Of a stretch of DNA of 64,000 nucleotides, positions 1-64,000 are shown in pieces. The stretch is from Diplocarpon mali. Lineage: Eukaryota > Ascomycota > Leotiomycetes > Helotiales > Drepanopezizaceae. The stretch lies in NCBI GenBank assembly GCA_024741835.1, contig JAENRP010000166.1:32488-96487 (forward strand), read 5' to 3'. Numbering within the stretch: position 1 is the first letter of the stretch; each line of letters begins with the position of its first letter. The notes under the pieces were generated by a model, which saw only the letters and a list, made by a program, of their open reading frames with translations, made no database searches and was not told where the DNA came from. A program made the position numbers and the translations under genes.

Positions 1-1
1 T

Positions 2-3000
2 TATAAGAGAAAGAAGCTATATTAGCCTAACGTTTATCAATTAGATTAATAGGACGCCGATTAAAGAGACTAGCGATAGCTTAATAAGACTAGCATCCTC
101 AGACCGCCGAAAGCTCTTAAAGACCCTTTAACTAAGTCTAAGAATATGCTAATATAGGACTTTAATACTCGCCTAGCCAACTATAAATAATAAAGAGAGG
201 AACTTAATATTAATACCCTTTAACTAATAAGTATAGATATATCGATAATCTTAAGACTAGCCTTTAAAGTTAGCCTCCATTAAACTAATACTAAGATCAA
301 GTCGGTTACGCTTATAGAACTAGATCACCTCTTTAAAAAAAGAGATAGAAGAACCCCTTATATCCAAACTCGACGCAAAGCTATCGTTCGCCCCTTAGAC
401 TTAGGAATAGACTAGACCTCAATTTATATAATAGAAAAGGAAGAACCCGACGCGCTTAATAAGCATAACGCTCTAGGACCTTAAGAGGCTTACAAATTAT
501 GCGCCAAGTTACCACCCTTCCTTTATAACTTAGTCATATGCTTCTTTAAAAGTATTATAAACACACTACCTCTATCGCAGCTAATTAATTATAAGATCGA
601 GTTTAAAGGACTACTATTAATAATGAAAACCGCCTACTTATATAAAATAAGCAAGCCCGAACTTAAAAAGATAAGGGAATACCTTATAGATAATCTAAAG
701 AAGGGATTTATATAACTATCTAATACTGCCTTCTTATCGCCTATCCTATTTATAAAGAAACCTAAAGGCGGCCTGCAGTTTTATATTAACTATTAAGAGT
801 TAAATAGACTTATTAAAAAAGACCAGTACCTCTTCCTTTTAATTATAGAAACCCTCGACCGACTTAGGAATACGACGCTCTTTATAAAGCTCGACGTCTG
901 CTACGCATTTTATCGTATCCTAATAGACCCTGACTCTATAATATAAGTAGCCTTTAGGATAAGGTACAGCTCCTTCAAACTAGTAGTACTCCCTTTCAAA
1001 CTATACAATAGCCTAGCTACCTTTTAGCAGTATATTAATACTATCTTAATAGAATACTTAAACGACTCTTATTCTATATATATTAATAATATCTTAATCT
1101 TCTTAAAAACTAAGGATGAGCACTAATAATATATTAAATAGGTCTTAAAAAGACTATATAAAGCTGGCCTATAGGTCGATATTAAGAAGTACGAATTCGA
1201 AGTCATTAGCATCAGATTCCTAGGGTTTATTATCACCAACTAAAGAGTATAGGTCAACCCTACTAAGGTCAAGGTTATTAAAGAATAGACCCCCTTATCA
1301 ATAAAGAAATAAGTGCAATCGTTCTTAGGATTCTGCAACTTCTATTAAAGATTTATTAAAGCCTATAGTCGAATTACGCGCCCTTTTAATTAGCTAATAA
1401 TAAAGGAGACCAGCCTAACGTTTATCTTAACTAAGGAATAATAAGATGCGTTCGAACAATTAAAGAAGCGGCTACTAAACGCGCCTACCTTACTATACTT
1501 TAAAAACCACTAATTAATAAGGATCAAGACCAACTACTTAAACCTAGCGGCGGCCGAAGTACTTAGCTAAAAAGATAAGGATAATAAATAATAGCACCCT
1601 ATCGCCTTCTTCTCTAAAGGATTATAGAATACAGAATCATATTATAAAATCCATAATAAAGAGATACTAGCAGTTATACTAGCTTTAAAAGAATAGGACG
1701 CAGAGTTGCAAAGTATATTAAGCTTTCTAATGATTACCGATTATAAAGCTCTAAAGTACTTTAGAACTAAAAAACTCCTTAATAAACGATAAATCCGATA
1801 GATAAACGTACTCTTAAGATACAATTATTAAATCACCTATTACCTTAAAAAGGAGAATACAATAGCTGATATACTATTAAGGAAAGATGAACTCACGCCT
1901 ATTTAAAAAGCTGCAAGAGAAGCTAAAAGGACCCGTTAGCTTCTTAACCTAACTAGCATTATTTAAGATCGTCTTATAATAGCTCCAGTCGACCTTATAA
2001 TACCTAAGGAACGCTCCTCTATTAACAATTTCCAAATAATAAAAGAAGTCCTTAACGCTAACCGAACTTATAAGTCGCTATAATTAAAGCAAGAGAAAGC
2101 TATTAGAAAAGAGACTCCTTAAACCCTACTAAAGGACAGACTACTCTTATATAACAAAAGGCTAATAGTTCCTAAAGAACCGGACAATCTCCGCACCCGC
2201 CTATTCCGCTAAATCTATAATAGTATATCAATAGCTTACCTTAGCAGAACCAAGACCATACAATTCCTTTAATACTACTACTAATAGCCTACGTACCGCT
2301 GTAACGCAGAGAGGTACGTCGCTAATTATTACAACTGCCGACATTTACATAAACCTTAAAATAAGACGCCAGGACTCCTTAAACCACTACCCGTCCCCTT
2401 ATGTATATAAGACGACCTATCTATAGACTTCTATACTCTTAAATCAATTAGTAATAGCTGTAATACTATATTTATTATAGTTGACCGACTCTCTAAGCGG
2501 CATATCTGCCTATTAATAATAAAGAAGGCTACTACGCAGACCGCCGCCTTCCTATTTTACCAATATATCTAAAGGTTTAAAGGGAGCCCTCTTACTATTA
2601 CCAGCGACCGAGGACCTTAGTTTATCTCCGACTTTATAAATAAGCTATTAATACTAGCGCAAGTCAAGCTCCAGCTATCGACCTCTAAATACGCTTAAAT
2701 AGATAGACAGATTAAGATTATCAATTAGATAATCAATATACAACTACGCCCTTTTATCAACTACTTCCAAAATGATTAGGCCGACTTACTCCCTACTATA
2801 GACGCCGCCGGCGCCGCTTGCCCGAACGAGTCAACTGGCCTTTCTCCCTCTATAGTCAATTATAGCTATAAACCCCGCTTGGATTTTAACTAGACCGCCT
2901 ATACCACTAAGCACTTAAACCCTTAAGAGAAGCTAAATAGGGAAGAAGCGCAAGCATAGGCTTAAAGAATCGATAAAGCAGTCCAGTTTACTTAAGAATT

Positions 3001-3598
3001 TATACTAGCAGCTTAAAAGAGATAATCCAAATAAGTAAATAAAAAGCGACGCCAACCCAACTTCGGCCTAGGAGACCTAGTATATATTATAAAGAGAGCT
3101 TAGAAAATAGACTAACCCTTTGATAAGCTCGACTTCCCTATCGTAGGCCCTTTTAAAATTATTAATCTAGTCTACTACTCTTATAAGGTAGACCTACCCT
3201 TATCCTATCGAATATATAACGTCTTCTACGCCGACAGACTAAGGAAAGCCGCTAATAACCCCTTACCTAAGCAGATCAACCTACTAGCAGAACCTATTAT
3301 TATCAACACTTATCTAGAATAAGAAGTCGATTAAATCTTAGCGTTTGATATATAGTAAAAGCAACTCTATTATAAAGTCAGCTAAGTAGGATAGGATCCT
3401 AATAATTAATAGTACCCTATTAGCAATTTTAAAAACGCGGCTATACTACTTAAGAAGTTCTACTCTAATTACCCTAATGCCCTTAGGCCCCTAGCGAGAT
3501 TGTAGACCTAATTAGAAGCCGCCTCTAAAGACGAACTCGACCTAGACTACTTATTAGATAATGCCCCTAAGAACGAAGGTTATTACCAAACGCGCTAG
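2..3598 (+). pseudogene. pol: G0 pol (RT-RNase H-integrase), RIP-inactivated
   Basis: One frame runs throughout despite many TAA/TAG codons at expected Gln and Trp positions. About 590-1100 is reverse transcriptase: a LKKIREYLIDNLKKGFI block near 660-715, FIKKPKGGLQFYINY near 750-797, and the catalytic block as YINNILIFL near 1077 (YVDD with both Asp changed to Asn by G-to-A). RNase H follows (about 1480-1800), then integrase with an HHCC-like zinc region (about 2280-2360) and a DDE core (SIDFYTLKS near 2420, ITSDRGP near 2600). The tail reads through a region like the integrase C-terminal domain (GLGDLVYIIKRA near 3065). No retropepsin motif is seen; it is probably encoded further left. It would have copied and integrated the element's RNA; it cannot work now. 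Confidence 0.9.
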
Positions 3599-3936
3599 TA
3601 ATAATAGTAGATACCCTTACGACTATTTAACCTTAATAGAGACTAGGAATAAAGCGCTAGACGCTAATATACCTATTTGAAACGCATAATAAAGACCACC
3701 TTCCCTTTGAACTATTCTTATAATTCACTGCCTTACTACTCGCTATTCTTTACTATTCTATTCCTTTGTTTTCTATTCTATACTAGTACTTCTGCCTAGA
3801 TCTATTTCCTTATAAATACTTCTCCTTCCTATTACCTTCGCTTTGCTTTTACAAATTAATCAACTCGCTCTTCTGACCTACCGCCCTACCGCTATATATT
3901 ATATTATCGAACTGAACTACTTGGCTAACTATCACT
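3599..3936 (+). promoter_or_regulatory. Pyrimidine-rich spacer between G0 pol and its extra ORF
   Basis: No open frame continues here. From about 3690 the + strand is strongly T/C-rich (runs such as ttctttactattctattcc), as in many filamentous-fungal core promoters. It directly precedes the extra ORF, so it may drive a separate transcript. That is inference; no TATA box or start site is proven. Confidence 0.35.
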
Positions 3937-5213
3937 ATAAGTGAACTAATAAATAACCCCCTTCCCTCTAATAATAAGACTACCACGCCTGCTATCGCGC
4001 TCACTGACTCCCTTAATATATAAGACGACTTTATAATCGGTATTAATAATATAATAGCGTTTCTAATAAAGGTAGACCCTATGCAAGCCGCCCTTGCCTA
4101 ATGAGTAATAGACGACCAACTTACTATACCTATTAGAATAGAGTAAGTAGATTTCTAATTGCTATTTGCAAGTGATATAAATAGCGACTCCAATAACTCT
4201 AACAATAATAAAGACGTCGAACCTACTACCTTACTATTGCTAATACCACTCCTAATAGATAATGAAATAAACGAATCTGCCGCCTTACTAACGCCAACCC
4301 CGACCCTCTTTCTATTTAAAAATAGTACTACTCTTAATAAGAAGGTCCCTCTCGACTGACTCTGCGATAAGTTAAAGAATAAGAATAATAAAGATAACCG
4401 ACCTACGCCTATTAAGATAAAAAGGGATAGCACGCTAATAAAGAGGAAAGATGGCACAATAATTAAAGAGTTATAACCTAGCAAGTTAAGACTCTTAAGA
4501 AACAACCTTTAGAGATAGCTATAATAAAATATCTCCAATTAAGACAAGACGTAAGTCAACCTAAGGCCTGCTAAATTCAGAGCGTCCGAATAGCGCATTT
4601 AAAAAATAGTTGTAAAAGCTACGCAAAGCAAAGAACGCCTGCCTACTAATATTAATAAAGTGGTCGCAAAGATCAAGGCCAAAGGAGGAACCTTTATATA
4701 AGGTGGATATATAGTCTTCGTTATACTATTTAAGGCAGTCGAGTTCAATCGCCTTCATAATAACCTTAACGACCAATTGTGCGAATTAAAAACCCTGCGA
4801 GCCAAAGCAAAGGAGGACGCATTAAAGCTTAAGACATTATAAAATAAGAACAATAAGCTATAATAGCAAGTCGCCACTTATACTATTATACAGAAGAGGA
4901 AGGCTACCCCTACTACTACTGCTAGCACCCCTGCTAAACGATAGAAGTCAAACCAGATAGATTAGCTAGAATAGATACGCGAAAACTAATAATAATAACG
5001 CGATCTTAAGGATCTACGCAATAGAAAGCTCGTCAGCGCGTTCGATAACCTAAATAAACTAGTCGAGACTGCTATTGAGACTATCTATACTAAAGGGGAT
5101 CTAACAAACGAAAAGATAAAGAGCTTTATCAATAGAGCTAAAAATAGAATTATATACGACTTTATCTAAGAATAGGTCAAGATAAGGGTACCTCGCTTCT
5201 TAAGAGGGGGGGG
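3937..5213 (+). pseudogene. G0 extra ORF downstream of pol, coiled-coil-like
   Basis: A frame in phase from an ATA (probable former ATG) at 3937 runs to the polypurine tract, about 425 codons, with stops nearly all explicable as Gln or Trp codons hit by RIP. The N-terminus is Ser/Thr/Asn/Pro-rich (SNNKTTTPAIALTDS). An acidic Asn/Ser stretch (near 4170-4215) follows. Near 4760-4880 a Leu/Lys/Asn heptad-like segment (EFNRLHNNLNDQLCELKTL, then KTL-NKNNKL) suggests a coiled coil, then a basic Thr/Ala-rich linker (KRKATPTTTASTPAKR, about 4895). I recognise no enzyme motif, zinc knuckle or membrane span, so an envelope role is unlikely. It could be a relocated Gag-like or nucleic-acid-binding protein. 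It shows no evident similarity to the extra ORFs of the D elements. Confidence 0.55.
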
Positions 5214-5522
5214 TAATATTATAGCACGGTTATATTATAATCGCAATAGAACTGTCAGAGCAGGTGCAATAGAGATAGTAGTGCAATTAGAGGCGAAATA
5301 GACTAGTGCAATAGATACGCCGCACCTTTACTATACCTTTCCTTTAGTAGATAGAATATGACTTATTAGTAGAAATCGACTTCTAGGAGTCGTAGGCTAA
5401 GGAGAGCATATTAAGAGGAAGGCTTCCTACTTTATACATACTCCTTAGCTTTGAATTCTATACGATTTGGCAGCCTTGATCTCAGTGACTTTATCGACTT
5501 GTGCCTTGCTTCCACCGTCACA
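5214..5522 (+). repeat. G0 3' LTR, preceded by polypurine tract
   Basis: A purine run (aagagggggggg, about 5202-5213) immediately precedes the LTR start, read as taatattatagcacgg with TG changed to TA. The LTR ends ...ccaccgtcaca at 5522, next to G1 integrase sequence. Length is about 306-309 bp; the first bases are uncertain because the 5' LTR is not in view. It keeps more CA/TG than the coding part. Confidence 0.65.
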
Positions 5523-8500
5523 ATGTCTATAATTAGCAGAAGAGAGCTCTAGTTATCTTAGTAGTATAAGTAAAAGGGGCGTAGTTATTGCTTAATATAT
5601 TGATTTATAACTTCCGTTTGGCTATTAACATTAGGGTTATATACTATAGTCAATTTGACTTTAGTGCTAAGAATACAATAGTACTCATTTTAAAAGCTAA
5701 AGACGAACTAGGGGCCGCGGTTAAAGACTATAGAGTCAGGCATGCTAAAATGACGACTCTAATGGATTATAAAGAGCGTGGCCATCTCCTTTGCGTTAAT
5801 TGATTTGTAATAAGAAATAGAAATAGGTTTCTTAGAAAGCCTATCTATAATTATAAAACCAGCATCGAAACCGTTCTCATTAAGGGGAAGCTTAGTAAAG
5901 TCTATTGTAAGGTGTTGGTATAGTCTTGCCGAAATAGGAAGCAGGTAGAGGAAACCTGGGGTTTTATCTCTTCTTGCTTTCATTTGTATACAGTTGCAAT
6001 TGGCAATATATCAAGTAATATCAGCTATTATACCTACTTAATAGTATTTACTACTAAGCAAGATCTTGACCTTTGTATTTCCTATATATACAACTTAAGG
6101 TTAAGCGTAGATATATCGAATTAAGGTAGTATAAAGCTCTAGAGGCTTTAATAGCACCTTTAAACGACCTTAGAAGAAGAGCTTCTTATTTATAAGTTTA
6201 TACTCAAGGTGATCTTAATAAGCCTTTTCTTGCAAAGGTTCTAAGCTTATAGAAGTCTTATTAGTAGAGAAGACTTGATCGATAATATTATAATTATCGA
6301 TATTATAAGCGATAACTAATATAGGGTCAGGCGCTTCTCTAGCTAGATATTCCTCTTCTAGCTCTATAAGGGCGATCTTTACGCAATTATAACCTTAGAA
6401 GTTATCAGTCTGGCTTATCTCTTAAATAGAAGCTAGCGAAGGCTCTTTGCGATTATAGTTCAGCTCTTAAAGAATCTCCTTATTGATCTTATTATTAGGA
6501 ATCAGTTGCTAGCTATAAAGTGCGCGCTTCTTAGCCTTTATAAGGGAAAGGTCCTGATCTCTATAAGAGAGCGTATCTACCTAGGTGTTTATTACTCCTA
6601 TTCTATATATGATCTCGAAGTGGAATTGAGTAAAGAACTCAACCTAATATACTTAGCGAGTGTTAAGGTCTTTTATTATTATAAAGTACTTAAGAGCTCG
6701 GTGGTCAGTATATATATGGACCACCTTTTAGGCACCTAGCAGCTTTGGTTTATATTAATAAAAGGAGCGGAAGATTGCAAGAAGCTCCTTATTGTAGATT
6801 AGGTAGTTTAGCTTAGCGTTAATTATAGTTTTAGAGAAGAAGCCTATAGGGTGAAATAAACTATTGTCTTAAAGCTGCGAAAGCACGCTAGCGACCACTC
6901 TATCCGAAGAATTAGTTTCTAACCTAGTTTGCTTAAAGGGGTTATAGTAGCAGAGGATAGGCGCTATTTGTAACGCTTGACAAAGGCGCTCTTAAGCATC
7001 TTTGCAAGTGTTAGTAAAGTCAAAAGGGACGTCTTTTCTAATAAGCTTTATAAGAGGCCGATAGATTGAGCTATAATCTTTAATAAAGCGTCGATAGAAG
7101 TTGCAAAAACCGAGGTAACTTTATACACTTTAAATATTAATAGTATACTCCTAATTTTTAATTACTTCGATCTTCTTAAGGTTAACCTCGATACCCTTTA
7201 TACCTATAATAAACCTAAGAACTTGGTTTAAGTAACTCTAAACTCTGACTTCTTAATATCTACTTAAAGGCTGTAGTTACGCAAAATCTCTAAGATCTTT
7301 CGCATATAAATATTATACTTAGCTTCTGAATTGGAGTAGATTAAGATATCGTTAAGGTAAGCTAAGCAAAAGTTGTCTAAGTGTTTTATAAGAATATTGT
7401 TAATAAAGCGTTAGAAGGTGGCAGGGCTATTGGTTAGACTAAAAGGAAGCACCTTATATTTATATATTTTATAGCAAGTGCAGAAGGTCGTAAGATCTTC
7501 TAATTCCTTTGATATTCGAATCTTATAAAAAGCTTACTATATATCAACCTTTATAAAGATCTTTAACTTAGAGATTTAAGCCATTATCTTATCGATCAAT
7601 AGAATAGGGTAGGGGTCTTTTTAAGTGAGCTTATTGAGCTTTTGAAAATCGATATAAAAATAGAGGCCCTTACTAGCCTTCTTTGCTATAAGAATAGGAG
7701 TAGCCTAAGGGGTATTAGATAGAGTAATAAAACCTTTATGCAAATTCTCTATAATATAATGCTTCGCCTTTGCGAGATACTTATCTAATATATAGTAGAA
7801 GGGCTCTATTTTTAAGGTGTTTTCCTTAGTAAGATTGATCTTATAGTTAACGTTCGGCTGTCTTATAGCTAAGTTGTCGAAGGCTCTAGTAGAGAAGACG
7901 CCTTCGAATTCTTTCCACTTAGCGAGGAGGCGTTTGGCGATCAAGTTATCGTTTTAGTAATACTTTGCCTTATAAGCTTCCTTAGGGGAGAGGCCAGCGT
8001 TAAAAGCGGCCAATTCAATTATAGTAGAGGTAGACTCTTTGAAATGATATTAGATTTCGCTTTCGATCTCTTTAATAAAAGTAACTAACACTTTAGAGTC
8101 GTTAAAGGAGTTAGGTTTATTTCGAAGACTAGGCCCTTAAAATGATTTCGCACGCCAGAGGTAGAATTAGTATATAGAAGAGGCCGAAATCAAGTTGATA
8201 TCGATAGTATAAGGTTCTTCCTTTGCTTTCTAAGCTTTACTTATAACCTACTAATAGGAAGAAGCCTAATCGACTACCTTAGGGGTTTTATAAGGGAAAG
8301 GGCTATTAGCAATCTAATAGTCGGCCAGAATCTCATTTATTTTCGTAAAACCTTGCTTTAGCGCTCTTATAAATAAAGAAGGTCGAGGCTCTTAGGGGGT
8401 TTTCTAACTCGGGTTTATCTCTTTAACTAGAGCCTGGTTGAAGACGGCGTCCCTCCTCTTTTAGTCTTCTTAGTAATACATACTCTTAATATAAGTACCG

Positions 8501-8660
8501 GCCGTAGATTTGGAAGAGAGAAGGAGTTCGAGCCTTCGGTCGAAATACCTTTATAAAGGCATATTAGCAGGCTATTCTAAGCGATTTTTACTTTAAAGGT
8601 TATAGTTTTGTCTAAAGCTATAATGCTTTAGAAACTTTCGACTAATTAATATATTATTGC
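5523..8660 (-). pseudogene. pol: G1 pol (RT-RNase H-integrase), truncated and RIP-inactivated
   Basis: Reading down from about 8660 the frame is at -1 relative to gag. The RT fingers block with LAKAKHYIIENLHKGFI is near 7735-7790 and a FYIDFQKLNKLT block near 7655. The catalytic block reads YLNDILIYS near 7340-7365 (D to N by RIP). RNase H lies about 6640-6960 (TDHRALKYF near 6690). Integrase follows, with HLTIDFTKLP...GFDAGFIIIDRLSK at 5825-5920 and DRGPQF/QTE-like blocks near 5620-5730. The protein breaks off after the LLLIIDI block, at the G0 junction. At least one more frame change occurs between RT and integrase, probably an indel. Confidence 0.85.
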
Positions 8661-8663
8661 TTC

Positions 8664-10490
8664 TTAAGTTAGTAATAAGGAAGGGGAAGTTGATGCAATA
8701 GCGATTAATAGTAAGAGTGAGGAGAATCGCGTATTTAATAGCTTCACTAGCCTTCCTATTATAGCTAATAGGGAGGATAGGGTTAGGGAGAGCGAAGAAC
8801 CTGATTTTAAAGAGAGTTTTGAGTTAGACGGCAATAGAGGTTTTAATCGCTTTAAAGATATTTGCTCTACTATTAATATATGCAATAGTTTTAATAAAGG
8901 ATCTATTTCTTCTTAATTTAATATTAACTAAGAATTGTGTCGTGCATAATACCGCTCGGCCAAAATGTGAATCCACACCTTAGGGCGCGTACTAGCATAT
9001 TTAGCCTATTTTCTGCACAACAAATTGTTTCCCTTTAATAAGAGAACGGAAATCAGCATTTAAATCCTTTTACAAATCGAGGTTCTAGCTATAATAAGAG
9101 ACTGCTCTATAGCCTAATAGTTTCTTAAGAGCTTATTAAGCTCTAAAGGCATACTATCGTCTTCCTTTGTAAGATAATCAGAGTTTATCTCTAGGGACTT
9201 CTCGAGAGACTTGTCTCCTTAGTTCTCTCTAATCTCCTTTAAAAGCTTCTCTACCGATCTGCTTATAAGCTCTGCCACCTTAATAGCATTAGGATAATCG
9301 TTAGCCTAATGGCCTTTCTTAAGGTAGAGGCGATAGGTATTACTATCAATAGAAGCTTTGGTTTTAGTCAGAGGGTTGGGGTTAGTAGCGAAACGGATTA
9401 TAGGAGTGCGAGTCGCCTCAGCCGGTCGTTCTACCTAAGTTTTCTTCATAGGAAGGGGAGCCTTGGTTAGTATAGTAGGAGTTATCGTTTTCTTTTGCAA
9501 TATTTCCTCTATAGTAATATTATAAGCTTTACAATTAGTAATAGCAAGGTACTCGTTTAGCGTTAAGTAGTCGCTATTTATCTTATACTTCTTAGTGATA
9601 ATATAAAGCTTTAAGGCAGAGGAGATCTTCTTATAGATATTATCAAATTAATAAGAGCGTGCGATCTTGCTAGTAATTGCAAGGTTAATGAATCTAATTT
9701 TAAACTAGTTGTATATCATACTATTAGTCATCTTTAAATTGCTATAAGCGGTCTTTGCCTTTTATACGCGGTTATAATTAAAGAAGCATTAGTCTAAAGT
9801 AGTAAGGATAGCAGCTGAACTATTGAAAGTAGAAGTAACCTCTTTGTTTATATACTAGAGAATGATGGTTTTGGCTTCTCTATTAGTACACTTGAAGTAA
9901 GCTTTAACTTAAGCACTACCCTCTTTAAAGTTGCTAGAGAACTCTTTAATAAATAGTTTTATATCCATTTTCTATACGTTATACTCAATCTCCTTACTAT
10001 AGTTAGTAAAGATGAGATAAGGGTAGCGGATTTTATAAGACTTGATTAGTTTAATCGTAGGGTCGATCATTAGGAGGTAGTGATTAGGAGAAGGTTGCAG
10101 ATCTGCGGTAAAAGCATAAGATCTACAAGCTGCGTCTTCGGCAGCCTTAGTAATAAGAGCGGCAGCTATAGTAGTGCGCATCATCTCACTAATAGTCGCT
10201 AATTGAGCGTTGGTAAAGGTTTAGTCAGCTATAATATCGGCAGGCTAAGGGAATAGGGGTTAAGGGGAATTAAAGGGAAGGCGAGGGAGTAAAAGAGCTT
10301 CTTTAACGTCTTCGAATTCGTTATAATTGCTTTCTTCTTTAATCGTATCGCTTTTAATAGAGTCGATTACATTAAGGGAAGTTGTGTCTTTTTTCACTCC
10401 TTTTGCAGTCTCCTTTCCTTTTATAACCTTCGCAAATTGTCCAAATTGTATAAGGGCCGAGGTTTCTTAAATACTATAGCAAAGTAGCAT
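8664..10490 (-). pseudogene. gag: G1 gag (and linker to pol), RIP-inactivated
   Basis: The start is set at ATG 10490-10488, the first ATG of a frame that stays in phase down to 8664. An Ala-rich uninterrupted stretch lies at 9972-10184 (TTIAAALITKAAEDAACRSYAF). A Gag-type C-terminus near 9300 contains YRLYLKKGHxANDYPN, which fits a CCHC zinc knuckle (CxxCxxxGHxxxxC) with Cys-to-Tyr changes by RIP. A short element at 8938-9022 plus its 5-bp duplication adds exactly 90 bp, so the frame is kept across it. The protein past 8885 is Leu/Ser-rich; I see no clear retropepsin triad. Confidence 0.65.
8938..9022. mobile_element. 85-bp inverted-repeat element, TSD AATTG
   Basis: The element starts TGTCGTGCATAATA and ends TTTTCTGCACAACA, imperfect inverted termini, flanked by AATTG on both sides (8933-8937 and 9023-9027). 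It contains CA and TG dinucleotides, unlike the host sequence, so it is younger than the RIP of G1 or too short to be hit. The first bases match the 198-bp element at 27705. It could be a MITE, a deleted solo LTR or a very small LTR-type (SMART-like) element. Confidence 0.7.
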
Positions 10491-10751
10491 ATAGGGGGTA
10501 GTAGTGTATTTATATTAAAAAGGTGACGCTAAGGGGTATGAGGAAAGCTATTGTACTAAAAAGGTAGCGCTAATAGGAAAGGTTCTTCAGCTTTTTCTAA
10601 GACTGCCTAAGTCGAGATATAAGCATAAGAGGCACCTATTCGAAGGTCGAAGTAGGTAGAGGTATAGAGTCGCCAGAGTCATACTAAAAAGGTAGCGCCG
10701 ACTTCGAAGTCTTCCAATTAGATATTACTACTTCCTAGCAAGTTAAAGGTC
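10491..10751 (-). repeat. G1 leader with three direct repeats
   Basis: An 18-bp motif, tactaaaaaggtagcgcY, recurs at about 10514-10530 (degenerate), 10554-10572 and 10681-10700. It lies upstream of G1 gag on the minus strand, so it is in the 5' leader or LTR. A role in RNA packaging or priming is possible but not shown. The bases ttttc at 10752-10756 are the left target duplication of Copia A. Confidence 0.45.
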
Positions 10752-10756
10752 TTTTC

Positions 10757-10951
10757 TATTGAGATGGGTGATACAGCCATCACTCCGATGTATTATCATA
10801 TGACCCTACTGCTTAGTCAGTAGGATGTTGATATGTATATAGCTATAGGGAAGAAAGGGGTAACCTTCCTTCTTTAACTCTTACTAATATATCGACTATC
10901 GACCTTTAAAAGCCTCCTTTACCTATTGCGCCGACTCACTTAAGCTTAATA
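10757..10951 (+). repeat. Copia A 5' LTR
   Basis: It aligns without gaps to the 3' LTR and both Copia B LTRs. Ends are TATT...AATA, i.e. TGTT...AACA with RIP; Copia B keeps TGTT at 41400. This copy retains more CA/TG (gatacagccatcactcc) than the 3' LTR (gatatagctatcacttt). Sequence right after it (ggttataagccc, 10952) is the likely primer-binding site; the same bases follow the Copia B 5' LTR. Confidence 0.93.
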
Positions 10952-11071
10952 GGTTATAAGCCCTAGCTAGACCGATAATAGATTATTGACTTCCTTTAGA
11001 AAGCACTTATGCTGCAACTATTAGTAGGAAGTTGAATAAGACTTATAGTAAGAGGTAAGCAATCGGCGAAT

Positions 11072-11202
11072 AGGAGGTATAATTCCTTATTTAGCCAACC
11101 TGTATTGCAAGAGGTATGATTCCTTGCTTTATAATCCTTTGGTACTATAAGAGGTGTGATTCCTTGCTTTACTGTATTTTATAGGAGGTATGATTCCCTG
11201 CG
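11072..11202 (+). repeat. Four direct repeats in the Copia A leader
   Basis: A motif like agaggtatgattccttgc occurs at about 11072, 11110, 11150 and 11183, some 34-40 bp apart, between the LTR and gag. The same four-copy arrangement is present in Copia B (46751-46881, complementary strand), so it is a conserved part of the leader. It may be a transcription-factor site cluster or an RNA signal. Confidence 0.65.
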
Positions 11203-11355
11203 TTATAGCTTAAAAACCCTTTTCGATAAGAGGACTTCCTTCCTATTTAATACTTCTATAATACCTGCTATTTAATCATTTCGACTTTTTAATAGGAGGA
11301 GTGCCTTTAACTATTTAATTTATTTGATTTTAATGCAATTCTATTTGAAACGGCA

Positions 11356-14300
11356 ATGGCTTCCGATTCCGATTGAAATACTAAGCTTAAAGACCTCTAA
11401 CTCTTTTAAAAGAACTGGTAATAATAGTTCGACGATTTAAAGCTTTACTTTAAAAGCAAAGGTATTAAAATGGCGATTTAAAAGACACTTATTAAATACG
11501 TAAGAATAGCCCCTTATACTCCCTCTACTAATTTATCTACTTCCACTTTAATAGCTAATACAACTGCTAAGGATTTGCCAGATATACTAAATAAGTTTAG
11601 CCTAAGAGCTTTAGTAGATAATAACTAAGAATCCTAAAGGTAGATTTTAAATATGGAAAAGGAGAAGGAGTATAGGCTAGCCTTAGCTAAATATAAGCTT
11701 AAGATCAATAGAGGTTTAAGCGATAAAGATTAAGATTTTATTTAAGTTTATAATAATGCGAAGATAAGATAGGATACTTTAAAGGCAAAATACTCTTAAA
11801 TAACTGCCTTTAATACTTAGCATCTACTATAGTAAATCACTTTATTTTAATATAGAGAAGATAAAGATAGTAAGGATATAGATATAAATATAGACTTTGC
11901 TTAATCTATATTATATAAAGCGAAGAGGAGAGTAAAAGCTGCAGATCCTAAGATAGCTATAACTTTTAGGGAAACTTAGCTTTTTAGTTTCCTACTTAAT
12001 AGCCTCTCTCTTAAGTTCGCTATTATAAAACAATTTCTTCTTATCCAACCTAACCTTAAGATCTATAAGAAGATCGACCTCCTTTGAACTATTAAGTAAG
12101 ACCTTAAAGGATACTCTAAATCGGCAAATGCTATATTATAAGGTAACGATAAGCTTAAAAAGAGGAAGGAGCGCAGGACGAGCCCTTAAGCTCATCGGGG
12201 ATGCTACTTCTATAATAGTGCTTATAATATTACTAATTGTGAAGTTAGAAGGCAACTGATCGATATAGTCGCTAGCTTTAATATTAAGAAGTAATTGAAG
12301 TAAAAGTTAAGAAGCAAATTGCCCTTATCTTACCAAAGGCTGTAACTACTAAGGAAAGGCAAAGGCAAAGGAAAAGGCTATTTAGCCAAAACTTTAGCAA
12401 ATACTTCTAATAATAATAATAGGTCATTTGAATTTGAATCTACTTCTAATAATTTAAATAATAATTATAATAAAGATACTTATATCTTAAAAGCCGATCT
12501 TTATAAGATCCTTGAATCCGATTAGTATAATAATACTAGTTATATAGCATATATAATTGATAAACCCTACCTATTTAAAGGCCTGCTTACTAAAATAAAA
12601 AGGCGCTTTATTAAGGTTAGTAGTAGAAGGTTATATACGGACTCGATAAGTATAGTAGAAATGAATATCGCTAGCATTTCTTTCCTTTTATAAAATATTC
12701 TCTTTATACTTAGCTTAAGTATTAATCTTTTATCTAGCTCTAAGATCTATATAAAGTTAAATTGTATAAGAGTTTTTAATAATCAATTTATATAGTTTAT
12801 AAATAATAACTATAAAGTGATCTTTAAAGCTAAAATCAAAGATAGACTTTATATTATTTTAAAGGTAATATTATAGAAATTGACTCTTAAGCTGGACTTA
12901 TAAGTAGATTCCTTTAAGGAAAGTGCACTCTCTACCCTAATACAATTGAGTAAGGATAGGAAGAATAGATGGACTCTAGAGCTAGGATCGCAAGTGAAAT
13001 TTGTAAAAATAACTCTTAAGCTAAAACTATAAGTAAATTATAAAGTGTTTTTAAAAATGACTCTTAAGCTAGGATTATAAGTGAATTTAATAGAAATAAC
13101 TTTTAAGCTAGGACTGCGAGTAGATTTTACAGATTCGCTAATAATAACTCTTAAGCTAAGATCGCAAGTGAAATTCGCGGAAATAATTCTTAGGCTAGGA
13201 TTGTAAGTGAAATTTGCGAATTTATTAGAAACGACTCTTAAGCTAGGACTACGAGTAGATCTTGCTATTTTTAAGAAATCGACTCTTAAGCTAAGACCGC
13301 GAGTAGATCTTGCGGTTTTATTAAAAACGACTCTTAAGCTAAGCTTACAATTGGAAAATGGCAAAACCTTAAACTGCTATTATTAATCCTTTTTAGCTGC
13401 TAATAATAAAGCATCGATTAATAATAGGCTATTAAAGCTATTAAAAGCTGAAAGCTTATTAAGGTATTAGTTAATATATAGAAGATTTGCGCATTTCAAG
13501 TTAGAGAAATTAAAGGGCTTATATAAGGTCTTAACTTTAAAACGGAAGATTTAAGTACTAAAGGATTGCCTAGTATGCCGAATTTGTAAGCTAATAAAAC
13601 TTTAAAATCAGACGCAAACTAAGCTTAATCTATAGAAAGATTTAATACTAGCACTAATATCTATTAATACTACTAGACTATTTATAACCTTAATTAAAGG
13701 AAATAATTAGTTTTCTTAAATAGTAGATAACTCTATTTAATAGATATAGACTATTTGCGCTAGGATTAAATCTAAACTTATAGAAAAGCTAGAAACTTAG
13801 AAAGTAATAAAGGAACGCTAGACCTAGTTAAAGCTAATAGCTATTAGGTCTAATAACGCATTAGAGATTAAGGCAAAGCTTAATAAATAGGTAAAATAAG
13901 GAGTTTATTATAAACTAACTATAATATATAAAGGTTCTTATTAGAATAGTATCGCTAAGCGAAATATCTAATAAGTAAAGACTGACTATCGCGCTTTATT
14001 ATAAGATGCTAACCTACTATTAGAATTCTAGGACCTTGCGGTTAAAGCAAACGCATACTTGCGAAATAGAATAGGTAATAGACTAATAGTCAATAGGACC
14101 CGAATATCGCTATATAAGGCATATTTCAGATAGAAATTAAGCCTAGACTATATCTGCGTCTTTAAAAGCATTTACTACTTTTATATTAGCCTAAAGTCCT
14201 AGCCTATAGGTATAAAGAGTAAGAAGCTAATAGATTAAGGTAAAGAGTATATATTTGTTAAGTATATTAAATAGATAATAAAATAGTAGATAGTATATAC

Positions 14301-16449
14301 GCTAGATCTAGGGCGAGTAATTATATCTTTAGTAGTTGAGTTTGATAAATCTTAAAATAGGAGGGAGCTATCCTTAAAGCTTTATATACTTAGAGATTCG
14401 CAAGGTATACTACTCGACGGTAATACTATTAAGCCGAACTAATAACCCCTTTCTCTTAGCTTAAGAATATTAAGTGCACCTGCTGATCGACGACCTATTA
14501 GTCGCCTAAAGGCCGAATAGACTATTCCTATTATCTGCGAACTACCTAAAGTATAGAATAACTTTAATATTATTATCCCTTTAATTAAAGTACCTACGGT
14601 AAAGGATATTCTTAAAATAGGTATAAGTAATAATAAGCTTTTACTATTAGAAAGCGGTTTCTTAAATAATAAGCCTATAAAACCTATAGCTGAACCTACG
14701 TCTTTAAAGAGAAATAGAGACCTAGAACTAAAAGATACCTTAGACGAACGCAAGTTTAAGTATATCTAGGCTATAATAGCGCATAGGATTTATAAGCTTA
14801 AACTTTAATAGAGCTTTGATAAAGATAATGCATTCTTAGCCGCTAGGGGGATAATGAAAATCTCTCTTCTAAAGATATATAATAAAGCTATTAAGGATCT
14901 AGAGAATAGAGCAGTATAAAATGAGGTAATTTAAGAGGAGATAAGTTCTTTTATTATAAATAGTATATAGATAGAGGAATTGATACTAAAGGATATGAAC
15001 TTAGTTTTAATAAAGTGGGTCTTTATAATTAAGATATATGCAAATAGGACCTTAGAACGTTATAAGGCAAGGCTTATAGCTAAGGGCTTCTTTTAATAGT
15101 ATAGAGAAGACTACTTTAACACATTTGCGCTAATAGTTCGTATAGATACCCTTTGCATATTTATAGTAATAGTAGCCGCTGAGGACCTTGAATGCAAATA
15201 GTACGATATTAAAAATGCATTTACTAAAGCGATTATAAAGGAATGGATTTTTCTCTTTTAATCTGATGGTATTCCTATACGCGCTGGCTACTCTCTTTAT
15301 ATACTTTGTAGTATCTATAGGCTTAAGCAATTAGCCTATGATTAGAACCTCTTATATAGCTCTACTTTAATAGAAATGGGATTCGTTTAAAGCCTAGCTA
15401 ACCCTTGTTTATTTACTTATATTAAGTGTAGAATTAAGTTACTATTATATATTAATGATATTACTATAGCTATAAAAACAATTACTTAATTAGATTGGTT
15501 CTTTATAACAATTTGGAAACGTTTTAATACTAAGGATTTAAGGGGAATTTATAAGATCCTTAGCATCTGCGTTATAAGGAACTACTCCACTTAAGAACTC
15601 TAATTAGACTAAGAGTAGTATATTAAGAAGATCCTAGACTAAATAAGACTCTTTACTTATATTCTTAACTTTAAGCTAAAGTGTACCCTAATTAAAGGAA
15701 AGTATAATAAGTTAAAGCCTATTAATGAAAATAAGTAGAAAGGAAATCTGAAGAAGTATTAATAGGATATTAAAGCGATTATATATACTATGGTATATAT
15801 AAGACCAGATATTGCCTTTATTATTAAGCAACTTAGTTAGAACTTAAAGGATCTGACAATTTGATATAAGAATATAGTCAAGCGACTTAGAAGGTACCTT
15901 TAATTAATAATCATATAAAAGGTAAGATATAGATTAATAAAATATATAAGTGCAAAGCTTAAGGTATATACTGATTTTAACTAGGCAAATATAAAAGGTC
16001 GGAAAAGTATATCTAAAAGCGTAGTAGTACTATATAGCAGACCTATATTATAAGGAAGTAGGAAGTAGAAATTAATAGCTATTGCAAGTACTAAGGCCGA
16101 ATATATATTAATATTATCAAATTATAAGTAAGGATTATAAATCGCTTAAGTTCTAAAAGATATAGGTTTTACTAAGTATATTAGATAAGATAAGAACTAT
16201 ATTAATCTTTAAATAGATAATATAAAGGCGATTACACTTGCAAAGAATCTATACTTATATAAGCGATTGAAATATATTAATATTACCTACCACTTTATCT
16301 GCGACCTTATTATAAAGAATAAGTTATTAATCACCTATATCCTAACTAATCGAATAGTAGCAGATGGATTTATAAAGCTATTAGAAACAGTTGTAAAGTT
16401 CGAAGCGTTTAAAGATATACTAGGGTTGCAGAAGATAGTAGGGGCTTAG
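11356..16449 (+). pseudogene. gag-pol: Copia A gag-pol polyprotein, RIP-inactivated
   Basis: The start ATG at 11356 (MASDSD) is matched by an ATG at the same place in Copia B, and the frame is the same down to the TAG at 16447-16449: 1,697 codons. Gag lies about 11356-12450; HRGCYFYNSAYNITNCEVRR (near 12195) corresponds to the zinc knuckle. Next is an array of palindrome-encoded repeats (12882-13364), then the pre-integrase and integrase regions (about 13440-14400). RT follows, with the catalytic block LLYINDITIAI near 15440, then RNase H (near 16070) and the C-terminal block YHFICDLIIKNKLLITYI at 16285. Dozens of stops sit at Gln/Trp codons. The protein would have done capsid assembly, cDNA synthesis and integration. 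Confidence 0.93.
12882..13364 (+). repeat. Tandem array of about ten palindromic units in Copia A
   Basis: Units of 39-48 bp begin with (g/a)actcttaagctaggac.gcgagt, a RIP-decayed form of the GACTC...GAGTC palindrome. They start near 12882, 12970, 13010, 13058, 13097, 13145, 13184, 13232, 13280 and 13328. In the gag-pol frame each encodes T-L-K-L-G-L-R-V or close variants, followed by a short variable spacer peptide. Copia B has about seven such units at 44744-45076 reading TPGPGPRV in the best copy. The array separates Gag from the integrase part. Confidence 0.85.
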
Positions 16450-16462
16450 TAGACTTAAGGAC

Positions 16463-16613
16463 GACTCCTAGGCCCGCCTTATAAGTTAGGTCATATAGTC
16501 TTATAAAGGAAAGTTTTTAAATCAACTCTTAGGCCTAGACCGCGAGTTAAGTCACGTAGTCTTATAAAGGAATGCTTTTAGGAAATTTGACTCCTAGTCC
16601 TACCCTATGAGTA
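16463..16613 (+). repeat. Three palindromic units in the Copia A 3' untranslated region
   Basis: Copies at 16463-16487, 16524-16548 and 16589-16613 (best: aactcttaggcctagaccgcgagtt). The first two share flanking sequence (gtcttataaaggaa), so they are tandem duplicates of a unit of about 61-65 bp. Copia B has two copies here (41538-41562, 41603-41628). Confidence 0.75.
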
Positions 16614-16750
16614 GGGTTGGTGATTTTAATAGAGGTTGCTATTAATTGATTATTTTTAATTTAAAAAGATATTTAAAAGTTGGATTAGCGCAAAAGGATA
16701 GTTATTATTTTCCCGACTATAGGTTAATTAGAGTAAGGTCTAAGTAAGGG

Positions 16751-16945
16751 TATTAAGATAGGTGATATAGCTATCACTTTAATATATTATTATATAACCC
16801 TACTGCTTAATCAATAGGATATTAATATATATATAGCTATAAGGAAGAAAGGGGTAACCTTCCTACCCTAACTCTTACTAATATATCGACCATCGACCTC
16901 TAGAAGCCTCCTTTACCTACTGCGCCGACTCACTTAAGCTCAATA
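16751..16945 (+). repeat. Copia A 3' LTR
   Basis: 195 bp, colinear with the 5' LTR; the differences I see are transitions of the RIP type with the 3' copy more AT-rich. It is preceded by a purine-rich stretch ending aagtaaggg (16743-16750), the polypurine tract, and followed by the duplication TTTTC. Confidence 0.93.
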
Positions 16946-16950
16946 TTTTC

Positions 16951-17161
16951 TTATATTACGGCAGCTTATAAGGGTGATTAGCTTATATTAGCTACTTAAA
17001 GGTGCGGTCTATAAAGGGAAGAAAAGATAAAGAGAGAAAGGTCTCTTCGACTCTTCTTTAAAGTTAAATACAAAACGACTAGCGCGAAGCTAGCGCGCGC
17101 TAGGCCAAGCCCTTTTCCAGCTCTATAAGCTACCGCCAGCTACCTTGACCTACGAGTCGTA
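16951..17161 (-). repeat. Remnant of G1 5' LTR/leader
   Basis: This segment lies between the Copia A right target duplication and the start of D/F similarity. On the minus strand it holds a TATA-like ctttatagaccgc near 17000. It contains CTAGCGCGCGCTAG, a perfect 14-bp palindrome at 17090-17103, preceded by another ctagcgcg at 17079. Assignment to G1 rests on position only, because the other LTR is outside the window. Confidence 0.45.
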
Positions 17162-17460
17162 GCAAGGCTAAGGAAGTGGTATCTGTGGAATCTCCCGCCT
17201 CCCTTTCCTCTATTACCGACAATTCCCCTAAGGATGATGACGAAGATAATGATAATGCTATAACACAAGTTTCCCTTCCCGTCGATCAAAGTCGTTATAC
17301 TATACTAGCATTAGCAAGAAGCATTAAGACTCCTGCCATACTAAGACCTGTCTCATCGGACACTAATAGCAATGCTATAAGAAGAAGTGGTCGTTTAGCA
17401 AAGAGAGTATTATTTAGTAATAGTTCTTCCTATCCTTTAAAGAGAACTAAGGAAAACTAA
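17162..17460 (+). pseudogene. C-terminal fragment of aORF2 (uninterrupted tail)
   Basis: An open stretch of about 95 codons matches the end of aORF2 at 49310-49601 (SVESPAS, SSDTNSNAI, LKRTKEN before the stop). It has an acidic Asp/Asn run (DDDEDNDN) and a basic RRSGRLAKR motif that resembles a nuclear-localisation or AT-hook-like tail. Unlike the 49-kb copy it has no RIP stops (gtggaatctccc here, gtagaatctccc there). It lacks a start codon of its own that I would trust and is best read as a truncated fragment, not a gene. Confidence 0.7.
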
Positions 17461-17536
17461 TACCTAGGTTGGTTCTATTTTTAATTGTTTTTGCGATTCT
17501 ATAGTTTGTTTATTTGTATTGCTGGCTTCGTTTTCT

Positions 17537-17561
17537 AACTCCTAGGCCCGGCCTATAGGTG
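17537..17561. repeat. Palindromic element copy in the D/F fragment
   Basis: Sequence aactcctaggcccggcctataggtg, 3' of the aORF2 stop. Its counterpart is at 49673-49697 in the D/F element. Confidence 0.8.
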
Positions 17562-17574
17562 AAAGCGTATATAT

Positions 17575-17607
17575 NNNNNNNNNNNNNNNNNNNNNNNNNN
17601 NNNNNNN
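17575..17607. other. Assembly gap (33 N)
   Basis: The gap is followed by a run of A and then T-rich sequence. The same position in the D/F element (49714-49775) is also a gap, so the locus is hard to read or assemble. Confidence 0.99.
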
Positions 17608-17803
17608 AAAAAAAAAAAAAAACTCTTCTTTTTTTTCTTTTTACCTTTAATAAGGATATAGCCCTAGTTTAGGCCTTTTAATATATTAGTTTTCTTATAC
17701 TTAGGGTTTTGCTAATAATTGATATACTATTGCCTTAACCTATATTGTTTTATATTCTTTGCTAATAATAGTAAAGGCCACTACTTTTATTATTTAGGAT
17801 ATA

Positions 17804-18048
17804 TATAAAGACTTAAGATAGATAGGTCTTATAATATATATTATATAATCGGCGTAGGACGGTAGAGGATAAAAGGGCCATCCTTTATATATAGAGACAG
17901 CGCGCATCGCTATAAGTATTGAATATACCTTATACTTAGGACTTATTCCTAACATCTTGTCTAAGAGAGCCCGCTTGTAGTGCTTCCTCCTCTTGTTTTT
18001 AGGTCTTTCCTTAGGCCTATTCTTGTGTTGTCTCCCCTCTGTTTTATA
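17804..18048 (+). repeat. D-family LTR (245 bp) of the D/F fragment
   Basis: It runs from TATAAAGAC to CTGTTTTATA and aligns with the LTRs at 19102-19346 (complement), 28427-28671, 49959-50203 and 58986-59232 (complement). The consensus start is TGTGGAGACCTGAGATGG. The body carries atatatagagacagcgcg, a TATA-like stretch. Confidence 0.92.
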
Positions 18049-19101
18049 ATAAAGTAAGGAGCACTAAGGGAACTAAAGAGGGGAAAGTGGCTAGTAATAG
18101 CCTTAAATGCGGCCATTATCGTTTTATATTAACCATCTGGATTAATAGAATCTATAAGGGGCAAAGGGGAAGCTTTAATATTATAAGATTAGTCGCTAAG
18201 AGGAGTACTTTGAAATTCAAAAGGGCTTAACAAATGTTCAGAATCCGAATCAATCTTAGAATAACTAGGATAGGTTTAAAAAGATTCAGATAAGAGGTTA
18301 ATAAAAAGTTTAAAATTATTATTATTTTTAGTATTTTTAAGCATTAATATTAAAAAAGTAAGTAGTAGTCTTAAGTTATTTAAAGATGTCTTTTTATCCT
18401 CCTACTTATAAGCTAAGACTAAGAGTAGAATTCCAGATTCTATTAAAAGTTTAATCTACGTTTGCTAAAAGATTTTAAGTAGATATTAAATAGCTAATAA
18501 GAGCGTTGCGACTAATCGCAATAAGATAAGGTTTACGTAATTAAGGACTAATTTCTAAGATAAGGTTTATATATAAGATTCTTCCTAGCCTTTAGGCCAA
18601 TTCCTATTAGTCCTTAGAATAAAGGGGTCTTTAAAGACGATTCTAAGGCAAATTTTAAAGTTCTATCGTCCTAAGGCAGCTGAATTATTAGATTCGGATT
18701 TCTAAGGATTCTAAAGAGATACTTCCAATTAGAGTTTACGCTTAATATTACTTAAGTACTCGAAACTACTACTATTTAAGATTGCTATTATAAGGTTCGC
18801 TAAACTTTTCATACTAGGAAGCCGAAAATTCCGAAAATCTCGAAGTTAAGGAAAAAAATAGGGGTTTTTAAAGCAGAGCCGAAAAGGGAAAATCTAAGGT
18901 TATTAATAGTTGCTAAACGAAAATAGATAGTTCAAAGTAACTAAGCGATTAAGGATAAGGTTTTTAAAATTGATCAAAATGCTATAAGTGTTTTAAAGAT
19001 ATATTTTTCAAAAGGCCGATCTCTTATCTATAAACCAAGAGATTAATAAGGTTATATAAAGATGGAAATCTTAAGAAATCGGTCCCTGCGTAGATCACTA
19101 A
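18049..19101 (-). mobile_element. D2: leader and gag N-terminus of a second D element
   Basis: Complementary to 28672-29730 of D/F. Going down from 19101: D leader, gag start (ATA for ATG at 18788-18786; peptide like AISNSSSFEYLS), about 245 codons of gag, then a break at the D/F fragment. It contains the gag palindrome copy at 18403-18428. It shares the LTR 19102-19346 with D1, so the two D copies are in tandem. Confidence 0.85.
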
Positions 19102-19346
19102 TATAAAACAGAGGGAAGATAATATAAGAATAGGCCTAAGGGAAGACCTAAAAACAAAAGGAGGAAGTACTATAAGCAGGCTCTCTTAGATAAGATATTA
19201 GAAATAAGTCCTAAGTATAGGGTATATTTAGTACTATAGTGCTACGCGCTTTCTCTATATATAGAAGATGGCCCTTTTATCCTCCCACCGTCCTGCGCCG
19301 ATTATGTGATATATATCACAAGACCTATCCATCTCAGGTCTCTACA
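19102..19346 (-). repeat. D-family LTR shared by D1 (3' LTR) and D2 (5' LTR)
   Basis: 245 bp. The right side continues into D1 3' untranslated sequence (...cctgcactac|TGTAGAGACC on the minus strand). The left side continues into the D leader (TTTTATA|ttagtgatctacgc). One LTR therefore serves two elements of the same strand, the product expected from recombination between LTRs of tandem copies or insertion into an LTR. Confidence 0.88.
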
Positions 19347-19778
19347 GTAGTGCAGGAAGAGGTTTATTTATAAAGATAGGAATTGCATTAGCGCGCAAAG
19401 GAAAAGTGGGTATAAAGAGGCCGAAAGTGGGAATAAAAGTGGGGTATAACGCATACAAGGACCTACAATTGGTAAATGACAATTATCAAAGGTAAGGATG
19501 ATATTTCAAAGGTAAGCGTTAGAAAGTTGCATATAAAGGAAATAATTAGGAGATAGATTATATAAAGAATAAAGTAGAGTAAAGAATATATATAGAATAG
19601 AACCTTAAATAGAGAATAAAGAGGTGCTGGTATATAAGAAGTAGATAATCTTAAAAAAATTCAACTTTGATTTGTAAGTTCTTTAAATGGTTCTCTTTAA
19701 AAGTAATAGGCTAGATTCCCTAGATCGCTCGACTTAATTATCGGTTTTATTATTACCTTAGAGTCTTCTTTTCTTATA
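19347..19778 (-). other. D1 3' untranslated region
   Basis: Complementary to 39532-39968. Pyrimidine-rich on the minus strand, ending with ctttataaataaacctcttcctgcactac directly before the 3' LTR. No ORF. The same TATAAATA sequence precedes aORF2 in the D/F element. Confidence 0.75.
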
Positions 19779-22700
19779 TTAGTTCTTACTTTTCGGCGAT
19801 TTTTTAGCTTTAGGGACCTCTTTTAAAGGATCTTCTATTAGTACCTTTAGATTTAATAGCTGAAGTTTATCCGAATTATCTTATAGGCTAAAGCTGGCCG
19901 AGTCTAACCTTACTCGCAGGCCGGGCTTGCGAGTCAGTCTTGGCATTTTTAAGCTTAAGGGTAAAAATAGGGAATTAGTTCCTAAATCAGGGTCTAATAC
20001 TATACTAGTATCTTAGTTTATCTCTTTTTCGAACTTTCTTATAATAATGCCTTTATTAATTAGTGCATTAGGCTCTTAGATAGCATTTAATTTATTGTAT
20101 TATCCTTAAGACTTAAGTCTATAAAGAAGCGACTTAGTATTTATAATATTCGTTTAGGCCTTAATAAGGGCGTTAAAGAGTTTTTAATTATATTTTATAA
20201 AGTGGATTTTCAATTTATCCTTATTAAGAAGGAACAACTACTATACTTCGATTATAATAGAGGGATCTGTTTAAGAGCGCCGATTAATAATAGCTTTAAA
20301 GAGGCTGCTATAATTCTTAAGATAAAAAGCTGCCTTAAAAGGTATAGTAGTTTTACTTATATTAATCTATTAAGGTATTAGAGGTTACTTTAGAGTAAAG
20401 ATTGAAAAGATAAGATCAGAGATTCGAGTCTTATTTTCTAAGGTATTCTTATTGCAAATAGTTGTATAGTTATTATAAAAGGCTATAAAACTACTAGTTT
20501 TATAAAGTTTATCTAAGTATATTTTAAAAAGGTGCCTTTGTTTTATTATTATTATAATAGGGTTACTATTATTAATAATAGGCCGCAAGATCTCTTTTTA
20601 CTTTATTTTTATAATTATATAAGCTAGTTGAGATTTTGAACCAAGTGCTTAAGAAGTCTATCGACTTATCTTCTTTATAAATAGAGTGAGTTTTATATCT
20701 AATTAAGAGCCGATCTACCTATTAAGGCTTTTAAAAGCTGGCCCTTATCTAATTAGTAGGATCTAATAATCTAAAACTTGCTTTCTAATAAAATTAACTT
20801 ATAGGCTTAAGATCGTGAGTAATAATCGGATTTTCTTTATTAGCAGTACTTGCATCTCTCTTTATCGAAATGACTTAATTGTAAAGACTAAGACTAATTA
20901 ATTAGAGAGGTTTAAGATAGGCTATAAGCTAATAGGCTCTTTTACTTTTTGCTATTATAGCTAAGAGGTAGAGTTTATAATATATCCAAAGGACTTATTA
21001 AGTAAGATTGAATATTATATTATAAAGAAAATAAGAAGGTATAAAGGTTATATTATCCATAAGGTAGAAGTGATAAAGGTATATCTCTACTTCTTATTTT
21101 ATAATAGAAAGGAATGTACTTATAAAAGCACTATTATTAGTAGTAAAATTGTTAGTTAAGAAGCGGCATCCGAAGGGTTTAGGCATTATAATTGACCCTT
21201 CTTCCTCTATTTCCTTTTACTATTTATTACTTAATAATATTGAAAAGAAAGAATTATTCTATTCAATCGGCTTTAACGCCTTTAAGGCTTTAGGATTAGC
21301 CTTAAATTTTATAATACTTAAAGATGCCTCTATTATCAATAGGTTGGATTTGCATATCCTTAAAGAGATAAAGAATTAATTATTAAAGTAGATTAGAAAA
21401 AGATCAATATCTTCTACTATATAAAGAAGTTCAAAGTATTTAATAGTTTTATTAGTATTAAATCCTTTATTATTAAGACTATAGTAAACCGAAAGAGAGC
21501 GAATATAAAGGTCGCAAAGTCTTTTCCCTTCGATTCCTATACTAGGAAGATACTATTGAAAGCGAGTTTTTATTATAAAGGATACTTGAATATTATATTA
21601 TTCTTTAAGCTTAAGGTTGAGAATGACCGATTAAGGCATATTACTACAATTATAAATATCCTAATTAATAGATTCCTTTTTGCGTTCTCTTTCTTATAAG
21701 ATAAAATAGTCTCGCTTAGCATTTAAGAGACTAGGTTCTTAACTTCTATAATTATTAAAGAATTGAATAATATTTATAAGGGCGAACTTATTTAGGATAA
21801 ACTATTGAATCTATTTAATAGCTCTCTTAATTATCTTTAAAGTAATAGGAATAGGGTCTTCCCTTATATTATCATTTCTAAAACGGTTGTATATAAATAT
21901 AAAGAAGTTAAGAACTAGCTCCTTTAAGTTATTAGGAAAGGAGTCTAAGTGAGCGCGCAATCCTTTAGTTTTAAATTGTAAATTAGTTAAAGTGGCTATT
22001 AAACGATCTATCCTTTTTAAAGGTTGAGCTAAAATTAGTCGTTTAATTAAAGGAGAGTCCTTTAAAGATTCCGAAAATTCTAAAGAGGCTGCGCTAAGCG
22101 TTTAAGTAGTTTATTTGATAGCGGTTTTTAAAATCATTTTAATAAGAGGTAGGTTAGGTCTAGTTTTAAAATTCTTACTTCTAACTCTTAGTCTAGGACC
22201 GCAAGTCAAATCATATGATTTAGCACTTATTATATCTTCTAATTAAGAAGCGGATTTTAAGGCAGGCTTAATTATAAATAACTAATTCCCTTCTTTATTA
22301 TTAAAGAAATCTCGCTTAAACTTTAGTATAGGAGTCTAGTTCTTTCTTAAAATAAGCAAACTATAAGTAAAAGTGCAAAGCCTTAGCATATTAATAATAG
22401 TACTATTAAGTAGGGTAATATCTATAGCCTAATTTGATCTTTTTATAGCTTTATTAGCTACTATAAGTATTATATTAAATAAGCTTATAAATCTGCGACT
22501 GCGAATTCGATTGCCTTAGAATTTTACTACTCCTTCTTAAATAATAAAGAAATTGAGAATTTAAATAGCTTTAGTAGTAGGAGTATTTTCCTTAAGAATT
22601 TTTAATAATACTTGCCTTCTATTATTAGAATTAATATTTATTAAAAAGCGCAAACGAAATAGGAGTCCTCTTTTATTAGTGGCTAAATTATCTAATTATC

Positions 22701-23052
22701 GAATAGATTCTTTCCTTTTATCTTAATCTATTTTAAAAGTATCGGCTAAGGTTATATATTAGTTTGTATTAGCTAAGAATTCCTCTTTAAAGATTCCCTT
22801 TAGTTTTAATTCTTTAGTTAAGAAGTTGTCAAATTAGAGAATTCCAAGGGCCACTTAAGTTAAAAGGTTATTAATAGTATTTATATAAGCTAAAAGGAGT
22901 TTTTATTGCTTTATATCTCCTAAGGCTACATAGGTCGATTTAAAGCTCTTTAATAATGCAATAGCTCTACTATCTTAAAAGAAGTTTATAACTAGTATTT
23001 ATTTATCTCCTATTGCAATAGATAAAACCATTTATAAGTTCTTTAAAGGCAT
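19779..23052 (-). pseudogene. aORF1 of D1, RIP-inactivated
   Basis: Complement of the 36259-39531 ORF in D/F, with the ATG preserved at 23052-23050 and the stop at 19781-19779. It is 1 bp longer than that copy, so at least one frameshifting indel is present. It contains three palindrome copies (22183-22207, 20795-20820, 19911-19935) at the same places as in D/F. Function unknown; see aORF1 at 36259. Confidence 0.75.
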
Positions 23053-23365
23053 ATTACTTATAAAAGATAAGGAGTATAAATAAGAGAGTTTAATAAGGTA
23101 TAAGAATTAAAAGGGCATATAAGCTACAATAGGTTTACTATATATATATTAAGGAAATTGGACTTTTTATTTACTATTTAAGGAAAGTAATAGGAATACT
23201 ATAATTAAAGGCTAATATTAAGAATGTAAAATAAGTTAAAGCAAGTAAGAATTTAAAGTGATTTTAAAAGATCTATATCTTAAATAATAAAGGAGGCGAC
23301 CTTATTAAAAATGTAAAAATAAGGATTAAAGGAAGGTAGGATAATTGATAAGCTAGGAAATCGTT
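23053..23365 (-). promoter_or_regulatory. Spacer between D1 pol and aORF1
   Basis: Complement of 35947-36258; pyrimidine-rich on the minus strand, no ORF. It is conserved between both D copies and directly upstream of the aORF1 start, hence a candidate internal promoter. Confidence 0.35.
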
Positions 23366-26300
23366 TAATATTCTTATCTATATTCTTTAGATATTTTAGG
23401 AATAATGACTTAAGGTCGCGATTGATTAGGTATTTTAATATTCTTTACTTATAAGACCGGCTTATAGGTTAAGTTGGAAAAATCTTAGTCTTCGTCTAAG
23501 GGTTTAAAATTGCTTATATTGCCGTCGGTTCTTATAAAAGACTTAAAGGTTATATCAATTTCTGATTCGTCTTTTAAAGGGAATAAGGTTTAATTGTATT
23601 AATAAAAGCGCTTTAGTCGGTTAGCTGCAAAAGTTCCTTTAATATCGACTCTATTAAGTTCTTAAAGAGAATAGTATCCCTTTTCTTTTTACTTAGATTT
23701 AACTTTAAATAGGCTAAGCTATTGATAGTTAAGTTTAATATCTACTAATATATTAATACTTCTTATAATATTATAAACTAAGATAAGATTATCTTTTTAA
23801 ATAGGGTAAGTCTTAAGTACTTTAGCAGCAGCCTACGCTTCTTTAGCTTTTTCCTAATATTGTTTTTTTTATAAGATAATCTCTTTTATATCTATATCTT
23901 AAAGCTTAAGTTATTAGCATCTTATTATAAGTAAATTAGAACGGTTTTGAATTTGATTATAATCGAATAATCTTTAAATAGGCTATTAAGATTTAAAAGA
24001 GAGCTATGCCTCTCTACTATAAATAAGGAAGAATAGTATAACTCTAATCAGTTTATAGATTATCGTTTAATAAGTAAAGAGTATTTTATAAAAGTGTTTT
24101 ATCTAATCCTTAAATCCTTTATAAGTAACTTTAGATAAACTATTAAAAATATTATAGTATCCTTATTCTATTACTCTATTAGCTTTTAAGTTATACGCTA
24201 AGATTTGAACCTACTTAATACTATATTTTTATAAGAAAGCTTTAACTACTCTTTTGTTTTTAAGGTTTCTATTAATAGTTAGTCTGCTAAAAAGTCTATA
24301 GCAATAGACTATGTCTTCTTAAAGGAACTTTGCAATAGATTTAAAGTTAGCAGATCTTAAAGGTCGTCCTTTAAGCTATCTTAATAAGTATTCCTTTATT
24401 AAAATAAAATATATTATCTTATTCTTAATAGTTAGTACTTATATAATATTAAGGCTGACTTTATAGAAAAGGCCTAATATCTAAGTTAGGAATAAGGGAT
24501 TCTCTTTATAACTAGGTTTTCGTTTCTAATAAGGGATATAGCTTTTTATAAAAGCTTTACAATCTTTAAAAGAACCTTTTTAAAAGAATTTTCTTAAGAG
24601 CCGATAGTAAGTAGACTTAGCTCCTTAGTAGCCTATCTCTTTATAAATATCATAAATAGCCCTAGCTCGCAATTTATTATTATTTAAATAGAGTTATATA
24701 AGAAATGAGTTATTGCTCCTTTTAAACAACCGCCTTCTTTATATTAAATAAATCAGAGCTTTAGCTTTAAACTTCTGAAAATCCTTAAGAGAAACTGTCT
24801 TTAATCATTTAAGTGTAATTAAAAATTTTGCGATTTCTTTAAAGTTACTTAAGTAATTAGGTAATAAAATCCTCTTATTTGACTTACAGGCCGGGCTTGC
24901 GAGTCGAGTCCCTTTAAAGTGATATATTAATAAATAATTAACTTTATTCTCTATCTACTTATTAATATCTATTTTATCTTCTTTAATTAAATTAAAGGGA
25001 TAAGGATAAGTTCTTTTTAAAAGGCTATTAGAAGCGGTATTTTTTATTCTTGAAATGTATTTGACTTTAAAGTCTATTAGTCTTATTTAAGCAATCTATT
25101 TTATTAGTAAAGCTTTTAGTAGGTCGCTTATAGCTCTATTTAATTATTTTATTAGCACTTTAATATTAGTTTCAAAGATAAAGTAAGTACTATAAAGGTC
25201 GCTTCTTATCTTTTTCATTACCTTTAAGACGCCTTTATATTCTTATTTAATAATATTATACTTTATCTCTACTGGATTCTAAAGACTACTTTTAAAGTGA
25301 ACTAAATGTCTTTTCTATTAGCTATTAGCTTATTAAAGGATAGCACCTTATCTAATTAAGCTTATATTAACTATTAGTATAATTGGCCTAGCGTCGGCTC
25401 TATAGTCTATTTTAATTAGATATAGCGCTTTAAGCAACGCTTGCTTCAATTATTTTATAGCCTCTATTTAAGGTTCCTCTTACTAAAACTCAGCCCCTTT
25501 CTAAAATAAGGCGTAAATAGGTACTGCCTTTTTAGCGAAATCCTTAATTCAAATGCGATAGTATACTATAACGCTAATAAATGCGCAAGCTTCTGCTATA
25601 TTATTATACCTCTTCTATTTATTAATTTTAAGTACTTTAGCCTTTTAAGGACTTCGGCTTTTAGAATTAGTAAGAAAACTAACAATTTCTATTAATAGAA
25701 GATAGTATTATAACTTTAGACTAACTATTACTTTTACCCTTTCGAATCGTATAAGCATTTAATTTAAGTTCTAAATATATTCTATTATAAATTGTTATAT
25801 GCTAAGGAGAACTTCTTTATAATTATAGAATGATCTTAATCCTTTTACTCCTATATTATTTATATAAGGGAGCGTAATATTAGGTATATAGTCTACTAGT
25901 ATCTTATAAATTATTTAAATAAATTAAGCGATCGAATTTATAGCCCCTTAAGGTAATCTTATTATTTAAAGTAGCTTAAAAGGGGTTTGAATTGCTATTA
26001 TATCTTTCGATTTAATATTAAGAATAAATTAGTTATATTTAAAGAAGAAGTTAATAAGAGAGCTATAGGTTAATCTTATAAATTTATTTAAGAACTTATC
26101 TATATTCAAAGGAACGTTAGTATCTTTAATAGTTACTCGGTTTATCTCTACTACTACTATTATTAGTTTGTAAGTTCCTTTCTCTTTCTTAGCAATTAAG
26201 AACCATTTGTTTCTATAAGGGCTATTATAGAATTTGAGAACGCTTTACTTTAGCCTATCCTTTAATATTTCGATTACCTTTTCTTAAAGAGCTTTAGGAA

Positions 26301-27240
26301 CTTTAAATGTTTTCTTTTGCTAGGCTTTATAAGGTATTATCTTAATCTTAATATAAGGCGTAACCTCTTTTCGAATTTGATTAAGTTCCGTCTAATCAAA
26401 AGCTAAGGCGTCCTTTCAATTTATTAAGGTTTTATAAAGTAGTTCGCATTCTTACTCTATTAGGTCATCTCTAATTTTCAGTATATTAAAACGCTCTTTT
26501 ATTAGCCGATATCTAATAGGTTTATTAGAAAATCTGCTTATAATAAACTTATTAAATTTGCTATCTAGCTTTAGAGGTCGAAGCTTCTTATCTTATTTAA
26601 ACTAATTATTTAATCCTTTAGGCTTTAAGCCATTAGAGATTCTCTAATCTATTAATTATACTTTATCTGCTTTACTTTTATATATAGTTTAAATATTAGC
26701 TAGTACTATACTTTTCTACTTCTTTCCTTTTTTATTAAATCCTATAAAACGGTTCGAATTTTCTTTTTTAAAAACAAATAAAAGATTTTCTAAATTATCA
26801 ATTTAAAGTGTATAAATAGAAATATTATTAGTAATTTTATTATTTTTCACTTATAGGTCCGGCTTATAAGTGGTTTTTAGGTTTTTTAAAATGATTAGTA
26901 AATTATTGAAATTTATAAAACAAACTCTCTTCTCTACTTTATTTTTCTTTTTTCTTAATTATTAAGCTAATAAAACGCCAATTATACTATTCTTTAAAAT
27001 TCCAGATTTGACTCTTAAGCTAAGACCGCAAGTCAAATTGCTATTATTTAAAATCGGCAAACTCACCTTCCTTTTGCTATAACTCCTTACTAAGTGCCTT
27101 CCTTTACTAGTATTAAGCCTAGCCCTTATATTAGCTAATTGTTTTTCGAAACCTTATTTTAAAATTCGGCTATATCTTTTATAATAACTATTTATCTTTT
27201 TAAAGATCGATCTATATTTTAAAGACTAGCTTTTATAAAA
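23366..27240 (-). pseudogene. pol: D1 pol (RT-RNase H-integrase), RIP-inactivated
   Basis: Colinear with 32158-35946 of D/F. The RT catalytic block reads YINNIG near 25850. RNase H follows near 25300-25500, then integrase with zinc region and core (about 24800-23900). Palindrome copies at 27010-27034, 26849-26873, 24881-24905 and 23446-23470 are at the same sites as in D/F. Stops fall at Gln/Trp codons. Confidence 0.85.
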
Positions 27241-28037
27241 CTATCTTTAGAATAGTTAAATATTAGCTAAGATTTTAAAATAAAGGGTATTCTTAAAAGA
27301 ATATCATTTAAAGAATTCTCTATTATTAGAAAGTTAATATAATTAATAATCCTTTTAACTTTAACCTTTACATTTTTCACCTATCTATTAAAATTGTATT
27401 TCGATTTAAAGATAGTCGAATAAATAAGGAGTCGATTGCTAACGATTATCAATAAAGCTATTTCCGCTACTTTTTTAATTATTATATTAACTTTTAAATT
27501 ATAATTGATTAGAGCCTTTACTTTAACTAATTCTTTTATAGAATAAATAACTATAGGGCTTTTTCTTACAACTGCTAAATAATTTCGATTAATATTCTAA
27601 GATATTAAAGCTATTGCTATAATATTATAATACCTTTAGGTTCTTTTATCTTTTATAATCTAAAGACATTTAATTAAAGCTAAGTGCTTCTTAGAGTTCT
27701 TTTATGTCGTGCAGAATGGGCGGAGTCTCCACTTATTCTGGAGACCCTCCACGTGACTCCTGCTGAGTCATAGACTCTCCCTTTTCTTTCCGAAGTCTCC
27801 TTACCATACATACACTAGATAACAATACAATCAATCATCTTTATCCACATCTGCGAGCCTCCTGAGCGACCCAATGAAGGCCCTCCAGCCGACCGCACCA
27901 CATTTTATATTACGATTTCTATTTCCTTATTATTATTTAAATCTTTAAAAGTAACTAGGATATACTTTCTTAATACTTTATTAAAGCGTTTAATTAAACT
28001 AAATAGGTCTTTAAATGGAAGGTTAATTTGCTAAGCT
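27090..28037 (-). pseudogene. gag-pro: D1 gag-pro, C-terminal part with retropepsin
   Basis: Continuation of the gag-pro frame from 56188 after the E insertion. It includes the retropepsin region (about 27360-27560), complementary to 31780-31990 of D/F, where the LIDSG-type motif has decayed. A 198-bp unmutated element is inserted at 27705-27902. Confidence 0.75.
27705..27902. mobile_element. 198-bp unmutated solo LTR or MITE, TSD TTTTA
   Basis: It begins TGTCGTGCAGAATGGG and ends CGACCGCACCACA, flanked by TTTTA at 27700-27704 and 27903-27907. It is rich in CA, TG and GC, in sharp contrast with the surrounding RIP-mutated D1 sequence, so it arrived after RIP or is too short for it. Inside is an inverted repeat (ggagtctccac...ctggagacc). 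The TG...CA ends and 5-bp duplication suit a solo LTR. The first nine bases match the 85-bp element at 8938. Confidence 0.85.
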
Positions 28038-28042
28038 ATAAC

Positions 28043-28334
28043 TGTGACGACTGGGAGTGTAACCTCTGCTCGGCACCGATACGCGTACGAGTCATATAGC
28101 AATGCTAATAGAACGTCTTAGTAATGACTTAGAATCAATAACTATAGAGCCCTAAAGGAGTGGAAGGGCATAGTATATATATATAAAGAAAAGAGGGTTA
28201 CCTGCTTAAGGGGAGCCGAACCGGATGCCAACCAGGGGTAACCTGGTTTATAGCTTATACTAAGATTGCGCTAAGCCGTAGCCGAACCGGGTACAAACTA
28301 GGGTATAACCTATATATAGTAATAATCTGTTATA
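28043..28334 (-). repeat. E 3' LTR
   Basis: 292 bp, TGTGACGACT...ATCTGTTATA, same length as the 5' LTR at 55891-56182. The copies differ by RIP-type transitions; this one keeps TGTGACGACTGGG where the other has TATGACGATTAAG. The adjoining agaggggg (28338-28345, complement) is the polypurine tract. Confidence 0.93.
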
Positions 28335-28426
28335 TCACTCCCCCTCTTGAAAAAAGCTCGTCCTTAAGCGTTTAACTATAGGTTTATTACTATTCAACTT
28401 ATTGTAATCATCTATACTATTGGTAT
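28335..28426 (-). pseudogene. pol: C-terminal end of E pol
   Basis: Joined to 50208 after removing D/F and one GTAT, the chromodomain frame continues for about 30 codons (YTNSIDDYNKLNSNKPIV..., FFQEGE) and ends in TGA at 28337-28335. The stop abuts the LTR, so the polypurine tract is coding. Confidence 0.8.
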
Positions 28427-28671
28427 TATAGAGACCTGAGATGGATAGGTCTCGTGACATATATCACATGATCGGCGCAGGACGGTAGGAGGATAAAAGG
28501 GCCATCTTCTATATATAGAGACAGCGCGTGTCGCCATAGTACTGAATATACCCTATACTTAGGACTTGTTCCTAATATCTTATCTAGGAGAGCCCGCTTG
28601 TAGTGCTTCCTCCTCTTATTTTTAGGTCTTCCCTTAGGCCTATTCTTATATTGTCTCCCCTCTATTTTATA
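28427..28671 (+). repeat. D/F 5' LTR
   Basis: 245 bp, TATAGAGACCTGAGATGG...TTTTATA, the best-preserved D-family LTR start here. It is followed by the leader, in which ttaataacc (ttagtgac in other copies) is where a primer-binding site would lie; I cannot assign the tRNA. Confidence 0.92.
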
Positions 28672-28990
28672 TTAATAACCTATATAAGGACCGATTTCTT
28701 AAGATTTCCGTCCTTATACGACCTTATTAATCTCTTAGTTCGCAGATAAGAGACCGGCCTTTGAAATACGTCTTTAAAACACTTATAGCATTTTAATTAA
28801 CTTTAAAAAAAAAAAAAACCTTATCCTTAATCGCCCAGTTACTTAGAACTATCGATTTTTATTCAGCAACTATTAACAACCTTAGATTTTCCCTTTTCGG
28901 CTTTGCTTTGAAAACCCCTATTTTCTTCTTCAACTCTGAGATTTTCGGAATTTTCGGCTTCCTAGTATAAAAAGTTTGGCGAACCCTATA
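28672..28990 (+). other. D/F leader, no ORF
   Basis: 319 bp between the LTR and the gag ATG, colinear with the leaders of D1 (58671-58985) and D2 (18789-19101). It contains an A-rich run at 28804-28817. No gene is seen. Confidence 0.7.
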
Positions 28991-29351
28991 ATGGCAATCT
29001 CAAACAGCAGTAGTTTCGAGTACTTAAGTAATACTAAGCGCAAACTTCAACCGGAAGTGCCTCCTTAGAATCCTTAGAAATTCGAATCTGATAATTCAGC
29101 CGCCTTAGCTCGAAAGAACTTTAAAAATTGCCTTAGAATCGTCTCCAAAGACCCCTTTATTCTAAGGACCTATGGGAATTGGCCTAAAGGCTAAGAAGAA
29201 TCTTAAATACAAACCTTATCTTAGAAATTGGTCTTTAATTAGGTAAACCTTATCTTATTGCGATTAATTGCAACGCTCTTATTAGCTATTTAATACCTAC
29301 TTAGAATCTCTTAGCAAACTCGGATTAAATTTTTAGTAGAATTTGGAATTC

Positions 29352-29376
29352 CACTCCTAGGCTTAGCCTATAAGTA
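29352..29376. repeat. Palindromic element in D/F gag
   Basis: cactcctaggcttagcctataagt form; read in a different frame here (LLGLAYK). Counterparts: D1 58285-58309, D2 18403-18428. Confidence 0.75.
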
Positions 29377-30360
29377 AAAGGATAAAAAGATATCCTTAAA
29401 CAACTTAGGACTACTACCTACTTTTTTAATATCAATACTAGAAAATATTAAAAATAATAATAATTTTAAACTTTTCACTAACCCTTTATCTAAATCTTTT
29501 CAAACTCGTCCTAATCACTTTAAGATTGACTCGGATTCTAAACGTTCTTTAAGCCCTTTTGAATTTCGAAGTACTCTTCTTAGCAACTAATCATATAATA
29601 TCAAAGCTTCCTATTTGCCTCCTATAGATTCTATTAATCCGGACGGCTAATATAAAACGATAATAGCCGCATTTAAGGCTATTACTAGCCATTTTCCCCT
29701 CCTTAGTTCCCTTAGTGCTCCTTACTTTATAGGAGCTAATATTACTAATTTCCTTAAGCAATATAAGGAAACTTATTACGATTTTGGTATTCTATAAGCG
29801 GATATGATTTCTTAGCTCCCTTGTTACTATAATTATATAAGCAAAGATATTATCAAATCCTTTCTTAAATAGAAGACGTATAATTCATAAGAACTCTTTA
29901 TCAAAGCTCTTAAGTCTGAATTCTAAGAATTTGATAGATAGCAGATTTGCAATACTCTAGCTTTCTTAAAGGAATTTGTTCTAGTCACTCGAACTCCTAA
30001 GGAACTTAAGAATTACTATCGGACTTTTACTTATATATCGAATACTTTAATTAGCTAGAAAATACTTAGCAAAGTTAAAAGAGGTCGCCTTTTCTTACTT
30101 AGATTACCTACTAGCCTTTGAAATAAGATTATTAAGCATTTTAAGATCGATAAGCAAGACCTTATAACCTTCGCCTTATTTAAGGAATTCTTAGCCTTTG
30201 CTTTAAAATCAGATCTTAGTAAGAGAACTATTAATGCTATAGAGTAGGAAAAAGCCCCTACTCCCTCTTATACTAAAGACCTTAAGAGCCTGGTCCAAGA
30301 ACACTTAAAGGCTTTGGAAGTTATAAAGGAGGTAAAGAAGAACCTAGTAGTCATACCTTT

Positions 30361-30385
30361 CACTTATAGGCCCGACCTAGGAGTA
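30361..30385. repeat. Palindromic element in D/F gag
   Basis: Encodes TYRPDLGV. Counterpart in D1 at 57277-57301. Confidence 0.78.
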
Positions 30386-32276
30386 AGATCTAACCTTAGA
30401 ATTAAGGAACTTAAAACCCAATTTGCAGAACTCCGAATCTAAAGCTTAGAAACTAGGATTAATAATCTCTTATAAGAAAAACAGCATATTCCGCAATTTA
30501 ATAATAGGCAAAACTCGGCCACTATAAGCCAACCTAGTAGTTCCTATTACCAGACTCCTACTTCTTATCATTCGGAACAACTAGCTAATATAAGAACGCA
30601 ATAGCTAGCTGAAGAAGGAGGAATTGATCCCAATTAGCACTCTGCTAATATTAATACTATAAGGTACTAAGGAAACAGCAATAGAAGATAACTAACCTAT
30701 AACTTTTGCAATAATAAAGAACCTAACTGCGCTCTATATAAGTATTGCAACGATTGCCCTCTTTTCCTTCGTTTTATTAATACTAGGGTTATATATATTA
30801 ACAAGTATGGGATGCTTTACATTAGAGATCCTAGGCCAGAAGCTATCCCTATTAAAAAGCATTAGAATCGCTTATAATTATAGACTATTCGAATAATAAT
30901 ATATAGTACGAAATAGGATAAGAATTTAGTCGAACGATAGTATATTATAGATATGAACGCTAAAATTCCAACTTATATATATATAGGTCCAATTAGCAAC
31001 CTACTTAAAGGAGTTCTTAAGGACCTAGCTTCTAACTAAATAGCCACGGAAGTTAGAGGTATCTCCGTCTTAAGGTAGGTTAATAATAATATATCTGCTG
31101 ATATTAATACTGCTTCTATATCTAAAAATCCTTAGAATACTTAACGTCCTTCTAAATCTACTACTTCCCTAATACTAATAAAACTAGCCAAAGTCTAGAA
31201 ATCAACGCGTGCGACTTAAGAATCTTAGTATAAAGTCTAAACGCTAAAAGACACTTAACAATCTGAAACCGCAATAGACAAGGATGAAGCCAATATAGTA
31301 AACGAATTGATTAAAGATGTAATAGACGAAGATGGCTTTAAGCTCGAAGATTAAGAAGTTGAAGTTATTACATAGACCCTTAACCTTAAGCGAAAGAGAC
31401 AGATATTAAAATAGGAAAAATTCGTTAATAAATACGCTAGTTCAACCGCAATAGAGAAAGCCGTAGAGAATATTATAGCTTAGCAAATTAACCTTACATT
31501 TAAAGACCTATTTAGTTTAACTAAACGCTTTAATAAAGTGCTAGGAAAGCATATCCCAGTTGCCTTTAAAGATTTGAATAATAATAAGGAAATGGAAATT
31601 GTAATACAAAAGAACTCTAAGAAGCACCTAGCCTTAATTAAATGTCTTTAGATTGCAGAAGATAAAAGAACCTAAAGATACTATAACATTATAGCAATAG
31701 CCTTAATATCTTAAAATATCAATCGAAATTGTTTAGCAGTTACAATAAAAAGCCTTATTATTATTTATTTAATAGAAGAATCAGTTAAAGCAAAGGCTCT
31801 AATCGATTATAGTTTAAAAGTTAATATAATAACTAGAAAAGTGGCGGAAATAGCCCGATTGACAATCGTTAGCAATCGACTTCTTATATATTCAACTATC
31901 TCTAGATTGAAGTACAATTTTAATAAATAGGTAAAAAACGTAAAAGTTAGAGTTAAAGGGATTATTAATTATATTAATTTTCTAATAATAGAGAATTCTT
32001 TAAACGATATTCTTTTAAAAATGCCTTTTATTTTAAAATCTCAGCTAATATTTAACTATCTTAAAGATAGTCTTATAAAAGCTAGTCTTTAAAATACAGA
32101 TCGATCTTTAAAAGGACAAATGGTTATCGCAGGAGATATAGCCGAATTTCAAAATGAGGTTTTAGGAAACGATTAGCCAGTATAAAGGCTAAGCTTAATG
32201 CTAGTAAAGGAAGGCACCTAGCAAGGAGTTATAGCAAAAGGAAGGTGAGTTTACCAATCTTAAATAATAGCAATTT

Positions 32277-32301
32277 AACTTGCGGTCCTAGACTAAGAGT
32301 C
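32277..32301. repeat. Palindromic element just after the D/F gag-pro stop
   Basis: Encodes LTCGPRLRV in the pol frame and lies 29 bp after the TGA of gag-pro. Counterpart in D1 at 27010-27034. Confidence 0.78.
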
Positions 32302-32438
32302 AAATTTGGAATTTTGAAAAATGGTATAATCGGCGTTTTATCGGATTAACAATTAAGAAAAAAGAAAAATATAATAGAAAAGAGGGTTCGTTTTACAAAT
32401 TTCAACAATTCACTAATCATTTTGAAAAACTTAAAAAC

Positions 32439-32463
32439 CACTTATAAGCTAGACCCGCGAGTA
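32439..32463. repeat. Palindromic element in D/F pol
   Basis: Encodes TYKLDPRV. Counterpart in D1 at 26849-26873. Confidence 0.75.
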
Positions 32464-34405
32464 AAAAACAACAAAATTACTAATAACATTTCTATCTATG
32501 CACTTTAAATTAATAACTTAGAAAATCTTTTATTTATTTTTAAAAAAGAAAATTCGGACCATTTTATAGGATTTGATAAAAAAGGAAAGAGGTAGAAAAG
32601 CATAGTACTAGCCAATATTCGAACTATATATAAAAACAAGGCCGATAAAGTACAACCGGTAGATTAGGGAATCTCTAACGGCTTAAAGCCTAGAGGATTA
32701 GATAATTGGTTTGAATAAGACGAGAAGCGTCGACCTCTAAAGCTAAGTAGCAAATTCAATAAGTTTATTATAGGTAGATTTTCTAATAAGCCCATCGGAT
32801 ATCGGCTAATAAAAGAATGTTTCAATATGCTGAAAATTGGAGATGACTTAATAAAGTAAGAACGCAAACTCCTTTATAAAACCTTGATAAATTGAGAGGA
32901 AGCTTTAGCTTTTGATTAGATAGAACTAAGTCAGATTCGAGAAGAAGTCACGCCTTATATTAAGATTAAGATAATACCCTATAAAGCTTAGCAAGAGAAA
33001 ACATTTAAGGTCCTTAAAGCTCTTTAAGAAAAGGTAATCGAAATATTAAAGGATAGGCTAAAGCAAGGTATTCTTAAGTTCTATAATAGCCCTTATAGGA
33101 ATAAATAGTTCCTAATTGCTAAGAAAGAGAAGGGAACTTACAGACTAATAATAATAGTAGTAAAGATGAACCAAGTAACTATTAGGGACGCTAACGTTCC
33201 TTTGAATATAGATAAGTTCTTAAATAAATTCGTAGGATTAACCCGCAGCTCTCTTATTAACTTCTTTTTTAAATACAATCAATTTATTCTTAATATTAAA
33301 TCAAGAGATATAATAGCAATTCAAACCCCTCTTAAGCTACTTCAGATAATAAGATTACCTTAAGAGGCTATAAATTCGATCGCTTAATTTATCTAAGTAA
33401 TCTATAAAATACTAATAGATTATATACCTAATATTGCGCTCCTTTATATGAATAATATAGGAGTAAAAGGATTAAGATCATTCTATAATTATAAAGAAGT
33501 TCTCCCTAGCATACGACGATTTATAATAGAATATATTTAGAACCTAGACTAGGTACTTATACGATTCGAAAGGGCAAGAGCAACAGTTGGTCCGAAGTTA
33601 TAATACTATCTCCTATTAATAGAAATTGTTGGTTTTATTACTAATTCTAATAGCCGAAGTCCTTAGAGGGCTAAAGTACTTAAAATCGACAAATAGAAGA
33701 GGTATAATAACGTAGTAGAAGCTCGCGCATTCATTAGAGTTATAGTATACTATCGCATTTAAATTAAGGATTTTACTAAAAAGGCAGTACCTATTTACTC
33801 CTTATTTCGGAAAGGGGCTGAGTTTTAGTAAGAGGAACCTTAAATAGAGGCTATAAGACAACTGAAGCAAGCGTTGCTTAAAGCGCTATATCTGATTAAA
33901 ATAGACTATAGAGCCGACGCTAGGCCAATTATACTAATAGTTAACGCAAGCTTAATCAGATAGGGTGCCGTCCTTTAATAAGCTAATAGCTAGTAGAAAA
34001 GACATCTAGCTCGCTTTGAAAGTAGTCTTTAGAATCTAGTAGAGATAAAGTATAATACTATTAAACGGGAATGCAAAGGCGCCTTAAAGGCAATGAAAAA
34101 GATAAGAAGCAACCTCTATAGCATTTACTTCATCTTTGAAACTAATGCTAAAGTGCTAGTAGAACAACTAAATAGGGCTGCAAGCGATCTCCTAGGGGCT
34201 TTATTAACAAAATAGATTGCTTAAATAAGGCTAATGGACTTTAAAGTCAAATACATTTTAGGAACGAAAAACACTATCGTAGATAGCCTTTTAAAAAGAA
34301 CTCGTCCCTATCCCTTTAATTTAATTGAAGAAGATAAAATAGATATTAATAAGTAAGTAGAGAACGAAGTTAGTTGTCTATTGATATATTGCCTTAAAGG
34401 GACTC

Positions 34406-34430
34406 GACTCGCGGTCCCGACCCGCGAGTT
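34406..34430. repeat. Palindromic element between RNase H and integrase of D/F
   Basis: gactcgcggtcccgacccgc form, well preserved. Read in another frame (LAVPTREL). Counterpart in D1 at 24881-24905. Confidence 0.85.
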
Positions 34431-35840
34431 AAATAAGAGAATTTTATTACCTGACTACTTAAGTGACTCTAAGGAAATCGCAAAATTTTTAATTATACTT
34501 AAATAACTAAAGATAGTTCCTCTTAAGGATTTTCAAAAGTTTAAAGCTAAAGCTCTAATTTATCTAATATAAGGATAGCAATTGTTTAAAAGGAGCGATA
34601 ACTCATTTCCTATATAGCTCTATATAGATAATAATAAACTATAAGCTAAGGCTATTTAAGATATTTATAAGGAGACTGGCCACTAAGGAGCTAAGTCTAC
34701 TTACTACTAACTCTTAAGAAAATTCTTTTAGAAAGGCTCTTTTAAGAACTGCAAAGCTTTTGTAAAGAGTTGCGTCTCCTATTAGAAACGAAAACCTAGT
34801 TATAAGGAAAATCCCTTATTCCTAACCTAGCCATTAGGCCTTTTTTATAAAGTCAGCCTTGATATTATACAAGTACTAACTACTAAGAATAGGATAATAT
34901 ATTTTATTCTAGTAAAAGAAGACCTATTAGGATAGCTTAAAGGACGACCTTTAAGATCTGCTAACTCTAAATCTATTGTAAAGTTCCTTTAGAAAGACGT
35001 AGTCTATTGCTATAGACTTTTTAGCAGACTAACTATTAATAGAGGCCTTAAAAACAAAGGAGTAGTTAAAGCTTTCTTATAGAAATATAGCATCAAACGG
35101 GTTCAAATCTCAGCGTATAACTCAAAAGCTAATAGAGTAGTAGAACAAGGACACTATAATATTCTTAATAGTCTATCTAAAGTTACTTGCAAAGGATTTA
35201 AGGATTAGATAAAACGCTTTTATAGAATACTCTTTACTTATTGAACGACAATCTATAAACCGACTAAAGTTATACTATTCTTCCTTATCTATAATAGAGA
35301 GGCATAGCTCCCTTTTAAATCCCGATGGCCTATTTAAAGATTATTCGATTATAGTCAAATTTAGAACCGTTCCAATTTGCTTATAATAAGATGCTAATAA
35401 CTTAAGCTCTAAGATATAGATATAAAGGAAATCATTCTATAAAAGAAACGATATTAGGAAAAAGCTAAGGAAGCGTAGGCTGCTTCTAAAGTACTTAAAA
35501 CGCACCCCATTTGAAAAGATAATCTTATCTTAGTTTATAATATTATAAGAAGTATTAATATATTAGTAGATATTAAACTTAACTATTAATAGCTTAGCCT
35601 ATTTAAGGTTAAATCTGAGTAGAAAGAAAAGGGATACTATTCTTTTTAAGAACTTAATAGAATCGATATTAAAGGAACCTTTACAGCCAACCGACTAAAG
35701 CGCTTTTATCGACGCGACTAGACCTTATTCCCTTTGGAAGACAAATTAGAAATTGATATAACCTCCAAATCTTTTGCAAGAACCGATGGCAATATAAGCA
35801 ATTTTGAACCCTCGGATAAAGACTAAGATTTTTCCAACCT

Positions 35841-35865
35841 GACCTATAAGCCGGTCCTGCAAGTA
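35841..35865. repeat. Palindromic element near the end of D/F pol
   Basis: Encodes LTYKPVLQV. Counterpart in D1 at 23446-23470. Confidence 0.72.
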
Positions 35866-35946
35866 AAGAATATTAAAATACCTAACCAATCGCGACCTTA
35901 AGTCATTATTCTTAAAATATTTAAGAAACGCAGATAGGAATACTAA

Positions 35947-36258
35947 ACGATTTCCTAGCTTATTAATTATCTTACCTTCCTTTAATCCTTATTTTTACAT
36001 TTTTAGCAAAGTCGCCTCCTTTATTATTTAAGATATAGATCTTTTAAGATCACCTTAAATTCTTGCCTACTCTGACTTGTTTTATATTCTTAATATTAGC
36101 CTTTAATTATAGCATTCCTATTACTTTCTTTAAATAATAAATAAAAAGTCCAATTTCCTTAATATATATATAGCAAACCTATTGTAGCTTATATGCCCTT
36201 TTAATTCTTATACCCTATTAAACTCTCTTATTTATACTCCCTATCTTTCACAAGCAAT
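35947..36258 (+). promoter_or_regulatory. Pyrimidine-rich spacer between D/F pol and aORF1
   Basis: 312 bp without ORF; T/C-rich on the + strand (e.g. cgcctcctttattattt near 36012), conserved in D1. It may act as an internal promoter for aORF1. Confidence 0.35.
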
Positions 36259-37103
36259 ATGCCTTTAAAGAACTTACAAATGGTTTTATCTACTGCAATA
36301 AGGGATAAATAAGCACTAGTTATAAACTTCTCTTAAGACGGTAGAGCTATTGCATTATTAGAGAGCTTCAAATCGACCTACGCAGCCTTAGGAGATACAG
36401 AGTAATAAAAACTCCTTTTAGCTTATGCGAATGCTATTAACAACCTTTCAATCCAAGTAGCCCTTGGAATTCTCCAATTTGACGACTTCCTAACTGAAGA
36501 ATTAAGACTAAAGGGAATATCTAAAGAGGAATTCTTAGCTGACGCAAATTAATATATAACTTTGGCCGATACTTTTAAAATGGACTAAGATAAAAGGGAA
36601 GAATCTATTCGACAACTAGATAATTTAACCACTAATAAGAGAGGACTTCTATTTCATTTGCGCTTCTTAACAAATATTGATTCTAATAATAGAAGGCGAG
36701 TATTATTAAAAATTCTTAAGGAAAACACTCTTATAGCTAGAGCTATTTAGATTCTCAATTTCTTTATCATTTAAAAAGGAGTAGCAAAATTCCGAGGCAA
36801 TCGAATTCGCAATTGCAGATTTATAGGCTTATTTAATGCAGTACTTATAGTAGCTAATAGGGCTATAAAAAGATCAAATTAGGCTATAGATATTACCTTA
36901 TCTAATAGCACTATTATTAATATACTAAGGCTCTGCGCGTCTGCTTATAGTTTACTTATTTTAAAAGAGAACTGGACTCTTATATTAGGGTTTAGATAAG
37001 ATTTCTTTAATAATAAAAAAGGGAATTAGTTATTTATAGTTAAGCCTGCCTTAAAATTCGCTTCTTAACCTAATAATATAATAAGTGCTAAACTACGTGA
37101 TTT

Positions 37104-37128
37104 GACTCGCAGTCCTGGACTAAGAGTT
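37104..37128. repeat. Palindromic element in aORF1
   Basis: Encodes TRSPGLRV. Counterpart in D1 at 22183-22207. Confidence 0.82.
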
Positions 37129-38489
37129 AAAAACGAGAATTTTAAAACTAGACCTAACCTGCCTCTTATTAAAATGATTCTAGAAACCGCTGCCGAATAA
37201 ACTGCCTAAACGCTTAGCGCAGCCTCTTTAGAATTTTCGGAATCTTCAAGGGACTCTCCTTTAGCTAAACGACCCATTTTAGCTCGACCTTTAAGAAGGA
37301 TAGATCGTTCGATAGCTACTTTAGCTAATTTGCAATTTAAAATTAAAGGATTGCGCGCTCGCTTAGACTCCTTCCTTAACAACTTAAAGGAGCTAGTTCT
37401 TAACTTCTTTATATTTATATACAACTGTTTTAAAAACGATAATATAAGGGAAGATCCTATTCCTATTACTCTAGAGATAACTAAGAAAGCCGTTAGATAG
37501 ATTTAATAGCTTATCTTAAATAAGTTCGCCCCTACGGATATTATTTAATTCTTTAATAATTATAGAAGTTAAGAACCTAATCTCTTAGATACTAAGCAAG
37601 ACTATCTTATCTTATAAGAAAGAGAATGCAAAAAGGAATCTATTGATTAAGACATTTGTAATTATAGCAACGTGCCTTAATTAGTCATTCTCAACCTCGA
37701 GCTTAGAGAACAATATGATATTCAAGTGTCCTTTGTAATAAAGACTCGCTTTCGACAGTATCTTCTTAGCGTAGGAATCGAAGGGAGAAGACTTTACAAC
37801 CTTTATATTCGCTCTCTTTTAGTTTACTATAGTCTCAATTATAAAGGATTTAATATTAATAAAACTATTAAATACCTTGAACTTCTCTATATAGCAGAAG
37901 ATATTAATCTTTTTCTAATCCACCTTAATAATTAGTTCTTTATCTCTTTAAAGATACGCAAATCTAACCTATTAATAATAGAGGCATCTTTAGGTGCTGC
38001 AAAATTCAAAGCTGATCCTAAAGCCTTAAAGGCATTAGAGCCGATTGAATGGAATAACTCTTTCTTTTCGATATTATTAAGCAATAAATAGTAAGAGGAA
38101 ATAGAGGAAGAAAGGTCAATTATGATACTTAAACCCTTTAGATGCCGCTTCCTAACCGATAATTTTACTATTAATAATAGTGCTTTTATAAGTATATTCC
38201 TCTCTATTATAAGATAAGAAGTAGAGATATACCTTTATCACTTCTACCCTATAAATAACGCGACCTCTATACCTTCTTATTTTCTTTATAATATAATATT
38301 CAATCTTACTTAATAAGTCCTTTAGATATATTATAGACTCTACCTCTTAGCTATAATAGCGAAAAGTGGAAGAGCCTATCAGCTTATAGCCTACCTTAAA
38401 CCTCTTTAATTAATTGGCCTTAGTCTTTATAATCAAGTTGTTTCGATAAAGAGAGATGCAAGTACTACTAATAAAGAAATTCCGATTTT

Positions 38490-38514
38490 CACTCGCGGTC
38501 CCGGCCCGCGAGTT
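38490..38514. repeat. Palindromic element in aORF1, best preserved copy
   Basis: ACTCGCGG...CCGCGAGT arms are perfectly complementary over 8 bp around tcccggc. Encodes TRGPGPRV. Counterpart in D1 at 20795-20820, strongly RIP-decayed. Confidence 0.88.
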
Positions 38515-39374
38515 AATTTTATTAGAAAGCAAGTCTTGGATTATCAGATCCTATTAATTAGATAAGGACCAGCTTCTAAAAGCCTTAATAGGTAGGTCGG
38601 CTCTTAGTCGAATATAAAACTCACTCTATCTGCGAAGAAGACAAGTCGATAGACTTCCTAGGCACTTGGTTTAAAATCTCAACTAGCTCAAATAACCGCA
38701 AAATTGAAGCTAAAGGAGATCTTGCGACCTATTACTAATAATAGCAATCCAATTATAGTAATAATAAAATAGGGATACCTTCTTAAAATGCTTTTAGACA
38801 ATTCTTATAGGATTAGTGGTTTTATAGCCCTTTGCAACAACTATATAGCCGTTTATAATAAGAATACTTTAGAAAATAAGACTCGAATCTCCGATTTTAT
38901 CTTTTCAATCTCTATTCTAAAGCAACCTTTAGTACTTTAATAGATTAATGCAAGCAGAACTACTGCACCTTTTAAAGCAGCTTTTCATCTTAAGAACTGC
39001 AGCAGCCTCTCTAAAGCTATTATTAATCGACGCTCTTAAACGGATCTATTAGTTATTATCGAAGTATAGGAGTTGTTTCTTCTTAATAAAGACGAATTGA
39101 AAATCCACTTTATAAAATATAATCAAAAGCTCTTTAACGCCCTTATTAAGGCTTAGACAAACGTTATAAATACTAAGTCGCTTCTTTATAAACTTAAGTC
39201 TTAGAGATAGTGCGATAAAGTAAATACTATCCGAGAGCCTAATATACTAATTGATAAAGGCATTATTATAAGAAAATTCGGAAAAGAGATAAACTAAGAC
39301 GCTAGTATAGTATTAGACCCTGATTTGGGAACCAATCTCCTGTTTTTACCCTTAAGCTTAGAAACGCTAAGACT

Positions 39375-39399
39375 GACTCGCGAGCCTAGCCTGCAAGTA
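39375..39399. repeat. Palindromic element in aORF1, C-terminal
   Basis: Encodes LTREPSLQV. Counterpart in D1 at 19911-19935, where the arms ACTCGCA/TGCGAGT are complete. Confidence 0.83.
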
Positions 39400-39531
39400 A
39401 GGTTGGACTCAGCTGGCTTAAGCCTACGAGATGGTTCAGATGAACCTCGGTCACTAAATCTAAGAGTACTAATAGAAGATCCTTTAAGAGAGGTCCCTAA
39501 AGCTGAAAACTCGCTAAGAAGTGAGAACTAA

Positions 39532-40141
39532 CGCAAGAGAAGAAGACTCTAAAGTGACGATAGAACCGACAATTGAGTCAAGCAATCTAGAGAATCTAGC
39601 CTATTACCTCTAGAGAATACTATTTAGAGAACTTACGAATTCGAGTTGAATCTTTTTTTTTTAGGATTATCTACTTCCTATATACCAGCACCTTATTGTT
39701 CTCTATTCATTATTAAATTCTATATATATTCTTTATTCTACTTCGTTCTTTATATAATCCATCCTTTGATTATTTCCTTTATATACAACTTTCTAACGCT
39801 CACCTTTGAAATATTATCCTTACCTTTAAAGAATTATCATTTACTAATTGTAGGTCCTTATATGCGTCATACCCTACTTTTGTTCCTACTTCCAAGCTTA
39901 TTATGCCCACTTTTCCTTTGTGCACTAGTGCGATTCCAAACTCTATAAATAAGCCTTTCCCCGCACTACGATTTTACTTTTTTTTACTTTTTCTATAACC
40001 CTACTAGACCTATAATACCAGTACTACTACTATTATCCTTCTATTATCAATCTTTTCTAGTATAAGCCTCTTATATCGATTAATCTTTCCTAATAATCAT
40101 CCACTCGTTTAGCTCTACGTTTCTTAATAAGCTAATTCACT
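39532..40141 (+). promoter_or_regulatory. CT-rich, TATA-containing region between aORF1 and aORF2
   Basis: The + strand is strongly pyrimidine-rich from 39650. CTATAAATAAG lies at 39942-39952, about 190 bp before the aORF2 start, followed by ccccgcactac (39958-39968). In D1 the LTR follows exactly after the same gcactac, while here gattttacttt continues. It is therefore the 3' untranslated end of D and at the same time a plausible promoter of aORF2. Uninterrupted codons at 39646-39948 look like chance reading of CT-rich DNA. Confidence 0.5.
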
Positions 40142-41205
40142 ATAGCGCCCTCGAACTCATTTAAGAAAGCCACACCTAAGAAGAGTATAGCAGTTATTGC
40201 CTCAAGCGGCAAATCCCTAAGCACTCCTAATAATGAACTAATATTAGAAGGAGGATTTTCTTAGGACGGAAAAGCTCTAAGATCATTAGAAGATATAATA
40301 ACTACTTATAGAATATTAGGCGAAATAGAATAATAGGTATTCTTAAACTCATCTATTGATATGCTCAATCATAGGATTTCCGCTATAGAAGAAGGATTTC
40401 TAGGGTTCGATAACTTCTTTAATAATAAACTTAAGATTAAAGGTATCGACTGTAAGAAATTTTTACAAAAGTACTAAGGGTATACTAACTCAATGGATTT
40501 GTTTCAAAAGAACTGAGATAAGAAAGATGAATGTATAAAGAGGCTAAGACAATTCACTAAAGGCACCTAGGGCATGCTTTTCCAAAGTTACTTCATAAAT
40601 AATATTACTGCTAATAATGCCTTATAAGGGCTTGGTAAAATCTTTGAAACCTACTAACCTATAGCAAAGGCTATATAAGTGTTAAATCATTTTACAATAT
40701 AAGAAGGTATAAAGAAACTCTAAGGAAATAGCGTAAGAAGTAGAAAGTTCATAGGGTTCTTAAGCACTATTATACACTCTACCATTCAAACTATAAAAGA
40801 TAATCCTTTATAGTATAACAATTTCGCACTTCCCGACCAAACTGTTTTAAACACCCTCGGCCTTTAACAATCATAGTACAGACTACTTATTATAAAAGAA
40901 AAGATGATTTACCTAGCTAAGTATATAATAAACTTCTTCGATAATAAGTCAGAGAGATAGGAATTTATCATATCCGCCGCTCTAAAGCTGCTACCACCCC
41001 TGGCAGAACAGACTAATAAGGAAGATTTGACTCGTAGGCCCGGCCCACGGGTAGGAGTACTACGTAAGGAGGAGGTCCCTGAGCATAAGGTGCCTATAAT
41101 ACCGAGAACACAAATTACTAACCGTTATAACCCTTATTCATTAGACTTAGATGAGTTTAAATCGCCGTCCTTAAAAATGCCCCGAACACCCCAAATACTA
41201 GTAGT
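40142..41205 (+). pseudogene. aORF2, N-terminal part, paralogue of aORF1
   Basis: Start read as ATA (former ATG) at 40142, giving a basic Ser/Thr/Lys-rich N-terminus (APSNSFKKATPKKSIAVIA). The following 250 residues align with aORF1 (see there), including insertion-free spacing of the FDxF...KGI block. The palindrome at 41029 encodes LTRRPGPRV. Copia B interrupts the frame after QILVV at 41205; once Copia B and one GTAGT are removed the frame continues at 47201. Whole ORF: 1,154 codons. Function unknown. Confidence 0.72.
41029..41053. repeat. Palindromic element in aORF2
   Basis: Encodes LTRRPGPRV. Its flanks correspond roughly to the 37104 copy in aORF1. Confidence 0.83.
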
Positions 41206-41400
41206 TATTGAGCTTAAGTGAGTCGGCGCAGTAGGTATAAGAAACTTCTAAAGGTCGATAGTCGATATATTAGTAAGAGTTAGGGAAGGAAGGTTACCCC
41301 TTTCTTTCCTATAGCTATATACGTATCAATATCCTACTGACTAAGTAGTAGGGTCATATGATAATACATTGGAGTGATAGCTATATTACTTATCTTAACA
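41206..41400 (-). repeat. Copia B 3' LTR
   Basis: On the minus strand it keeps the intact start TGTTAAG (41400 downwards). The polypurine tract ggtctaagtagggg (complement, 41401-41414) adjoins it. Confidence 0.93.
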
Positions 41401-41537
41401 CCCCTACTTAGACCTTATTCCAATTGACCTGCAGTTAGGAAAATAACAACTATCCTTTTGCGCTAATCCAACTCCTAGGTATCTCTTTAAATTAAAAATA
41501 ATCAATTAATGGCAACCTCTATTGAAATCACCAATCC

Positions 41538-41628
41538 TACTCGCGGGGCGGGACCGGGAGTCAAATTTCCTAAAAGATGTTCCTTTATAAGACCATATGA
41601 CCTGACTCGCGGGGCGGGCCCGGGAGTC
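41538..41628 (-). repeat. Two palindromic units in the Copia B 3' untranslated region
   Basis: Copies at 41538-41562 (actcgcggggcgggaccgg...) and 41603-41628 (gactcgcggggcgggcccgg...), 65 bp apart, GC-rich and well preserved. Copia A has three. Confidence 0.8.
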
Positions 41629-41641
41629 GTCCTTGAGCCTG

Positions 41642-44600
41642 CTAAGCCCCTACTGTCTTTTACAACCCTAGCATATCTTTAAACGCTTCGAACTTTGCAA
41701 CTGTCTCTAGTAGCTTTGTAAATCCATCTGCTACCATTCGATCGGTTAGGATATAGGTGATCGATAACTTGTTCTTCGCAATAAGGTCGCAGATAAAGTG
41801 GTAGGCAATATCGATATATTTCGATCGCTTGTACAAGTGTGGATTCTTTACAAATGCAATCGCCCCTATATTATCTGCTTAGAGATCAATACAGTTCCTA
41901 TCTTGTCTAATATACTTAGCGAAACCTATATCTTTTAGAACTTAAGCGATCTATAATCCTTGCTTGCAATTTGACGATATCGATATATATTCGGCCTTAG
42001 TGCTTGCAGTAGCTACTGATTTCTGCTTCCTACTTCCCTACGACATAGGTCTACTATATAGTACTACTACGCTTCCAGATATACTTTTCCGACCTTTCAT
42101 ATTTGCCCAGTCGGAATCGGTATATACCTTAAGCTTTGCGCTTATATGTTTCATTAGTCTGTATCTCACCTTTTATATAATTATTAATCGAAGGTACCTT
42201 CTAAGTCGCTTGACTGCATTCTTATATCGAATCGTCGGATCCTTTAGGTTCTGACTAAGTTGCCTAGTAATAAAGGCGATATCTGGTCTTATATATACTA
42301 TAGCATATATAATCGCTCTAATGTCCTATTAGTACTTCTTTAGATCTCCTTTCTACTTATTTTCATTAGTAGGCTCTAACTTATTATACTTTCCTTCAAT
42401 TGGAGTATACTTTAGCTTAAAGTTAGGAGTATAAGTAGAGAGTCCTATTCGGTCTAGGATCTTCTCAATATACTGCTCTTGATCTAACTAGAGTTCTTAA
42501 GTGGAGCGGTTCCTTATGACGCAGATGCTAAGGATCTTATAAATTCCCCTTAGATCCTTAGTATTAAAACGTTTCCGAATTGTTATAAAGAACTAATCCA
42601 ATTGAGTAGTTGTTTTCGCAGCTATAGCAATATCGTCAATATATAGTAGCAATTTGATTCTACGCTTAGTATAAGTAAATAGACAAGGGTCAGCTAGGCT
42701 TTAAACGAATCCCATTTCTACTAGAGTAGAACTGCATAAGAGGTTCCAATTATAGGCTGATTATTTGAGCCTATAGATACTGCGGAGTATATAAAGAGAG
42801 TGGCTAGCGCGTATAAGAATACCGTTAGGTCAGGAGAGAAAAATCCGTTCCTTTATAATCGCTTTAGTAAATGCATTTTTAATATCGTACTATCTGCATT
42901 TAAGGTCCTTAGCAGCTACTATCGCTATAAATATGCGAAGGGTATTTATGCGAACTGTTAGCGCAAACGTGTCGAAGTAGTCTTCTCTATACTATTAAGA
43001 GAAGCCCTTAGCTATAAGCCTTGCCTTATAATACTCTAGGGTTCTATCTGCATATATCTTAATTATAAAGACCTACTTCGTTAATACTAGGTTTACATCC
43101 TTTGGCATTAGTTCCTCTATCTATATACCATTTGTAGTAAGAGAGCTTATCTCCTCTTAGATTGCCTTACTCTATACTACTTCATTCTCTAGATTGTTAA
43201 TAGCTTTATTATACATCTTTAGAAGAGAGATTTTCATTATCTTCCTAGCGGCTAGGAACGCATTATCTTTATCGAAGCTCTATTAAAGTTCGAGCTCGTA
43301 GATCCTATGCGCTATTATAGCCCGGATACGCTTAGACTCGCGTTCGTCTAAGGTATCTTCCGGTTCTAGGTCTCTATTTCTCTTTAAGGACATAGGTTCG
43401 GCTATAGGTTCTATAGGCTTATTATTTAGGGAACCGCTTTCTGGTGGTAGAGGCTTATTGTTACTTGTACCTATTTTAAGAACATCCTTTACTGTAAGTG
43501 CTTTAACTAAAGGGATGACGATATCGAAGTTATTCTATACTTTAGGCAGTTCGCGGACAATAGGAATAGTCTGTTCGGCCTTTAGGCGACTAGCAGGTCG
43601 TCGATCAGCGGGTACGCTTAATATACCTAAGCTTAAAGAGAGGGGTTATTAGTTCGGCTTGATAGTATCACCGTCGAGTGGTATACCTTGCGAATCTCTA
43701 GGTATACAGAGCTTTAAGGATAGCTCCCCCTTATTTCAAGATTTATTAAACTCAACTACTAAGGATGTGATTACTTACCCTAAGTCTAGCGTATATACTA
43801 TCTATTGCTTTATTATCTATTTAATATACCTAATAAATATATACTCTCTACCTCGGTCTATTAGCTTCTTACTCTTTATACCCGCAGGCCAGGACTTTAG
43901 GCTAATATAAGAGTAGCAGACGCTTTTAAAGACGCGAATATGGTCCAGGCTTAGTTTCTATCTGAAATATGCCTTATATAGCGATATTCGGGTGCCATTG
44001 ACTATTGGCCCACTACCTATTCTATTTCGTAGGTATGCGTCTGCCTTAACCGCAAGGTCCTAGAATTCTAGTAGTAAGTTAGCATCTTGTAGTAGAGCGC
44101 GATAGTCAGTCTCTGCTTATTAGATACTTCGCTTAGCGATGCTATTCTAATAGGAACCTTTGTATATTATAGTTGGTTTATAACAAACTCCTTATTTTAC
44201 CCATTCGTTAAGCTTTGCCTTAATCTCTAATGCGTTATTAGACCTAATAGCTATTAGCTTTAACTAGGTTCGGCGTTCCTTTATCACTTTCCAAGTTTCC
44301 AGCTTTTCTATAAGCTTAGATTTAGTCCTAGCGCAAATGGTCTATATCTACTAAGTGGAGTTATCTACTATTTAAGAAAACTAATTATTTCCTTTGATTA
44401 AGGTTGTGAATAGTCTAGTAGTGTCGATAGATATTAGCGCTAGTATCGAATCTTTCTATAGACTAAGCTTAGTTTGCGTCCGATTTCGAAGTTTTATTAG
44501 CTTGCAAATTCGGCATATCAGGCGATCCTTCGGTACTTAGATCTTCCGTTTTAGGGTCGAGACCTTATGCAGGCCCTTTAATTTCTCTAGTCTTAGATAC

Positions 44601-46594
44601 GCGAATCTTCTATATATTAGCTGATACTTTGATAGGCTTTCGGCTTTTGATAGCTTTAGTAGCCTATCGTCAGTCGATACTTTATCATCGGCGGCTGGAA
44701 AGGACTAGTGATAGCAGTTCAAGGTTTTGCCGTTTTCCAATTGAGAGCCCGGCTTAGGAGTCGTTTTTAGTGAAACCGCGAGATCCACTCGCAGTCCTAG
44801 CTTAAGAGTCGATTTCCCGGAATTTGCAGAATCCACTCGCGGTCCCGGCCCAGGAGTCATTTCTGCCAAATTCACTTATGATCCCAGCTTAGGAGTCATC
44901 TTCGAGGACACTTTGCAATCTACCTATAGTCCCAGCTTAGGAGTCATTTTCGCGAATTTTACTTGCGATCCCAGCTTAAGAGTCTATCTATTCTCCCTAT
45001 CCTCGCTCAATTGTATTAGGGCAGAGAGTGCACTTTCCTTAAAGGAACCTACTTATAGGTCCGGCCTAGGAGTCAATTTTTATAATATCACCTTTAAGAT
45101 AATGTAAAGTCTATCTTTGATTTTAGCCTTAAAGATCACTTTATAGTTATTATTTATAAACTATATAAATTGATTATTAAAAACTCTTATACAATTCAAC
45201 TTTGTATAGATCTTGCAGCTAGATAAGAGATTAATACTTAAGCTAAGCATAAGGAGAATATTTTACAAAAGGAAAGAAACGCTAGCGATATTCATCTCTA
45301 CTATACCTATTAAGTCCGCATATAACCTTCTACTACCAACCTTAATAGAGCGCCTTTTTATTTTAGTAAGCGGGCCTTTAAATAGGTGGAGTTTATTAAT
45401 CATATATGCTATACAACTAGTATCACTATACCAATCGGATTTAAGGATCTTATAAAGATCGGCTTTTAAGACGTAGGCATCTTTATTATAATTATCGTTT
45501 GAATCATTAGAAGTGGATTTAGGTTCAGATAACCTACTATTGTTATTAGAGGTATCTGCTAAAGTTCTAGCTAAATAGCCTTTTCCTTTGCCTTTCCTTA
45601 ATAGTTGCGGCCTTCGGCAGGATAAGGGCAGTTTGCTTCTTAACTTCTGCTTCGATTGCTTCTTAATATTAAAGCTAGCGATTATATCGATCAGTTGCCT
45701 TCTAACTTCACAATTAGTAATATTATAAGCACTATTATAGAAGTAGCATTCCCAATAAGCTCAAGGGCTCGTCCCGCGCTCCTTCCTCTTCTCGGGCTTG
45801 TCTTTACCCTATAATATGGCATTTGCCGATTCAAAGTGTCCTTCAAGGTCTTGCTCAATAGTTCGAAGGAGGTCGATCTTCTTATAGATCTTAAGGTTGG
45901 GTTAAATAAGAAGAGATTGTTTCGCAATAGCGAACTTAAAAGGGAGGCCATTAAGTAGGAAACTAAAAAGCTGAGTTTCCCTAAAAGTCATAGCTATCCT
46001 AGGATCTGCAGCTCTTACTCTCCTCCTCGCTTTATATAGTATAGACTAGGTAGAGTCTATATTTATATCTATATCCTTGCTATCTTTGTCTTTTCTATAC
46101 TAAAATGAAGTGATCTGCTATAGCAGATGCTAGGTATTAAGGGCAGTTATCTAAGAGTATTTTGCCTTTAAAGTATCCCATCTTATCTTCGCGTTATTAT
46201 GAATTCGAACAAAATCTCAGTCTTTATCGCTTAAACCTCTATTGATCTTAAGCTTGCATTTAGCTAAGGCCAGCCTATACTCCTTTTCCTTTTCTATATT
46301 CAAAATCTGCCTTTGGGATTCTCAATTATTATCTACTAAAGCTCTTAGGCTAAGCTTATTTAGTATATCTAGTAAATCCTTAGCAGTTGTATTAGCTATT
46401 AAAGTGGAAGTAGACAAATCAGTAGAGGGAGTATAGGAGGCTATTCTCGCGTATTTAACAAGTGTCTTTTAAATCGCTATTTCAATGCCTTTGCTCTTAA
46501 AGTAAAGCTCTAAATCGTCGAACCATCGTTGCCAGTTCTTTCGAGAGAGTTGGAGGTCTCTAGGCCTAGTGTTTCGATCGGAATCGGAAGCCAT
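41642..46594 (-). pseudogene. gag-pol: Copia B gag-pol polyprotein, RIP-inactivated
   Basis: ATG at 46594-46592 (MASDSD, as in Copia A) to TAG at 41644-41642, 1,650 codons in one frame length. Gag: about 46594-45500, with a zinc-knuckle region near 45730. Palindrome array 45076-44744. Integrase about 44600-43700. RT: catalytic block (LLYIDDI-like) near 42640. RNase H near 42000-42100 and the C-terminal block at 41760-41820. It is 47 codons shorter than Copia A, in agreement with fewer array units. Stops are fewer than in Copia A, and many Gln codons survive. Confidence 0.92.
44744..45076 (-). repeat. Palindromic-unit array in Copia B gag-pol
   Basis: About seven units: six close together (44744-44990) and one about 60 bp apart (45052-45076). 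The best copy (cactcgcggtcccggcccagg, 44834-44857) reads T-P-G-P-G-P-R-V in the gag-pol frame. Others give TPKLGL-V, TLKLGSQV and TPRPDL-V. Short variable spacers separate them. Confidence 0.85.
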
Positions 46595-46750
46595 TGCCGT
46601 TTCGAATAGAATTGCGTTTAAAATCAAATAAATTAAATGGTTAAGGGCACTCCTCCTATCGAAAAGTCGAAATGATTAAATAGCGGGTATTATAGAAGTA
46701 TTAAATAGGGAGGAAGTCCTTTTATCGAAAAGGGTTTTTAGGTTATAACG

Positions 46751-46881
46751 CAGGGAATCACACCTCCTACGAAACACAGTAAAGCAAGGAATTATACCTC
46801 TTGCAGTACCAAAGGGGTTATAGAGCAAGGAATCACACCTCTTGCAATACAGGTTGGCTGAATAGGGAATTATACCTCCTA
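46751..46881 (-). repeat. Four direct repeats in the Copia B leader
   Basis: ggaatcacacctcctac-type motif at about 46751, 46784, 46824 and 46863, between gag start and LTR. Counterpart of 11072-11202 in Copia A; copy number and spacing are conserved. Confidence 0.65.
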
Positions 46882-47000
46882 TTCGCCGATTGCTCGCCTC
46901 TTATTACAAGTCTCATTCAACTTCCTACTAATAGTTACAGCGCAAGTGCTTTCTAAGGGAAGTCAATAATCTATTATCAGTCTATCTAGGGCTTATAACC

Positions 47001-47195
47001 TATTAAGCTTAAGTAAGTCGGCGCAGTAGGTATAGGAAACTTCTAAAGGTCGATAGTCGATATATTAGTAAGAGTTAGGAAAGGAAGGTTACCCCTTTCT
47101 TTCCTACAACTATATACATATCAATATCCTACTGACTAAGCAGTAGGGTCATATGATAATACATTGGAGTGATAGCTATATCACCCATCTTAATA
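47001..47195 (-). repeat. Copia B 5' LTR
   Basis: 195 bp. On the minus strand it is followed by ggttataagccctagatag (from 47000 down), the probable primer-binding region, also seen in Copia A. Confidence 0.93.
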
Positions 47196-47209
47196 GTAGT
47201 AAAGAAATT

Positions 47210-47234
47210 GACTTGCGAGCCCGGCCCGCAGGTC
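47210..47234. repeat. Palindromic element in aORF2, next to the Copia B junction
   Basis: Encodes LTCEPGPQV; Copia B inserted only 10 bp upstream. Confidence 0.83.
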
Positions 47235-48439
47235 AATATACGTAATAATATAAACTCAGATAATAAAATATCAAATAAAGAAAACAACACTATCCCTAAT
47301 ATGCTAAAGATTTTTAATAATAATAAGAAAGATATTACTAACATTATGCAATCCTTCCCTAAGGACCTATAAAAATTCGTCCTAAAATTCTATAAGTTAA
47401 TAATAAAACGTTTAAAGAAAGAAGGTTAAGAAGAAGTTTTGTTAGCATAAGAGGGAATGGCAAGGGCTATTAAATAGATTATAAAGTTATAGCAAGACGA
47501 ATTCTCTATAGACAATATTATATAGTTCTTTATCGACTATAAGAAATTGAATAGTAACTACTATATTCTTAAGGAAAAGTCAAAAGATAGCACAACTATC
47601 GTCTCTATAGAATGCTATCAAGTTCCCCTTAATATTAAGATAATACTATAGTATAGCAATAGGTTCAAGATTGTAGTAATACTAGAAATGAAAATAAGAC
47701 TCTCCAAATTTATAGTAGGAATATTCGAGGACTTTAATTTTAATAAATTCTACGCCCTTTATAAACGATAATACGCGTAGTACTATAGGCTGGCAACAAT
47801 AGGCCTTAATAATAAAGATGTATCGTCCAATGTCTACAAATTTTGCACTGCCCTTAACCTAAAGCTGTTTTTATTACACCTAAGGAATTATGCAATTGTG
47901 GCCACCGGCAATAGAATAGCGAGCTAGGTTAAGAAAGATATATCATTAGGTTTCGCTAAGTTTAAGGTAAAGCCTAAAGCTTTGAAATTATTCTATAATA
48001 TCGCCTAGACTCCTGCCTAGTACAATGCTATACTAGCCAGCGATAACCTAATATCACTCTATAGCAAAGGGTTTTTAAATATGCCCAAATTGTTCAGCTG
48101 CGCTTTCCTAAGTGCTATACATATATATAGTTATAGTTCTCGCATAAAGACTTCATTTTTAATATTAGCATAAGAAGAACTGGAAATATACAGACATCAT
48201 TTTCGAGTATCTAATAAGAAACTAGCACCTCTATCCGCATTTCTCTATAATATAACTCACAATCTAATATAACAAACGCTAAGAATGCACTATAGATTAT
48301 ATCTAAGTGCTCTACTAACTCATCATAATTCTTTACATAAGTTAGTAATATACCTTAAGCCGGCACAATTTATAAGGATTGACTACTATACGAAAGTAGT
48401 TTCTACTAGAATTGACGCTAATATAAGATTCGTCAGATT

Positions 48440-48464
48440 GACTCCTAGGCCCGGCTCGCGGGTC
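48440..48464. repeat. Palindromic element in aORF2
   Basis: Encodes LTPRPGSRV and corresponds in position to the 38490 copy of aORF1 (followed by IDYYMI, against LDYQIL). Confidence 0.85.
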
Positions 48465-49261
48465 ACTATACCTAATAATAGGACCATCGATTACTATATG
48501 ATTCCAGCAGCCAAGCAGTCTACTAGACAATTTACAGTATAAGAAAAGTCGCATAAGTTATTAATCCTTATACTACCTAGGCTTAAAAATGCTTAATAGG
48601 TCTTAATAAACCTAGTACAAAGCGCTAGTTAATGAAAAGAACTAAGTACTAAATAAAGAACGCCCCTAGAGGAATATGTTTCCAATAAGACCGTCCTATT
48701 TTCGGTATTTATAAGATAAGGCATATTCGTTAACCTTAAGTCTAAACAGGAACCTAGCAAAGGCGGTTTTTTAATAATTAGTAATAACTATACTAAGGTG
48801 GTTGGAAATAGAGCACTTAAGAATGGCACCGATTTAAAGGATTTTATTATTAACTCTATTAATATAAAGCGACCCTAACCTATAAGATAGAATATCGCAG
48901 GTAAATCGTCTGCTAAGTTTCGTACAACCCTTAGTATAATAAAAGGTGGCCCCCTATCGAAGGCTCTCATAAGAAAGAGACCCTAGAGCGACCTATTAAT
49001 AGTAATAACTATAAAGGATTTATTTGCAAAAGATATAACTTAATTAATAGCATATTTAAAGAAGTATGAATAAGAACTTTTTAAAGATTTTATTAATACT
49101 TAAAAGCTAGTTCAATAGCTAGAGCTGCAACTATACAAAAATAAGTCGTAGACTAAGATAAGAGGCTCTAATAACAATATTAAGGCTAATAATATAATTA
49201 ACGAGACGATTCTATTTAAGAAGTATAGCACTAAGAAACCCTATATAAAGACACCTAATAT

Positions 49262-49286
49262 AACTCCTAGGCCTAGCCCGCAACTT
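49262..49286. repeat. Palindromic element in aORF2, C-terminal
   Basis: Encodes TPRPSPQL. Confidence 0.72.
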
Positions 49287-49672
49287 GATCTAGCAAAGGG
49301 CAAGGCCAAGGAAGTAATATCCGTAGAATCTCCCGCCTCCTCCTCCTCTATCACTAACAATTCCCCTAAGGATAATAACGATAATAATAATAATAACGCC
49401 ACTATATAAGTCTCTCTCCCTATTAGTAAAAGCCGCTAAAGTATACTAGCATCTGCCTAAACCACCGAAGCTCCTACTATACCGAGACCTATCTCATCAG
49501 ATACTAATAGCAATGCTATAAGAAAAAGTAGTCGTTCGGCAAAGAGAGTATTATCTAATAATAGGTCTCCCCGCCCTCTAAAGAGAACCAAGGAAAATTG
49601 ACATCTAGGTTAGTACTATTTTTAATTGTTTTTACGATTCTATAGCTTATTTGTTTTGCTAGTTTCATTTTC

Positions 49673-49697
49673 TGACTCCTAGGCCCGGCCTATAGGT
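49673..49697. repeat. Palindromic element in D/F 3' untranslated region
   Basis: gactcctaggcccggcctat form, 72 bp after the aORF2 stop. Counterpart at 17537-17561. Confidence 0.83.
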
Positions 49698-49713
49698 GAA
49701 AAGCCATATAAAA

Positions 49714-49775
49714 NNNNNNNNNNNNNNNNNNNNNNNNNNNNNNNNNNNNNNNNNNNNNNNNNNNNNNNNNNNNNN
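49714..49775. other. Assembly gap (62 N)
   Basis: Same place relative to the LTR as the gap at 17575-17607. Confidence 0.99.
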
Positions 49776-49958
49776 AAACTTCCCTTTTTTTTTCTTTTAC
49801 CTTTAATAATAATATAGCCCTAGTTTAGGCCTTTTAACATATTAGTTTTCTCGCACTTAAGGTTTGCTAGTGATTGATATGCTATTGCCTTGACCTATAT
49901 TATTTTATATTCTTTACTAATAGTAGTAGGGGCCATTACTTTTATTATTTAAGACATA

Positions 49959-50203
49959 TATAAAGACCTAAGATAGATAGGTCTTATAATATATATCATA
50001 TAATCGGCGTAAGACAGTAGGAGGATAAAAGGGCCATCTTCTATATATAGAGATAGCGCGTATCGCTATAGTACTAAATATACCCTATACTTAGGACTTA
50101 TTCCTAATATCTTGTCTAAGAGAGCCCGCTTATAGTGCTTCCTCCTCTTGTTTTTAGGTCTTCCCTTAGGCCTATTCTTGTGTTGTCTCCCCTCTGTTTT
50201 ATA
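49959..50203 (+). repeat. D/F 3' LTR
   Basis: 245 bp, TATAAAGACC...CTGTTTTATA, followed by the duplication GTAT (50204-50207) and then E pol. Confidence 0.92.
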
Positions 50204-50207
50204 GTAT

Positions 50208-53200
50208 AGGCCTGGATCTAATCCGGAAGCCTTTCGAGAGGCCTAGGGAGGTCTGGATTCTCTAAGTGAAAATCGCGAAGTTTGAATAGCGCATATATGA
50301 AATTAGAGGCTAGGTACTACTTTAAATCTATATCGCGGCCTACTTAAGAAATATAGTATATAAGTGTACCGGCTTGCTTTCGTATAGTAAGTAGGCTCTC
50401 TACTTTATATTCTTATTCTCTTATAATATTAATAGCAGGAGGGGGTTCATTTACTTAACTATTTAAAGGGGTACTAGGGTCCCTTCAGAGGCGACTTAGG
50501 TAGAAGATATTATATACCTTTATAGAGTTAGGTAGCTTCAATTGGTATGAGCTAAATACTTTCTCTACTATCTTAAATGGGCTAGCTTTAGGGTAGCTGA
50601 GCTTTTTAGAAGGCCTATCTTTAAGGTAGGGACGCATATTTAAGTATACTTAATCGCCAACTTCGAAAGTAGTAGGGTAGCAAGAGGTATTAGTAGCGTT
50701 TCGCATATATTCCTAGGCCTTAAGGATATAAGATTTAGTAAGGGTCTAAGCTTTATAATATCTTATAGAGTACTTAAGGGCGTCTTATCGATTAAGTTTC
50801 TAAGAAGGGGACTCCGAATTAGGTACATTAAGCTTCTAGTCCTAATTAGTACGCAGGGCATACCTATGCACTACTTCAAATGGCGATAAGCCACTAAGGG
50901 AGTCATAGGGGAGAGTTAGCTAGGCGAAATCTATTATAGGCAAGAATTCGCTCTAATTGTCTTAGTAATAGCTAATAAAGGGGCAGAGGTATTGCGTAAG
51001 GTACTGATTATAGTTTTCGGTTTGGCCATTGGTTTGAAGGTAGTAGGCCGAGCCGAGGGCCAGTTTCGTACTTAAAATAGAGATAAAAGCTTTCCAGAAG
51101 CTAGAAATGAATTAAGGGCCCTGGTCCAAGGTGATTGTTAAAAGGGGACTAAAGTAGCAATATATATAGTATATATAGAGTTGGGCTAGCTGGCGTAAAT
51201 CGGTAGTCTTTCGGCAAGGAATCGATATCGCCTGCTTACTAAATCGATCGATAATTATAAGAATGTTATTATAGCTATGCTTATCTTTATTAAAACTTAT
51301 ATAATCTATAGTTATATGCTCTTAAGGTCGGCTCAGTACTAGGAGAGGTTAGAGTAAACTAGGTTTCTTATTATAAAGGACTTTGCTTTATCTGCAGGTA
51401 TAGCAGTTCTTATAGTACTAGGATATATATTAGTGTAGATTCGGCTAATAGTATTATAAGAAGAGAAGCTAGTAGGTTTTGCGCGCGCTTAGATGCGCAG
51501 TAGCAATTTGATTATAAATCTCTTATATAAGTAGCGTATAAAGGTAGTTTATATCAGGTACTACTAGCTTACCTTAAAAGAGAAGCAAATCTCCTTCTAT
51601 TATCTAAGGGTTAGTCTTAGTCAAGGCTATATTAGGCCTATTTTAAAAGGCCGCTTGGCGATAGACTTAGTAAGGCCTATATTATCGATTAGCGGCTAGT
51701 ACTTAGTTAATAATATAGAAAGTAAGGGAGAAGGTCGAAACTTCTTTAATAGAGACTAGGTTCTTAATTATAGTCTATTTATAAAGCTATTTAAAGAGGA
51801 TTCGAGGGTCAATCTAATCCTAGTGTAATAATGTTATAAGGCGGTTATTGCGTTTTATTATATTCTAATCCTCTAACTCGTTGACGCAGCGAGTCAGGGC
51901 GTCGGCGAGAGGGTTTTCGGAGCCGGGTCGGTAGGTAATTGTAAAGTCGTATTCGGAGAGAAGCTCGGCCTAGCAGGCCTATCGAGAACTGAGGTTTTTT
52001 ATAATTATAAAGTACTCGAGTGCTTTATGGTCTATATATACTACAATTCGGTAGGGTGCTTTTGCAAGCTCGGCTTTAAAATGGCTAAATGATCGAATAA
52101 TAGCTAGTATCTCTTTATTATATATAGTATAGTTCAGCTTAGCTAGTGCTATAGTCTTACTATAGTAGGCGATCGGGCGCCATTTGGACCTATATTGCTA
52201 TAATAATACAAAGGCAATTATACTATTAAAGGCATCGGTTTCTAGTATATAAGAGAGGTCTTGCCTATAGTGCTAAAGGATTAGGGCATATATAAGAGCT
52301 TCTTATAGCTATAGGAAGCTTTGCTTACATTTAGGGGTAAATCGGAAGGGAACGTTATTCTTAGTAAAGTGCACTAAGAGGGTAATAATAAGACTATAGT
52401 CTTAGATAAAATAATGACAAAAATTATAAAAACTAAGGAATGATTAAATACCCTTTATAATAAAGGGGTAGGTCCAATTCTTTACTACTGCTACCTTATT
52501 AGGGTTAACTTGAACGCCTTCGGTAGTAATTATAAAGCTAAGGTACTTAGTCTCTATAATATTAAACTCACACTTCTTTAGATCGGCCTATAGTCCTGCA
52601 TCTGACAATTGTTAAAGAACCTGTTTTATATGCGATTTGTAGTTGAGTCGGTTAGTAGAGTAAATAAGGATATTATCTAAGTAGGCTATATAAAAATCAT
52701 TAAGGTAATCGAAAAGGACGTCGTTTATATACCTCTAATAGGTTGCAGGGCTATTAGTAAGGCTAAAAGGGAGCACCTTGCACTTATATGCGCTATACCG
52801 AGTTCTAAAGGTAGTAAGCTCCTTAGAGTCAGGGTCTATTCAGATTCGATAGAAGGCTTACTATATATTGAGCTTTATAAAAATCTAGGCGCTAGCTAAT
52901 CGAGCTAAGGTCTTATCGATTAAGGGTAAGGGGTATCGATCTTTATAAGTAAGGTTATTAAGCATATAGTAGTCAATATAGAATTGTAAGAAACTATCGG
53001 CCTTTTTTACAAATAGTACCGGCATAGTATAAGGGGTAAAGGAGGCCTTGATAAATCCTTTATTAAGGTTATTAATAAGGTATGCCTTTACTATTTCTAG
53101 CTTAGGTATAGACATCTTATATAAGGGGGAGTATCAAAGGGCCTTTTAAGCACCTTCGGCTATAAGCTCGATTTTATAATTATAGGGTCGATAGGGCGGT

Positions 53201-54276
53201 AGTGTATTAGAAGCGGCTTTCGAGAATATATAGCAGTACTCTTTATAAGCGGCTGGAATCGGTTTCTCAATTAGTTCAAGGGAGGCAGTTAGAATAGCTA
53301 CTAAGACCTTTCTATTATAGTATCGGTTTAGGAGGGAATCGGTTTCGCGTTATTAGATCTAACTTTCTTAATTATCTTAAATTAATCGATTAATTTTATA
53401 AAACGAGGTGCTAAAGAGCTTTACGCCTTGCTGATTCCTAGCTATAATATAAAAAGTATAAGCTGAAATCGCATATATATTTAAAGAAGAAAGGGGAATT
53501 TTGAACTTTGCTATCTACTTATAAGTGCGTTTCGGGGTCGAAATAGGAGAAGGAGCTAAGTTAGGCTTAATCGCATTAAGCTCTTGCTTTATGATTAATA
53601 TATTGCAGGAGTGGTCTTTAGAAAAGGTATTACCCTTAACTTAAAGTGGAGTTGGGATGGAATCGGTAAAAGACTGTTTTATTAGAATAGGAGGTGATTT
53701 AGGAGGGAGTTGGGAAAGGGTTTCCTAGCGTCGAGCTTTATACTTAGAAAGGGACTGTTCTAGTACTGTATTATATCGAGTTGCATTTCGCTAGTAGTAT
53801 TAATCTAAGTTTTATTATTTAATATTAGTGACTTCGATATTCCTTATAAAAGAGATAGTAAGGAGGTAGGAATCGAGCTAGGTCAGCTTGTAAAAAGTAT
53901 AATTAATAGAAACTTTATACTCCTTAAGCTATACTCTTCTTAAAATCACTCTATAGTTGCTAAGGTTAATAATAAGAAAGGGAGTAAAAGATTGAATTCG
54001 CTAGTTAATATATAAATTAAGCAATATATAATAAGTGATAGTACTACCTTAAGAACTGTTGTATCCTTTAATTAAGAAGGGTATAGGGAGTATGCGAATT
54101 AAGGGTTTAAGGAAAGAAGATAAAGATTTAAGTAACGCTAAGTCAATTAAAGCATACCTATTAGCGCCTATATCGATCAATGCCGATACTTTATAAGAAA
54201 TACCATTCTTTAAAAGTAGGATCTGTTTTATTATTAAATTGCTACTAAGGAGGTTTCTTAAATCGAGGTATCGCAT
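50208..54276 (-). pseudogene. pol: E pol (protease-RT-RNase H-integrase-chromodomain)
   Basis: One frame, -1 to gag and overlapping it by about 40 bp. Retropepsin 54049-54276 (ALIDIGANRYALID; DTGA expected). RT: LINNLNKGFIKASFTPYTMPVLFVKK at 52970-53080, YKDRYPLPLIDKTLARLA just after, catalytic YLDNILIYS near 52660-52690. RNase H about 52050-52350, integrase about 50950-51750. The C-terminal chromodomain is near 50230-50420 (ESLLTIRKQAGTLIYYIS, then YLASNF and LRDFHLENPDLP), which places E among the chromoviruses and would have guided integration to modified chromatin. The rest lies at 28335-28426. RIP stops are scattered. Confidence 0.9.
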
Positions 54277-55751
54277 ATTATAAAGTGCGCTTAAGAAGGA
54301 GGCTTTACTTAGGCGGAGGCGTTTCCCTTAGGAGTCGGAGGGGGAAGGGGAGCGCTACTATTATCTTATTCGGCCTTAGGGTCCTCCTCTTTATCGCTAC
54401 TCTATCCTTAGCCATTATTATACTTTAGCTTATTAACGCAAGAGCTATAATACCTAAGAGTAATAGAAGGGGATTTCGGCCGCTTATTAAACTGATTTTT
54501 TTAATCAGCTATAGGAGAGGGAGCGCTAGGGGTATCGGTCTAGCGCAGAAGAAATAAGGGAGATCTAGACTTAGCGAAACTAAGGGCAGGGGTACTATAC
54601 TAAGGTCGATTCGGATATAATTTAGAAAAGTTTCTTAGTAAGAGGTTTGATTTGTTATTATCTCCTTATTAGGCAGGCTTGCTGAGATTAGGCTTGGCCT
54701 TAGCGTCCGATTTGTCTTTATATTATATTTAACTATATAGCATCCTCTCGGCGCGCTATCTGGCGTCTTCTTATTAGATAGCAGTAACCCACTTGTCTAA
54801 TATCCTAGTCTTATACTACTTTTGTATAAGGGAAGTTCGGAGGCGTTTTAGGATTTTCTCCTTAAGGGCGCTGCAAAGTCGACCGTTATTATCGATCTCT
54901 GCTATAGCGGCTAGTTAAGAGAACTTAAGGTAGAATTCCTAAAAAGACTCGTCAGCCTTTATATAAAGGGTAGTAAACTCGATCTTAGCTTCTTCGCATT
55001 CCGCTGGGTTAGCTAAGAATTTAGCAAATTGACTTACTAAGGTTTCGGCGGTAATTCGAGCGTCCTTATTAAGTACTTAAAGGGTCAGCTAGTCTTTAGC
55101 TATACCCTTAGTTTAATCTAAAATGTAGTTAAGCCAGGCCTGTTCCTTATAGAAGTAAAGGTGGTATAGCTTTAAATTATCAAGTATATAAGCCTCCTAG
55201 TGTTTAGCGTAGTAATTATAGCCATCGGATAGTTTCTAAGTAAGGTTCAGTATATTATAGATATAGGGGAGGTTTAGCTATTAAGCTAAAGGCGAACCGG
55301 TAGTATATCGGTCAAGGGAAGTAAAAGAAGGATCGTCTTAATTATTGCGTCGCTTACTACGCGTAGTAGAGGAAATAGAAGGAGGTAAGTTAAAGTCTAT
55401 AGAGCGCTAGGGGCGTGTAGGTAAACTAGAGGGGTTTTATTCTAGTACTAGGGTTTTCTTAATTGATCTTAGGATGCCTTTAAAGGCGCTTTAGAGGTCA
55501 TCTAGATCTCTTTCTTAATCGATCAATTGTTAGTATATAAAATTCAGCTTATAGTTATACCTATTACGCTCTTTTAATATAGATGTAAGTTGTACTTATA
55601 GGGAATCTAATTTAGCTTATAATATAGTAACTTTAGGGCTATTATCGTCGGCCGGTAGGGAGTTAGTAGGAAAGGTACTAAGGGTAATACTAGTACTTCC
55701 CTAAGGGGAAGAGCGAAGGGTCTTTAAAGACCGAGTGATAAGGGGAACCAT
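54235..55751 (-). pseudogene. gag: E gag, RIP-inactivated
   Basis: ATG 55751-55749 (MVPLITRSLKTLRSS). A heptad-rich segment near 55500-55620 (AKLDSL-VQLTSILKERNRYNYKL) is followed by a retrotrans_gag-like core (about 54750-55270; WLNYILD, FxEFYLKFSxLA). The zinc-knuckle region is poorly preserved (YYSSCVNKLKY near 54440). It overlaps the start of pol in the -1 frame. Confidence 0.8.
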
Positions 55752-55890
55752 TCTTCAAGCTTATAGCAGGAGCTTAGTATAGGTCTTCTAGTATATTATT
55801 ATACTCATTAGGGTTTCGGTCAACTATTAAGAATAATATAAATAGATATTATAAATGCTATCTTTAGCAAAGCGAAAGAGTTATTAATAA

Positions 55891-56182
55891 TATGACGATT
55901 AAGAGTATAACCTCTGCTTAGCACTGATACGCGTACGAATCATATAGCAATGCTAATAGAACGTCTTAGTAATGACTTAGAATCAATAACTATAGAGCCC
56001 TAAAGGAGTGGAAGGGCATAGTATATATATATAAAGAAAAGAGGGTCACCCGCTTAAGGGGAGCCGAACCGGATGCCAACTAGGAGTAACCTGGTTTATA
56101 GCTTATACTAAGATTGCGCTAAGCCGTAGCCGAACCAGGTACGAACTAGGATACAACCTATATATAGTGACAATCTGTCATA
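55891..56182 (-). repeat. E 5' LTR
   Basis: 292 bp, more RIP-affected than the 3' LTR at its first bases (TATGACGATTAAG), ending ATCTGTCATA. Flanked by ATAAC at 56183-56187. Confidence 0.93.
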
Positions 56183-56187
56183 ATAAC

Positions 56188-58670
56188 ATTCTTTATAGCT
56201 TTCTCTATTATAGTTAAACTAGCGTATTTATTAACGAATTTTTCCTATTTTAATATCTATCTCTTTCGCTTAAGGTCAAGGGTCTGCGCAATAACTTTAA
56301 CTTCTTAATCTTCGAGCTTAAAGCTATCTTCGTCTATTATATCTCTAATTAATTCGTTAGCTATATCGGCTTTATCCTTATCTACTACAGTTTTAAATTA
56401 TTAAGTGTCTTTTAGCGTTTGGACTCTATATTGAGATTTCTAAATTACATATATTAATTTCTAAACTTTAGCTGGTTTTATTAGTATTAAAGGAGTAGTA
56501 GATTTAGAAGGACGCTAAGTATTCTAAGGGTTTCTAGATATAAAAGTAGTATTAATATTAGCAGATATATTATTATTAACCTACCTTAAAATAGAGATAC
56601 CTTTAACTTTAGTAGTAGTTTGATTCGAAGTTTGGTTAGTAAGCACTCCCTTAGGTAGATTGCTAGCTGGACCTATATATATATATAAGTTAGGACCTTA
56701 GAGTTTATTTCGATAATACGCTTTCGTTCGGCCAAATCCTTATCCTACTTTATACTATATATCATTATTTAAATAGTCTATAGCTATAAACAATTCTGAT
56801 GTTTTTTAATAGGGATAGCCTTTAACTTAGGATCTTTAATGCAAAGTATCTTATACTTATTAATATATATAATCCTAGTGTTAATAAAAGGATAAAAAAG
56901 AGGATATTTATTATAATACTTATATAAAGGGCAGTTAAGTTCCTTATTATTGCAAAAGTTGCAAGTTAGTCTTCTTCTATTGCTATTCCTTTAATATCCT
57001 ATAGTATTAATATTGGCAAAGCGCTAGTTAAGATCAATTTCTCCTTCTTTAGTCAACTATTAAGTTCTTATATTAGCTGGTTTTTTTAAATAATAAGAAG
57101 TAGAAGTCTAGTAATAGGAACTATTAGGTTGGCTTATAGTGGCCGAGTTTTGCCTATTATTAAATTAGGAAATATACTATTTTTCCTATAAAAGATTATT
57201 AATCCTAGTTTTTAAGCTTTAGATTTAGAGTTCTGCAAATTAAGTCTTAAGTTCCTTAATTCTAGGGTTAGATCTTATTCTTAAGTCGGGCCTACGAGTG
57301 AAAGGTATAACTACTAGGTTCTTCTTTACCTCCTCTATGACTTCCAGAGCCTTTGAGTATTCTTGGACTAAGCTCTTAAGGTCTTTAGTATAAGAGGGAG
57401 TAAGGGCTTTCTCCTACTTTATAGTATTAATAGTTCTTTTACTAAGATCTGATTTTAAAGCAAAGGCTAAGAATTCTTTAAATAAGGCAAAGGTTATAAG
57501 GTCTTACTTATCGATCTTAAAATACTTGATAATCTTATTTCAAAGGCTAGTAGGTAATTTAAGTAAGAAAAGGCGGCCTCTTTCAACTTTATTAAGTATT
57601 TTCTAAGTAATTAAGGTATTTAATATATAAGTAAAGGTCTGATAATAGTTCTTGATTTCCTTAGGAGTATAAGTAATTAAAATAAATTCCTTTAAGAAAG
57701 CTAGGGTATTGCGAATCTACTATTTATCAAATTCTCGGAATTCAGATTTAAGGGCCTTAATAAAGAGTTCCTATAAACCTTAAGTTTTCCATTTGGGAAG
57801 GGATTTAATAATATCTTTACTTATATGATTATAGTAGCAAGGAAGTTAAGAAATCATATCCTTTTATATAATATTAAAATCGTAATAAGTTTCCTTATAT
57901 TGCTTAAGGAAATTAGTAATATTAGCTCTTATAAAGTAAGGAGCGCTAGGAGAACTAGGGAAAGGAAAGTGATTAGTAATAGCCTTAAATGCGGCTATTA
58001 TCATTTTATACTAACTGTTTAAGTTAATAGAATCTATAAAGGGCAAAGGGGAAGCTTTAATATTATAAGATTAATTATTAAAAGGAGTACTTCGAAATTC
58101 AAAAGGGCTTAAAGAACGTTTAAAATCTAAGTTAATCTTAAAGTAATTAAGACGAGTTTGAAAAGATTTAGATAAAAGGTTAGTAAAAAGTTCAAAATTG
58201 ATATTATTTTTAGTATTTTCTAGTATTAATATTAAAAAAGTAAGTAGTAGCCTTAAGTTATTTAAAGATGTCTTTTTATTATTCTACTTATAGGCTAAGC
58301 TTAGGAGTAGAATTCCGGATTTTATTAAAAGTTTAATTTGAGTTTGGTAAGAGATTTTAAATAAGTACTAAATAGCTAATAGGAGCATTATAACTAATTG
58401 TAATAAGATAAGGTTTACTTAATTAAGAACTAATTTCTAAGATAAGGTTTATATATAAGATTCTTCTTAGCCTTTAAGCTAATTCCTATTAGTCCTTATA
58501 ATAAAGGGGTCTTTAAAGATGATTCTAGGGCAATTTTTAAAGTTCTATTAAGCTAAGGCGGCTGAATTATCAGATTCGGATTTTTAAAAATTCTAAAGAG
58601 ATACTTCCGATTAGAGTTTGCGCTTAATATTACTTAAGTACTCGAAACTACTGCTATTTGAAATTGCTAT
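56188..58670 (-). pseudogene. gag-pro: D1 gag-pro, N-terminal part
   Basis: Start codon ATA (for ATG) at 58670-58668, then colinear with 28991-31480 of D/F down to the E insertion. Palindrome copies at 58285-58309 and 57277-57301 sit at the same sites as 29352 and 30361. Cys cluster near 56945. It continues at 28037. Confidence 0.85.
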
Positions 58671-58985
58671 TATAGGGTTTATTAAACTTTTTATATTAGA
58701 AAGCTGAAAATTCTAAGAATCTTAGAGTTAAGGAGAAAAAATAAGGGTTTTTCAAAGTGGAGTCGAAAAGGGAAATTCTAAAGTTATTAATAATTGCTAA
58801 ATAAAAATCGATAGTTCTAAGTAATTAAGTGATTAAGGATAAGGTTTTTAGAGTTGATTAAAATGCTATAAGTATTTTAAAGATGTATTTTTCGAAAGGC
58901 CAGTCTCTTATCTATAAATCAAAAGATCGATAAGGTTATATAAGGACAGAAATCTTAAGAAATCGGTCCTTGCGTAAGTCACTAA

Positions 58986-59232
58986 TATAAAATCAAAGAG
59001 GAGATAATATAAGAATAGGCCTAAGGGAAGACCTAAAAACAAAAGGAGGAAGCACTATAAGCGGGCTTTCCTAAATAAGGTATTAGGAACAAGTCCTAAG
59101 TATAGGGTATATTCAGTACTTATGGCGACGCGCGCTATCTTTATATATAGAGGAGGTCCCTTTTATCCTCCTTCCGTCCTGCGCCGATCATGTGATATAT
59201 GTTACGAGACCTATCCATCTCAGGTCTCCATA
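58986..59232 (-). repeat. D1 5' LTR
   Basis: 247 bp, on the minus strand TATGGAGACCTGAGATGG...TTTTATA. The right border at 59232 adjoins Copia C coding sequence. Confidence 0.9.
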
Positions 59233-61112
59233 ATGAGAAGCAGGAAATGGTACCTGTACCGCTCCGCAGGTCGAAAAGGAGAAGAGGGAGTAGGAATGCC
59301 ATATACGCAATATACGTTAAGGATCTCCTACTAGCCTTTGAAGAACCTGAAACATATTAGTTAAAGTAGGTAAATAGCTTTATATCGACTTTCTAGCTAA
59401 GTTAGGAGCCTGCGAGAACTGATAGAGAAGAGTATAAAGCGGTATACTGCGTTGTTACTATAGCGACTTAATCTAAAAGCTCTAGAGGAAACTCTACCCT
59501 TCTAATTCTACCTTAAGATAAGCTTCCTAAAGCGCCAACTTACTAGAAGGAGCTTGCAAATCACCCTTTCGGAGAGCAATTTAAAGAGGGAGCCAGAACT
59601 GAGATCAGGAACTTAGAAGCGCGCAATTGCTAAAGAGTGATCGATAGAAGCGAGGCTATTATAAGGCCTATACTATTAAAGTAGGTCTTTAACTATAAGC
59701 TAAGCTCCTCTAAGGAGATTAGCCGCTTTAGGTTAAGAATAGTAGTAAGGGGAGATCTTTAAGAGAAAGCTTCTATTTTCTCTACCTATACTGCGACGCT
59801 TATATTAAGATCTTTTAAGGTTATAATAGCGATAGCCGCTAAATTCGATATAAAGCTCCGATAGTTCGACGTTATCAACGCCTTTATAAATGCTAAGAGA
59901 GACCCTTAGAGCGCGCTAGTTGTTTGCTTTTTACCAGATGGTTAAAAGTAGAAAGATAAGGTAGTAGAGCTCGATCGCGCCTTATACGGCCTTTAAGACT
60001 CCCTAGCGCTTTAGTATAGGGATTTCACTAGTACTCTAAAGTCTTTGAAGCTTACCCCTCTTAGTAAGGAGCCTTATATATTTATTAATAAGGATAGGAC
60101 TGTATTTATAGCCTTCTATATTAATAATATATAAGTAATATACTACTCCTCTTATATAGAAGAAGCTTAGAAGACTATAGAAGGACTACGCAAAGCATAC
60201 GAATTAATAGCTATAAGAGATATTAAGTGGTTCTTAAGGGTGAGAGTCTCTTAAGATAGGAAGCGGGGTACGATTACTCTACTTTATAATGCTTATATTA
60301 AGAAGATAGCAAAGAGGTTTAGCCTTAATATAGGGCGTTTCCCTAGTACGCCGCTCTCCTACTTCGAACTTAAAAAGAACTATAAAACAGCTCCCTACTT
60401 AAGAATTAAGGAGTTCTAAGAAAAAGTAGGCTCCGCCTTATATATAGCTATTATACTGCGCCTAGATATAGCTTTTGCAATCGCCTAGCTATCTCATTTC
60501 TATATAAACCTAAGCTTCGAATACCTTAAAGCTATTAATTAGATAATACGCTACCTTTTTAATATACGCTTTTTAAGAATTACTTATAGTCGATTTAGCA
60601 GATCGAATAACTTAATAGTATTATCAGATGCTTCCTTCGCAAATGATCCAGAGATAAGGCGCTCCTCTTACGGTTTTATTATATTCTTATTTAAAGGAGC
60701 AATCGTTTAAAAGGCCTTGAAGCAACCGACAGTTACTACTTCTACTATAGAGGCTAAGCTCCTAGGAGTAATGCATATAGCAAAGGAGATAATGGCTTTA
60801 AGAAGGTTCTTTAAGGAAATAGAGCTTAAGGTAGAAGCTCTATAGTCTATATTTTACAATAATTAATAGATAATACGGCTTATTATAAGAGACTCTTAAA
60901 GGATTTTCATAAAGCTCTAATACATTAATATATATAATATATGGCTATAATAGGAGCATTAAAAAGGGAGCTTTCAAGTGGCCTATCTCCTTATTAAGGA
61001 TATATACGCAAATGGCCTTACTAAAAACCTTCCTTAATAAAAGTTCGAGAGCTTTATTAAGCTTTTAAACCTCTAAGACGTAAGAGGTCTAATTGAAAAG
61101 CTAGCATTTTAA
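59233..61112 (+). pseudogene. pol: Copia C pol fragment (RT-RNase H), RIP-inactivated
   Basis: One frame from the D1 border to TAA at 61110-61112. It starts inside the region before RT (AIYVKDLLLAFEEPETY near 59310). RT: LPKAPTYxKELANHPFGEQFKEGARTEI near 59530-59610, VRGDL near 59740, FDVINAFINAKRDP near 59865, catalytic AFYINNIxVIY near 60110. Then WFLRVRV (60225), LYIAIILRLDIAFAIA (near 60440), RNase H SDASFANDPEIRRSSYGFI (60625-60690) and the end block IYANGLTKNLP (about 61000). It is not the Copia A/B family by sequence. The 5' half is missing; D1 was inserted into it. Confidence 0.88.
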
Positions 61113-61249
61113 ATGCTCTATAATCCTTTTATATCTCCTTTATAATAGCAAGTAGGAAGGAAGCGTAAGATAGGGTTTAATTTTCCTTATACTAATATAT
61201 AGGAAGGCTTAAAACTAACTCCCTTAGATAATCAGAACCTTTAGTAGCT
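61113..61249. other. Short spacer after Copia C
   Basis: No ORF or repeat recognised. The Copia C LTR may begin here but its partner is not in view. Confidence 0.4.
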
Positions 61250-62282
61250 TTGCAAATAATATAAGGGCGCGTCCCTATTGAGAAGCAATAGACTCCTCTG
61301 GCGGCACCGCCCTAGGAGCAGCCTAGGGAGTAATAATAGGAGCAGCCGCAAGGGCAGGAGCCTTAAAAGCCTCTGCGAGGCGGGCGGCGAGGCCAAGAGG
61401 TGCTATAATCGGCGGCAGGAGCTCCTAAGCCACTAGTTCTAGGAAGCTATAAGCTATAGTATAAGAAAGCTTATAATTAACGTACCCTCCGATAATACCA
61501 CCTCTTCTATCTCTTTCTAGCGCGCCTTCTAAAGCTTTACTCTTACCTTCCTTTTAGTAGCAGCAAGGCCTTAATACGCTTATTAGTAGCAAACCACTTA
61601 AAAGGAGCTTAAAAACGTACTGCAGTATTACTATCATTCTCCTTTAATAAGAATATATAATCTTCCTACGCCTTTAAGGCGCTGATAGGAAGCTCTTAGC
61701 ACGTATAGCCTCCTTTCGCATATTAAAAGCAATATACTCCTACTATGCTATTAAAGTATACCTTAGTAGATTTTCCTACTAGCAAGCTTCAAACGCACCC
61801 TTTATATAGTATATTTCTTATTAACCCTTACTCCAGCTTGCGGCAAGAGGAGGGAGCTGCGGAGGGGACCGCCGGTATTCTAGGAACTATAGCCTAAGGG
61901 GTGGCAAGAAGGGGAGGGAGCGCGCTCCCTCTCGGGAGTATTATAACGTCGAACCTCTTAGGCGCGTCATTATCCTCTTACTATCTGCTGTGCTAAGAAG
62001 CTCTAAGCTGTATTTAGGTATAACGACTTCGCTATAAGTCTATTAGCAGGAGTAAGGGAGCATAATCAGGAAGCGTATAGTAGTAGCCCTAGTAGGGCGC
62101 TCCTTAGAATTGTTGCTATTCTCTATTTTAAAGTGATTATTTAAAGAAGTATAAGGAAGGAAAGCTTCATAGGGGAAAACGCGTACTTTTATAGGCGCGC
62201 TGCCTTTATTGACTTTCCTTTATCACCTGATTTAGCTTCTATTCTATAAAGGAAGCACCTAGAACCGCGCTCCTTCTTTCAT
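61250..62282 (-). pseudogene. Relic of an unknown cysteine-containing ORF
   Basis: Minus-strand frame with RIP-type stops; possible start ATG at 62282 with a frame change near 62000. After a Pro-rich part (ILPRGSALPPLLATP) come KGCV, GKSTKVYFNSIVGVYCF, YAKGGYTC and DYIFLLKENDSNTAVRF. If the Tyr residues were Cys before RIP (TGT to TAT), this gives a CxxC...C zinc-type motif. The end is Ala/Pro-rich (LAARLAEAFKAPALAAAP). Better preserved and more GC-rich than the retroelements. It resembles repeat-associated hypothetical proteins of fungi rather than any family I can name. Confidence 0.45.
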
Positions 62283-62339
62283 TTATTATAGCTTTATTAA
62301 GCAATTTTCATTATTCTAAAAGCTAGGGAGTATAATAAA

Positions 62340-62600
62340 GGAGTCTTATATGTTAAATATAGAATCATAGCTATACTAGCTAAGTAGGAATAGCTAAGGT
62401 GGAGTAGCTATACTAGCTAAGTTGGATTAGAAATCATAGCTATACTAAATTTAGCTATGAACTCTATATCCTAGCTATGAGTCATAGTTCTATATTTAGC
62501 TATGACTCATAGTACTAAGTTTAGCTAAAACTATATTATAAATCAAAGGATTACGTATTGCATTATATATACCTATATTGATTTATAATCTAATATAACT
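62340..62600. repeat. Cluster of AT-rich inverted and direct repeats
   Basis: tagctatactagctaagt recurs (about 62370, 62408). Palindrome-like ctatgagtcatag and ctatgactcatag lie near 62483 and 62502. A perfect 12-bp inverted repeat ATTATAAATCAA/TTGATTTATAAT occupies 62535-62546 and 62578-62589. CA/TG are not depleted here. It may be a small non-autonomous DNA element. Confidence 0.6.
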
Positions 62601-62829
62601 CCAATATACTAAAAGATTCTAGAAGCTTAAGATATTTTATATATATAGATTGCTTTGCTCCTATAGTTAGGAATTAAGCCTCTTAAGTCTCTAAGTTCTT
62701 TAACAATTACTACTATTACTTACTACTTAATACTACCTTATACTCTCTTTACTATATCGGCCAGCCCTTATATTTCATATAGTAGCAATTCACTAAGAGG
62801 TCTACCGATAAGAGATAAGGCGCTTCCTC

Positions 62830-63090
62830 GCAAAATCGAGTTTTTAATACAGCTAATTAGCACTTAGCACTTCGCCAACGCTAGCGCCGCAGAACTGAGT
62901 TAAGCTCAGCTAATTAGTAACTCGCTAAGGCTAGCCCTGCAAAATCGAATTAGTGCAGCTAATTAGCAACTCGCTAAGGCCAACCTTATAAAACTGGATT
63001 ATACGCAGCCAATCAGCAACTCGCTAAGGCCAACCCCGCAGTATTGAGTTAAGCGTAGCTAATCAAGCAATCTGCGCAACTAACCTTCGC
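62830..63090. repeat. Tandem repeat, period about 50 bp
   Basis: Unit like agctaattagcaactcgctaaggccaacc; successive starts near 62851, 62908, 62957, 63007 and 63057 (spacing 57, 49, 50, 50). Units contain cgctaaggc and cgcagaactgagtt blocks. No ORF over it. It may be part of an LTR or a minisatellite. Confidence 0.75.
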
Positions 63091-63109
63091 CTAATTAACG
63101 AATGAGCAA

Positions 63110-63490
63110 TTACCTAAATAGTAACCCTACTTGTTCGGCAAATTACGCGAATTAAGTAATAGAAGGAGCTTCTATTATAGCTTTTATTAATAAAAAGCCA
63201 GGTATAGCTATTATTACTATATATATTAGTAAGCTACTTCCTATAAGACCTTAACTAATCCCCTTAGAGCTTGAAACCAACTATTAAGGCCTAAGTCCCT
63301 AAGACTAAGTACTAGCGTAATAAGCTAGTTACCTCTAGAGATAATAGGAAGTATGTCGCGGACCTAAGTAGCTAAGTAATAAGCTTTTTAAAAGCTATTA
63401 TAGCTATATACTAGGCACTATTATCAGTTTCTCATACTAGGGTGCCTAGACCTACGCAGTACTATAGTACAACTCTACCTTATAAGGTTG
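63110..63490. other. No recognisable feature
   Basis: AT-rich sequence with RIP-like composition; I see no gene or repeat in it. Confidence 0.4.
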
Positions 63491-64000
63491 AAAGAGGCTT
63501 GCAAATATAGTACGTCTAGTAGTAGGGAGTGGCTGTTGGACTAGCTCTTTATAATCATATTATACCTTATATATTAGTACTTCCTCTTAGCTAAGAAGCC
63601 ATCCTTAGAAAGGGTGCTAAGAGAATTACTATATATATTATATAAGAGAAGGTAAATTAGTAGTTTTATATTAATCTATAAAGGAGTTGTAAAAAAACTC
63701 AGCTTCTTTACTTATTAATATATAAGCGAAATCTTTACTAATATAGCTTCTTATAGCGTTAAGTTTAGCTATTTATCTAAGGCAAAAATAAGATTCTTTA
63801 TTATAGAATCGAATATATATATATATATTTATTTATATATATAAGGCAAAAGGGATATTCTTATAAAGACCAAGTAAGGCCTTAACCTTATAATTGAAGG
63901 GGTCTATAATATACCTGGCCTTACTACGACCTTAAAAAGCTCTAGAGAAGCTTATTAAAAAGGGATTCGTCTAAAGAAAATAGCCTTATTAGGCTAATGA
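63491..64000 (+). pseudogene. Probable Copia protease/pre-integrase region, runs off the window
   Basis: A frame with few stops contains IIEGVYNIPGLTTTLKSSREAY near 63890-63955, like the xNVLYVPGLTTNLLS block between protease and integrase of Ty1/copia elements. Before it are TNIASYSVKFSYLSKAK and a low-complexity atatata run (63813-63840). Identification rests on this block alone. Confidence 0.4.

Follow-up and report, generated by a model that had tools for sequence, protein, structure and literature searches.

We found that several unrelated retrotransposons of a fungal genome have gained a 25-letter DNA palindrome at numerous distinct sites, mostly in the single reading frame that encodes a flexible linker peptide. 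A 25-bp symmetric position matrix was run over the window (the whole 64-kb stretch of DNA analyzed here) and located 46 copies of this imperfect palindrome at a score of at least 18, all of them inside Copia or Gypsy D elements (Table 1). The first-pass annotation had counted more than 30 copies, and its list of host elements (Copia A, Copia B, D1, D2, D/F and a D/F fragment) was right; the extent that it gave, 12882..49697, falls short of further copies at 57276 and 58285.

A palindrome dispersed among LTR retrotransposons

At a threshold of 9 the matrix gave 50 sites in the window, and the matches scoring 9 to 18 were left out of the 46-copy set. In ten first-order Markov sequences, maxima ran from 7.4 to 20.4 and one of the ten exceeded 18. 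Window sequence outside these elements (21.6 kb, just as AT-rich) gave no match to the matrix. One of the 46 copies, at 43879, falls where an SH3-like domain was matched and is doubtful; its counterpart at 14188 has a score of 15. Searching for the exact 9-mer GACTCGCGG returned only 2 occurrences in the window. Such a search is too strict, since C>T/G>A (RIP-like) change alters most palindrome copies and causes them to be missed.

The genome (49.4 Mb), most likely that of the apple-blotch fungus Diplocarpon coronariae, was searched with a pattern on both strands, as had been proposed. Allowing up to 3 mismatches, we obtained 518 plus-strand and 526 minus-strand matches, whereas reversing the pattern left 7 and 2; an un-mutated degenerate form had 78 exact matches against 0. 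Since 6 of the 46 window copies satisfy the 3-mismatch pattern on either strand, these matches might, by rough extrapolation, represent a few thousand genomic copies. All 40 loci fetched around pattern matches clustered with LTR retrotransposons (the duplicates L002 and L006 were omitted), in five families: two Copia, the chromodomain Gypsy E, Gypsy D and a D-like family. Among 10-kb stretches, three of four AT-rich ones held 37 matches and 16 GC-rich ones held none. Locus L028 had no match, and Rfam gave nothing at the gathering threshold.

The hosts are LTR retrotransposons by their gag/pol domains, and long terminal direct repeats are present for Copia1 and D, as checked in the window. Under the standard code the ORF listing had no ORF of 250 aa and a single stop-to-stop frame, 165 aa long; frames open everywhere under table 6, which reflects no more than its disregard of TAA/TAG. 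The Copia A array occupies the linker between a protease-like domain and the integrase, its counterpart being residues 501-621 of P0027. Post-pol units of Copia1 are spaced 61/65/66 bp; those of Copia A (61 and 65, neither divisible by 3) are probably 3'UTR, and Copia B has two compared with three in Copia A, the 16524 unit being the one missing.

Evidence for D2 as a host element came from RNase H and H2C2 domains and from RT homology to P0001. The copies at 41029 and 47210-49697 do not form an element apart from it: terminal repeats of D lie at 28427-28674 and 49959-50206, and locus L023 has counterparts of 38490, 39375, 48440, 49262 and 49674 in one stretch. Hence, we read D2 as a single element of ~21.8 kb that includes the inserted 6-kb Copia B. 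One D element has 14 palindrome sites.

Table 1. Palindromes, host elements and palindrome-free controls in the window
Feature	Position	Strand	Basis or remark
Other Gypsy families, palindrome-free control	1..10750	.	0 matches
Gypsy F, relative of host family Gypsy E, palindrome-free	5483-10217	-	tblastn
Copia A (family Copia1)	10757..16945	+	LTRs near 10757-10951 and 16751-16945; direct repeats, tblastn of P0027
Tandem array, 10 palindrome units	12882..13353	+	score >=14; spacing 90/39/48 bp
RVT_2 of Copia A	about 14995-15652		domain match
Three palindromes past pol end of Copia A (16463, 16524, 16589)	16463..16613	+	position matrix
Copies and fragments of Gypsy D (D1), most of them on the minus strand	17246..28400	-	matrix, repeats
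D1 palindromes	17537, 18403, 19911, 22183, 23446, 24881, 26848, 27010		decayed copy near 20797 too
Gypsy D2, split by Copia B	28424..50206	+	LTR copies 28427-28674 and 49959-50206
Palindrome, frame exception, phase 1	29352..29376	+	matrix, frame check
Palindrome, reverse orientation (R..G), phase 2	30361..30385	+	
Palindrome N-terminal to pol homology, reverse orientation, phase 2	32277..32301	+	
Palindrome N-terminal to pol homology, phase 2	32439..32463	+	
Palindrome, RNase H/integrase linker, phase 1 (exception)	34406..34430	+	
Palindrome just past end of pol homology	35841..35865	+	frame tie
Palindrome, reverse orientation, long read-through frame 36076-39576	37104..37128	+	
Palindrome TRGPGPRV, read-through frame 36076-39576	38490..38514	+	
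Palindrome, read-through frame 36076-39576	39375..39399	+	
Palindrome TRRPGPRV, left of Copia B insertion	41029..41053	+	
Copia B (family Copia1)	41194..47196	-	domains, repeats, tblastn
Two palindromes past pol homology end, Copia B (41538, 41604)	41538..41628	-	
Tandem array, 7 palindrome units, Copia B	44738..45074	-	matrix
D2 palindrome right of Copia B insertion	47210..47234	+	right flank common with 48440
Palindrome TPRPGSRV	48440..48464	+	
Palindrome, phase 2	49262..49286	+	
Palindrome near 3' LTR of D2	49674..49698	+	adjoins N gap
Palindrome-free control	50207..56182	-	one Gypsy family here has about 38% identity to Gypsy E
Two palindromes (57276, 58285) in D fragment 56183-59170	57276..58309	-	counterparts of 30361 and 29352
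Palindrome-free control	59171..64000	+	includes distant Copia pol at 59574-61073

Frame, linkers and palindrome-free relatives

Sixteen of the 18 frame-resolved coding sites fall in the same phase (p 1.7e-6 by binomial test, given independent sites), and this predominant frame reads T-x-x-P-x-P-x-V in either orientation. The count leaves out 35841 (a tie) and untranslated sites, and it assumes plus as the D coding strand; at 38490, 47210 and 49262 the minus-strand frame locally has fewer stops. The first-pass annotation had described this favored frame, and we recovered both its peptides at 38490, 41029, 48440 and 44834 and its two frame exceptions, 29352 and 34406.

The palindrome is slightly asymmetric, and orientation was classed by eye. 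In Copia2 the integrase/RT (IN/RT) palindrome reads P..R and the gag/PR one R..G, its reverse complement, while Gypsy D has both orientations. The palindrome is also present in 3' untranslated ends. Occurring in both orientations, mostly in one frame, and in untranslated ends too, the palindrome is more than a protein motif passed on by descent. Units are spaced 39-72 bp apart (13-24 codons), save one 90-bp step in the Copia1 arrays; in ORFs the spacing is a multiple of three wherever measured.

In annotated D. coronariae proteins the peptide appears as TPGPGPRV/TREPGPGV, carried by P0015 (Copia2), P0027 (Copia1) and P0028, P0029 and P0031 (Gypsy E). When the five proteins were scanned, every unit fell outside the Pfam matches (E<=0.001); the units are located in linker segments. 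The search that retrieved the annotated carriers asked for T-P-G-P, which in part predetermines their frame, although in the Gypsy E locus L069 the position matrix turned up no further coding unit. An E/G-P-G-P core was absent from the other 25 database proteins returned, and P0025, among the 31 database proteins, has four chance T..P.P.V matches of a different kind (TVIPPPLV). By eye, the L056/P0029 differences look to be of C>T/G>A type; the species assignment draws on these and on P0015.

Homologous sequences without the palindrome do exist; a comparison of orthologous ORFs with and without it had been suggested as a check. The Copia2 homologues P0016-P0020 and the D relatives P0001-P0006 lack it, homologues in Rhynchosporium included, as does Gypsy F in the window, unlike its relative Gypsy E. 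RNase H/integrase linkers of the D relatives are unrelated and of variable length. The Copia2 integrase/RT linker has 56 residues with three units, compared with 58-64 without; since it is no longer with units than without, it looks rebuilt and not cleanly interrupted. Nor is the Gypsy E RNase H/IN linker clearly longer than palindrome-free linkers. Linker lengths vary anyway, as the longest gag/PR linker (72 residues) belongs to the palindrome-free relative P0017.

Site variation, flanks and folding

The empty sites that a mobile unit might leave within a family were sought, and no fully empty one was seen in any family examined. For D, all 40 scored rows, own copy included, spanned 2446-2451 bp for a 2451-bp query. 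At the Copia2 IN/RT site, each of the 39 copies read (half-length row C232 was left out) has at least one unit; these copies hold 1-3 units, and all 45 spacings are multiples of 3. Judged by lengths only, neither the Copia2 3' end nor the Gypsy E N-terminal site showed a 25-bp loss among the best 40 rows for each. The gag/PR site has one unit in L040 compared with two in L008, L047 and L035. The sites look fixed within families, with only the tandem unit number varying. Hence, the gains seem to be older than family amplification.

The core is GC-rich and 25 bp long; counting the A/T-patterned edges brings the repeat to about 35 bp. Pairing outside the 25 bp did not rise above base-preference expectation; the flanks are A/T-patterned and not clearly paired. 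In all 28 rows the core is preceded by Y and followed by R. Some sites have sequence beyond the core in common: 16 bp for 34406 and 37104 of D, which lie in different phases and share their right flank, 16 bp for 47210 and 48440 of D, and about 13 bp for the Copia2 3' end and IN/RT sites. Both D flank pairs match at 15 of 20 positions, top among 650 comparisons (mean 7.5). A target duplication, which had also been suggested as a test, was looked for at 26 sites in 700 offset tests that left out some tandem units of one site; the best z was 3.8, and none was convincing.

As RNA, 5 of 6 tested units folded to about -13 kcal/mol and one folded poorly; one Copia2 gag/PR unit folded no better than its own shuffles. 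Synonymous encodings pair as well in 0.4% to 19% of cases, so that palindromicity given the peptide is not extreme. We make no argument from palindromicity because it is only mildly above what the peptide imposes.

Possible origins and known palindromic elements

Independent gain of the palindrome in several families is well supported. We favor, as somewhat better than an even bet, the reading that this is a short dispersed repeat of LTR retrotransposons, that four or more families from two superfamilies gained it independently and several times each, and that nucleic-acid spread combined with selection gave the present pattern. Elements that replicate in the same cell would pass the palindrome on to one another at the nucleic-acid level. 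The most likely route would be template switching or hairpin-prone copying in reverse transcription, carrying the palindrome and some flank to a new site; such copying is our preferred guess for the vehicle. Purifying selection would then leave mainly copies in interdomain linkers, in the T-x-x-P-x-P-x-V frame, or in untranslated 3' ends, and tandem slippage would produce the arrays. The palindrome is probably a neutral to mildly useful Pro/Gly spacer.

Perhaps the palindrome is instead a DNA-level mini-transposon or hairpin element, a MITE or an analogue of mitochondrial GC clusters, found in retrotransposons merely because these fill the AT-rich compartment. Its palindromic core, its two orientations, its coding and untranslated sites and the invariant Y and R around the core would fit. 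We consider this unlikely: the target-site duplication of a MITE was not found, matches are absent from the equally AT-rich window sequence, from L028 and from the GC-rich stretches, and every fetched locus belongs to one of five LTR families. Inheritance by descent, with convergent Pro/Gly linkers built of tandem peptide repeats that look palindromic through codon use, would account for the linker location and the tandem in-frame units, and a peptide-constrained sequence is partly self-complementary. It is very improbable, being already contradicted by copies of the same DNA that are untranslated, out of the predominant frame or reverse-complemented, and relatives lack the palindrome.

A selected peptide or RNA hairpin, serving linker flexibility, RNA packaging or control of translation or reverse transcription and spread by recombination among elements, would explain why annotated proteins with long open frames carry the palindrome, why coding copies sit in linkers, the 14 sites of one D element and the folding of most tested units. 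Against it stand the two D sites in another frame, the gag/PR unit that folds like its shuffles, the differing unit number between copies and the related families that manage without; we think it rather doubtful. A stronger form of the nucleic-acid reading that we favor, and one that we hold only tentatively, is a selfish nuclear coding palindrome: a hyperparasite of some 25-50 bp would copy itself from one LTR retrotransposon to another, unrelated one while they are reverse-transcribed, and would persist since either orientation encodes an innocuous Pro/Gly linker in the same codon phase. The first-pass annotation had proposed a selfish or domesticated palindrome, which is partly supported: a nucleotide-level palindrome is present in unrelated Ty1/copia and Ty3/gypsy elements and has no counterpart in homologous linkers of relatives, but neither a target duplication nor a fully empty site within a family was found that would speak for mobility.

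Rickettsia palindromic elements, to which the palindrome had been likened, run to tens of codons; the fungal palindrome has 8, is tandemly amplified and is readable in one frame in both orientations. Rickettsia elements are in bacterial genes, whereas this one is in LTR retrotransposons of a fungal nuclear genome. Like the fungal palindrome, they sit as short palindromes in-frame in unstructured segments of unrelated coding sequences; as elements that code for protein they are the subject of Ogata et al. (2002, PMC186582), which PMC2996958 describes. Here the same palindrome is in-frame in Copia1, Copia2, Gypsy D and Gypsy E, in linkers of the five D. coronariae proteins, with homologues that lack it. 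It works like a protein-coding palindromic element, and we do not file it as a member of the Rickettsia family.

Other known systems share fewer features. PARCELs, as described by Roske et al. (2010, PMC2996958), are also tandem coding repeats with dyad symmetry, associated with mobile elements in some taxa; theirs is a 25-residue amphipathic repeat, often in membrane-targeted proteins, whereas ours is an 8-residue Pro/Gly core in gag-pol linkers. Fungal mitochondrial double-hairpin elements, GC clusters and Pst1 palindromes are likewise dispersed hairpin repeats, thought mobile according to PMC7218506 and PMC4478555, but are mitochondrial, whereas the 40 fetched loci cluster with nuclear LTR elements; COX1 was not found in the assembly by the search made. 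The Conserved Hairpin Site of fungal GalEa Copia elements is also a palindromic hairpin, a 9-bp sequence and its partner right after the 5' LTR, where the primer binding site would be; as PMC5445492 describes it, it is single, not dispersed and not coding, in contrast to the palindrome here.

Our literature searches found no report of a protein-coding palindromic element in fungal retrotransposons, which agrees with the earlier statement that none was known, and the D. coronariae genome paper (PMC11527701) does not use "palindrom" in its main text. For intracellular bacteria, in-frame palindromes have been discussed as a seed of new peptides. Here a comparable palindrome sits within genes that fungal retrotransposons of two superfamilies use to replicate. 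Because relatives without the palindrome and copy-number variants occur side by side, its origin and spread are testable by strain comparison. It would be a case of sequence exchange between Copia and Gypsy elements.

Abundance and host elements

The first-pass annotation had claimed more than 30 copies of the palindrome, and a symmetric 25-bp matrix seeded with those copies found 46 sites in the window at a score of at least 18, a score reached in one of 10 Markov controls (maximum, 20.4). Copia A, Copia B and the D segments carried 0.7-1.9 sites per kb; 21,556 bp of other sequence in the window had no site. The window is AT-rich, filled with repeats and marked by repeat-induced point mutation (RIP), with observed/expected dinucleotide ratios of 0.45 for CA, 0.41 for TG and 1.31 for TA and no standard-code ORF of 250 amino acids.

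Across the assembly (49.4 Mb, 676 contigs), the pattern at up to 3 mismatches gave 518 and 526 matches on the two strands versus 7 and 2 for the reversed pattern; since many of the loci listed match on both strands, adding the two totals overstates the number of distinct loci. The un-mutated form gave 78 exact matches, versus 0 for the control. Among twenty hand-picked 10-kb stretches, the 16 GC-rich ones (GC 0.43-0.59) had no match, while three of the four AT-rich ones had 37 and the remaining one had none. The assembly is a two-compartment genome, with gene-rich stretches of GC 0.43-0.59 versus AT-rich, RIP-marked repeat stretches.

We fetched 40 loci around pattern matches, 20 among the ≤3-mismatch matches listed and 20 among the exact matches listed. 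Single-linkage clustering of flanking sequence placed all 40 in retrotransposon-linked clusters, whose hosts by Pfam and tblastn were Copia1, Copia2, Gypsy E, Gypsy D and a D-like family. One supposed separate cluster proved to be the Copia2 3' end: residues 1284-1491 of P0015 align at 71% directly upstream.

Host families and positions of units in annotated D. coronariae proteins
Family	Member or protein	Unit position	Context
Copia1	window Copia A and Copia B; protein P0027	array, residues 501-621	between protease-like domain (381-455) and SH3 domain (886-962)
Copia2	protein P0015	residues 354, 370	between gag (65-220) and protease-like domain (392-473)
Copia2	protein P0015	residues 849, 864, 880	between SH3 (758-828) and reverse transcriptase (991-1240)
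Gypsy E (chromodomain element)	proteins P0028-P0031	residue 52 in the family	
Gypsy E	P0029	residues 602/617	between protease and reverse transcriptase homologies
Gypsy E	P0031	residues 379/394	between RNase H (ends 321) and integrase zinc domain (starts 475)
D-like family	loci such as L029		left part of L029 72% identical to D terminal repeat region

The P0027 array comprises six units by motif search and about eight by eye. When 5.8 billion proteins were searched with a 60-residue array as query, six of 620 candidates had E≤10, the query among these, and all six come from D. coronariae; the search covers arrays in proteins 0.55-1.75 times the query length, and single copies may still occur elsewhere. 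P0028 lacks the protease/RT linker bearing the two units of P0029, though the flanks agree; the linker was probably taken for an intron in gene prediction, which would make its loss an artefact of annotation.

Several features of the surroundings were also recorded. Gypsy D (28424-50206) is unusually large, at about 15.8 kb even when the nested Copia B is discounted, and carries 14 palindromes; downstream of its pol, a plus-strand read-through frame (36076-39576) runs for 1166 codons without TGA and has no Pfam match. N bases or assembly gaps directly adjoin palindromes beside T-runs (window 17575-17607 and 49714-49775; loci L033, L041 and L042). A minisatellite with a unit like ATTAAGGGGTGATTTTTTTTTGCACCTC abuts the Copia2 3'-end palindrome (L064, about 395-520; clustered loci including L050 and L053), and a similar ATTAAGGGGTGATTT lies ahead of the Copia2 integrase/RT palindrome. 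The window also contains degraded, palindrome-free elements (5483-10217, 854-3490, 50206-54216 and 59574-61073), which belong to a distant Copia and to no fewer than three additional Gypsy families.

Orientation and reading frame

Because the arms differ in sequence, one being ACTC(C)(C/T)GG and the other ACTCGCGG, orientation can often be read. Classed by eye, the forward group comprises the Copia2 integrase/RT and 3'-end sites, both Copia1 sites, the listed Gypsy E units and D sites 29352, 48440, 49262 and 49674. The Copia2 gag/protease site and D sites 30361, 32277 and 37104 form the reverse group, and seven D sites are near-symmetric. T-x-x-P-x-P-x-V is read in one and the same codon phase from both orientations.

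It had been proposed that, of about 13 frame-checked copies, all but those at 29352 and 34406 are read as T-x-x-P-x-P-x-V. The same two exceptions emerged here: 10 of 12 resolved sites in D read-through frames (TGA-free except at their ends; 35841 tied and is outside the count) and 6/6 in annotated proteins, themselves retrieved with a T-P-G-P query, use that phase. The resulting 16/18 has a binomial p of 1.7e-6 given independent sites, and the count includes some sites duplicated from one another. A further caveat is that local stops are fewer in a minus-strand frame at D 38490, 47210 and 49262, although the plus-strand frame at 36076-39576 is free of TGA over its 1166 codons. The same palindrome also occurs in 3' untranslated stretches, with units spaced 61, 65 or 66 bp after Copia1 pol.

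Copy-number change and palindrome-free relatives

Were there empty sites within families? None appeared among the rows scored, and unit number itself varies. The Copia2 integrase/RT site was read in 39 copies (the query and 38 of 39 other scored rows, a half-length row being left out): 31 have two units, seven have three, one has a single unit and none has zero. Their 45 spacings, each divisible by three, are 45, 48, 54, 66 or 72 bp. Locus L052, beyond this set, has four units. The gag/protease site has two units in three of four copies compared and one in the other, Copia1 arrays have 7, 8, 10 and 10, and after pol Copia A has three versus two in Copia B. D sites showed no length change among 40 scored rows. 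Neither the Copia2 3' end nor the Gypsy E N-terminal site showed a 25-bp loss in the best 40 rows each, some of which were 15-48 bp longer. With 177-355 candidates in these searches and the best 40 scored, rare empty copies could escape; span lengths can also mask compensating gaps.

Some relatives lack the palindrome. Copia2 homologues P0016, P0019 and P0020 (Rhynchosporium; 48-50% identity) and P0017 and P0018 (41-46%) have no such peptide in the linkers covered; P0018 spans the first linker alone, and P0019 and P0020 are fragmentary in other parts. The E/G-P-G-P core was absent from all 25 proteins other than the six D. coronariae ones. Between common landmarks, P0015 has a gag/protease linker of 47 residues; the corresponding lengths are 72 in P0017, 25 in P0018 and 21 in both P0016 and P0020. 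For the integrase/RT linker, P0015 has 56 residues versus 58-64 in the Rhynchosporium proteins, and from these lengths it looks as if the palindrome took the place of linker sequence there. Gypsy F (5483-10217), a palindrome-free relative 52-61% identical to P0031, has a 33-column gap opposite the two units of the P0029 protease/RT linker; its RNase H/integrase linker is unrelated to that of Gypsy E and similar in length. In D relatives P0001-P0006 (25-48% identity), linkers at 34406 are unrelated and of variable length.

Routes of spread

Flanking sequence beyond the core is common to some sites: 16 bp at 34406/37104, whose codon phases differ, 16 bp at 47210/48440 and about 13 bp at the Copia2 3'-end and integrase/RT sites. 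Hence, what was copied between sites seems to have been a segment rather longer than the palindrome itself. A test for a target duplication had been suggested, and no convincing one was found at palindrome sites. Since all copies examined lie within LTR retrotransposons and flanks are shared, with no target duplication found, we infer that transfer between elements may have occurred through copying during reverse transcription. Two rivals stay live alongside this route, one a DNA-level element and the other a selected function. As RNA, five of the six units tested fold to about -13 kcal/mol; the sixth, a gag/protease unit, folds poorly.

The first-pass annotation knew of no such description in fungal transposons, and our searches of an open-access library, with subscription papers mostly outside its scope, likewise turned up no account of coding palindromes scattered through retrotransposons, fungal or otherwise. 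The genome of D. coronariae strain DC1_JKI is 20.74% LTR/Copia and 5.67% Ty3 (PMC11527701), and the main text of that paper does not contain the word "palindrom". The palindrome is present across several families with palindrome-free relatives, in both orientations, with a frame bias and tandem change. It works like the protein-coding palindromic elements of the Rickettsia type, to which the first reading had likened it, and is not classed as a member; reverse-transcription copying would be its route between the retrotransposons of this genome.
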